Shown: piece by piece, positions 1-37,678 of the stretch
Position numbering within the stretch: the stretch's first letter is position 1
How the letters are laid out: the number at the start of each line of letters is the position of its first letter
IMG/VR virus record: IMGVR_UViG_3300023184_000291
Span: 1 to 37,678 of that record
DNA: 37,678 nt
Source of the DNA: a virus
Direction: 5' to 3' (one strand)
Position numbers and translations under genes: made by a program
The notes under the pieces: model-generated
Seen by the model: only the letters and a program-made list of their open reading frames with translations
Database searches by the model: none
What the model was told of the DNA's origin: nothing

Positions 1-1935
1 GCCACCACCGCCACTATTCGCGGGAGGCGTTTGGCCGGCCGTTGCGCCCTTCGTTCCGGATGGACCGCCGCCGCCGAACATGCTACCGCCACCGAATCCG
101 CCGGTAGTAAACGCTGATAAATCGCTGCCGTATCCCCCCTGCCCGCCGGCAATGCTGCTAAACGCTATCGATCCGGTGCAAACGCCGCCGAGTCCGCCGA
201 CCTGTCCCGTAGTGCCGCCGAGCCCCTTTGCAGCGGTCAGGATCGCCGCGCCACCGTGCGCGCTCCAAGTGCTATTCACGCCGTCTGCGCCCGCGCCATT
301 GCTACCGCCGGAACCGGAACCGGCGCCGCCGCTTCCAACCCCGCTTATTTCCAGCCACTTCGCCCCGGCAGGAGTCGTGAACAGCCCGTTGTTCGCCGGA
401 GCGCTCCCATCGTTGCAGGTGGTGGCCCCGGTAGTCAGAATCTCGCATATCGTCGGGCCGGTGCTGCTTTGATTTATAAGCCGGTCAACGTAAGCGGTTG
501 TCGCTACTTTCGTGCTATTGTCGCTTGCTGATTGCGTCGTCGCGGTCGAAGAGCCGAGCGCCGCCGCCGTTAGCGTTTTGTTGGTTAAGGTTTCCGTTCC
601 CGCGAGAGTCGCCATAGTTCCGGACGCGGGAGGCCCGGTAACGATCGTGCCGTCGATTATCGTGAGCGTCGCGGAAGTCGCTGGAGCGGTGATAGCGACC
701 TTATTCACAGATGACGGAGTGATCGCACCTAAAGCCAACGTGATCGCGGGCGTGCTGGTATCCGTCGCAACGGTGCCAGATATTCCGTTCGCCGTCACGA
801 CAGAAACTGAGGTAACGGTTCCGGTTCCGGGAACGATGGAATTACAACCGAACCCGGTGTTGGTCGTCCATGTTAATGCGCTTGATGCTGCGCTACATGA
901 CGGCATAGAGAATGCCGCAAAATTAGCGGTGCCGCTCGTAACGTTCGCAGGAACGGTGTTCGTCGCGCCTTGCACGAAATTGGCATAGGCGAGGCGGCCG
1001 GTTATGGTGGACGATCCGAGCGCAACGGTGAATCCGGCTCCGGTCGCGCCGCCGGTTAGCGTGCCCGTCGAAGTGATCGAAGTGCCGAGAACGTTAGCCG
1101 CGAGCGTCGCGCCGGTTAGGGTGCCGGCCGGAGCGACGACGGCAGCCGTCGTGATGCTAGTTGTGCGACCTTTAACGTCTATGGTGATGACCGGAATGGC
1201 TGTCGATGATCCCGTTGTTCCGGCAGTCGCGACGCTCGCTAGCGTCGTCGCTACCGCGCCGGCAGACGACGTTACGTCGCCCGTGAGCGCTGGCATATTC
1301 GCGGCAGGCAGAGCGCCTGTTACGGTGGACGTTCCGAGCGCTACGGTGAAGCCGGCTCCGGTCGCGCCGCCGGTTAGCGTTCCAACCGTCGTTAAGGACG
1401 ACGTTACGATGCCGCTCGGAAGCGTCGTCCCGGTGAGCGCGGCAGCGGGGAGACTCGTTCCGTTCGCGAGGTTGATTGACGCCGGGGTGCCCATGGCAAG
1501 GCCGCTAGGCAGCGTGCTAGAGATAGACGGCACGCCGCCCGCGCTGGTCACGAGAACGCCGCTATTAGCGCTCGCGAGGTTGCCTAGAACGCCTCCGGTA
1601 TTCCACAGGAGCCCGTTGCCGTGCGCCCCGGCGCCGGTGATTGTAGTTGCTCCCGGAACGATGCTCCCGGCAGCGCCGGTGATCCCGAGATTGGCGAGGC
1701 AGCCGGCGACCGTCGTCGCGCCACAGCCGCCGTATTTAATCGGGATTCCGCCCGCGACGTAATCAACCTTGTTCGACCACATCAACGTCCACTGGTAGGG
1801 CGTCGGAACATAGCCCTGATACCAGTTAGGGGCGTACATCGGTCCGGGGGTAGACGGCCCTAGCTGCGCTCGCGCGGGGGCGATGATGCCGGCAACGATG
1901 AAAATTGTTGCCAGTATTTTCGTTAGAGTTTTCAT
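1..1935 (-). CDS. Tail-fibre-like protein with signal peptide, partial (C-terminus beyond window)
   Basis: This minus-strand frame has no stop from the ATG at 1935 to the window edge (645 codons). The start overlaps the stop of the baseplate J gene as ATGA, so translation is probably coupled. Residues 1-24 look like a Sec signal peptide: a Lys-containing start, a hydrophobic stretch TIFIVAGIIA, and an A-R-A cleavage site before Gln. The rest is low-complexity, rich in Thr, Ala, Gly and Ser. It includes the segments VTSVSVVTANGISG and TKVATTAYVDRLINQ, which are typical of phage tail fibres. The last visible ~100 residues are glycine-rich (FGGGSMFGGGG), as in receptor-binding fibre tips. Position after the baseplate genes fits a host-recognition fibre. 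A signal peptide is unusual for such a protein. Fibre identity is from composition and context, not from a conserved domain. Confidence 0.7.
   Translation of the reverse strand, partial: MKTLTKILATIFIVAGIIAPARAQLGPSTPGPMYAPNWYQGYVPTPYQWTLMWSNKVDYVAGGIPIKYGGCGATTVAGCLANLGITGAAGSIVPGATTITGAGAHGNGLLWNTGGVLGNLASANSGVLVTSAGGVPSISSTLPSGLAMGTPASINLANGTSLPAAALTGTTLPSGIVTSSLTTVGTLTGGATGAGFTVALGTSTVTGALPAANMPALTGDVTSSAGAVATTLASVATAGTTGSSTAIPVITIDVKGRTTSITTAAVVAPAGTLTGATLAANVLGTSITSTGTLTGGATGAGFTVALGSSTITGRLAYANFVQGATNTVPANVTSGTANFAAFSMPSCSAASSALTWTTNTGFGCNSIVPGTGTVTSVSVVTANGISGTVATDTSTPAITLALGAITPSSVNKVAITAPATSATLTIIDGTIVTGPPASGTMATLAGTETLTNKTLTAAALGSSTATTQSASDNSTKVATTAYVDRLINQSSTGPTICEILTTGATTCNDGSAPANNGLFTTPAGAKWLEISGVGSGGAGSGSGGSNGAGADGVNSTWSAHGGAAILTAAKGLGGTTGQVGGLGGVCTGSIAFSSIAGGQGGYGSDLSAFTTGGFGGGSMFGGGGPSGTKGATAGQTPPANSGGGG
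1003..1380. repeat. Direct repeat inside the fibre gene (60-base units)
   Basis: Bases 1003-1062 and 1321-1380 match at 56 of 60 positions. They lie in frame and encode two copies of a block around TLTGGATGAGFTVALG. This is an internal duplication of a fibre repeat and a possible site of unequal recombination. Confidence 0.8.
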
Positions 1936-3797
1936 ACCAATGTCACCTGAATGCAAGCTGATACTACGGTGGGCGCTTGCGCGATGCTCGCGCTTGCCTT
2001 CGTTAGCGTCGGGAGGACGGTTAGGATCGAACCGGAGGTGACGCGGAAGCTTGCGGAAAGGGTATAGCGCCCGGTGCCGCCGGTCGTGCCGGAAAGCTGC
2101 GAAGCTACCTTAGTGCCTTCCGTTACTAGGCCGCCCGAATCGAAAGCGAATTGTCCGACCGCGAGCGCGCCCGAGGCAATCGCGGTGACGTTCATAACCG
2201 TCGAAGTCGCCGTGATCGCGCTTGAGCTTGCGCTAGTCGCGACGCTCGTTACATATACGCCGTTGCCGCCCGTCGTCCCGGAAGTTTGGGAAACAATCGT
2301 GGTACCGGTTGCGGCGCCCGTGCCGGAAATTACGTCGCCGGCCGATAGGTAGCCGGTAATGCTGCTGACCGTGAGATTCGTCCCGGCGCCGGTCGCCGTG
2401 AACGTCGAGCCTATCGCCGCCGTGAACTGCGCGGTCGGCGTGTTCGTGTTAACGATGAATAGCGAAACGATTTCCGCCCACGCGCCTAGCGCGTTAATCC
2501 CCGCATAGAAGCGGCTAGCGAAGACGGTAGAGCCTATCCGCGCCCGCTGGCCGCCGTCTGCCCCAGCGAAAGCCGCGATGACTGCCGCCTGAATTAGGGC
2601 GGTTGCGTTGCTAGGGACTAGAGCGCTATTCGCGATGTTGATTTGAAAAACGAAAGGCAACGAAGACGGAATTTGATAGACCACCGTGTAAGGTTGTCCG
2701 GGTGGCCCGACTTGCACATCAGAGGAGTAAATTGTGACCGTCGTATTGCCGGTATAGTACGGGCAACCGGGGGACTTCTTTTTCCATATCGCGGTCGCGA
2801 CCGCCGTTGTCGTCCCGCCGACTGCCGCGACGTAAAGCGCGTTCGCCCCGAGCGTGACGCCGCCGAGGTTCATCGTTGTTGATCCTACCGTCTGGCTATT
2901 GTTGACCGTCCAGCTAGTGCCAGAGCCGCCGGTAATCACCGTTCCTGCGGAGACCGAGATTCCGGAGCCGCTAGAGCCGGTGACGCCTTGCCCTATAGCA
3001 ATCGTCCCGCTCGTAACGCTGCTCACGGTTAGCGTCGTCGCGGAGATACTGCCGATGATGACAGCATCCGGCGTGAAGGCGACGGGATAGGCGTTAGGAT
3101 TATCTACAACGAAAGCGTCGAGAACGCCCGGAACGGAGAGGACCGATCCCCAGACAGAATCCACGAAACCGACCGAGTTAAGCGCGACCGATTGCACGCG
3201 CCGCGCCTCGAAATTGGCGCGGCTTTCGACGGCAGAACCAAGCACGCCGTCCGTTGGGTTATTGATGCTGTCCCACCCGGGAATCGTGCGATAAATCACG
3301 TTGAGCGTATTCGCAGGGCACGGGATAGGGCCGACGAATTGCGCGCCGAACTCAATCGTAACGCTGCCGCCCAGCGGGATAATGCCGCCGGATACCGCAT
3401 AGTAAACGGTTCCGTCCGTCGCGAGCGCAGACGCGCCGCTAGGGATTACGGTTCCTGCGAGCCCGACGCAAAGGCACGACGCAATCGTGGACTGCCCCGG
3501 AAGACGTTGCAGGAAATAAATGCGGGCAATCGCGTCCTGCATGCGGCCGGAGGCATAGGCCGGGTCGATCCCGTTCGCGAGCGCACAGAAATTGTCGTTG
3601 GCGTTGCCGATGCAAGCGGTCTCGCTTTCCGCGATCTGGCCCTGCGGCGTCGGCGCCGTCACCGTTCCGAAATCGAGCGTGGTTTGAAAGGCGGTATTTA
3701 GGTCCGCCTGCACGCCCGCGAGAATGTCTAGCTCCAGCGGCGGAACAAATCCGGTGGGAGTCAGGACGGGAGGAGGTACGCTGGTTGTGAAGGCCAT
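1932..3797 (-). CDS. Baseplate J-like protein carrying three inserted Gly/Thr-rich repeat domains
   Basis: The product has 621 residues. The N-terminal part (about 1-230) matches the baseplate J / gp47-like wedge family: a PPLELDILAGVQADLNTAF start, a PQGQIAESE segment, and the conserved GxVDSVWGSVLSVPGVLDAFV region. In myoviruses this protein links the hub to the outer baseplate. The family fold is interrupted by repeat domains: one at residues ~245-312, and two in tandem at ~463-530 and ~531-595 near the C-terminus. The same repeat occurs in four other virion proteins of this window. The ATG overlaps the stop of the gp25-like gene (TAATG), and its own TGA overlaps the fibre start. Length is greater than usual for the family because of the insertions. 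Confidence 0.88.
   Translation of the reverse strand: MAFTTSVPPPVLTPTGFVPPLELDILAGVQADLNTAFQTTLDFGTVTAPTPQGQIAESETACIGNANDNFCALANGIDPAYASGRMQDAIARIYFLQRLPGQSTIASCLCVGLAGTVIPSGASALATDGTVYYAVSGGIIPLGGSVTIEFGAQFVGPIPCPANTLNVIYRTIPGWDSINNPTDGVLGSAVESRANFEARRVQSVALNSVGFVDSVWGSVLSVPGVLDAFVVDNPNAYPVAFTPDAVIIGSISATTLTVSSVTSGTIAIGQGVTGSSGSGISVSAGTVITGGSGTSWTVNNSQTVGSTTMNLGGVTLGANALYVAAVGGTTTAVATAIWKKKSPGCPYYTGNTTVTIYSSDVQVGPPGQPYTVVYQIPSSLPFVFQINIANSALVPSNATALIQAAVIAAFAGADGGQRARIGSTVFASRFYAGINALGAWAEIVSLFIVNTNTPTAQFTAAIGSTFTATGAGTNLTVSSITGYLSAGDVISGTGAATGTTIVSQTSGTTGGNGVYVTSVATSASSSAITATSTVMNVTAIASGALAVGQFAFDSGGLVTEGTKVASQLSGTTGGTGRYTLSASFRVTSGSILTVLPTLTKASASIAQAPTVVSACIQVTLV
2013..2207 (-). repeat. 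Gly/Thr repeat domain, baseplate J copy C
   Basis: Residues ~531-595 show [16 protein letters not shown], then EGTKVASQLSGTTGGTGRYTL. It is in tandem with copy B at the C-terminal end of the baseplate protein. Confidence 0.75.
2208..2411 (-). repeat. Gly/Thr repeat domain, baseplate J copy B
   Basis: Residues ~463-530 show NLTVSSITGYLSAGDVISG, then SGTTGGNGVYVTSVA. Boundaries are approximate. It is directly followed by copy C. Confidence 0.75.
2862..3065 (-). repeat. Gly/Thr repeat domain, baseplate J copy A
   Basis: Residues ~245-312 of the baseplate protein show the shared pattern: ATTLTVSSV, SGTIAIGQGVTG, then SWTVNNSQTVGSTTM. This copy lacks the usual GTGGxGTY loop and has GGSGTSW instead. 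Confidence 0.7.
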
Positions 3798-4177
3798 TAG
3801 AAGTTCGCCGCCGCGGTTCGCCCGGAGGCGTTCGTGATCTGGACTTGCCCGATTAAAACCCGGTTCTCAAAAGACGTGAAAAAGACTTGTGCGCTCGTGA
3901 CGCCCGGCACGCGCAGCGCGGCCTGCGTGAAGCGCGCCTTCATCAACGGCACGGGAGGGAGCTTGCCGAGTATCTGCTGGAAGTAAGGCACGCCTTGGTC
4001 AATATCATAGGTTAGTTCCCCTTGGAATAGCTTGATCGCGCTCGCAGCATCCTGCGCCTGCGCGTAGGCCGCGGCCTTTAGCGGGGCGCGCGGGTAGACG
4101 GCAGACGCGAGCGCGATGTTGTTAGAGGCGTTTAGGACTAAGTCCCAAGTATCCGGGTCGAGCAACAGAGTGTCCAT
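3797..4177 (-). CDS. gp25/W-like baseplate wedge protein
   Basis: The 126-residue product has the features of small baseplate wedge proteins of contractile tails: QDAASAIKLFQGELTYDIDQGVPYFQQILG, split here as AASAIKLFQGELTYD and GVPYFQQILG, followed by a region with VPGVTSAQVFF. These match the gp25-like family seen next to J proteins. Its role would be to connect the baseplate hub to the sheath and wedge. It sits between the spike gene and the J gene, with one-base TAATG overlaps on both sides, so it is part of the same translationally coupled baseplate block. The assignment rests on family-like sequence and context. Confidence 0.75.
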   Translation of the reverse strand: MDTLLLDPDTWDLVLNASNNIALASAVYPRAPLKAAAYAQAQDAASAIKLFQGELTYDIDQGVPYFQQILGKLPPVPLMKARFTQAALRVPGVTSAQVFFTSFENRVLIGQVQITNASGRTAAANF

Positions 4178-4488
4178 TAGGTAGGAACCTCCGGCGGGTT
4201 AGGGGGATGAGGTGTAGGGGTTATGCCCTGTGTGTAATTGTCGATGACACCGGGCTGATAGACAAAGCCAGTTCCGCCCGCGTCCCAAACATTCTTCGCG
4301 GTCGCGTGGGTGACGATTTCCGCCGCCATTAGCGTGATCTTTCCCGGCTCTAGCTTGATGTACGTCGTTCCGTTATCCGGAGTCAGCATTAGGCTGCCTT
4401 CGGACGATATGATCTGGTTTCCCCACTCGTCGTTCCAAACGATCCCCTCTTGCGAGGTTAGGTCGATATAACGCTTTAGGTCGGCCAT
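4177..4488 (-). CDS. Baseplate spike accessory/tip protein
   Basis: This is a 103-residue protein directly downstream of the gp138-like spike gene and overlapping it by one base. The sequence DLTSQEGIVWNDEWGNQIISSEGSLMLTP alternates short strands (cited here as WNDEWGNQIISSEG and TYIKLEPGKITLMAAEIV). That pattern resembles the beta-helical C-terminal shaft of spike proteins. The last 15 residues are proline-rich (PTPHPPNPPEVPT). A likely reading is that the spike is split into an OB-fold base (the upstream gene) and this shaft or tip. No PAAR or metal-binding cap motif could be confirmed. Confidence 0.55.
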   Translation of the reverse strand: MADLKRYIDLTSQEGIVWNDEWGNQIISSEGSLMLTPDNGTTYIKLEPGKITLMAAEIVTHATAKNVWDAGGTGFVYQPGVIDNYTQGITPTPHPPNPPEVPT

Positions 4489-4910
4489 TAGCTCATCAAT
4501 CCAAAATAGACGCCGTCCGCCGCGTCGTATTTGCGGAACGTCCCGGGGAGCGCCGGGGCGCGGGTATTAGTGACAACTGAAATATCGCGATCAGCGCATA
4601 TCATCATCCCCACGTCTCCGACCGAGGGATCGATGATGAAACCGCCGCCGCCGCCCTGCAAACGGAAGACTGGGAGGTCATGAATAATTCCATGCGGCTG
4701 CCCGGTCCCGATCCCGTCAATTTGCGAGACCAGCGGGTTAACATCCACATAACAGCTTGCAGACGGGCCGCCGCCCGTTACCGCGACCACCTGAACAATC
4801 TTCATCGTAGAGATGCGATTTATCATCTGTTCGATTTGGAACGCGGTTAGGTTGAACGGGCTGTTGGTATTGCTAGGTCCGTCCTGCCCGTAGCCTTCTC
4901 TAACTGCCAT
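4488..4910 (-). CDS. gp138-like baseplate spike protein (OB-fold domain)
   Basis: The 140-residue product resembles the N-terminal domain of phage gp138/gpV-type spikes: IVQVVAVTGGGPSASCYVDV near residue 40, and VFRLQGGGGGFIIDPSVGD near residue 80, followed by GMMICADRDIS. In this family the OB-fold domain trimerises under the hub and carries the membrane-piercing shaft. The protein ends shortly after the OB fold, so the shaft is probably supplied by the next gene. It is separated by one base from the hub gene. Confidence 0.82.
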   Translation of the reverse strand: MAVREGYGQDGPSNTNSPFNLTAFQIEQMINRISTMKIVQVVAVTGGGPSASCYVDVNPLVSQIDGIGTGQPHGIIHDLPVFRLQGGGGGFIIDPSVGDVGMMICADRDISVVTNTRAPALPGTFRKYDAADGVYFGLMS

Positions 4911-4911
4911 A

Positions 4912-5841
4912 TTATTTCAGCACTGGTTGCGGGATGCCGGGGCGAATGCACTCCATCGTCATCTGCCAAGGCCCCTTTGGCGTTTCGCTCGCTAGTTCTG
5001 CGTCGAGCTTGCATATATTCCACGGGCCGGATGCGGAAAGAAGCTTTTGCTTTTCGTCTAGACTGCTTTCCACTTCGATCCGATCCCCGAAACGGATCGC
5101 CGGATTGAAAATAGATTTAACCGTGATGCCGTATCCCGTGTAAGTCGGATAACCGATCATCCCGGTTTTCTTGGAGACGATTAAAGGATTGCTCGCGCGG
5201 CGCGCGCCGGTTTTAGGCCAGATGGCAACAACGCCCCGCTCTACCGTCCACGCGATGCCTGCGGCGTAGGCCGCCGCGATAAGCTGCGTCATCGGGGAAC
5301 CGGGGTAATACTGTTTCGGCATAATCACCGAAACGCCGTTATTCTCGAATTTCAGCCCCATCAATTCCGTGGCGATATATTCAATCACCCTAGCGACATC
5401 GACGCCGTCGCGGTATGACGTGGCGGGCGCAATCGCGGCATTGGAACTAAAGGCGCCTTGGCCGTCCACGACAAATGGCGTGTTAGGCGCGCCTTGCAGA
5501 TTGATATAGGCGTTAATCACTTCACCGGAGAAGACGACCGGCAACGGGTCTTCTTCTCCCGCGTAGATTGTGAAGGCATCTTTCGGAAGGAGAAAAACCA
5601 CCTTGCCCAAGGTTGACAGCGAGTTCATGTGGCTAAGCTGCATGCCGTAAATCGAGACTTGGCATTGGTTAGCCGCCCCGCCAGCGCCGATATTTGTTAT
5701 CTTCGCCTGCACTCGCGGCCCGGTTAGGGTTAGGGTGTTCTTCCCGGTCGGCTTGCCGTCCGGACCGAGAAAGCTGGACGCGCCCGATACCGCGCTTTTA
5801 AGCGTAAACTCGATGTTGATCCGACGCTTTACGAAAACCAT
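4912..5841 (-). CDS. Baseplate hub protein (gp27-like)
   Basis: This 309-residue protein starts FVKRRINIEFTL. It has the pattern of late-control/gp27-type hub proteins: a beta-rich N-terminus ending in PVVFSGEVINAYINLQG (~residues 101-117), a middle segment with VARVIEYIATELMGLKFENN, a GMIGYPTYTGYGITVKS stretch, and a C-terminus with a shallow barrel pattern (FNPAIRFGDRIEVES). It lies between the plug and spike genes, where simple myoviruses place the hub. The hub joins the tail tube to the spike. The neighbouring plug stop is directly adjacent to this ATG. Confidence 0.75.
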   Translation of the reverse strand: MVFVKRRINIEFTLKSAVSGASSFLGPDGKPTGKNTLTLTGPRVQAKITNIGAGGAANQCQVSIYGMQLSHMNSLSTLGKVVFLLPKDAFTIYAGEEDPLPVVFSGEVINAYINLQGAPNTPFVVDGQGAFSSNAAIAPATSYRDGVDVARVIEYIATELMGLKFENNGVSVIMPKQYYPGSPMTQLIAAAYAAGIAWTVERGVVAIWPKTGARRASNPLIVSKKTGMIGYPTYTGYGITVKSIFNPAIRFGDRIEVESSLDEKQKLLSASGPWNICKLDAELASETPKGPWQMTMECIRPGIPQPVLK

Positions 5842-6159
5842 CTAGCCAATACCTGCGAGCGAATCAGTTGTTTCGAGATAGAGAAGCTGGAACCGCGTTC
5901 CGAGTCCGGTGAAAATCGGGTCTTCCCCTTGGTTCGTGGTATCATTGAAAATAAAATCTCCAAGAAACCCTAGGTAGGCATCGCGCACGATGCGGTTGCG
6001 GTTCTGGCAGATAACTAAGCCGACAATCTGCTTCACGTTCGTTTCGACGTTAATATACAACCCAGTCGCAAGCTGCCGCAAAATGATCGTGACCGTCTGT
6101 TGCGCGAGGATAACGGAAAGGCGTTGCGCAGCAACCGCGCCGGTGGGAATAATAAGCAT
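5842..6159 (-). CDS. Baseplate plug protein (Pam3 gp18-like)
   Basis: The 105-residue product begins MLIIPTGAVAAQRLSVILA and has QTVTIILRQLATGLYINVE and a terminal LGTRFQLLYLET. This pattern matches the small plug proteins described in the simple baseplate of cyanophage Pam3 and related myoviruses, which line the hub channel. The ATG overlaps the stop of the upstream baseplate gene (TAATG), and the TAG abuts the hub ATG. Confidence 0.65.
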   Translation of the reverse strand: MLIIPTGAVAAQRLSVILAQQTVTIILRQLATGLYINVETNVKQIVGLVICQNRNRIVRDAYLGFLGDFIFNDTTNQGEDPIFTGLGTRFQLLYLETTDSLAGIG

Positions 6160-6773
6160 TAGGTGTTGTTTACCGGGGAGAATTGTTCTGTAGTCGGAGT
6201 GGGGCTAACTAGTGCGCTGTCTCTTATCTCTGCTCCACTCGGCTCTTTCGTCGTTAGGATAGTCTTAACTGATTGGTTGATCTGTTGCAGAACTACGTCA
6301 ACCTTTATCAATCCCACCCGGCCCTCCGCGCGGCGATACTCGACGTGGGTTACATTGCAATCGAGATAGGTAATCTCCGGCGTCACCACGTCGTACAAGT
6401 CGAGCAACGGCGCGATCTTCGCAATCGAATCGATCAGTTTCTGTCGGTTGGTAAAGCTGCCGCCCGACGTGAAGGTGACGCGCACCGTGAAGGGAGTTGT
6501 CACCTTATTGTAGGACTCGAAAGCGCCCTTCTCTAGGGGGTAGTCCTCAATCGGCCAATCCTGCTTATAGTCGAAGCCCACAACGTTATCCGCGTTCACG
6601 ACTGCATCGTTAGCGCGAAGCGGATTAAACCCTAGGCCGGTTCCCGTGCGCGATGTGCTGGGGAAGATGCCCCACAGCGGCGCGATCAGGCCCAAGGCCG
6701 CGAGGTCTTGGGTGATTATATTCGGTCCGCCTCCGATAATATTGGAGACGAGATTGCTAAAGGGAAGGGCCAT
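6159..6773 (-). CDS. Tail/baseplate protein downstream of tape measure
   Basis: The 204-residue product has an N-terminus with small hydrophobic stretches. Its core is of the type DWPIEDYPLEKGAFESYNKV ... PFTVRVTFTSGGSF ... LYDVVTPEITYLDCNV. This pattern recurs in myovirus proteins encoded between tape measure and plug or hub genes. By position it would be the first baseplate protein (distal-tail-like), connecting the tape measure end to the hub. Exact family assignment is uncertain. Confidence 0.6.
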   Translation of the reverse strand: MALPFSNLVSNIIGGGPNIITQDLAALGLIAPLWGIFPSTSRTGTGLGFNPLRANDAVVNADNVVGFDYKQDWPIEDYPLEKGAFESYNKVTTPFTVRVTFTSGGSFTNRQKLIDSIAKIAPLLDLYDVVTPEITYLDCNVTHVEYRRAEGRVGLIKVDVVLQQINQSVKTILTTKEPSGAEIRDSALVSPTPTTEQFSPVNNT

Positions 6774-6776
6774 AGG

Positions 6777-8987
6777 TTAGGTGAGCCCCGTGACTGCGAG
6801 GCCGGCATATCGGCGCCGAATTTCTTCCGCGACCGCTGCGCCGTGCGCCTTCGGGTCGTTCGTTCGCGCGGTGATGTTGATATCGCCTATCTGCACCGTG
6901 ACCGGGCCGCGCCGGTTATCGTTGCTCGCGAAGCCGTTCGCGCTCGCGCTGCCGCGCGCGCCTAGCACCAGCCCCGTGCCGGTCTCCGTCGCGCTGCCAC
7001 CCGGCCGGAACATGTCAAGCACCTGATTCAGGCCGCGGGTCCGGATAATCTCCCCCATACCGATGATATATTTGAGCGTTGCGTCGAGCGCTTCTACGCC
7101 GTCCTTGGCGACAAAATACCCCCCTTTCGCCAGAATTTGGTGCCGTTCATGCGGCGTGCGGGCTTGGTTATACCCGGCGAAATTGCTTTGTTGCGTCACC
7201 TTAAGGCGGTTGGCAATGGACTCTTCTACACTTCCATAATCGCGGAAGAATACGCTAGTAGGCTTGCCGTTCACGTCGTGATCCCTGCCGCGTGTGCGCG
7301 GGCCGGACCAGCTTTTATCCGCAATCACGTTGAAGAGGTTGTTTTTGCCTTGCACGCCCGCGCCGTAATTCGTCTCGACGGCGGCCTGCGCGATCAGTTC
7401 GTCTGCGGTGATGTTGGAGCCGTTTTTCTCGTTATAGGCTGCAACAACCGCCTCGACTTTCGGGCGTAGCGCGGCGACCCAATCAGCCTTGCGCTGCATT
7501 TCGTTCCCGAATATCCCGCCGGGATTCCCTCCGAGGATACCGCCGGAAGCCGAGGCCGGGCCGCCGGGCGCTTCCTTTTCAGGCTCCGGTTTTAATTTGT
7601 CCTTTTCGTCTGCAAAAAGATTGGTGCCGGTGATCGCTTTCCAGATAACGTTCGCGCGGTCAGTGACCCATTTGAAGGACGCGCCGAAAGCGCGCTTCAT
7701 AGCCTCGAATATAACAGGAGCCGCCTTATCGATTGCCGCGCCTAATCCCATGAAAAGCGATAGCCAAAGCTTGCCCATATTGGCGATCAAGGCCTTCCAA
7801 GCTGCCTTGATTTGCCCCGCGTCTCCGAGGAAGAGCGCCGTGAACAGGATCAGCGCCGACGTTATTGTTTTGAATACTTCTATGAACAAATCCTTCATCG
7901 CGAGAAGGATAGGCCCGGCAGTCGGCATGATATAATCAAGAACGCTCTGCACTGCGGCCTTGATCTTTATCCACCCGCCTTCAACGAATTGATAAAATTC
8001 CGCGAAATCCGACTTGCCCGTCTCGTTGTAATCCGACCAATCGCTATAGAGGAGGGCAATCGCGGCGCCGAGCGCGGCAAAGCCTGCAATCGGGCCGCCG
8101 AGCGCGACGCCGATAAGGACGACGCCCGCCGCGACCGCGGCGAAAATCTTTTTCATCTCTTCGGGATGCGACTTCAGCCATAAAATCATTTTCTCTAGGC
8201 GCGCATTGAACCGGGTAATAGACGGTTCAAGCCATTCCATTATGATGCGCCCGAGCTTCTCGAATCCTTGGCTTATCGTGTCTATGCCCGTCGAAATCCG
8301 CTGGCCGGCCTCCGCCTCGCCCTGCGTCGTTTCGTAAAGCGCGGAGTGCTTCAGGATCGCATCAAATTCTTTCGAGGACTTCAACACGAGCTGAATTTGC
8401 GACGGGTCTAGGCCGATGCCGGCGAGGATGCTGGACGCCTGCCGCTTGTCCATGCCCTGCGTCGCGCGGTTAAGGCGAACAAGCGCCTCACCCACCTTCA
8501 AAATTTTCCCGTCACTGCCGACTAGGGAGACGTTTAGGGCGTTGAGGTAGGGGAGGATGCCGGTCGCGCTACCCGGGACTAGGGCGATGTTCGTTAGCAC
8601 CCGGTCTAGGGAGGCCATGCTAGCGGCGGTCCCGGCGGCGCTGCCGCCGACGCTACGGACCGCGCCCTGCCATTTCGATAGCTCGTTGGTAGTCGTGCCC
8701 AGCACCAGCGCCGTGCGCCCTACGGCAGCGCTAGAGGCTGCTACGTCCTCGATAAACGCCTTGAGGCCCCGGCCGCCCGTGAACGCGGCGAAGAGGAGGA
8801 GGACTTGCGTCCGCATCTGGCCGAAGAATGCCGCAGCTTTCTTGCCGCTTTCAGACATGTCTTTAGCGACGCTTTGCGCTTGCGCCTTCGTCTTGACTAA
8901 ATCCGCGGCTGCCTGCTTCTGGCCTTTGGTGAAGCCGGAAGGATCAAGCCCTAGGGTAACGATGAGGCTGTCTACAACAGTCGCCAC
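6777..8987 (-). CDS. Tail tape measure protein with embedded glucosaminidase domain
   Basis: The 736-residue product starts at GTG. Residues 20-60 are coiled-coil-like and rich in Ala, Lys and Gln. A long hydrophobic segment lies at ~282-314 (AAVAAGVVLIGVALGG), with more at ~380-420, as is typical of tape measures that enter the host membrane. Residues ~505-645 resemble a glucosaminidase (FlgJ/PF01832-like) domain, with LIAQAAVETNYGAG (candidate catalytic Glu538), KNNLFNVIADKSW and SVFFRDYGSVEES. This would cleave peptidoglycan during DNA entry. It follows the frameshifted chaperone, the usual order. The C-terminal ~90 residues (PVTVQIGDINITARTND) look like a hub-binding tail. Confidence 0.9.
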   Translation of the reverse strand: MATVVDSLIVTLGLDPSGFTKGQKQAAADLVKTKAQAQSVAKDMSESGKKAAAFFGQMRTQVLLLFAAFTGGRGLKAFIEDVAASSAAVGRTALVLGTTTNELSKWQGAVRSVGGSAAGTAASMASLDRVLTNIALVPGSATGILPYLNALNVSLVGSDGKILKVGEALVRLNRATQGMDKRQASSILAGIGLDPSQIQLVLKSSKEFDAILKHSALYETTQGEAEAGQRISTGIDTISQGFEKLGRIIMEWLEPSITRFNARLEKMILWLKSHPEEMKKIFAAVAAGVVLIGVALGGPIAGFAALGAAIALLYSDWSDYNETGKSDFAEFYQFVEGGWIKIKAAVQSVLDYIMPTAGPILLAMKDLFIEVFKTITSALILFTALFLGDAGQIKAAWKALIANMGKLWLSLFMGLGAAIDKAAPVIFEAMKRAFGASFKWVTDRANVIWKAITGTNLFADEKDKLKPEPEKEAPGGPASASGGILGGNPGGIFGNEMQRKADWVAALRPKVEAVVAAYNEKNGSNITADELIAQAAVETNYGAGVQGKNNLFNVIADKSWSGPRTRGRDHDVNGKPTSVFFRDYGSVEESIANRLKVTQQSNFAGYNQARTPHERHQILAKGGYFVAKDGVEALDATLKYIIGMGEIIRTRGLNQVLDMFRPGGSATETGTGLVLGARGSASANGFASNDNRRGPVTVQIGDINITARTNDPKAHGAAVAEEIRRRYAGLAVTGLT

Positions 8988-8990
8988 GGG

Positions 8991-9613
8991 TTAGCTGTTC
9001 CTCCGATTTTTTCGGTCCGCGATCTTCTGTAGGTAGCGTCGATTATGTGAATCGACGGAAATGATTTCGATTAGGTTATATACGTCCTCCAATGAGTAAA
9101 TCGTCTGGCATTCCGCTAAGGTTGCTTTGCCCGACGAGACAACAATTCCGACCGTGGACGGGACGTTTGAGTATTCAGCGAGTCCGGTTTCGGCGTCTCC
9201 GTGGTCGAGGTCGATTGGACGCCGGGTATGGAAAAACCCGTGTGAAGGGTGAACACCTCCGCGCGCAAGCTGATAAGCGTCATAACCTCTTCGATATCCT
9301 CTTCCATAAGGACGCGGACAAGGCTAGGGTTGCGATGCGGGTCCGGGACCATGCGGACGCATGTCCACATTTCATCCAGCAACGGCTTAACGTCTTCCGG
9401 GTCGATCTTCGCGAGGGAGGAAAGGCCCTGCACGACGAGGCCCTGCATGCCTAGCCCTTCGTTGTCCCCTACGTCCACACCGGACTTCGCGAGGAGCCGG
9501 AAGGCGCGCAACGCCCACCACTCGGCTTGCGCCGCGGAAAGCTCCGTTAGCTCGAATACCTTATCCTTGTCGCGGCCTTCCGCCGTGATCGTTATTCTTT
9601 CTATCTTTCTCAA
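8991..9613 (-). CDS. Tail assembly chaperone, -1 frameshift product (gpGT-like)
   Basis: A slip from the chaperone frame into the -1 frame at the heptamer at 9233-9239 joins the first 127 residues to 80 further codons, which stay open to a TAA at 8991-8993 (207 residues in total). The extension contains SGKATLAECQTIYSLEDVYN and LIEIISVDSHNRR. This pattern is typical of the second chaperone reading frame in related phages and would otherwise be unexplained coding sequence upstream of the tape measure. The stop lies four bases before the tape measure GTG. The fused form is expected to be a minor product that brings the tail tube subunit to the tape measure. Confidence 0.8.
9116..9613 (-). CDS. 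Tail assembly chaperone, in-frame product (gpG-like)
   Basis: The 165-residue product starts at TTG, with a strong Shine-Dalgarno sequence (GAGGAGG) about five bases upstream. Its sequence matches phage tail assembly chaperones: ITITAEGRDKDKVFELTELS, AQAEWWALRAFRLL, then LLDEMWTCVRMVPDP and EEDIEEVMTLISLRAEVF. The tail after residue ~127 is disordered (Ser/Thr/Pro-rich, ending in Arg/Lys), as expected for a segment read only when the ribosome does not slip. It lies between the tail tube and tape measure genes, which is diagnostic. It would be a cytoplasmic scaffold for tube assembly and not part of the virion. Confidence 0.85.
   Translation of the reverse strand: MRKIERITITAEGRDKDKVFELTELSAAQAEWWALRAFRLLAKSGVDVGDNEGLGMQGLVVQGLSSLAKIDPEDVKPLLDEMWTCVRMVPDPHRNPSLVRVLMEEDIEEVMTLISLRAEVFTLHTGFSIPGVQSTSTTETPKPDSLNTQTSRPRSELLSRRAKQP
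9233..9239 (-). other. Slippery heptamer for -1 ribosomal frameshifting
   Basis: On the minus strand the bases are G GGT TTT, aligned with the chaperone frame exactly as X XXY YYZ. After slipping, the new frame has no stop for 80 codons. Confidence 0.82.
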
Positions 9614-9630
9614 AGTGCCCTCCTCATTAA

Positions 9631-9695
9631 CCGGGCGACGTTGCGCCCGGGGTGTTTTTGATTCTGCGATCTAAAGCGTAGACCGCAGAATCAAA
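9631..9695. promoter_or_regulatory. Two adjacent hairpins between tail tube and chaperone genes
   Basis: The first is a perfect 12-base inverted repeat (9657-9668 with 9684-9695, 15-base loop) that includes the tail tube stop codon. The second is a 7-base GC stem (9631-9637 with 9644-9650). Neither is followed by a T-run on the minus strand, so they are not clear intrinsic terminators. They could stabilise the 3' end of the tube message or attenuate readthrough, giving less chaperone and tape measure than tube and sheath. Confidence 0.6.
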
Positions 9696-10134
9696 TCTGC
9701 AACGGAATCATCTGGTTCCAGACGATCTGGAACGTCTGCGGCTTGAGCGTCTTTGCCGCGTCCGGGATAGGGGTGTATCCCTTGAGATACCCGTTGAGCA
9801 TCGTCCACTTTTTCCCGAGGCTGGGAAGGGTGATGAGCCCTGCCGCCTGATAAACATCGATCAGCGTCTGCTGCGCGAGGAACCAAGTATCGAAGGTGGC
9901 GATGCTAGGCGAGTTCGCCTGTAGCTTGATCGTCTGCTTGATGGGTTGGTAGACCCATCCCGCCGAAAGGATGCCGTCGAGGCCCATCGACTCTTCCAGC
10001 GGCTCTAGCTGGTCAATCGAGAAGATGTCTTCAGCGGAATAGCCCTTGAGCGCAACCGGGACCGTGAAGATGCCCGGGATGGTGATGGTGAAGTTCGCAT
10101 TGGCCGAAGTAATTGAGCCGGGAACGGCGGGCAT
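9691..10134 (-). CDS. Tail tube protein (DUF3277 family)
   Basis: The 147-residue protein starts at the ATG at 10134, preceded by AGGAAGGAAACACT; a longer frame upstream overlaps the sheath gene and lacks a ribosome site. The sequence (ANFTITIPGIFTVPVALKGY, EDIFSIDQLEPLEESMGLDG, ending QTFQIVWNQMIPLQI) follows the DUF3277 pattern. This is the tail tube subunit of this type of myovirus and always follows the DUF3383 sheath. It polymerises inside the sheath to form the DNA conduit. Confidence 0.85.
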   Translation of the reverse strand: MPAVPGSITSANANFTITIPGIFTVPVALKGYSAEDIFSIDQLEPLEESMGLDGILSAGWVYQPIKQTIKLQANSPSIATFDTWFLAQQTLIDVYQAAGLITLPSLGKKWTMLNGYLKGYTPIPDAAKTLKPQTFQIVWNQMIPLQI

Positions 10135-10148
10135 AGTGTTTCCTTCCT

Positions 10149-11873
10149 TTACTGAAGTTCGATGCTGGCCAGCGAGATATACTGAATCGCGCCCGGATCG
10201 CAGTACCAGAAATTGCAAGGCGGCGAAGAGCGGGCCGTGCGGGTGGCTGCAACGGCCGGCAGGACTTGGAAGTAATACCCGGTCGCATAGAGCGCGCCCG
10301 AGATATCTATGCCCGCTTGCGCGTTCGCTTCCGCGATCTGGAGCGCGGTGAGGACGACGCCCGGAGTGAAGGCGCCGAAGTTAAGCCCGGCCTTAATCGC
10401 GTCGCTAACCGCCGCCTCGATCAACGCATAGCCGGCTGGATTGTACGGGACGGAACGCGACTGCGTTAGCAGGACAACGAGGGAAAGCTGGAGGCTATTG
10501 TTCAACCAAATCTGGTTAATGTAGCTATCCGCCCAGACGAAGATGCCGGACACCGAACCGGGACCGAAGAACCGGAAGCCGCTGGCCGCGGTCGCGTAAG
10601 CGCCATAGAAGTTGTAACCGTTCGCAATCAGATTATTCGCGATGGTTAGGTCGGTCACATTCGGAGTAATGCCAGACTGTGACTTAAACTTGTAGGTGAT
10701 GCGCCCGTTCGTCTGCGCGAAGTCGATAGAGGCGGTCGCCCCGAGGACGAAGGCATTGAGATATATGCCGGTCGGATCGTAAATCAGCATCGTGCCGGAG
10801 ATTCCGGCCGCCGTGATCAGATACCCGAGCGAGGACGTTGCCGGGTTGGTCGTCGTCGGGTTGGCGTCCGTATCCGAACAGACGTACATCCATCGGTTAT
10901 TCTGAAGCCCATTCCAAGTCGCGAAGGCGAGCTTGACGGTATTGCCGCTGCCGCCGTCCGGGTCGAACGTCGTCATGAACGTCGCCCAGTTCTGCTGGAC
11001 AGCAACAAGAGCCGTCATGAAGGCGGCAGGGACCGCGAGCGCGGCGCCTTGGCTAAGGACGGCGCCCGTGGCCGACGTGAGATAGATGAGCGGCGCGAGC
11101 GTGCCGGAAGCGAAGGCGACGGTGGACGGGGCACCGGTAATGCCAGAGGTGATGACGAAGGCACCGGAAACGCTATCGTAGCTCACGACAACGGCGGTTG
11201 CCTTCGCCGTGATCGTCGTGCTGCTAGCCGTCTGCGACGTATCGACGGTATAGGTGCCCGTGCCGCCCGTGCCGGTCCCGCGCGCCGTGATTTTGGTGCC
11301 CGCCGTAATGCCGGAGCCGGAAAGCGTCTGGCCGACCGCGAGCGCGCCGGAGCCAACCGCCGTGACGGTCAGCGTGGTAGTCGCAATTGATCCCGTAACG
11401 CTCGCCTGCGTCGGCTGCGTCGCGTTCAATGATGTATTGATAATCGACGCGGCGTTGGAATAGCTGGTGCAGCCGGAGAGGCTGCACGATGCCGTGGTGT
11501 GGGTGTAACCGTCCATGACGATCGTCAAGCTGCCGGTGAACGCGCCCATCGCGGCAAGGGTGATTCCCGTAACCGCGCCGCCGCGAGTATAGGCAGCAAC
11601 CGCCGTCTGGTTGTACTGGGCGAAGAAAAGGTTGCCGGGTTTGACGTTCGAGTTGTCGAAGCCGGCAAAATAGATCGCGGCGTTTGCGGCTTCCGCGCTA
11701 CCCGCGCCGAAATAGGCCGCAACGCTCGCCGCGGTCGCGAACGACTGGGCGACGCCGATAGGAACCTGAGTCCCGTTTGTCAGCATCATGCCGTTGAGCG
11801 TGAGGCCGGTGCCGCCGGCAGATAGGACTTGCGGATTGACCGCAACAATGGCACTTGCCGGAATCGTCGCCAT
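10149..11873 (-). CDS. Tail sheath protein (DUF3383) with an inserted Gly/Thr repeat domain
   Basis: The 574-residue product starts [20 protein letters not shown] and continues [19 protein letters not shown] and [19 protein letters not shown]. This is the N-terminus of the DUF3383 sheath family. The C-terminal part ([34 protein letters not shown]) fits the domain that packs on the tail tube. Residues ~158-225 hold one copy of the repeat domain shared with other virion proteins, so this sheath would carry an extra outward or inter-subunit domain. A short Cys-containing loop ([10 protein letters not shown]) lies at ~129. The sheath contracts on host contact. It is followed by the tail tube gene after 14 bases. 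Confidence 0.88.
11199..11402 (-). repeat. Gly/Thr repeat domain, sheath copy
   Basis: Residues ~158-225 of the sheath contain [18 protein letters not shown], then [20 protein letters not shown]. This is the clearest copy of the repeat and defines its pattern: T(L/M)TVTAVxSGxLxVGQxLSG, a variable loop, GTGGxGTYTV, then SQTVxS. Confidence 0.85.
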
Positions 11874-11885
11874 ATTCTTCGTCTC

Positions 11886-12629
11886 CTATTCGAGCGGTAT
11901 TAAAGTAATGTCCAGAACATCAGAGAACTGGAGCGGGACTTTTAGGGTCTGGTTAGCCTGCAACCGCACTTCAACGATGTAACGATTCTCGAACTGCTGC
12001 GCCTCGTTGATGAACGGGCCTTGACGCGGATCGTCCGCGTAGAACGGACAAACGATATTTGGAGCGAATCCTTGTGCGACGTTCGCGGCGGAAAAATAAT
12101 CGACTCCAATTTGATCTCGCAAGATGGTGGAAATCGTCTGCGAATTATCGCCGCTATTCGGCCCGTGAACGTCTATCTGGACTAGAAAGTTGGTGTCTTG
12201 CTCTAACGTCGCGACGCCCGCCGATAGCGTCCTGCTCGCAACGGTTTGGCTTGGGGTGATCGTATAGGTGCCGATGCCGCCCGGAGTCCCGGTTAGCTGC
12301 GCCACGACCTTAGTGCCGTCCGTTACGCCCGTTCCAAACACGCCGCTTCCCGCTTCCAGAATGCCCGGATAGTTCGCGTCCTTCGCGGTTATCGTCATCA
12401 CCGTCGCGGCAATCGACCCGGTAAACACCGCGTCGATAAATTCATCCATGTTCGTCGTTAACCGCGTCTTATTTATCGGCCAGAACACGACAAAATCAAC
12501 TTGGGCCGGTTCCGGAACGCGGTTTATCTGCCCCTGCCTAACCGGCGTTCCGGCCGGCAACATTGCGAGAAGAGCGGCGCGCAACGAAACGTATATTTGG
12601 CGCTCATTAGGAGTCACGCCAAAGCTCAT
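11886..12629 (-). CDS. Neck/tail terminator protein (LIC_12616-like) split by a Gly/Thr repeat domain
   Basis: The 247-residue product has an N-terminal half (QIYVSLRAALLAMLPAGTPV, VDFVVFWPINKTRLTTNMDE) and a C-terminal half (NFLVQIDVHGPNSGDNSQTI, RDQIGVDYFSAAN, ending VPLQFSDVLDITLIPLE). Both are characteristic of a myovirus neck protein family. Residues ~70-139, exactly between the halves, are one copy of the shared repeat domain, so the insertion point is sharp. The family likely closes the top of the tail next to the connector. The ATG overlaps the stop of the upstream gene. It lies directly before the sheath gene, the usual position. Confidence 0.8.
   Translation of the reverse strand: MSFGVTPNERQIYVSLRAALLAMLPAGTPVRQGQINRVPEPAQVDFVVFWPINKTRLTTNMDEFIDAVFTGSIAATVMTITAKDANYPGILEAGSGVFGTGVTDGTKVVAQLTGTPGGIGTYTITPSQTVASRTLSAGVATLEQDTNFLVQIDVHGPNSGDNSQTISTILRDQIGVDYFSAANVAQGFAPNIVCPFYADDPRQGPFINEAQQFENRYIVEVRLQANQTLKVPLQFSDVLDITLIPLE
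12213..12422 (-). repeat. Gly/Thr repeat domain, neck protein copy
   Basis: Residues ~70-139 contain GSIAATVMTITA, then DGTKVVAQLTGTPGGIGTYT and PSQTVASRTLSAG. The conserved family sequence resumes immediately after it. Confidence 0.82.
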
Positions 12630-13213
12630 ACGTAATTGACCGTGAGGTCCGCCGCGCCGCCCCCATCCGCGGAGATAGCGATGAGGCCCTGCGAGAATTG
12701 AGAGCCGTTGAGACCGCTAGGAAGCGCGCCTAGCGTTGCCGTGGTGTAGAGCCCGATGGGACGGCTCACATCCCAAGCCGTTTGCACGCCCGACTGGGAG
12801 CCGGAGGAGTTGATGCTGTTGGTCCCGGCGATTGCGTGGGCTGCCGTATCCGCGACCTGAAAACTATTCGCGGTCAGGCCGGTAGCGCTTACATAAACAG
12901 TCGTCCCAGCGGTCAGGCCGGTTGCCAGCGCGCCCGTGGTCGTGAGCTTGAGCGCGCCACCCGCAACGAAGGGATGTCCGGTCCACGAGATGACGCAAGG
13001 CGACGCAATCGTCATTGTGACGACGCTGCTAATTCCGTCGTACAGACCGAGCGTGCTAGTCGTGCCCGCGGTGTTGACGCTGCCGCCCAAGAACACGCCT
13101 AGCGCAGACTTCACCTGAGTATAGGTGCTGGTCGCGATATGAGCAAAGAGCGACCCGCTAAAGAAAACGGCGATGGCGTTCGCGAGCGTGCTGGAGAGAT
13201 TAGGGAAGCTCAT
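12626..13213 (-). CDS. Virion-associated protein with a beta-rich module
   Basis: The 195-residue product starts [20 protein letters not shown]. The middle holds a module of the kind LKLTTTGALATGLTAGTTVY followed by VSATGLTANSFQVADTAA. That module is common in phage tail and fibre proteins and is different from the Gly/Thr repeat described elsewhere in this window. The C-terminus ends ADGGGAADLTVNYV. Its place between small neck genes suggests a minor structural protein or small tail-collar fibre. It overlaps both neighbours (14 bases upstream, 4 bases downstream). Exact function is unknown. Confidence 0.55.
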   Translation of the reverse strand: MSFPNLSSTLANAIAVFFSGSLFAHIATSTYTQVKSALGVFLGGSVNTAGTTSTLGLYDGISSVVTMTIASPCVISWTGHPFVAGGALKLTTTGALATGLTAGTTVYVSATGLTANSFQVADTAAHAIAGTNSINSSGSQSGVQTAWDVSRPIGLYTTATLGALPSGLNGSQFSQGLIAISADGGGAADLTVNYV

Positions 13214-13388
13214 TTGTCCTCGCTAAAGCGCCTGCGGCTTCCGCGCACCGGATAGAAGCCGCCGCGTAAATGGGGGTGAGAATATCCATGCGGCGCCAGC
13301 TCGCGTCGCGAGCCAATTTCAGCAATAGCTGTGCGCGATCTAGCAGTCGAAACGCCTCGATTGTGTTTGCCGTAAGATCGATCATCAT
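13200..13388 (-). CDS. Small hypothetical neck-region protein
   Basis: The 62-residue product starts [20 protein letters not shown]. The ATG at 13388 overlaps the TGA of the upstream gene as ATGA; a longer upstream start would lie inside that gene. The sequence is predicted to be mostly helical ([17 protein letters not shown]), without recognisable motifs. Tight overlaps on both sides and codon use like the neighbours support a real gene. Function is unknown. Confidence 0.6.
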
Positions 13389-13969
13389 GAGCCGTTTTGC
13401 AGGGTGCAGAGCGCGGCAACCCAATTCTGCTTCCATTGCTCCGCAACCACCGCGACTAGCCAAACATCTCCGCGCGTATCGGTTATCAGGTCGCCACCCT
13501 TAACCCACGACCTGACCACGCCATCCACCTCTCCATAAAGGTAAATCTTGCGGCGCGTGCCTTGGACGTTCAGCGAGTCCATTTGCATAAGGTCGCGGTA
13601 CTGCATCGGCTGAACTTGCCCCTGCGCTAGCAGGGATGTAGTCATCGCCTCGCTCGCGACCGTCTGCGACTCATTCACCGAATAGGTGCCGGCGCCGCCG
13701 GTCGTGCCGGTTAGCTGCCCGGCAATTATCGTGCCCGAGATTAGGCCGGCGCCCGCGAGCGTCTGCCCGGGCAGGAGCTTCCCGGAAGCGACCGCAGAGA
13801 CGGTGAGGACCGTCCCCGCAATAGATGCCGTAATGCCGCCCGGCGTGGCGTAGGCCGGTACTGCAACGCCCGCGTCGTCGTCCGCGCTCCCTACCGAGAC
13901 GCGCACGTTGAGAAGCTCTCGCGGATTGACTACCGCGACGGCGCCGGAAACTATCGCGGCTAGGTTCAA
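13385..13969 (-). CDS. Neck/tail-completion-type protein with a Gly/Thr repeat domain
   Basis: The 194-residue product has an N-terminal helix-strand region ([20 protein letters not shown]) and a C-terminal barrel-like region ([40 protein letters not shown]). These resemble small phage neck or tail-attachment proteins. Residues ~46-113 are one copy of the shared repeat domain, inserted between these parts. It lies between the decoration/fibre-like gene and the neck terminator, in line with a connector role. Without the insert the protein would be about 125 residues, a usual length for such proteins. Confidence 0.6.
13631..13834 (-). repeat. Gly/Thr repeat domain, tail-completion protein copy
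   Basis: Residues ~46-113 contain [21 protein letters not shown], then [20 protein letters not shown]. The pattern closely matches the sheath copy. Confidence 0.82.
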
Positions 13970-13972
13970 TGG

Positions 13973-14998
13973 TTAGCCCCGGATTTCGTAGTTGTAAACC
14001 GAGGTGTCTAGGGCGAGCGCAGCGATATTGAATCCCGTCTGCGGCGTGATCGTCGCAACCGCCGGAGCGGAGACGCCGGGAGTGCCGCCGACTGTCTTTA
14101 GCGTCGCGGCAATCTGAGAACCGGCGGTGACGCGCGAATCCGCAACCGTGACCGGCGTCGCGCCGTTCGCGGTGAACGTCCCGACCTTCGGAAAATATCC
14201 TTGCTCGATGCCGACCATGGTGACGGTCGCCGTGCCGTCGCGCGTGATCAGGAAGCGCGCCCAGCTATTTGCCGGAATCACCGTGACGATTGATGGCGTG
14301 ACGCCGACGCCACCAGCAATGGTGATCGGGAAATTTCCGTTGTTGACGTAGCGATATTCGACCGCGGCGTTGATCGTGCCAAGCGCGGGATTGCCTGCGA
14401 TGATCGCTACAGCGGTATCCGTGGTATCCGTTCGCGCGGCAGTCTGCGCCGTGCGCGTAGTGATGCCGCCGTTAATGCCTGCCGCGGTGATCGTCGCGGC
14501 GCCCGTGCCGCCGAGCGCAGTAGCGACCGGAGAGGAAATCGCGGGCGCGACGCGCAACGGAACCGTGCTTTCGTGCGTCAACGTGACGGTGGGCGAGGCA
14601 ACCGTTCCGCCGACCGTGCCATAGTAATTGCCGACCGAGAACGGCGGAACAATGATTGTTCCGGGAAGCGTAACGCCCGTTCCTGCCGCAAGCGTTTCGG
14701 CAAAGCCGGTATTGTTCTTGATCCGAATGTCGAACGTCTGTCCAGAGACGAAATTCGCGCCGAGCGCAGCGACGATGGCGGCAGCGGTCGCGGTCGTATC
14801 CGTGAATGCGACAGTCGGGCCGGTTCGCGCGATCTGGCCGCCAACTAGAGCGGCAGCGGTAAGCACGCCGTCACCGGCCGTGGTGATACCAGTTTCCACG
14901 ACGTTGCCGCTGGAACCGCCTGCAATCTCGTTGAGGATCGCGGCGCTGAGAAGGCCGCCGCCAACAAAGAAATCGATATTTACAACGGGAGCGGCCAT
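13973..14998 (-). CDS. Beta-rich structural protein, possible head fibre or decoration
   Basis: The 341-residue product starts MAAPVVNIDFFVGGGLLSAA. It contains two related beta-rich units (~35-150 and ~165-270), each with a T-x-A/D-x-T-D-T-T motif (FTDTTATAAAIVAAL and RTDTTDTAVAIIAG) followed by an N-x-G-F/N segment and a GGVGVT-type turn. The C-terminus (FNIAALALDTSVYNYEIRG) resembles the end of phage head-fibre and decoration proteins. It is probably displayed on the virion surface near the connector. An RBS GGAGAT lies seven bases before the ATG. Unit boundaries and function are inferred from sequence pattern only. Confidence 0.55.
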   Translation of the reverse strand: MAAPVVNIDFFVGGGLLSAAILNEIAGGSSGNVVETGITTAGDGVLTAAALVGGQIARTGPTVAFTDTTATAAAIVAALGANFVSGQTFDIRIKNNTGFAETLAAGTGVTLPGTIIVPPFSVGNYYGTVGGTVASPTVTLTHESTVPLRVAPAISSPVATALGGTGAATITAAGINGGITTRTAQTAARTDTTDTAVAIIAGNPALGTINAAVEYRYVNNGNFPITIAGGVGVTPSIVTVIPANSWARFLITRDGTATVTMVGIEQGYFPKVGTFTANGATPVTVADSRVTAGSQIAATLKTVGGTPGVSAPAVATITPQTGFNIAALALDTSVYNYEIRG

Positions 14999-15010
14999 CG
15001 GTGTATCTCC

Positions 15011-15553
15011 TTATTTGACGAGTTTTGTAACGTTGCGTTGCATGGTGCCGGTATCGATCAGCGGCTTAGTTGGGGCGCCGTAGTTAGTCTTGCCGGCAGC
15101 GACGCGCGCGGCAGCCTCTCCCACGGTCTTGCCAGTCACTCTTAGGCTAGTATCGTTGGCTTTCATGCCGCGCAGCATGATCGTGATTGGGCTAAGAGCG
15201 GGCGAAAACATTTCAGTGATCGACTCTTGGACTTCGCCAATAATCTCGTCACCTAACACTTCAAGAGCTGCATTCGCGTCGAAGTCGTATCGCTTCAGCA
15301 GGACCGCGAGGTTAGGCCCCCACTTCTCGCTATTCTTGTTGATCGCGTTGCGGAAGAAAGGCCGCGGCGGGATTTTGGCCCGAGGCGCGCCATACTCGTT
15401 GATCGCCGCGATCATCGGCGTTGACGTGCCGTCCGGTTCCGTCGATCCCGCCATGAAGCCGACGTTGAGCGTCGCCGCTTTCGAGACCTTCGCGCTTAAC
15501 TGCTTCAAATAGGCGTCGAGCTTATCGCCGCCCTTGATCGTTGCGGTGGCCAT
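15011..15553 (-). CDS. HK97 gp10-like / phage morphogenesis protein
   Basis: The 180-residue product has an N-terminus with GGDKLDAYLKQLSAKVSKAA and a conserved block LNVGFMAGSTEPDGTSTP ... AAINEYGAPRAKIPPRPFFR. This matches small neck proteins that join head and tail (gp10/gpG-type). A second helix-rich part ends with GTMQRNVTKLVK, a common C-terminal pattern (PLIDTG) in this group. It follows the DUF4054 connector gene without a gap and probably completes the neck. Confidence 0.75.
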   Translation of the reverse strand: MATATIKGGDKLDAYLKQLSAKVSKAATLNVGFMAGSTEPDGTSTPMIAAINEYGAPRAKIPPRPFFRNAINKNSEKWGPNLAVLLKRYDFDANAALEVLGDEIIGEVQESITEMFSPALSPITIMLRGMKANDTSLRVTGKTVGEAAARVAAGKTNYGAPTKPLIDTGTMQRNVTKLVK

Positions 15554-16042
15554 TTAGTAACCGCGCCACCCCGCGCCACGCGCAGGGAAGAGGCCGCGCG
15601 CGCCCGGGAAGCCACCGGCCTGCAATTGGCCCGGGATATAGCGCATGGTGCGATACTGCGCAGTCGCGCGCCAGAATGAAAAGCCATACTTTGTCTGCAT
15701 GAAGAACGCCGACTGTTCCGAGGGAGGCGCCCCGGAATCGAAAGCGACGGTTACAGAGCCTTCCGTTGCCGACGCGATACGCCCCACCGGGACGCTCGCA
15801 TCCTTCGCGGCGCCCGGCGTCTGGTCTCCCGCGCTCTGGCTATAGATCGCCGCGATATGCGCGACGAGCATGTTGAGCAGCATCGACTGGATCGCCGTCG
15901 TGCTGCATGGCGACGTGCCGTCGTTCCTCCAATAAATCGTCGCCTCATTGAAGTATTCGGCGGCAGTCGGCTCTTGCACGGCCGAAAACTCCGGATACCT
16001 CAATATCCAAGCGGCGTAGTCGAAGGTGACGGCGGCGCTCAT
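15554..16042 (-). CDS. Head-tail connector protein (DUF4054)
   Basis: The 162-residue product has the DUF4054 pattern: VTFDYAAWILRYPEFSAVQE, AAEYFNEATIYWRNDGTSPC, a helix with LLNMLVAHIAAIY, then GRIASATEGSVTVAFDSGAP and FFMQTKYGFSFWRATAQYR. The family acts as the adaptor below the portal and closes the capsid. The C-terminus is Gly/Arg-rich (GARGLFPARGAGWRGY). It lies one base after the upstream stop and abuts the next gene. Confidence 0.85.
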   Translation of the reverse strand: MSAAVTFDYAAWILRYPEFSAVQEPTAAEYFNEATIYWRNDGTSPCSTTAIQSMLLNMLVAHIAAIYSQSAGDQTPGAAKDASVPVGRIASATEGSVTVAFDSGAPPSEQSAFFMQTKYGFSFWRATAQYRTMRYIPGQLQAGGFPGARGLFPARGAGWRGY

Positions 16043-16043
16043 G

Positions 16044-16652
16044 TTAGGCCGCGGCCGGCATGCGCTCTAGAGAGATGGGCGCCATGTTTTCCGGAGTGCG
16101 CGGCGCGCGCGGATCGTTCTCCATGTCCAGCGGCTCCATGTTGCTCCGGCGCTTCTCGTTTTCCTTCGCGCGGTTCATCGCGCGCTCGAAAGACGACTCC
16201 GCGAAAATGAGCTGATTGACGACGAAAGCCGAACGTTCATTGTCCCGCATCCACGCATCAAGCGACTCCTTATCGACGCCCTCCGTGAAGGCATAGCCCC
16301 AGATAATCCGACAGCGCGGCGCCTCATTGAGAGGATGGGAAACGCCGTGAATAAAGATCATCTCGCCCTGCGGCTCCGCAACGCGAACATCTTTGTTGTT
16401 GCCCTGCCGGTCCAATTCCGAAATCGTGACCATGCGGAAGTTCCGGAGCTTCATGCCCATCGGCAGCCGCGAGGCGACAACCACCTTGTCGCCTCCCGAG
16501 GACGGCGCCGCGCTCGCACCGCTGGCGAGCGTCGCGGCGTTCTCACCGCGCGGCCCGACCACGGCAAGACGTTCCTGAAGCGCGCGTTCGCGCTCCATGC
16601 TTTCGTTGAGCGCGGTTTCCATCTGGGCGCGCGTCATTTTCGGATCGACCAC
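16044..16652 (-). CDS. Hypothetical head-associated protein
   Basis: The 202-residue product starts at GTG, directly after the capsid gene stop. The N-terminus is a coiled-coil-like helix (MTRAQMETALNESMERERAL), followed by an Ala/Ser linker. A compact beta-rich core follows (MKLRNFRMVTISELDRQGNN, EMIFIHGVSHPLNEAPRCRI), then a charged C-terminal tail. No catalytic motif is visible. The position between the capsid and connector genes suggests a head completion or decoration role, but the family is not recognised. Confidence 0.6.
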   Translation of the reverse strand: MVDPKMTRAQMETALNESMERERALQERLAVVGPRGENAATLASGASAAPSSGGDKVVVASRLPMGMKLRNFRMVTISELDRQGNNKDVRVAEPQGEMIFIHGVSHPLNEAPRCRIIWGYAFTEGVDKESLDAWMRDNERSAFVVNQLIFAESSFERAMNRAKENEKRRSNMEPLDMENDPRAPRTPENMAPISLERMPAAA

Positions 16653-17744
16653 TTAGACCCCCAACATCTGCTGGAAGCCCACCGGCATGCGGATGATGGT
16701 GCCCCACGTTCCGCTCATCTGCTTCTGTTTGTAGCCGGAAGCTTCGCGCACAATCGGGAACGTGCGCAGCTTTTCGGTGAAGGAACAGAACGCCGACTGC
16801 TGGCCCTCGACGCTATCGGCCATAAGCTGAACGAGGTTTCCGGCCGGGTTGCCGTTGTTGTTCGCCGCCGTCTGCGTCCCGAACTGCGGGATGGTGACGA
16901 TGCGAAGGCTGGGGAAGTTCTCCTTGAGCAGCGCCTTGACGTTGAGGCCGAAGCTGTTGGTGAACTGGAACGCGGTGGCCGGTCCCGGTCCAAGGGCAAG
17001 CGTCATCTTCGTATCCGCGTCCACGAGGCCGGCGTTGGCGACGACCAGCGCGTTGAAAAGCGCGAGGATGTCGTTGTAGACTTCATTCGCCGTCGCGTTG
17101 GGCGTGCCGCCCGACGTGTACCACGTAACGCCGCCTGCGGCCTTCGTCGCCGGAGTGATCGCCGCCGGCAGATTCGGGTCGTTCATGATCCCGTAGTTCT
17201 GGAGGCCGCGCACGCCGTAGGCGTAGGTGAGGTTGGAGTTGACGTTGAGGTTGTTCGCGGCGGCCTTGTCGAGTTCCGAGACCCAATTCAGCTTGGCGAG
17301 GCTCGCACGCGCAAGCTCGCGGTCGCCGTACATGACGAAGGTCTGGAAGTTGTAGGATTGCCGCTGCGGCCAGTTGGCGTTTGCGCGCGACATGCCGTTG
17401 TTGGACCAGTCGCTATACGAGCTAGTCTGGCCGGTATGCTCGACCACCGGGAAGGCGGCGGTATCCGTCACCCAATCGCCGGTCTTCTTCTCGCCCAGAT
17501 ACTCCGCGATCTTGAGCGGCGAGAAAAGCACCTCGTAGATCGATGGGTCCACGTAGGTCGTGAGCATCGCCATCACGGCCGAGTTGGGGTCTGTCGTCAA
17601 GCTGGGGTAGGCGTCCATCGCGAGGTTGAAGTTTCGGCGAAACTCGTCCGGCAGATAGGAACGCGCGCCCTCGATGATAACGCCGCGCTCCTCGAAAAAC
17701 CCGCGCTCTGCGGCGAACCGGGTCTGTGCTTCGGTGAAATTCAT
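16653..17744 (-). CDS. Major capsid protein (DUF2184, HK97-like fold)
   Basis: The 363-residue product contains DUF2184 features: FLPDEFRRNFN-like SYLPDEFRRNFNLAMDAYP near residue 30, WVTDTAAFPVVEHTGQTSSY near 92, a WPQRQSYNFQTFVMYGDREL stretch, GVRGLQNYGIMNDPNLPAAI near 190, and a C-terminus GTIIRMPVGFQQMLGV. This family forms the HK97-fold shell in phages with the same DUF1073/DUF2213 neighbours. The start is an ATG with AAGGAAAAG upstream. There is no N-terminal scaffold domain, so the scaffold must be separate; the DUF2213 protein upstream is the candidate. Confidence 0.92.
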   Translation of the reverse strand: MNFTEAQTRFAAERGFFEERGVIIEGARSYLPDEFRRNFNLAMDAYPSLTTDPNSAVMAMLTTYVDPSIYEVLFSPLKIAEYLGEKKTGDWVTDTAAFPVVEHTGQTSSYSDWSNNGMSRANANWPQRQSYNFQTFVMYGDRELARASLAKLNWVSELDKAAANNLNVNSNLTYAYGVRGLQNYGIMNDPNLPAAITPATKAAGGVTWYTSGGTPNATANEVYNDILALFNALVVANAGLVDADTKMTLALGPGPATAFQFTNSFGLNVKALLKENFPSLRIVTIPQFGTQTAANNNGNPAGNLVQLMADSVEGQQSAFCSFTEKLRTFPIVREASGYKQKQMSGTWGTIIRMPVGFQQMLGV

Positions 17745-17767
17745 TTTCTTTTCCTTGTCCTTTCCGG

Positions 17768-18706
17768 TTAGCCGAGCGGCTGGCTAGACATCTTGCAGAC
17801 TTCGCCCGGCAGGGCGCTGCTCATGAACTTCCACTTGGTCGCAACGGTCAGCGTGCCGGTGATCGACGTGCTAGTGACCGTTTGTGTCAAGTCCACAATG
17901 TAGGTTCCGAGACCACCAACGCCCGTACCGAGCGCGGTGATCGTGGTCGCGGTCGTAACGCCGCCGCCGCCCGCACCGGAGAGGATAGAGCCAATGCCGA
18001 ACGAGCCGGTGAGGCCGGAGACGGCAGTGAACAGGCCATAGGTGCCCGACAGGGTCGTGCCGGCCGCGACGTTCTGCTCCGGGATGCTCACCGAGTAGAC
18101 GCCGACGCCGCCGGTCGTGCCGCTGATCTGCGAGACAACCTTAGTGCCAGAGGCCGCGCCGACCGTGATCAGCACGCCCGGGTAGAGCGTGCCCGACCCG
18201 ACCGCGGTAACGGTCATGATGTCGTTCGCGATGCCGCCCGTAACCGAGAAGGTCTGGGCGGCGATCGTGCCCGTCGCGACGCCGGTTGCGGCATCCGGGC
18301 GAATCTTGCCGGTCGCCATCTCTGTGTAGACGGTGCCGCCCGGCACGGCCTGCGTCAGGCCGTCGTTCTTCACCCAGAAGTCGGTTCCGGAGAAGAGGCC
18401 CATAGCGAAGCCCGCCGGGATAGCCAGCGAGGCGTCGAGCAGGAAGGTGGTGTTGAGGCCCTGCTGTTCCGAGGCGACGAAGCCGGTCGGGGCGCCGACG
18501 CCGAAGTTGGAGACCTGAGATGGGTAGCCGTCGCCGTCCGCCGGGGCAGTCGCCCAAGCAAAGCGGCCAATGACGCACCCGGAAGGCCCGGACACGAAAC
18601 CCTGCGGCCCCGCGTCCACGCTGAAAAGCGGGTTGGTGGAAGCGAAGTCGCCAGCAATGCCGAATGCCGGGGTGCTGCCCACTGCGGTCTGAAAACCGTT
18701 AGCCAT
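17768..18706 (-). CDS. Capsid decoration/cement-like protein with two Gly/Thr repeat domains
   Basis: The 312-residue product starts MANGFQTAVGSTPAFGIAGD and has GPQGFVSGPSGCVIGRFAWA and GFAMGLFSGTDFWVKN. These are typical of structural cement proteins encoded directly before DUF2184 capsid genes. Its C-terminal half is largely two copies of the shared repeat domain (~153-221 and ~224-285). The cement sequence resumes with TKWKFMSSALPGEVCKMS at the end, so the repeats look inserted. It would stabilise the capsid from the outside. The gene has an RBS GGAGAT before the ATG. Confidence 0.78.
   Translation of the reverse strand: MANGFQTAVGSTPAFGIAGDFASTNPLFSVDAGPQGFVSGPSGCVIGRFAWATAPADGDGYPSQVSNFGVGAPTGFVASEQQGLNTTFLLDASLAIPAGFAMGLFSGTDFWVKNDGLTQAVPGGTVYTEMATGKIRPDAATGVATGTIAAQTFSVTGGIANDIMTVTAVGSGTLYPGVLITVGAASGTKVVSQISGTTGGVGVYSVSIPEQNVAAGTTLSGTYGLFTAVSGLTGSFGIGSILSGAGGGGVTTATTITALGTGVGGLGTYIVDLTQTVTSTSITGTLTVATKWKFMSSALPGEVCKMSSQPLG
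17852..18037 (-). repeat. Gly/Thr repeat domain, cement protein copy 2
   Basis: Residues ~224-285 contain GSFGIGSILSGAG, then TTITALGTGVGGLGTYIVDL and TQTVTSTSITG. It follows copy 1 almost directly. Confidence 0.75.
18044..18250 (-). repeat. Gly/Thr repeat domain, cement protein copy 1
   Basis: Residues ~153-221 contain [20 protein letters not shown], then GTKVVSQISGTTGGVGVYSV and QNVAAGTTLSG. Confidence 0.82.
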
Positions 18707-18727
18707 TTTCTATCTCCTTTCGTGTTC

Positions 18728-20500
18728 TTAGTTGATGGCGATCTTCGCCGCGTGGGGGAAGCGTTCCGCGAGGCTCTTCGCGCTCGCAGCGTCCATTGCA
18801 ACGCCGGTAGCGAGCGCGGCACGGGCATTCGGCTTGGGGACATGTCCTAGTACCAGCCGGAGAGCGGCAGGGTCTTTAACGCCCGCCGTATCCACGCCTA
18901 GAGCGGCTAGCGAGGTCGTGTAGACCGCGAGAGCGCTGTCATGCGCCATGGCAACGTCGCCCACCCACGGCCGGACAAAGTCGCGAGCTTCCTGCACGGC
19001 GCGCGAGGCGGCGCGCTCCGCAGTCACCGCGGCCTTGATCGCGGCGTCCATCGCGGTCTTGCCAACCTTCAGGTCAGCATCCTTGGTAGCCTTGCCCATA
19101 GCTTCCTTTTCCTCGCGCTTCTTTTTGTCCTCGTCGGTCTCGTCCATGGCGCCGTCGTCGTCCTCTTCGCCGCCCATCTCGCCCTCGATAGCGCTGATGT
19201 CGTCGTCGCTCATGCCGCGTGCCTTGAGAACGTCGGCCAGCGACTTCTTGCCGGCCGACGCTGCCGGGTCCGCCGTGCCCGGCTCTTCGACCGCGCCCGG
19301 GTCAGCAGCCGGCGCCGGAACGTCGAGCGACGGAGCTTCCGCGGCGCCCGCCTCGAAAGCGTGTTCGATGAGCTTCATCATCACGTCATCGGGACCGGCG
19401 CCGCCGGCAGCCTTCGCTTCCGGCGCAAGCATCGGCTCCACCGCATCCTTCGCCAGCTTCACGATCATCGCGACCGCATCCGGCTTCGGCTTGCCGTCCT
19501 TCGCCATCAGAGACTTGCGCGTCACCTTCGCGAGGATATTGGACAGGTCGAGCTTCGCATCCTTGGCGAGCTTCGGGAGGAGGTGCCCGGAGAGCGCCCC
19601 CTGAATCCGTACCGCCGTCCGGCTCAGCACAGCGTTCTTTGCAGGCATGTTGAGTAACTCCTCTAGTAGGTTGATCGCAGAATCACCGACAACGATATCA
19701 GGCCCGGCGCGGCCCTCTTTGACTAGCGCGACGTGATTGCCGACGATGCCACGCATCACGCCGTCGTAGGCCACGCCTTCGTAGGTTCCCGGCGTCATGT
19801 CCGGCGTGTATCTGTAACCGCAAGAGATTTCTTTTTGACTTTCGTCTTCGATTCCGTCGATAGCGTCCTGTGGCCAGATAACCAGATCATTGACTAGGTA
19901 GGGCGCCTCGAAACGCGCCTTCGTTCCCGTCGCGCCGACCACCAGATTGTCCTTATGGTCGTCCGCGCTATTCGCTTCGTGAGTCGAGAGGAGCGGCAGG
20001 CCGTTGAACGTGCCGGCACCCTTCTCTAGCTCTGCCGGGTCGCGGAGTAGCTGATAGATTTTGTCCGCCTTCAACCCTAGCTTGTCGTAATCCGGAATCT
20101 CACTGCCCTTGTAGGGCGAGACGCATGCCTTGGAAATGAAGCATCCTTCGCGGATCAGGTAGCCGTCGACCGTCTTGACCCGCGCGCTCTTATCAAAGGC
20201 AATGCCGGGCGGCGTTGGATCGATTAGCAGCGCTGCCGCGCGGTCTGCCAGCGCTTGCGTCGCGAACGGTCCTACGGCGCGATCCATGGCGATGACGAAA
20301 TATTCTGCCGGCTTAGCGTCTAGCGCGCAATCCGTCACGGATTTGTTCGCGGCGCTAAGAATTAGTTGGCGCGGCTCCTTATCGTCTGTGAATATAACCT
20401 TCGCGCCGGTCGCGTCTTTCTTATCATCGACAGGATCAAAGTCGCCCGTGAAGTAAGCGACTAAGGCGGGGCGTCCTGCGACGGTTTCTGGAATTATCAC
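18728..20500 (-). CDS. DUF2213 protein: probable prohead protease/scaffold fusion
   Basis: The 590-residue product starts at GTG, overlapping the previous stop as GTGA. After a leader of ~100 residues, residues ~105-280 match DUF2213: RVKTVDGYLIREGCFISKAC, TFNGLPLLSTHEANSADDHK, KEISCGYRYTPDMTPGTYEG and MRGIVGNHVALVKEGRAG. The second half is Ala-rich and charged. It includes an acidic stretch EGEMGGEEDDDGAMDETDED near residue 450 and coiled-coil-like helices up to the C-terminus. Protease-like N-terminus plus helical scaffold C-terminus, just upstream of cement and capsid genes, fits a self-cleaving protease-scaffold. DUF2213 is known; the protease role is an inference, with the conserved His and Ser of STHEAN and EISCGY as candidates. 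Confidence 0.78.
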   Translation of the reverse strand: MIIPETVAGRPALVAYFTGDFDPVDDKKDATGAKVIFTDDKEPRQLILSAANKSVTDCALDAKPAEYFVIAMDRAVGPFATQALADRAAALLIDPTPPGIAFDKSARVKTVDGYLIREGCFISKACVSPYKGSEIPDYDKLGLKADKIYQLLRDPAELEKGAGTFNGLPLLSTHEANSADDHKDNLVVGATGTKARFEAPYLVNDLVIWPQDAIDGIEDESQKEISCGYRYTPDMTPGTYEGVAYDGVMRGIVGNHVALVKEGRAGPDIVVGDSAINLLEELLNMPAKNAVLSRTAVRIQGALSGHLLPKLAKDAKLDLSNILAKVTRKSLMAKDGKPKPDAVAMIVKLAKDAVEPMLAPEAKAAGGAGPDDVMMKLIEHAFEAGAAEAPSLDVPAPAADPGAVEEPGTADPAASAGKKSLADVLKARGMSDDDISAIEGEMGGEEDDDGAMDETDEDKKKREEKEAMGKATKDADLKVGKTAMDAAIKAAVTAERAASRAVQEARDFVRPWVGDVAMAHDSALAVYTTSLAALGVDTAGVKDPAALRLVLGHVPKPNARAALATGVAMDAASAKSLAERFPHAAKIAIN

Positions 20501-21669
20501 TTATGAGTCTCGTATAGAGAGTTCACGGCGGCGAAAAGATCGCGCCACGTCTTGCTGCCTCCGGTCGCGCTCTTCGATTTAAGGCCGGGATTCAGCAAAC
20601 GCGCCTCCCCTCCGGTGACGTGATGATTGTTCGCCATCTCCGCGAGCGTCTCATGAATCGCCTGCTTAGTATTGGCGTGCCCCTTTTTATGAGCGTCCCA
20701 CCACATGCGGCTATAGTCCGTAACGCCGTCTTCTTTCGCGAGCTTTGACGATTTTCCGGAAAGGATGGGATCAATTTTTTCGTACACCGGCCAACGCCCT
20801 GCGTAACTCTCGCGCACTTCACCAGAAGCCTTTAACGGACCGTCGCGCCACGGGTCTTTTCCTTCGGCGGTCAATCGGTCCATTTCGTTCATGATATCTT
20901 TTTTCTCGTCGCGCGCCTTATCCAATACGGTCTCGAATTTTTGGTGCATTACTTCGTGCGCCATGAGACCGTGAATATGTTCTGGATTCGTTTGACCGGC
21001 GTAAACGACAATGGTGCCTTTGGGATGTTCCGGATGACCCGGTCCGGTATACGCTTCTGCCCCCGGCTTAAATTCAACATCTCCGAGCTTGTAAGTAGCA
21101 GGTGAGTAAGAGACCACTTTGATCTTGCTCGCAGGATAGCCGAGCTTGATTGCGCGATATGTCGCGGCGGCGGTAACGCTTTCGAGATGTTCCTGCGAAA
21201 TCGTCGGCTTTTCTTTAACCGCCTCTCCTTCGCCCCCGCCACCAGAGCCAAACTGTCCGTTCTCCGCGCGCGGATGATCGCCTTCCTTGAACTCATCGGC
21301 CGCGAGGCCGCCGAGCATCGCTAGCACCCCGGGATGCACGGGGCGCGGGAGATCGTCGCGCGCGCACCACCGATAGTCGATATGCTCCGGGTTGAGGAAC
21401 GGCTTGAACTCGCCATCGACGTAACAACGGAAAGTGACGAATTTATCGTCGGCCTTTATCTGCTCCAGGTCGCCGACAACGGGCTCATAGCCAATCTCTT
21501 CTTTCGACTCGCGCACCGCGGCATCGGCCGGCACTTCGCCTGCGTCGATCTTGCCGCCGGGCAGCGACCAATATCCGCCGTAATTCTCTTCCGTGAGAGC
21601 GCGCTTCACCAACAGGATCGTTGCCGGCGCGTCGCGCGTCGTAAAGAGGATGCCGCTAGCGAGAGGCAT
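20497..21669 (-). CDS. Fusion of Nudix hydrolase and HExxH metallopeptidase-like domain
   Basis: The 390-residue product has two parts. Residues ~5-120 form a Nudix fold: the Nudix box at ~38-60 reads GGKIDAGEVPADAAVRESKE followed by EIGY. The usual hydrophobic residue after RE is Ser here, but the catalytic Glu residues are present. A linker (HPRAENGQFGSGGGGEGE) joins this to residues ~155-390, a zincin-like domain with HGLMAHEVMHQKF (HExxH at 238-242) and a candidate third ligand in ETLAEMANNHH (Glu340 or Glu344). The gene overlaps both neighbours in the head operon. Substrates are unknown: the Nudix part may hydrolyse nucleotide derivatives, the zincin part may process virion or host proteins. 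Confidence 0.75.
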   Translation of the reverse strand: MPLASGILFTTRDAPATILLVKRALTEENYGGYWSLPGGKIDAGEVPADAAVRESKEEIGYEPVVGDLEQIKADDKFVTFRCYVDGEFKPFLNPEHIDYRWCARDDLPRPVHPGVLAMLGGLAADEFKEGDHPRAENGQFGSGGGGEGEAVKEKPTISQEHLESVTAAATYRAIKLGYPASKIKVVSYSPATYKLGDVEFKPGAEAYTGPGHPEHPKGTIVVYAGQTNPEHIHGLMAHEVMHQKFETVLDKARDEKKDIMNEMDRLTAEGKDPWRDGPLKASGEVRESYAGRWPVYEKIDPILSGKSSKLAKEDGVTDYSRMWWDAHKKGHANTKQAIHETLAEMANNHHVTGGEARLLNPGLKSKSATGGSKTWRDLFAAVNSLYETHK

Positions 21670-22001
21670 TAACCCGCGGCCTTCTTATAAGCATTCCCGG
21701 ACAGATGCCGTGCCGCTGCGCCGGCAGCCGCGTAATTCGTGCTTCCAGCGGCATGCAAACGAGACGCTTCCGAATGCGCCTTGTGCGCCGTCGCATGAGC
21801 CGCCGCCGCCGCGCTGTTGCCTTTCGCGGTTAGATGGGCATGCGCCTCTTTATGCTCGCTCGCCGCCTGCTTATGCTGCCACGCATTTTGCGCGCTCCCG
21901 CCCGTGCCGAATTTCCCGTCCGGCGCGCGCTCCTGTTCGTCGCGCGCAAGCGCGGCGTCGAGCGCACACTCAGCAAGCCGACGGGATTTCCAGTCGAGCA
22001 T
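21669..22001 (-). CDS. Small Ala/His-rich head-region protein
   Basis: The start at ATG 22001 overlaps the stop of the upstream mini-gene as TAATG; a longer frame to 22073 would cover that gene. The 110-residue product starts MLDWKSRRLAECALDAALAR. It has a linker RAPDGKFGTGG like the linker in the next gene, then a helical region with regularly spaced Ala and His (HATAHKAHSEASRLHAAG). Proteins of this composition occur in phage head operons. No function is assigned. The shared linker suggests a shared origin or processing with its neighbour. Confidence 0.65.
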   Translation of the reverse strand: MLDWKSRRLAECALDAALARDEQERAPDGKFGTGGSAQNAWQHKQAASEHKEAHAHLTAKGNSAAAAAHATAHKAHSEASRLHAAGSTNYAAAGAAARHLSGNAYKKAAG

Positions 22002-22090
22002 TAGCGACCGACCGACCAATAGAGAATCGCGAACATCCCGAGCGGGCCAACCGCGATACCGGAGAAGAGGCAAACGACAATCGTGATCAT
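22001..22090 (-). CDS. Mini-protein with one membrane segment (29 residues)
   Basis: The ATG at 22090 has a strong Shine-Dalgarno sequence (GAGAGGGA) about six bases upstream, and its TAA overlaps the next ATG (TAATG). The peptide is almost one hydrophobic segment: IVVCLFSGIAVGPLGMFAIL followed by YWSVGR. A membrane peptide inside a head operon is unexpected. It could be a holin-like or lysis-timing peptide, or only a translational relay for the downstream gene. Confidence 0.5.
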   Translation of the reverse strand: MITIVVCLFSGIAVGPLGMFAILYWSVGR

Positions 22091-22101
22091 GGTGGTCCCT
22101 C

Positions 22102-22902
22102 TCAAAGAATTAGACCGGGTATGATGGGTTTAGAGGTACATCTACAATTCACTAAAGTTCCGGGCCAACAAACCTTTTTCTCATCCGGATCAAACCACCC
22201 GTCCTTGACGTTGTAGCGCTTGCGGTCGTTCGCGACGTGCGAGGGCCGCGGCGTCTTGCCTCCATGCGAGTGCATCCAGATTGCCTCTTCGCACCCTATC
22301 TCGATTTGTCGAGCGCGCTGCAAGCTCGCCGTCACCTTGTTGTTCTGGTCGAGAGAGATAAGCTGGGCGCGACGGCGGCTTACTCCGTAGGTTGCCTGCA
22401 ATTCCTTAGCGAGCCCACCTACATCGCGGCCCGTCGCGACCGAACGCATAACCGAGCCTTCGATGTTCTTAAAGTATTGTTCCGGTATCGACTTGATCAG
22501 TGCGACGTTTTCGTTGATGGACGCCGCGACGATATCCTTTTGCGCGGCGGTTAGCTTGAACTCCACCGAGAAGCCGGCGCGCTTTAGGATGGCCTGCAAT
22601 TGCTTATCCGAACGCTTGTAAGCCGATTGCGCGAAGTAGGCGGCCAACTCTTCGGCGCCCTTCTCGAATCGCAGAAACCAACGGCTCTTTAGCTCTTCGA
22701 TCACCTTGCTCATGATATCGGCCGGCGTCGCGTCTTCCGCGAGCGCCACCACCTTCGGCTCGTTCGCGCGATACGCGGCCTGCACCCAATAAGCTACCGA
22801 GCGGTGCATATCGTCCAAGAGGCGCAAGAGGCGGCGCTTGTATAGCTGAGTCAGGCCGGCGTTAGGGCGAACGGCGGGCAGCGTGGCTAGAGGCTTTACC
22901 AC
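22102..22902 (-). CDS. Mu gpF-like head morphogenesis protein
   Basis: The 266-residue product starts at GTG. Its C-terminal third has the conserved gpF pattern: ARQIEIGCEEAIWMHSHGGK, TPRPSHVANDRKRYNV and WPGTLVNCRCTSKPI, with paired His and Cys residues (a possible metal site). The N-terminal part is helical and includes a portal-binding-like region (YKRRLLRLLDDMHRSVAYW). Such proteins act early in procapsid assembly, are encoded right after the portal, and may be injected in some phages. It overlaps the small gene upstream by seven bases. Confidence 0.85.
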   Translation of the reverse strand: MVKPLATLPAVRPNAGLTQLYKRRLLRLLDDMHRSVAYWVQAAYRANEPKVVALAEDATPADIMSKVIEELKSRWFLRFEKGAEELAAYFAQSAYKRSDKQLQAILKRAGFSVEFKLTAAQKDIVAASINENVALIKSIPEQYFKNIEGSVMRSVATGRDVGGLAKELQATYGVSRRRAQLISLDQNNKVTASLQRARQIEIGCEEAIWMHSHGGKTPRPSHVANDRKRYNVKDGWFDPDEKKVCWPGTLVNCRCTSKPIIPGLIL

Positions 22903-23069
22903 TTAGCTTGCGGCGTCTTTTGTGGCGGCCCGTTTGGCTCTTCGGCATGGGCACGCTTAGAATACTTTTCTGCGGCAGCGCTCGCGCCGGCCGCCAGCGC
23001 GGAATCGAGCGCAAGCTGGTCAACGATAGCCGGGCGCGCGGGGCGGATAAGCGATAGGTAAGACATCAT
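22896..23069 (-). CDS. Small hypothetical protein between portal and gpF-like gene
   Basis: The 57-residue product starts at the first of two ATG codons (23069), overlapping the portal TGA as ATGA, and ends within the next gene's start. The sequence SYLSLIRPARPAIVDQLALD followed by SALAAGASAAAEKYSKRA has no known motif. Overlaps on both sides support expression. The LALDSAL segment resembles ECALDAAL in the Ala/His-rich protein nearby, which may be chance. Confidence 0.6.
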   Translation of the reverse strand: MMSYLSLIRPARPAIVDQLALDSALAAGASAAAEKYSKRAHAEEPNGPPQKTPQAKW

Positions 23070-24880
23070 GCCCTCTCAAACTCTCGTGGCGCGCGCTTGC
23101 GGTCCTCGCGACCGCGGCCCTCTTGCCGGTCGTCGCGGCGTTCACCGTCGCGCGGCTCCCGCGTGCGGTCCTCGCGCTCTGCGACGGCGCCCGGGTCGCG
23201 TGGGCCTAGGTTGAACATGCTCGATAGGTCGTTGTCGCCCGGAGGTGCCGCGCCCTCTTCTCCGGGTTGCCCGGGGGGCGACGGCACGTCCTCGATATCG
23301 ATGCCCTCGTGGCCTGACTGCGGGTCTTTAGAGAGGCGCTCGCGGGCTTCCGTGGGGTCTAGGATGCCGGCGCCGACTAGGGCGACGTCGCCGTCCGCCT
23401 TGGTCTTATTGACCGTTGCCTGCTCTGCCTCCGTCAACTCCCGCATCGGCTCAAACTCGAAAGTTATCGTCGGATCGATTTCGCCCCAGAGGTTTAGTTG
23501 TGCAAAGTCGATCACCGTGCCGAGACGCACGCTAAAGAATTTTTCCTGAAAGGCGGCAATCCAGTCATACCACGTCGTTAGCTCGCCCTCGCTAGAGGCG
23601 TTCATGCCGGCAGGCTGGATGCCTAGAAACTTCACCACCGGGATGCCGATAACCGAACACATCTGTTCCTGCGCTTGGCTCTGCAATTCGTGCAGGCCGC
23701 CGAGAGGAACCGAGACGTTGAAAAACTCTTCCTTATCCATATCAAGGACCATCGTTCCTTGATTCGTCCGGAGGTTCGCGAAGAAGGCGATGCGCTTTAA
23801 AAGCTCCGTCCCGTTATCCGCGTTGATCGTGGAAAGGTCGGTCTTAACGCCCGAGACGCTGAAGCTCCAGATAAGATCAGCGACCGCCTGCCGTGTGCGC
23901 AGCCAGTTGTTCACGTAGGGCATCGCCATCTGTGAAAGCGAGAGGCCGCCGAACGCATAGGACGGCTTCAGCATGTCCGGCACTTCGCGCCCGACGAAGG
24001 TGAGGAAGCGCGAAACGTGAATCTCGTTCGCCATCGAGGACCACGACTGCGGGTTATACCAGTCGGCTCGCAGCGGGTTGTTGCTCGTGTAGTTGAGCGG
24101 ATAGCACCAGACCGGCTCCACCGGCCGGATACCTTTCAAAAAACCTATCTTGCCCTTTAACTTTGCAGCCGTCGCGGCGTCGCGCCCGTTGCCTATCGAG
24201 GTCTTAAGCTCGTCCGGGCTGTCGGTGTCGCCAGTGTCGATGTAGAGGTGAGCGCGACCAAAGAAGCCGTCAAGCTCCACCATCTTGCGAAAGGCCCCTT
24301 GCACGTCTAGCCGCACCATCTCCGCTTCTAGCTGCTTGATCTTCGCTTTCGTTCCGCCCTTGAAGACAATCCATTTTCGGGTCATCTCTGTCGCGGTGAC
24401 TTCGGTTATGCGGCGATACTCGGGAATCTGCGCCAGCTCCGCGAGCGCGGTATAGCCGATGAACGCCTGCCCGTTTGCATAGGCGCCGTTGTAGACTTGC
24501 GCGGCAGCCCACGAATTGACTTCGATGATCTGCGTATCGAGCGCCATCCCGCCGGCAGCCGGCGCGACACGCGGCGGGAAAGCCGGCAGGGTGAATGCGG
24601 TGTCTCCAAAGATCGCTTGCTTCCGCTTGCGCGCCGATCCCAGCAACAGCGCGTCCGATACCTTCACCCACGGCGGCGGGTTAGGAAGGGCGATGGTCTC
24701 CTCTAGGACGGCGCTTAGGTTCGCGACGGCCTTCTTGACCGACAGCGGCTTCTTTGTCGAAACGTGACGGGGCGCAACGGCAGCGGAGCCGGTGGCGCGG
24801 GTTGCCGCACGCTTGCTGGCCGCCGCGAGGCGCAGCGCGCGCTTGCGGCGCCATTCTGCGCTCTTCGCTGCTGCGTTCAA
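23066..24880 (-). CDS. Portal protein (DUF1073 family)
   Basis: The 604-residue product starts at TTG directly after the terminase stop, with AGGGAG seven bases before. The basic N-terminus (~1-60, Arg/Lys/Ala-rich) is unusually long. The portal core follows: EYRRITEVTATEMTRKWIVF, GFFGRAHLYIDTGDTD, RPVEPVWCYPLNYTSNNPLR, and the conserved AGMNASSEGELTTWYDWIAA near residue 440. The C-terminal ~80 residues are charged and disordered (Arg/Glu/Asp-rich), possibly for scaffold or terminase contact. The protein forms the dodecameric DNA entry ring. Some DUF1073 proteins carry a C-terminal Acb1-like domain; none is visible here. Confidence 0.9.
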   Translation of the reverse strand: MNAAAKSAEWRRKRALRLAAASKRAATRATGSAAVAPRHVSTKKPLSVKKAVANLSAVLEETIALPNPPPWVKVSDALLLGSARKRKQAIFGDTAFTLPAFPPRVAPAAGGMALDTQIIEVNSWAAAQVYNGAYANGQAFIGYTALAELAQIPEYRRITEVTATEMTRKWIVFKGGTKAKIKQLEAEMVRLDVQGAFRKMVELDGFFGRAHLYIDTGDTDSPDELKTSIGNGRDAATAAKLKGKIGFLKGIRPVEPVWCYPLNYTSNNPLRADWYNPQSWSSMANEIHVSRFLTFVGREVPDMLKPSYAFGGLSLSQMAMPYVNNWLRTRQAVADLIWSFSVSGVKTDLSTINADNGTELLKRIAFFANLRTNQGTMVLDMDKEEFFNVSVPLGGLHELQSQAQEQMCSVIGIPVVKFLGIQPAGMNASSEGELTTWYDWIAAFQEKFFSVRLGTVIDFAQLNLWGEIDPTITFEFEPMRELTEAEQATVNKTKADGDVALVGAGILDPTEARERLSKDPQSGHEGIDIEDVPSPPGQPGEEGAAPPGDNDLSSMFNLGPRDPGAVAEREDRTREPRDGERRDDRQEGRGREDRKRAPREFERA

Positions 24881-26959
24881 TCATCGTCTCCCTACCATGG
24901 CCGATCGGCGCAGCAACTCGTCGCTGATAAGCAACGGCCGGCGCGCGTGCGACTTTTGCATCACCGCGAGCGCGAGGCTACACACACAATCGTCGTGGAA
25001 TCCTTCAGGCGCTGAATTATGCGACGCATACCCCGCGGCCAAGAAAGTTTTGCTAGTCGTCCCCATAGCCACAACCGGGCGATCACCTAAAAACTCAATC
25101 GACTTGATTGCACAATTTTCGTCACTCCACATCGCGCCGATTTTGTCAGGATCGAATTTAGCCAACAAACGTTTCGGGCGAATTTGACCGAGAAGCCGAA
25201 GCGTTTCCCTCGCCCTGCCGGTTACTCCGAACGCGGAAACGTCTTTGTTTGTTCCGTTACCGGCGGATTCCGCCCAAGAAAAATTAAAGGCCGCTAAGGT
25301 TTTTCTAATTTCCGCCGCCATAGCGTTCTCGCGCTGGGCGATGCTCAACCGGAAGTGGAATCCCTCACGTCTATCATTTCTGCGATGTTGCGACAACGTC
25401 CCTTCGCCGTCGAAAGCCGCAGAAAGATAACCCGCTTGATAAGTAGTTGCCTCTTGCCAAACGTCAACAGGTTTTATCAAACGATGCGGAGTGAACCGGA
25501 GAGAATGCGACCACTCGTGTCTGCCGCGAAGCTCCGAAGTAAGTTTCCACAGCGCAGGCCCGTTATTGCTCGCGACCAACCAACGATGTTCCGCGGAACA
25601 AACTATGACAGTTCCGTCTTCCATCGTAAGCCGATAGCAAGGCCGTTCAATAATTTCCGTTGCGGTAACACGCGCGCGCCTCCAGCGTCTCACTTTTCTA
25701 TCAACGGGATTTTCGTCAAAAGCTAAAAGGCCGTCCCCGGGCGACAAGGACGCGGCGTCAACCCAACGCAAATCATCAGTGAGGACCGGCGTTGCAGGAT
25801 CGACGCAATACCTAACGCCCGTCCGTGTATATTCATACTCAAAATCAGACAACTCGTTGCGGATCGGCCCGTCCGGGAAATGCACTTCGCTACCTTGGAT
25901 GGCGACCGCGAGTCCTTCCATCAACTTCTGTTTTGAGTTGGAGCTAAACGAATAACCTTCAAAATGCGCGCTTGGCGTTTTCTGGAGCAACTCCACGATA
26001 GGGTCGCCCACGCCCGTCGAGTCGATCAGCGCCGGCAGCCGGCCGGTGCAAGAGATGATGCGCGCCATCGTTGCGTCCCAAGGCTTCTGGAAGCGCTCGA
26101 AACGGCAAACATAGCCCGCGTCATCGAGTCCGATGCCCACAGTCCAATCAACGTGTTTCGCCAAGTCCCATCCCCAGACCACGGGCTTGCGCTCCGATAG
26201 CGGCGCGACGCATCGCGCGATTGCCGCGAGGCCGAACGGGTTTCCGCCGTCGTCGCTAGGCTCCGCGAGGTATAGCTCACGGAAGACTTGTTCCGGAAGA
26301 TCGCGCCGTGCGCTCTCGATTTCCTCCGCTGCTAGGACGCCTGCCGTCACCGCGTCGCTAGCTACGATCTTGTATTGGGCGCTGCCCGGCTCGCCGGCTT
26401 CGGCCTTGCGTGCAAGGGCATAGAACCAGTTTTTGCGGCCCTTGACGTTGCCGATGAACCGGACCGGGCCGCGCGTCGCGGTGAGCGTGGAGCGCAGCGC
26501 ATACCAAGATTCTTCCCGGCCGCGCGACGCTTCATCGAACACCGCCGCGAAAACGTCCTCGCCATATAGGTTGTCCGGCTTCTCTGCCGACTTAAACCAT
26601 ACCACGGTGCCGACTAGCGCGAGCGTTAGCTTTAGATCGCTTTCATTTACGGTGAACGTACCGGGCGGAAAGGCGTTTTTCATGCGGGTAAAGGCGATCT
26701 TTGCCTGCGCAAAGACCGGCGCAATCCACCAATAGTTGTTATTGCGCTTCCCGAATAACGCCTGCTCGAATAGCCACGCGATACAACCGACCGTCTTGCC
26801 GGTCTTCGTCCCTGCCTCGACAAAGGAGAACCGCGCCGGGGCGCCCGTGCAATCGACCGGATTGAAAATAGCGGTTTCCTGCTTGGGGTATAGCCACGGC
26901 CTAGTGTAGCGAATCGTCTTGGGCTTAGCCTTCGCTGTGCTCGATGATCCGGGGCGCAC
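24881..26959 (-). CDS. Terminase large subunit interrupted by an intein
   Basis: The 692-residue precursor starts at GTG, 35 bases inside the small terminase gene. The ATPase domain has Walker A (EAGTKTGKT, residues ~48-56) and Walker B (FAAVFDEAS, ~138-146). The nuclease domain has VWGWDLAKHVDW (Asp265), LIDSTGVGD (Asp313) and GFHDDCVCSLALA (Asp656/657). An intein (residues 385-648) lies between the nuclease motifs; removal gives a mature protein of 428 residues. The enzyme pumps and cuts phage DNA at the portal. Splicing is required for function because the last acidic motif follows the intein by only a few residues. Confidence 0.92.
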   Translation of the reverse strand: MRPGSSSTAKAKPKTIRYTRPWLYPKQETAIFNPVDCTGAPARFSFVEAGTKTGKTVGCIAWLFEQALFGKRNNNYWWIAPVFAQAKIAFTRMKNAFPPGTFTVNESDLKLTLALVGTVVWFKSAEKPDNLYGEDVFAAVFDEASRGREESWYALRSTLTATRGPVRFIGNVKGRKNWFYALARKAEAGEPGSAQYKIVASDAVTAGVLAAEEIESARRDLPEQVFRELYLAEPSDDGGNPFGLAAIARCVAPLSERKPVVWGWDLAKHVDWTVGIGLDDAGYVCRFERFQKPWDATMARIISCTGRLPALIDSTGVGDPIVELLQKTPSAHFEGYSFSSNSKQKLMEGLAVAIQGSEVHFPDGPIRNELSDFEYEYTRTGVRYCVDPATPVLTDDLRWVDAASLSPGDGLLAFDENPVDRKVRRWRRARVTATEIIERPCYRLTMEDGTVIVCSAEHRWLVASNNGPALWKLTSELRGRHEWSHSLRFTPHRLIKPVDVWQEATTYQAGYLSAAFDGEGTLSQHRRNDRREGFHFRLSIAQRENAMAAEIRKTLAAFNFSWAESAGNGTNKDVSAFGVTGRARETLRLLGQIRPKRLLAKFDPDKIGAMWSDENCAIKSIEFLGDRPVVAMGTTSKTFLAAGYASHNSAPEGFHDDCVCSLALAVMQKSHARRPLLISDELLRRSAMVGRR
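25016..25807 (-). mobile_element. Intein with LAGLIDADG-like endonuclease (264 residues)
   Basis: The intein starts with Cys385 (CVDPATPVLTDDLRWVDAAS, block A) and has VIVCSAEHRWLVAS (block B, with the conserved His). A LAGLIDADG-like motif follows in YQAGYLSAAFDGEGTLS. The C-terminal block is DRPVVAMGTTSKTFLAAGYA and ends Ser-His-Asn, followed by Ser as the first C-extein residue. All residues needed for splicing are therefore present. Only one LAGLIDADG motif is clear, so the endonuclease may act as a dimer or be degenerate. Parts of the segment are less G+C-rich than the flanks (bases 25081-25140 are about 45% G+C), consistent with foreign origin. Confidence 0.9.
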
Positions 26960-27476
26960 GGCTTGCCTCGCTGCCCGCCGGAGCGGCCATTTGCATTACG
27001 ATGTTGTAGGTGTTGCCGTTCGATTCCTCTGCCTTATCGATCTTCTCGCGCCACAAATCCGGCTGGCGATTAATGAGCCAGAACATGCAAGCCTTGACTT
27101 CCGGCGGGTAATGCTCCGTGTACCGCGCGTAAATCGGATTCTCTGGATCGTCCTTGTTCGCGAGGATTTTCACCGCGTTGGGATTATCGTATCCGATTGC
27201 GCGCCGATACAAACTATCGGCCACGTTGGCGTCTGCCCAAGAGCGTCCGTTGTGCAAGGCCCTTGAAAATGTCGCGTTGTCCCGCAGCCATTGCTCAATC
27301 GTGAAAACCGAAACTTCGAAAAAATATGCCAGCGTCGCGTTCGTCGCGCCAAGCCGGCCCGCCTTCTCGGCCAATAGATCGTATTCAGGTTTGTAAAGCT
27401 GCGGCGCGCCCGATGATTTACTTACGGGTACAACAAGATTAGGGCGCGGCTTGCGTTTCTTTTTAGGCGCAGCCAC
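26925..27476 (-). CDS. Terminase small subunit-like protein
   Basis: The 183-residue product starts at GTG with GGAG seven bases upstream. The N-terminus is Lys/Arg-rich. Residues ~40-75 resemble a helix-turn-helix (GATNATLAYFFEVSVFTIEQ, then WLRDNATFSRAL), followed by DANVADSLYRRAIGYDNPNA and MFWLINRQPDLWREK. These features are shared by small terminase proteins that recognise phage DNA. It overlaps the NusG-like gene by 14 bases and the large terminase by 35 bases. Confidence 0.8.
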   Translation of the reverse strand: MAAPKKKRKPRPNLVVPVSKSSGAPQLYKPEYDLLAEKAGRLGATNATLAYFFEVSVFTIEQWLRDNATFSRALHNGRSWADANVADSLYRRAIGYDNPNAVKILANKDDPENPIYARYTEHYPPEVKACMFWLINRQPDLWREKIDKAEESNGNTYNIVMQMAAPAGSEASRAPRIIEHSEG

Positions 27477-28035
27477 TAATCATCTCCACTTGTTCCGGCA
27501 GCACGTTCACTCTCGTTGGCCGCCCAAAAATGTTCAGGATAACGTCCACCCTCTCGGCATGCGCGAGAGTTACCGGACCGCTATGGCCCTCAAACGTCCC
27601 TGCGGTGATCCTCACCCGGCTTCCGACCGGAATGAATTTGGCCAGAACCTTGTCGGCTTCCGCCTCGATCACGTAATCCCCGGCGCACTGCTCTAGGATA
27701 AGCTCCATCGCCTCTTCCCGGATAGGCGCCGGCCTATCGTAGGTAGCGTACAAAAGCGACCTGATCCCCGGTGTGCGATTTATGCGCGGCCACCGTTCGT
27801 CGTCGTCCCGGTCAAAGCGGATGAATATATACCCCGGAATGTATGGGCGTTCAGTGATCACCCTCCGGCCGCGGGTAACGCGGGCAATCCTGCACTTGGG
27901 ATTGAACGGCTGGAAACCGGCGGCCTTCAGATGCTCTTCAGCCAGAAGCTCTGAGAATGGATTGACGGTTGCAACGTGCCAAGATAACAGATTACATCCC
28001 CCGCGAACAATCTCCGAGCGGTCAGGTGCAATCAA
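27463..28035 (-). CDS. NusG-like transcription (anti)termination factor
   Basis: The 190-residue product starts at TTG, with AAAGG six bases before. Residues ~18-110 match an NGN domain: WHVATVNPFSELLAEEHLKA, PYIPGYIFIRFDRDDD and RTPGIRSLLY. Residues ~134-185 match a KOW domain: FIPVGSRVRITAGTFEGHSG and IFGRPTRVNVLPEQVEMI. Bacterial NusG and its paralogue RfaH bind RNA polymerase and prevent pausing or termination. This is the first gene of the ~28 kb late operon. It may let polymerase read to the distal tail genes, or switch host polymerase to late transcription; this role is inferred. Confidence 0.85.
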   Translation of the reverse strand: MIAPDRSEIVRGGCNLLSWHVATVNPFSELLAEEHLKAAGFQPFNPKCRIARVTRGRRVITERPYIPGYIFIRFDRDDDERWPRINRTPGIRSLLYATYDRPAPIREEAMELILEQCAGDYVIEAEADKVLAKFIPVGSRVRITAGTFEGHSGPVTLAHAERVDVILNIFGRPTRVNVLPEQVEMISGCA

Positions 28036-28306
28036 TTACACCCTTTCACGGCCGGCGCCGGATGCTGCGCCCATCAGCCGCCCGATAGCAAGCGGAAACT
28101 GCAAAAAGGTTCCCAAGAAAATTAAAAATCGTTCCGTTTCATGCAGGCCGTGGCTTTATCGATGTTGGACCGAAAGAAACCTCGTTAAACCGTGGAAATC
28201 TCGTCGCCCTTTATGGCCGCCCTCTCGGCTAAAGCCCGGATAACCCACGAAAGCCGCGCCTTTCTCGATAATCCGTTCGCGCGCATACTTTTTTGCAAAA
28301 GGCTAA

Positions 28307-28470
28307 TTTTTTCGTATCGTTTACACTGGTAAGCAACCAACCCCTTTCTGTTTTTTTTTTGCTCTTTAGAGCCGAATAATCGACCCTTTCGCGAAATTAT
28401 ATTACCCGGAAATCGTTTTACTATAGTCGTATAACAAGGGTTGATTGCAAGTTTTAACGATACGAAAAAA
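28307..28470. repeat. Pair of 15-base inverted repeats in the control region
   Basis: TTTTTTCGTATCGTT at 28307-28321 is the exact reverse complement of AACGATACGAAAAAA at 28456-28470. The arms are 134 bases apart. They could be two operators for one regulator that loops the DNA. Confidence 0.75.
28396..28401 (-). promoter_or_regulatory. Candidate -10 box for the late operon
   Basis: A perfect TATAAT on the minus strand in an AT-rich setting. No good -35 hexamer is found 16-18 bases upstream, so it may need an activator. It lies between the arms of the 15-base inverted repeat. Transcription from it would give a leader of about 350 bases before the NusG-like gene. Confidence 0.35.
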
Positions 28471-28475
28471 CTTGC
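28447..28475. promoter_or_regulatory. Inverted repeat/hairpin in the control region
   Basis: GCAAGTTTT (28447-28455) and AAAACTTGC (28467-28475) are perfect inverted repeats around an 11-base loop. The right arm of the distant 15-base repeat overlaps this loop and right arm. A dimeric regulator site is likely. Confidence 0.6.
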
Positions 28476-28575
28476 TTTTCTAAAAACGCACCGCGTAGCA
28501 GGAAATCGCAACATAGCCTCGCGGCCCGCTCGTTTTCCTGCATAATTCGACCGACAATAAAACTTATTGCTTTCC

Positions 28576-28615
28576 CCTCCGTCTTAGGCGCAGCTTCGCG
28601 GCCTAAGCGGGGAGG
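28576..28615 (+). promoter_or_regulatory. 5' leader hairpin masking the ribosome site of the first early gene
   Basis: CTTAGGC (28583-28589) pairs with GCCTAAG (28601-28607), and CCTCC (28576-28580) can pair with GGAGG (28611-28615). GGAGG is the Shine-Dalgarno sequence of the gene starting at 28621. Folding would hide it, so translation of the early operon may be controlled by this structure. Confidence 0.5.
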
Positions 28616-28620
28616 AAACG

Positions 28621-28920
28621 ATGCCGGAGCTATACAAGCTCGATTTCAGCGATGGCCGGTCTTTTATCGGTCGGACGATCTACAGCGGCCTAAAGGCTGC
28701 GCGAAAGCATAGGTGGGACGCGGCCCACGGCAGGCAAACCCCTCTCGCCGATGCCTTTCGGCGCCTAGGCGAGCCCGCCCTAACGATTCTCGCGGTCCTA
28801 GAGCATCGACAGTTAAAGCCGTCTGCCGACCGTGCAATCAAGGTTTTCGATACCGAAACGCCCAACGGCTACAACTTCCCGACTAAAATCGATGCCCATC
28901 TTTGGGGCGCTTGGCGATGA
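28621..28920 (+). CDS. Small GIY-YIG-like protein 1
   Basis: The 99-residue product starts after GGGGAGGAAACG. It follows the pattern of GIY-YIG domains: LYKLDFSDGRSFIGRTIYSG (a diverged GIY...YIG pair), AARKHRWDAA with the Arg/His helix, PLADAFRRLGEPALTILAVL, and NGYNFPT near the end. The usual catalytic Glu position appears to read ADRAI, with Asp, so activity is doubtful. It is the first gene of the early operon. Possible roles are DNA nicking, host DNA breakdown or a former homing endonuclease. Confidence 0.6.
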   Translation: MPELYKLDFSDGRSFIGRTIYSGLKAARKHRWDAAHGRQTPLADAFRRLGEPALTILAVLEHRQLKPSADRAIKVFDTETPNGYNFPTKIDAHLWGAWR

Positions 28921-29312
28921 GAGAGATATATAAGCTGCGCTTCCCGGACGGCAAATCCTATATCGGGCAAGCGAAAAATTGTGCTGGAAAACGATATTTT
29001 GTCCATAAAAGCACCGCGGACAGCGGCCTAACTTTCACGCCGCTTTACAGACATTGGCATAAATTCGGCCCTCCAGAGCTAATAATTCTTCAGGAGAACG
29101 TGCCGCTAGAGGAGCTAGACGCCTGCGAGAAAAGCTCGATCAACCGCAATAAAACAATGTATCCTAACGGACTCAACGCCATGTTTGGGCGGCAAATAGA
29201 CCGCAAGGCAATCCGCCTGCGCAAGTCCGAACGCATAGCCGAGAACGCGAAACCGACCACCGCGGCTATTAACGCGGCCCGCAAGCAAGCCTACCTAGAC
29301 CGTCATGGTTAA
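28917..29312 (+). CDS. Small GIY-YIG-like protein 2
   Basis: The ATG at 28917 overlaps the previous stop as ATGA, making it the likely start of a 131-residue product. The sequence REIYKLRFPDGKSYIGQAKN is a clear GIY-YIG start. PLYRHWHKFGPPELIILQEN and LDACEKSSINRNKTMYPNGL follow, with the Glu present. The C-terminus is Arg/Lys-rich (RKAIRLRKSERIAENAK), possibly for DNA binding. It is related to the preceding gene, probably by tandem duplication. It overlaps the primase gene by eight bases. Confidence 0.7.
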   Translation: MREIYKLRFPDGKSYIGQAKNCAGKRYFVHKSTADSGLTFTPLYRHWHKFGPPELIILQENVPLEELDACEKSSINRNKTMYPNGLNAMFGRQIDRKAIRLRKSERIAENAKPTTAAINAARKQAYLDRHG

Positions 29313-30297
29313 GGCCCCCGCCTTCCTCTTCCTAGACGCGCTAGCGGCCCATATGCCGCCCTCCCAGCGTCTTATCCTTTGCGGCTTCAAGGGCGACCCT
29401 GACACCGCGGAGCCCCGCGACTGGCGCCCCCGCCCGTGGTCGCCTGCCGACGAAGGATTGCCCTTCGGCCGTCGCGACAACGCCTACGTCACCGTCTCTT
29501 CTTTCGGGCAAGCTCCGGACGGCACCTATCGACGGCGCGGCGATACCTTCGCTGCCGGCCATGCTCTCATGGTGGACGACGTGGGAACTAAGGTTCCGCG
29601 CGCCACGGTCGCGGCCCTGCCGCCGAGCGCCGTTATCGAAACGAGCCCGGGCAACGAACAACATTGGTATTTCCTCGAAACGCCGGAGCCCGACCGTCTC
29701 CGCTTTGACAGCGTTATCCGGGCGTTCATCTCAAGTAATCTTCTAGGCAACGACCCCGGCATGTCCGGCGTCACCCGCGTCGGCCGTCTGCCCGGCTTTA
29801 CGAACGGGAAACCGCGTCACGCGGGTTTCGTTTGTGCAATGCACAAACTAGAACCCGCGGCCCGCTATTCGATCCCTGCCCTAGTCAAGGCCTTCAGGCT
29901 AGAGCTAGCCGGGCGGCCGGCGCCCCTGCGAACGATCCCGACCGACGTAGCGCGCGACCGCATCAAGGCGTTCTTCGCCATCTCCCGCTTCCTCGATCAC
30001 CGCAATATGTTCAAGCGCGAAACCTCCGACCTAAGCGGCTGGCGGGAAATGCACTGTCCATGGATGGACGACCACTCAAACAATGCCGATACCGGCGCGG
30101 CTATCCGCGAGCCTGCCCCCGATAACGGCCACTATGGCGCTTTCCGTTGTCACCACGGGCACTGCCAAAGCCGCGGCTGGCGCGACCTCACCGAATGGGC
30201 AGCCGATGCCGCCGCCGACGAACTAGAGCCTATCAACGCCGCCGCTCCCGTCTCCCTAACGGCGCTCCTCGCCCCAAGCAGAAAGGATACCAGATGA
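29305..30297 (+). CDS. RepB/AEP-type DNA primase
   Basis: The 330-residue product has motifs of RepB-type archaeo-eukaryotic primases: GHALMVDDVGTKV (acidic pair at ~91-92), IETSPGNEQHWYFLETPEPD (the sxH motif at ~119-121) and GVTRVGRLPGFTNGKPRHAG. The C-terminal part (~245-295) has MHCPWMDDHSNN and FRCHHGHCQSRGW, a putative zinc site. It would make primers at the phage origin. The partner helicase is encoded separately at 33048, so the common primase-helicase polypeptide is split here. Confidence 0.82.
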   Translation: MVKAPAFLFLDALAAHMPPSQRLILCGFKGDPDTAEPRDWRPRPWSPADEGLPFGRRDNAYVTVSSFGQAPDGTYRRRGDTFAAGHALMVDDVGTKVPRATVAALPPSAVIETSPGNEQHWYFLETPEPDRLRFDSVIRAFISSNLLGNDPGMSGVTRVGRLPGFTNGKPRHAGFVCAMHKLEPAARYSIPALVKAFRLELAGRPAPLRTIPTDVARDRIKAFFAISRFLDHRNMFKRETSDLSGWREMHCPWMDDHSNNADTGAAIREPAPDNGHYGAFRCHHGHCQSRGWRDLTEWAADAAADELEPINAAAPVSLTALLAPSRKDTR

Positions 30298-30518
30298 ACC
30301 GCCTTAGCTTCACGTCTTCCCGCTCGCCTCGCCCGATACCGGAGAAGGCCGCCCGCGGCCAGTTCCTTCCCGACCTTCTCCGCGACGCGCAAGGCCGCCG
30401 CCTAGTGCCTGCGGACCCTCGCGAGGTGGAACGCCGCCTAAAGGCCCGCGCCCTCTTCGCGCCCATCATCTGCCCTAGCACCGGCCGCCCCTGCCCACAT
30501 CCCGAACGGTGCGCGTAA
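30294..30518 (+). CDS. Small hypothetical protein with Cys motif
   Basis: The 74-residue product starts at the ATG at 30294, which overlaps the primase stop (ATGA) and has GAAAGGA upstream. Its sequence starts MNRLSFTSSRSPRPIPEKAA and ends APIICPSTGRPCPHPERCA, where three Cys and one His could bind a metal. The composition is Arg- and Pro-rich. No known family is recognised. Confidence 0.6.
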   Translation: MNRLSFTSSRSPRPIPEKAARGQFLPDLLRDAQGRRLVPADPREVERRLKARALFAPIICPSTGRPCPHPERCA

Positions 30519-30706
30519 TGGACATCCGTACCCGCCTTGTAGCAATCGCGGCTCTTAGGAAGATAGAGCTTGAAGGCTCAATCTCAGAAATGCGCGAGGT
30601 GTGCAGGCTCGCCGCGATGGAAATCGGCTGTTTGCGGGAACAACTCGACGTTGCCCGCGGCATCGCGGAAGAAATCAAGACGATCATAACCGGGAAGGCT
30701 ATCTAA
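30518..30706 (+). CDS. Small helical hypothetical protein
   Basis: The 62-residue product starts at the ATG at 30518, sharing a base with the previous TAA. It is almost entirely helical (LVAIAALRKIELEGSISEMR, EIGCLREQLDVARGIAEEI) and may form a coiled coil. A GTG nine bases upstream is an alternative start. No function is known. Confidence 0.6.
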   Translation: MDIRTRLVAIAALRKIELEGSISEMREVCRLAAMEIGCLREQLDVARGIAEEIKTIITGKAI

Positions 30707-31042
30707 ATGCGCGGCTCCGCAACCCAAGTGATCAAGTTCGTTACGAGCATCGGTGGCCCGATTCAAATATCAAACCACATTCTCAAAACGTGGCTCGCGG
30801 GCGGTGACGTTCACGCGCTCGGCTATATCTCCGGCAAAGGCGGTACGGATATCCTTCACCACGAATTGCTATACGATGACTTTTGCGCCGCCAACCCGGA
30901 TATCGTTTGCGCGTCTCGTAATGACCGTGAGGATTGCAACTGGCCGCTCTGCGGCTGCGACCCGGCCGCCGTTCGTGTTGTGGAAGCGTTAGAGGAGCGC
31001 GACTTAATCGTTAATTGGCGCAGCCGCGGCGGAGATATCTGA
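30707..31042 (+). CDS. Hypothetical protein
   Basis: The 111-residue product starts directly after the previous stop. It begins MRGSATQVIKFVTSIGGPIQ and has HELLYDDFCAANPDIVCASR and DCNWPLCGCDPAAVRVVEAL. Four Cys within about 23 residues could bind metal. The C-terminal helix (VRVVEALEERDLIVNWRSRG) looks like a small winged-helix tail. Family and function are not recognised. Confidence 0.6.
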   Translation: MRGSATQVIKFVTSIGGPIQISNHILKTWLAGGDVHALGYISGKGGTDILHHELLYDDFCAANPDIVCASRNDREDCNWPLCGCDPAAVRVVEALEERDLIVNWRSRGGDI

Positions 31043-31284
31043 TGGGCTTACTCGATAAGCGCAACGGCCTTTGCGCATGGCCAACCTTCACCAACTCCAC
31101 ACGCCACAAAAAATGGACGCCGCCTGTTTTCAATTGTATCCATATCGTCGCCCCTCACGACGGTCTTCTCTGTCCGCGTCATCTCCGCGAGGTTAGCGGC
31201 GGCGCGCGTTCCGATGGGCAGCGTGTTCGACGCGAGCGCGACGGTGGCCATCATCTAAGGAAGGGCCGGCCATGCGCCTCCTAG
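31042..31284 (+). CDS. Small hypothetical protein with possible zinc site
   Basis: The 80-residue product starts at the ATG at 31042, overlapping the upstream TGA (TGATG). It has CAWPTFTNSTRHKKWTPPVF, then CIHIVAPHDGLLCPRHLREV, with Cys/His spacing compatible with a zinc site. The C-terminus is basic. Function unknown. Confidence 0.55.
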   Translation: MGLLDKRNGLCAWPTFTNSTRHKKWTPPVFNCIHIVAPHDGLLCPRHLREVSGGARSDGQRVRRERDGGHHLRKGRPCAS

Positions 31285-31346
31285 TCTGCGGCTCCCGCAA
31301 TTATTCCGCGGCATCCCTCGATGATATCCGGGAGAATGGGACGTGA
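31272..31346 (+). pseudogene. Possible truncated SLOG/DUF2493-like gene
   Basis: A 24-codon frame starts MRLLVCGSRNYSAASLDD and ends after ENGT. The first 11 residues look like the start of DUF2493 (YspA/SLOG nucleotide-binding) proteins, which are normally over 100 residues and common in phages. The rest is missing. Its TGA overlaps the next GTG start (GTGA), so it may still act as a translational relay. Confidence 0.4.
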
Positions 31347-31543
31347 TCCTTATCAACTCGATTGCGGCAATGTTGCGCGCGGCCCCGCGAGAATTGGCAA
31401 TCTCGGAAATAAAGGTGAGTGCCGAAAACGGTATTCAAATTTTTTCCGAGTTCTGCGAAGGGCAGTACGTCAAAGTGCGCTCCAGCCCGCCTCCAACCTC
31501 AATGCAAATCGCAGGCATCCTAGTCACGTGGCCCGCGCCATGA
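31343..31543 (+). CDS. Small hypothetical protein
   Basis: The 66-residue product starts at GTG, overlapping the stop of the truncated frame (GTGA), and ends overlapping the next ATG (ATGA). The sequence (AAMLRAAPRELAISEIKVSA, GIQIFSEFCEGQYVKV) suggests a small alpha/beta protein. A competing plus-strand frame in this stretch is rejected because of the two coupled overlaps. Function unknown. Confidence 0.5.
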   Translation: MILINSIAAMLRAAPRELAISEIKVSAENGIQIFSEFCEGQYVKVRSSPPPTSMQIAGILVTWPAP

Positions 31544-32007
31544 TCGCTCAAACGAGCCGAGCGGAAGCGAGCCGCATCCGCCAGTGGCACCAGCGGTTCG
31601 ACGGCCGCTATTACTGGCGGCCCGGCCCACTCTCGCTTAAGGAGTGGTCGATTGCTGCCTACAACACCCCGCCGCCTCCCGGGCCGCGCAAGCATATCGC
31701 GGCAAGCGATGGCACGCTCTTCAACCCGAGGCTCTATAAGGTCACGCTAGAAGACTTCGCCTATATCTGGGACGTTAACCGCTATCTGCATATCCCTACA
31801 CGCCTTTTGTTCACCGGGCGGCAAATCAATCAGCGCATCTTCGCGCACGATTGCTGGCCCCAACTCGCGACGTTAACGAAAACGATTCAAGGAAACGGGG
31901 TTTGCTTGAGCCTGCCTAACGGCAGTCCCAAGACAATCTGGCCTTCTCATTTCATCCGGCGATACGCCCGGTTGAGCACCATTGCCGACCTTAAGGGGAC
32001 AGCATGA
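31540..32007 (+). CDS. Hypothetical protein
   Basis: The 155-residue product starts at the ATG at 31540 (ATGA overlap). A longer upstream start would cover the previous gene. It begins MIAQTSRAEASRIRQWHQRF and is rich in aromatics and Arg (DGRYYWRPGPLSLKEW, FAYIWDVNRYLHIPTRLLFT). It may bind nucleic acid, but no family is recognised. Confidence 0.55.
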   Translation: MIAQTSRAEASRIRQWHQRFDGRYYWRPGPLSLKEWSIAAYNTPPPPGPRKHIAASDGTLFNPRLYKVTLEDFAYIWDVNRYLHIPTRLLFTGRQINQRIFAHDCWPQLATLTKTIQGNGVCLSLPNGSPKTIWPSHFIRRYARLSTIADLKGTA

Positions 32008-32105
32008 AACATTGCGATTGCGGCGCCCCGTTCGCCCTAACCTATATCCCTCTCGACGCGACGGAAGCCGAAGCGCGCGTTGCGGCCGGAAAGGCTGTGA
32101 AATGA
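32004..32105 (+). CDS. Short zinc-ribbon-like peptide, degenerate copy of the gene at 32854
   Basis: The 33-residue peptide starts KHCDCGAPFALTYIPLDA. It matches the start of the 65-residue zinc-ribbon gene on the other side of the dehydrogenase (CRVCGAPIALNYIP). Bases 32022-32050 and 32878-32906 agree at 25 of 29 positions. The second half of the ribbon is missing. It is coupled by ATGA overlaps on both sides. Probably a decayed paralogue. Confidence 0.5.
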   Translation: MKHCDCGAPFALTYIPLDATEAEARVAAGKAVK

Positions 32106-32854
32106 AAACAATTCTCATAACCGGCGCCACCGATGGCGTCGGCCGCGTGGTGGCAAGGCGGCTAGCCTCTCCGGACACCCATCTGTTAGTCCACGGTCGC
32201 GACCGCGCACGCGGTACAAGCCTAGTCGAAGAAATCGAAAATGCCGCCGGCAGCGCGGAATTTCTCCCCGTCGATCTTGCATCGCTCGCTGAGGTACGGC
32301 GTCTGCAAGACGCCGTAGCGCACCGCCCGATAGACCTTCTCATCAACAATGCCGGCATCGGTTCCGCGCCCGCCGGTCGCCAATTCAGCGAAGACGGTCA
32401 TGAGCTTCGTTTCGCGGTAAACTATCTCGCAGGCTTCCTGCTCACTCACCTATTGCGGCCGGCGCGCGTCATCAACGTTTCGTCCGCCGGCCAGCAGGCA
32501 ATCGACTTTGACGACGTTATGCTGACCGATGACTATAGTGGTGCGCGGGCCTACTGCCAGAGCAAGCTGGCGCAAATCATGCACGTCTTCGATCTTGCCA
32601 TCGAAGGCGTGCATGCGAACGTTCTTCATCCCTCACACTACATGGACACCAACCTCATCCGGCAATCGGGGCGCACGCCGCGCAGCACGACGGAGCAAGG
32701 CGCCGCGGCCATCCTTCACGTCGCGGCCGAAGAGCGCCGCGGCCTTTACTTTGACGTTATGCGCGAAGCTCGCGCCCACGAACAGGCCTATAACGCGGGT
32801 GCCCGCCGCCGCCTGCGCGAGCTAAGCCTGCGTCTCATCGCGGAGTATCTCTAA
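32102..32854 (+). CDS. Short-chain dehydrogenase/reductase (SDR)
   Basis: The 250-residue product starts at the ATG at 32102 (ATGA overlap). All SDR motifs are present: cofactor loop TGATDGVG (7-14), LPVDLAS, NNAG (82-85), catalytic Ser in VINVSSAG (127-128), and YCQSK (151-155, Tyr and Lys). The C-terminus (HPSHYMDTNLI, REARAHEQAYNAGARRRLRE) resembles a bacterial SDR subgroup. The substrate is unknown. Such an oxidoreductase in a phage replication operon is unusual and suggests an acquired auxiliary gene. Its base composition resembles the neighbours, so transfer may not be recent. Confidence 0.85.
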   Translation: MKTILITGATDGVGRVVARRLASPDTHLLVHGRDRARGTSLVEEIENAAGSAEFLPVDLASLAEVRRLQDAVAHRPIDLLINNAGIGSAPAGRQFSEDGHELRFAVNYLAGFLLTHLLRPARVINVSSAGQQAIDFDDVMLTDDYSGARAYCQSKLAQIMHVFDLAIEGVHANVLHPSHYMDTNLIRQSGRTPRSTTEQGAAAILHVAAEERRGLYFDVMREARAHEQAYNAGARRRLRELSLRLIAEYL

Positions 32855-33051
32855 TGATCGCATCGTGCCGCGTCTGCGGTGCCCCCATCGCCCTAAACTA
32901 TATCCCGCACTATTGGGCGAACGGCAAAAAGTATCATCGCACTAAGCCATGGCGTGTCGCGTGCGTTGCCGACGAATGCAACGCCCCGCCGCTCGATTAC
33001 GCCACCCGTGATGAAGCTCTCGCGGCTGCCGCGCCACAGGTGACGCAATGA
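32854..33051 (+). CDS. Small zinc-ribbon protein
   Basis: The 65-residue product starts at an ATG overlapping the SDR stop (TAATG). It has CRVCGAPIALNYIPHYWANG near the start and RVACVADECNAPPLDY in the middle, giving two Cys pairs, typical of a zinc ribbon. The C-terminus is Ala-rich. It is related to the short peptide before the SDR gene. A nucleic-acid or protein-binding role is likely but unproven. Confidence 0.65.
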   Translation: MIASCRVCGAPIALNYIPHYWANGKKYHRTKPWRVACVADECNAPPLDYATRDEALAAAAPQVTQ

Positions 33052-34511
33052 CGCGAGAAGACGAGCTAATAAAGCAAGTGGAAGATCGCCCCGTTAGGCA
33101 AATGGCTCGCCCTGAAGAGTTTAGATACGATGCTTATCAGGCGGGCTATTATGACATTTTGACCGGCTTTTTCTACAAAGACCCTAAGAGCATCAACGCC
33201 CTCATCCCCGTCGAATACTGGCCGATGAAAATCGGAAAAGATAAGGACGGCATCCCGAAGGAAACCTTAGTCAAGCCATCCAATTATTTGATGAACGTGT
33301 CCAATGGGCTGTTAGTAGAAACTAGCACGTGGTGGCCGGGCATGCCGCGCATCATCGAAGGCTATCTAGCTATCGACGGGGCGATGATCGCGGACGAGCG
33401 CCGCAACATGTTCAATACATATATGCCCCCACCTCCGCTTGCCGCGCCTCTTAGTGCGGGGCAAGCGGAGGTGAAAGCAAAACTATGGATTGACCACGTA
33501 AAAGGATTATGGCCCGACCCGAAAGAGCACGGCTATTTCCTTGATTACTGCGCGCACATGGTCCAGCGCCCCGAAGAGAAGTGCAACGCCATCATCACCC
33601 TCTCCGGCGCGCAGGGTATCGGTAAGGATGTGAGCTTGATCCCGGTCAAGGCCGCGGTCGGCCAATGGAACGTATGCGACATTTCCCCGGACGAGTTCGC
33701 CTCACCCTATAACCCGTGGGTGCAGTGCGTCATGCTCATCATCAACGAAATGCGGCCGACGAAGGAAGATTTCCACGCCTCCAGCATCTATGAAAAGCTC
33801 AAGCGCATTTCCGTCACCCCGCCCGATACCCTCGCGGTCTCCGATAAGTACATGAGGATGCGCTACGTTATGAACGTCCTGCGCACCTTCATAACCACGA
33901 ACGATATGACCGCGATGTACATCAACGCGACCGACCGGCGCATGGCCGTCTTCCATTCGACGGTCCCGCAGGGTTGGAGGTCTCCCGAATACTTCAGCAA
34001 GCTCACCGACTGGCTGACCAAGAAGGGCGGCAACGACGCCTGCGCCGCCTATCTCGCGACCCGCGACATCTCCAAGTTTGAACCGAAGAGCAAGCCCGCC
34101 GCGACTGCCGGTTGGGAGGCCATCGTTAGCGGATGGAGCGCGCCCAACGACGCGATCAGCGCGGCCATCGAATCGCTCAACGAACCTATCGTCATGTTTT
34201 CGACAGAGCTATATCGCGCGAGCTTCGACGGCGCCGACGATATCCGCGCGCTCCTCCAGCATCCCCGCAAGATGCAACATCGCCTCCAGACGAGCGGATA
34301 TTTCGTGTACCCTTTAACTCCAGCCTTGGAGTTTAAGGGAACGTCAAACCAAAAGACCCTTAAGTTCAAGACCGCCTTTATCAAATACGAATTGATGCAC
34401 GAGAAAGAGCGTTACACCGCCCTCCTCCAAGAGCGCGGCAATCTGCTCGCCAACGACGTTGCGATTTTACACCAGTCACAGCCCTCCGCTGTGGCTGGAG
34501 GGAAATTTTAA
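33048..34511 (+). CDS. Replicative helicase, D5/DUF5906 (SF3-like)
   Basis: The 487-residue product starts at an ATG overlapping the previous stop. Residues ~115-130 (ERRNMFNTYMPPPPLA) and ~160-195 match the DUF5906/D5 family: YFLDYCAHMVQRPEEKCNAI, then Walker A SGAQGIGKD (186-194). Walker B is in QCVMLIINEMRP, followed by an arginine-rich sensor region (YINATDRRMAVFHS). The N-terminal ~110 residues probably mediate contact with primase. Together with the RepB-type primase at 29305 it would unwind and prime the phage origin. Confidence 0.85.
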   Translation: MTREDELIKQVEDRPVRQMARPEEFRYDAYQAGYYDILTGFFYKDPKSINALIPVEYWPMKIGKDKDGIPKETLVKPSNYLMNVSNGLLVETSTWWPGMPRIIEGYLAIDGAMIADERRNMFNTYMPPPPLAAPLSAGQAEVKAKLWIDHVKGLWPDPKEHGYFLDYCAHMVQRPEEKCNAIITLSGAQGIGKDVSLIPVKAAVGQWNVCDISPDEFASPYNPWVQCVMLIINEMRPTKEDFHASSIYEKLKRISVTPPDTLAVSDKYMRMRYVMNVLRTFITTNDMTAMYINATDRRMAVFHSTVPQGWRSPEYFSKLTDWLTKKGGNDACAAYLATRDISKFEPKSKPAATAGWEAIVSGWSAPNDAISAAIESLNEPIVMFSTELYRASFDGADDIRALLQHPRKMQHRLQTSGYFVYPLTPALEFKGTSNQKTLKFKTAFIKYELMHEKERYTALLQERGNLLANDVAILHQSQPSAVAGGKF

Positions 34512-34513
34512 CC

Positions 34514-34786
34514 ATGACCAAATGCGAACTATGCGGTGAACCGCTGCCGCCCGACGAAGAAATGTTTAAGTATCACGGTTATAGCGGTCCCTGCCCGGTG
34601 CCCGTCGTGCTTAATAGCGCTGATGGCGAATGGGTTAGCGGCGAACGTTTCTGGGAACTGTGGCGAGAGGCCGGCGGCCTTCGCGACGGACTCGAATACG
34701 CATTTGTCGAAGGCCGCGCCGCGCTCCCGCAAGTGCTACGCAACGTCATCAACGCCGTCGTCAAGCTCGCGAAGGAAAAGCCGTAA
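34514..34786 (+). CDS. Small protein with N-terminal Cys pair
   Basis: The 90-residue product starts two bases after the helicase stop. It begins MTKCELCGEPLPPDEEMFKY and has a Cys further on (GYSGPCPVPVVL), giving a possible partial zinc ribbon, then a helical C-terminus (ALPQVLRNVINAVVKLAKEK). It shares the small zinc-ribbon style of its neighbours. Function unknown. Confidence 0.6.
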   Translation: MTKCELCGEPLPPDEEMFKYHGYSGPCPVPVVLNSADGEWVSGERFWELWREAGGLRDGLEYAFVEGRAALPQVLRNVINAVVKLAKEKP

Positions 34787-35010
34787 TGCCCCGCTGGCCA
34801 TCGCCGCGCGTCCTGCGCACCGACGCGCTAACCCCGGCGCAATCTAGGTTGCGCGCCGAGACGGTGCGGCAAGTGATCCTAGAAGAGCTACGGGAATCGT
34901 TCATCGATTTCCCCGGGACGGCTAACAACGCTGCCGCACGGCTCACCCCTAAAGTTCTGTCAACCATAACGAGATTCAACAGCAAGGTCCGGAGGGGACT
35001 AATCAAATGA
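34786..35010 (+). CDS. Small basic hypothetical protein
   Basis: The 74-residue product starts at the ATG at 34786, sharing a base with the previous TAA. It is basic and helical (SRLRAETVRQVILEELRESF, TPKVLSTITRFNSKVRRGL). DNA or RNA binding is possible, but no domain is recognised. It ends four bases inside the next gene. Confidence 0.55.
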   Translation: MPRWPSPRVLRTDALTPAQSRLRAETVRQVILEELRESFIDFPGTANNAAARLTPKVLSTITRFNSKVRRGLIK

Positions 35011-35510
35011 AACAGGCATTTAACGACGTTCGCGATTTTCACCGGCGTTTCGGCGCCCCGTCGTCGTCTCAGTTAGCGTTCCCAAGCATGGAACGTATCC
35101 AACTGAGACGAAGCCTGATAGCCGAAGAGATGCGCGAGTTTATGCACGGCATGGCGTCCTTTGATATGATGGAAACAGCCGATGGCCTAGGTGATCTGAT
35201 CTATGTTCTAATCGGCACCGCCATCGAATTTGGCATTCCGCTTCCGGCGATCTGGGACGAGATTCAGCGCTCGAACATGTCGAAGCTTGAAAAACCAGAT
35301 CACAATGACGGCTGCGCCCTCGCAGTCGGCAACCCGGCAAGCCCGCAGCGTTGCACCTGCGGCGCCGTCCTGTACCGTCCGGGCGGTAAAGTCCTGAAGG
35401 GCAGTAACTATCGCCCGCCGGATATCGAGGCGATCCTGCGGCCCCTTGGCTGGACGCCTCTCGATGAGAGGCTCCCAGACAAGGCCGACAAAAACGAACG
35501 CAACAAGTGA
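35007..35510 (+). CDS. MazG-like NTP pyrophosphohydrolase
   Basis: The 167-residue product has the all-alpha NTP-PPase pattern: FNDVRDFHRRFGAPSS, SLIAEEMREFMHGM (EExxE), and ETADGLGDLIYVLIGTAIEF (ExxD). Then come EIQRSNMSKLEK and, after an inserted Cys-containing segment (GCALAVGNPASPQRCTCGAV), the usual KVLKGSNYRPPDIEAIL. The insertion may be a small metal site. Phage MazG proteins hydrolyse NTPs or affect (p)ppGpp, favouring phage growth. The start overlaps the previous gene. Confidence 0.82.
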   Translation: MKQAFNDVRDFHRRFGAPSSSQLAFPSMERIQLRRSLIAEEMREFMHGMASFDMMETADGLGDLIYVLIGTAIEFGIPLPAIWDEIQRSNMSKLEKPDHNDGCALAVGNPASPQRCTCGAVLYRPGGKVLKGSNYRPPDIEAILRPLGWTPLDERLPDKADKNERNK

Positions 35511-35521
35511 GGAAAAAGAAA

Positions 35522-35833
35522 ATGGGAAAGCACACCGCGCCAAGCCAAGTCGCGCATATCGAACACATGTTGTCGGAGCGCGCCCGTGAGGAACGCATCG
35601 CGCAAGCCCGCTCTGTCCACAAGCTTCACCCGATTGCGGGCAAGCGCTCCCTCTCAAGCCGCGGCGAGCGCACCGAAACGTGGCAGACGAAACGCCACAC
35701 GCCTGCCCGCAAGCGTGACCGCGCCGAATATCTCGACCGCATGGAAGCTCGACGCGCGAAAGAAGCGATGGAAGCGAAAGCCGCGGTCGCGGCCGACAAG
35801 GCCAAGCATGTCGAGCGCATGGCCGACCGATGA
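35522..35833 (+). CDS. Highly charged hypothetical protein
   Basis: The 103-residue product starts at the ATG at 35522 after GAGGAAAAAGAAA. It is rich in Arg, Lys, Glu and Ala, and the C-terminal half is a long charged helix (RAEYLDRMEARRAKEAMEAK). It is likely a nucleic-acid-binding or coiled-coil protein. No family is recognised. Confidence 0.55.
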   Translation: MGKHTAPSQVAHIEHMLSERAREERIAQARSVHKLHPIAGKRSLSSRGERTETWQTKRHTPARKRDRAEYLDRMEARRAKEAMEAKAAVAADKAKHVERMADR

Positions 35834-36009
35834 GCAACGATCTTAAGGTTGGCGACGTAGTGCGCCTAAAGCATATCGGCGGCCCGAATATGCTCATCGC
35901 TGTGGTATGGAGCGCCACCGATAACATTGACGCGGTATGGTTCGATAAGGTTGGCGTATACCACTCGATCCGCATCGCCGCTGCCGTCCTCGAAAGAGCC
36001 CGCCCATGA
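35830..36009 (+). CDS. YodC-like (DUF2158) small protein
   Basis: The 59-residue product starts at the ATG at 35830 (ATGA overlap). It begins with LKVGDVVRLKHIGGPNMLIA, the typical start of DUF2158/YodC proteins, followed by DAVWFDKVGVYHSIRIAAAV. The family forms a small beta barrel and is common in phages; its role is unknown. Confidence 0.65.
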   Translation: MSNDLKVGDVVRLKHIGGPNMLIAVVWSATDNIDAVWFDKVGVYHSIRIAAAVLERARP

Positions 36010-36416
36010 GCCGCTCTGGATATAGCGAAGACTACGACGGCGATAGCTGGGACCTCATCCGCTGGCGCGGCGCCGTCGCTAGCGCGATCCGCGGCAGGCG
36101 AGGGCAAGCGTTTCTCCGGGAGCTAGTCGCCGCGCTCGACGCACTGCCGGCACCGCGCCTAATCGCGGAGGCCCTGCGGCAGGAAGACGGCGATGTGTGC
36201 GCGATAGGAGCCGTAGGGCTATCTCGTGGGATAGACCTACAAGCCTTCGATCCGGAGGACTATGCCGCGATTGCACGCGGCATCAACCTCGCGAGCGCAT
36301 TGACGCAAGAGATAGAATGGATAAACGACGATGCCGGCAGCTCGCGCGAGACGCCCGAAGAGCGCTTCACCCGCGTGCGCGCTTGGGTAGTCGCTCAACT
36401 AAAGGAAAAGCCATGA
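36006..36416 (+). CDS. Conserved phage hypothetical protein
   Basis: The 136-residue product starts SRSGYSEDYDGDSWDLIRWR and has AIRGRRGQAFLRELVAALDA, GDVCAIGAVGLSRGID and a C-terminus ETPEERFTRVRAWVVAQLK. This pattern is widespread in phages and prophages of Proteobacteria, but no function is known. The start overlaps the YodC-like stop (ATGA). Confidence 0.7.
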   Translation: MSRSGYSEDYDGDSWDLIRWRGAVASAIRGRRGQAFLRELVAALDALPAPRLIAEALRQEDGDVCAIGAVGLSRGIDLQAFDPEDYAAIARGINLASALTQEIEWINDDAGSSRETPEERFTRVRAWVVAQLKEKP

Positions 36417-36676
36417 CGACCGCGATAGCGATAATCCTGCAAGGCGATGGGTGCTGGCCAGATCTTGCGCCTGCCGAAGAGAAGAAAGTCCATCACCTTG
36501 CGAACGACGCGCCGCCGCTCCAGATCGCTGTCCTCGATATGGGCATGGAATCCGGGCGTCCGTCGCTTATGCTTCGCGCCGATCTTCCGGACGGCAGCGT
36601 TGCCCTGATCGAAGTAACGATGCGCAATTTCCTCGCCGCGGCCCGCATCCTGCAAGAGAGGTGGCCCGGTGTGTAG
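36413..36676 (+). CDS. Hypothetical protein
   Basis: The 87-residue product starts at the ATG at 36413 (ATGA overlap). It is a mixed alpha/beta protein (TTAIAIILQGDGCWPDLA, IAVLDMGMESGRPSLMLRAD, VTMRNFLAAARILQERW). Function unknown. It is the last gene of the tightly coupled early operon. Confidence 0.6.
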   Translation: MTTAIAIILQGDGCWPDLAPAEEKKVHHLANDAPPLQIAVLDMGMESGRPSLMLRADLPDGSVALIEVTMRNFLAAARILQERWPGV

Positions 36677-36678
36677 AA

Positions 36679-36710
36679 GGCTAAAACCCACTAATTAGTG
36701 GACTTTAGCC
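36679..36710. terminator. Hairpin at the end of the early operon
   Basis: GGCTAAA (36679-36685) pairs with TTTAGCC (36704-36710) around a perfect 14-base palindrome, CCACTAATTAGTGG (36688-36701). It lies two bases after the last stop. No T-run follows, so it may instead be a protein-binding site or RNA end signal. Confidence 0.5.
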
Positions 36711-36747
36711 ACCTCTAAAAATAATCCACCGATATCCAAAATAGTTG

Positions 36748-36776
36748 TTGCGCCCCGCCCCGGCAGTCCCTATCTT
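36748..36776 (+). promoter_or_regulatory. Candidate sigma-70 promoter
   Basis: TTGCGC, 17 bases, TATCTT, 35 bases before the next ATG. The same layout recurs at 37331. Confidence 0.5.
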
Positions 36777-36811
36777 CTGAATATCGAAACGCCTCAGAAA
36801 GGACCAAACAA

Positions 36812-37006
36812 ATGACTTCCCCCGCCTCCCTCGCCCGCACCGACAGCAACGACCTGAATTGCTTTTTCGCCGGAAAGGCGAGCGACCGCACAATTGAGCG
36901 GTTGGTCGAGCGCTACCGCCTCGCGATGGGCAAGACCGCGGACGGCATCGACTTCCCGACCGTCGCGCAGTACCGCGCCAACCTTCTCGCCGCCCGTCGC
37001 GGCTAG
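36812..37006 (+). CDS. Small hypothetical protein
   Basis: The 64-residue product has an AGAAAGGA ribosome site and its own promoter candidate. It starts MTSPASLARTDSNDLNCFFA and has a helical core (DRTIERLVERYRLAMGKTAD) ending with QYRANLLAARRG. Function unknown. It stands alone between hairpins, unlike the coupled genes upstream. Confidence 0.6.
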   Translation: MTSPASLARTDSNDLNCFFAGKASDRTIERLVERYRLAMGKTADGIDFPTVAQYRANLLAARRG

Positions 37007-37020
37007 GCCCCTCTCACCCA

Positions 37021-37061
37021 CCGCGCCCCGCCCGGCCTAGGACCCGGTGCGGGGCTTGCGG
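37021..37061 (+). terminator. GC-rich hairpin after the small gene
   Basis: CCGC/GCGG, GCCCCGC/GCGGGGC (37025-37031 with 37049-37055) and CCGG/CCGG form a strong nested stem. There is no T-run after it, so it may be a processing or weak termination signal. Confidence 0.5.
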
Positions 37062-37081
37062 CAGTAGAAAGGATAAATCAA

Positions 37082-37315
37082 ATGACTTCAATCGCAGCCA
37101 TCTACTACACCGGCGATATGGCCAACCCTTCGGGATGGTTCGTTATCACCCGCGAGACGAAGAATAGCGTCGATCTGGTGGAAGTCGGCGGCGACCGCAC
37201 GATCCGCGGCATCGGCCGCCACCAAATCGGAACCGTCTACGAAGGCCATTGCGGCACGCGCTTTGTCACTCGGCAGGCTTACGACGATTACCGCGCGGCT
37301 CGCGCCCGGAAATAA
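37082..37315 (+). CDS. Small hypothetical protein
   Basis: The 77-residue product has the AGAAAGGATAAATCA leader seen before other late-right genes. It is beta-rich (SIAAIYYTGDMANPSGWFVI, NSVDLVEVGGDRTIRGIG) with a helical end (QAYDDYRAARARK). The fold may be a small barrel. Function unknown. Confidence 0.6.
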   Translation: MTSIAAIYYTGDMANPSGWFVITRETKNSVDLVEVGGDRTIRGIGRHQIGTVYEGHCGTRFVTRQAYDDYRAARARK

Positions 37316-37330
37316 ATCTCACGACCCCTC

Positions 37331-37359
37331 TTGCCTCCACCCCCACGCCCGCGTATGTA
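37331..37359 (+). promoter_or_regulatory. Candidate sigma-70 promoter
   Basis: TTGCCT, 17 bases, TATGTA, before the last gene. The same spacing and form as the promoter at 36748. Confidence 0.5.
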
Positions 37360-37395
37360 GCATCTGCCGTTCAGCTCTCAAGAAAGGATAATCCA

Positions 37396-37678
37396 ATGAC
37401 CCCCAACGATATCGCGACCGCCTCCATCAGCCAGATTCTCGCCTACTACAACGCCAATTCCGGCAAGCCGCCGGTTGCCAAGTTCACGGACCGCGAAACC
37501 GCCGTCCGCCGCGTCTCAGCCTTGATCGCGACGCCGGCCCTCCCCACCCCCACCCTCACCAATCCGGAGACCACGATGACCGACGTTGCTGCCGCCGAAG
37601 AGACCGCCCCGAAGCCGAAGCGCGCCCGCAAGCCGGCCGCCAAGAAGGCCGCCAAGAAGGCCGCCAAAAAGGCCGCGA
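37396..37678 (+). CDS. Protein with Lys/Ala-rich tail, partial
   Basis: The gene starts at ATG after AGAAAGGATAATCCA and runs off the window (94 codons seen). The N-terminal part (ISQILAYYNANSGKPPVAKF, TDRETAVRRVSALI) resembles a small domain found with DUF3489-type DNA-binding proteins in phages. The C-terminal part is PKPKRARKPAAKKAAKKAAK and more, resembling histone H1-like tails. It may bind or compact DNA. The repeat-rich end is cut by the window edge. Confidence 0.65.
   Translation, partial: MTPNDIATASISQILAYYNANSGKPPVAKFTDRETAVRRVSALIATPALPTPTLTNPETTMTDVAAAEETAPKPKRARKPAAKKAAKKAAKKAA

What the first reader, a model, noticed from the sequence alone, without database searches (positions are those of the whole stretch)
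2013..18250. One Gly/Thr-rich domain inserted eight times in five different virion proteins
Copies of about 65 residues with the pattern TLTVTAVxSGxLxVGQxLSG ... GTGGxGTYTV ... SQTVxS occur in the baseplate J protein (three), sheath, neck terminator, tail-completion protein and cement protein (two). In the neck protein and sheath they split known family sequences cleanly. The proteins are otherwise unrelated. This looks like a mobile or strongly selected display domain spread over head, neck, sheath and baseplate. Possible roles are glycan binding, stabilisation or cell-surface adhesion. The pattern and places are seen; function is inferred.
Basis: partly seen in the sequence, partly recalled or inferred. 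Interest (0 to 1): 0.75.

Follow-up and report, generated by a model that had tools for sequence, protein, structure and literature searches.

The report
Mobile surface domain in phage virions
A small, almost uncharged protein module with no entry in the two curated protein-domain databases searched (Pfam, NCBIfam) has been slotted into many unrelated outer-shell proteins of bacterial viruses, eight times in this one virus, and comes and goes between close relatives, probably as an optional surface coat or weak adhesive.

Summary
Five virion proteins of this contractile-tailed phage carry eight copies of one ~61-residue Gly/Ser/Thr-rich domain: baseplate J protein (3), sheath, neck terminator, collar/head-closure-like protein, cement protein (2). 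Profiles built without a protein's own copies recover seven clearly (E 7e-5 to 8e-20) and one weakly (M2, 2e-3). The copies are insertions: sheath relatives carry 0-3 tandem copies at one site, an 82%-identical sheath lacks it, and the sheath-core tree needs at least 8 gains or losses. AlphaFold2 gives an independent small all-beta fold (pLDDT 96.5), with the same strands alone and inside the sheath.

The family is far wider than the finding. It also sits inside gp10A-type major capsid proteins (14 of 72 relatives), a lambda-gpD-type decoration protein 90% identical to this sheath copy, a tail tube, a four-copy head-closure protein, and fibres. Pfam and NCBIfam have no model; two PHROGs contain it unnamed. 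In five bacterial genomes all copies lie on one contig, at the prophage.

It behaves like the promiscuous phage Ig-like domains but matches no Ig family by sequence. Surface display is well supported; adhesion is inferred. Only 3.7% of residues are charged, so a stealth or spacer coat is a serious rival.

The parts
2859..3050 (-). domain copy J1, inside the baseplate J-like protein (1932-3797)
   Evidence: leave-one-protein-out profile 18.9 bits, 6.6e-5; the stretch between window residues 238 and 324 has almost no counterpart in gp88 of 9zd7 (residues 330 to 344)
2202..2393 (-). domain copy J2, near the C-terminal end of the same protein
   Evidence: 35.4 bits, 4.6e-10
2013..2213 (-). domain copy J3, in tandem with J2
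   Evidence: 45.0 bits, 4.5e-13
1932..3797 (-). baseplate J-like wedge protein, 621 aa (about 426 without the copies; E217 gp44 is 417)
   Evidence: phrog_6 4.4e-36; E217 gp44 8env_J 5.8e-13
11199..11390 (-). domain copy S1, inside the tail sheath protein
   Evidence: 62.6 bits, 1.6e-18; 0-3 tandem copies here in relatives; AlphaFold2 strands 155-225
10149..11873 (-). tail sheath protein, 574 aa (about 510 without the copy; E217 gp31 is 504)
   Evidence: PF11863 4.6e-114; phrog_205; Z 34 to Pa193 and E217 sheaths
12213..12416 (-). domain copy T1, inside the neck terminator (gateway) protein
   Evidence: 53.8 bits, 8e-16; 0/1/2 copies in relatives
11886..12629 (-). neck terminator protein, 247 aa (about 179 without the copy; E217 gateway gp29 is 183)
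   Evidence: PF23961 7.9e-15; NF047498 3.3e-10
13631..13825 (-). domain copy C1, inside the collar/head-closure-like protein
   Evidence: 66.8 bits, 8e-20; present in 7 of 65 relatives
13385..13969 (-). collar/head-closure-like protein, 194 aa (about 129 without the copy)
   Evidence: phrog_1912 5.8e-22
18035..18241 (-). domain copy M1, in the cement/minor capsid protein
   Evidence: 40.5 bits, 1.3e-11
17849..18049 (-). domain copy M2, in tandem with M1, divergent
   Evidence: 14.2 bits, 2.1e-3, weakest copy; full family profile finds two copies in this protein
17768..18706 (-). cement/minor capsid protein, 312 aa
   Evidence: PF23982 XM1 gp53 2.7e-18
16653..17744 (-). position of the major capsid protein of this phage type; carries no copy
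   Evidence: homologues in the relatives carry no copy either (0 of 51); role assigned from gene order and E217
9691..10218 (-). tail tube protein; carries no copy
   Evidence: PF22764 E217 gp32 3.7e-20, which is the tube protein; 0 of 79 relatives carry a copy

Best explanation
SHOWN: one compact ~61-residue all-beta domain, nearly free of charge (3.7% D/E/K/R, 47.6% G/S/T), is inserted into virion proteins that lie on the outside of the particle. It is optional, can be repeated in tandem at one site, and in this phage group never occurs in the tube, the major capsid protein or the DUF2213 protein. It is found in phages of several kinds and in prophages, hardly ever elsewhere in bacterial genomes. 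LIKELY: first and last long strands bring the ends together, so a loop can accept the domain without disturbing the host fold, and phage recombination moves it between phages and between genes. INFERRED: selection keeps it because a particle carrying hundreds of copies (E217, for example, has 204 sheath and 180 cement subunits) gains a surface property as a whole, most likely weak, reversible, multivalent adhesion to cell-envelope or extracellular polysaccharide before specific receptor binding, as proposed for the phage Ig-like domains.
For: Insertion: 0 (17), 1 (27), 2 (27) or 3 (7) copies at the same sheath site; L036 (1 copy) and L059 (none) are 82% identical over 499 residues; insert-free relatives lack window sheath residues 154-224 (all but 184-187), and Acetobacteraceae prophage sheaths lack 91-276, the larger optional domain around it; gp10A-type capsid proteins L245 and L283 are 80% identical except for a clean insert. 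Independent fold: pLDDT 96.5 alone, the same four strand blocks inside the sheath. Mobility: nearest relative of S1 is a lambda-gpD-type decoration protein (90% identity); 97 of 339 copies have their nearest relative in another protein; at least 8 gains/losses on the sheath-core tree. Phage-bound: one contig each in five bacterial genomes, 2 of 190 and 6 of 99 genomes. Surface: present in sheath, cement, neck and baseplate, absent from tube 0/79 and capsid 0/51; additional sheath domains lie away from the tube (PMC9230969). Composition. Adhesion by analogy: PMC9230969 and PMC10385173.
Against: No binding partner or binding site was identified; the most conserved positions are glycines and one tyrosine, which fits a structural scaffold as well as a binding site. 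Near-absence of charge and of Trp (0.1%) is unusual for carbohydrate-binding surfaces. Surface exposure is inferred from E217 and sheath literature, since the coordinates of the models were not available for a burial calculation. The co-occurrence of copies across proteins of one genome is strong but confounded by relatedness.
Confidence: 0.5

Rival explanations
1. Cement: the domain touches neighbouring subunits and stiffens capsid and tail, so its benefit is particle stability.
For: The best solved-structure match is a 124-residue chain of Arthrobacter phage Bridgette (8eci_1; 34% identity, TM 0.70, Z 7.3), a size that fits a decoration protein; the domain is common in cement and decoration proteins.
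Against: One interface could hardly be shared by sheath, gateway, baseplate and capsid subunits of quite different geometry; copy number varies 0-3 at one site among relatives; the 8eci match is E 0.028 and Z under 8, and its role was not verified.
Confidence: 0.2
2. Stealth or spacer coat: a neutral, hydroxyl-rich surface that keeps the particle from sticking to charged minerals, debris or polymers, or shields underlying sites.
For: Charged residues 3.7% against 9-18% in the host proteins, G/S/T near 48%; many different virion proteins coated in the same phage.
Against: The profile search favours copies of similar composition, so part of the bias is ascertainment; the conserved glycines and tyrosine go beyond what a mere spacer needs; no environmental test was possible.
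Confidence: 0.15
3. Neutral or selfish passenger: the domain is easily accepted in loops and spreads by recombination without benefit.
For: Frequent gain and loss; copies differ widely, about 40% identity on average.
Against: The fold and its glycines are conserved in 244 copies under 70% identical; absent from internal proteins; 71% of copies have their nearest relative at the same protein, so copies are kept for long times.
Confidence: 0.12
4. The segments are integral parts of each family fold, or chance resemblance of Gly/Thr-rich loops.
For: M2 and J1 are weak.
Against: Leave-one-out profiles and shuffles, filled/empty pairs, independent confident fold, insert-free solved sheath aligned with Z 34.
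Confidence: 0.02

Closest known systems
Phage Ig-like domains (Fraser et al. 2006, cited in PMC9230969 and PMC10385173)
   Same: Small beta domains, optional, exchanged between phages, attached to or inserted in many virion proteins, thought to bind cell surfaces weakly
   Different: No Ig-type Pfam family is matched by sequence; about 61 residues with four strand blocks in the model; inserted mainly in internal loops of sheath, neck, cement and capsid proteins; almost no charge
PHROG 38233 (tail fiber protein) and PHROG 21413 (unknown function)
   Same: Both profiles contain this domain (around positions 550-625 and 395-470) and match the window copies
   Different: They are whole-protein families; the domain is not recognised or named, and the match to sheath or capsid proteins says nothing about their role
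Additional domains of tail sheath proteins (types 2 and 3 of Evseev et al. 2022, PMC9230969)
   Same: Extra domains inserted in the middle of a conserved sheath core, away from the tube
   Different: Here the insert lies within such an extra domain (nested), in 0-3 tandem copies, and the same module occurs in other virion proteins of the same phage
E1 FCCH-like phage module (PF16190), small beta barrel
   Same: Small beta barrel also found in phage proteins; weak structural resemblance (Z about 5)
   Different: No profile-profile similarity (probability 0.4%); occurs in separate places in the one chain mapped that has both
Pseudomonas phage E217 / Vibrio phage XM1 virion
   Same: Homologous sheath, baseplate J and cement; neck protein lengths match once the inserts are subtracted
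   Different: E217 sheath, gateway, collar and J protein have the insert-free lengths

Membership tests
Phage Ig-like domains | sequence match to an Ig-type family (Big, I-set, FN3, Ig) | tested here: not met
   none at E up to 1 in the five window proteins; none among 42 further carrier proteins at E up to 1e-3
Phage Ig-like domains | Ig beta-sandwich fold | tested here: inconclusive
   no Ig domain was recognised among the titles of the 50 best structural matches, but absence there excludes nothing; coordinates not available
Phage Ig-like domains | optional occurrence in many unrelated virion proteins | tested here: met
Phage Ig-like domains | dispensable for growth in the laboratory | not testable with these tools
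   natural absence in close relatives only
E1 FCCH-like module | sequence profile similarity | tested here: not met
   hhalign probability 0.4% against the 7 FCCH-like segments found in the loci; Pfam E1_FCCH found in 2 of 42 carriers, at separate positions in the one chain where both were mapped (L133)
E1 FCCH-like module | shared fold | tested here: inconclusive
   Z about 5 with Uba1 FCCH regions, under the level that separates kin from common arrangements
Transposon-like or intein-like mobile element | own mobility or splicing machinery | tested here: not met
   61-residue units hold no other gene; no intein or recombinase family in the carrier proteins
Transposon-like or intein-like mobile element | target-site duplication or terminal repeats | tested here: inconclusive
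   none evident by eye in L036 against L059, flanking linkers differ; one site only
Domain covered by PHROG 38233/21413 | match to the domain part of the profile | tested here: met

The most novel reading that the evidence does not exclude
Tailed phages of different morphologies share a single interchangeable surface module that coats head, neck, tail and baseplate alike, so that the particle's outer surface chemistry is set by one exchangeable domain rather than by each protein separately.
Probability: 0.2. Interest if true: 0.8.

Novelty: new variant of a known kind. Interest (0 to 1): 0.62.

Why it matters
It adds a domain family with no model in Pfam or NCBIfam to the small list of promiscuous phage surface domains, and shows it inside proteins not usually thought to tolerate insertions: sheath, neck terminator, head closure, major capsid protein. 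It explains size differences between homologous virion proteins, warns that PHROG hits to 'tail fiber' can come from this module alone, and marks natural insertion sites in capsid and tail. Close relatives with and without copies make the old question of what such extra domains do for a phage directly testable in soil bacteria.

Tried and rejected
Chance Gly/Thr-rich resemblance: rejected by leave-one-protein-out profiles and shuffles. BLAST with a copy found nothing in 50,697 phage records (S1) or only three Sinorhizobium phage records (T1); the low-complexity filter probably masks it, so all counting was done with HMMER. Homology with the FCCH-like module of the neighbouring protein 12626-13213: no support. 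Recent spread inside this genome: same-genome copies in different proteins are only slightly more alike than permuted ones (0.420 against 0.406, 0 of 300). Coordinated gain across virion proteins: Fisher p down to 4e-11, but too few independent pairs on the tree, so not claimed. No solved chain matches the domain profile and none gave a credible match to S1; among solved structures by fold only 8eci_1 stands out, and its role could not be verified in the papers held. A first IQ-TREE run did not finish; FastTree was used. No paper held prints the six motif strings tried as protein sequence.
Full report
OBSERVATION. The window is a virus record of 37,678 bases with a contractile-tail gene set on the - strand: sheath PF11863, neck terminator PF23961, cement PF23982, tube PF22764, baseplate J by phrog_6. 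Eight segments of 64-69 residues lie in five proteins. Profiles built without a protein's own copies still find them, from 8e-20 (C1) to 6.6e-5 (J1) and 2.1e-3 (M2); among 1000 composition-preserving shuffles per copy the best score was 16.5 bits. Seven copies are secure; M2 is secure mainly through the later, larger family profile. Subtracting the copies gives sheath 510, J 426, terminator 179 and collar-like 129 residues, against 504, 417, 183 and 132 for E217 gp31, gp44, gp29 and gp28 (lengths).

FAMILY. An iterated profile found 443 copies in 309 open frames of 150 loci; after adding bacterial contigs, 489 copies long enough to align, with 346 frames carrying the domain. A set of 244 copies are less than 70% identical to one another. 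They contain 3.7% charged residues and 47.6% Gly/Ser/Thr, against 9-18% charged in the host proteins. Among the most conserved are G15, G20, G40, G42, G45 and Y47 of the profile. Pfam and NCBIfam have no model; PHROG 21413 and 38233 contain it within longer profiles.

INSERTION. Sheath relatives with both flanks hold 0 (17), 1 (27), 2 (27) or 3 (7) copies, in tandem with a period of about 61 residues, between window residues 150 and 228. Terminators hold 0/1/2 (22/52/4 by the C-terminal query), J 0-3, cement 0-3, collar-like proteins 0/1 (58/7); capsid 0/51, DUF2213 protein 0/42, tube 0/79. These are not prevalences: one of six search patterns lies in the insert, some proteins are cut by contig ends, and some loci are near-duplicates. 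Filled and empty sites occur in close relatives: sheaths L036 and L059, 82% over 499 residues; cement L060 and L072, 85%. The spans of the 40 listed sheath matches in phage records (at most about 1,470 nt, two pieces) leave no room for it. Insert-free relatives lack window residues 154-183 and 188-224; Acetobacteraceae prophage sheaths lack 91-276, so the domain is nested in a larger optional domain, probably E217 domain A, which the small pyocin sheath also lacks (correspondence inferred). The tree of 120 sheath cores, copies masked, needs at least 8 changes of presence (5 forced by well supported branches) and 23 of copy number.

OTHER CARRIERS. The domain lies inside lambda-gpD-type decoration proteins (L141, L130, L212), a gp10A-type major capsid protein (L149), a Phage_tube_2 tail tube (L132), head-closure Hc3 proteins (four copies in L097), and proteins matching SU10 adaptor, E217-gp24-type cement and tail fibres. 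Of 72 complete relatives of the L149 capsid protein 14 carry it and 58 do not; L245 and L283 are 80% identical with a clean insert. All 8 complete tube relatives carry it. If that tube is not covered by a sheath, as I expect but did not test, this agrees with the rule that exposed proteins carry the domain. Predicted viral structures show it in further capsid, fibre and lyase proteins and in two Indivirus proteins.

MOVEMENT. 242 of 339 copies have their nearest relative in the same protein family (59 expected), so most are inherited in place; 97 do not. The window's sheath copy is closest to the decoration protein of L141, 90% in protein and 74% in DNA; L141 was found with S1 as query, which favours such matches. 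In five bacterial genomes all copies lie on one contig each, at the prophage that brought the genome in; in samples of the class and genus only 2 of 190 and 6 of 99 genomes have any, a few of them in fibre-like or secreted proteins not examined further.

FOLD. The isolated domain is predicted with pLDDT 96.5 and pTM 0.83 from 96 copies, strands 2-20, 28-30, 39-43, 51-69. In the whole sheath (pLDDT 87.5, 47 sequences) the strands 155-176, 182-185, 193-198, 206-225 are the same, shifted by about 155. The best solved match is 8eci_1 of Arthrobacter phage Bridgette, 124 residues, 34% identity, TM 0.70, E 0.028, Z 7.3, followed by translation-factor, E1 and F1-ATPase barrels. The sheath core matches the E217 and Pa193 sheaths with Z 33-34, whose 504-residue length leaves no room for the insert.

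MECHANISM. Shown: optional, nested, repeatable insertion of one independent domain, phage-bound, in virion proteins. Well supported: exposure, from the set of carriers and from published sheath architecture (PMC9230969, PMC10329688). Inferred: benefit by weak multivalent adhesion, following proposals for Ig-like domains (PMC9230969, PMC10385173); E217 has 204 sheath and 180 cement subunits (PMC10329688), so even weak binding would add up. The lack of charge and of aromatic residues makes stealth or spacer coating a serious rival, and the decoration-sized solved match keeps cementing alive.

VERDICT.

Noticed in passing
window 24881-26959 (-): The terminase large subunit contains an intein-like insert (about residues 383-651, from YCVDPATPVL to AAGYASHNS) with a GYLSAAFDGEGTLS motif like a homing endonuclease; NCBIfam's best match is an intein-containing protein (7e-17, residues 383-649) and residues 335-656 match mycobacteriophage terminases.
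   Followed up: partly
window 12626-13213 (-): A protein between terminator and collar-like genes carries a phage FCCH-like small module (SWTGHPFVAGGALKLTTTGALATGLTAGTTVYVSATGLTANSFQVA); five copies of that module occur in L133.
   Followed up: partly
window 13973-14998 (-): A protein next to the collar-like gene ends in a K1-lyase C-terminal domain (PF24146, 1.4e-7) and matches phrog_673, unexpected at this position.
   Followed up: no
window 1-1956 (-): A Gly/Thr-rich fibre-like protein, open at the left edge, begins with a signal-peptide-like stretch (MKTLTKILATIFIVAGIIAPARA).
   Followed up: no
window 31982-32854 (+): A short-chain dehydrogenase (PF00106, 5e-21) encoded among the + strand genes, possibly an auxiliary metabolic gene.
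   Followed up: no
window 6777-8987 (-): The tape-measure-like protein carries a glucosaminidase (FlgJ-type) domain near its C-terminus (PF01832, 4.5e-9).
   Followed up: no
L175-L211: Acetobacteraceae prophages have sheaths of about 380-410 residues that lack the whole outer domain (window residues 91-276), a minimal sheath as in pyocins.
   Followed up: partly
L225, L227: Single copies in genomes of the Bradyrhizobium group lie in large proteins with secretion-signal-like starts, perhaps outside prophages.
   Followed up: no
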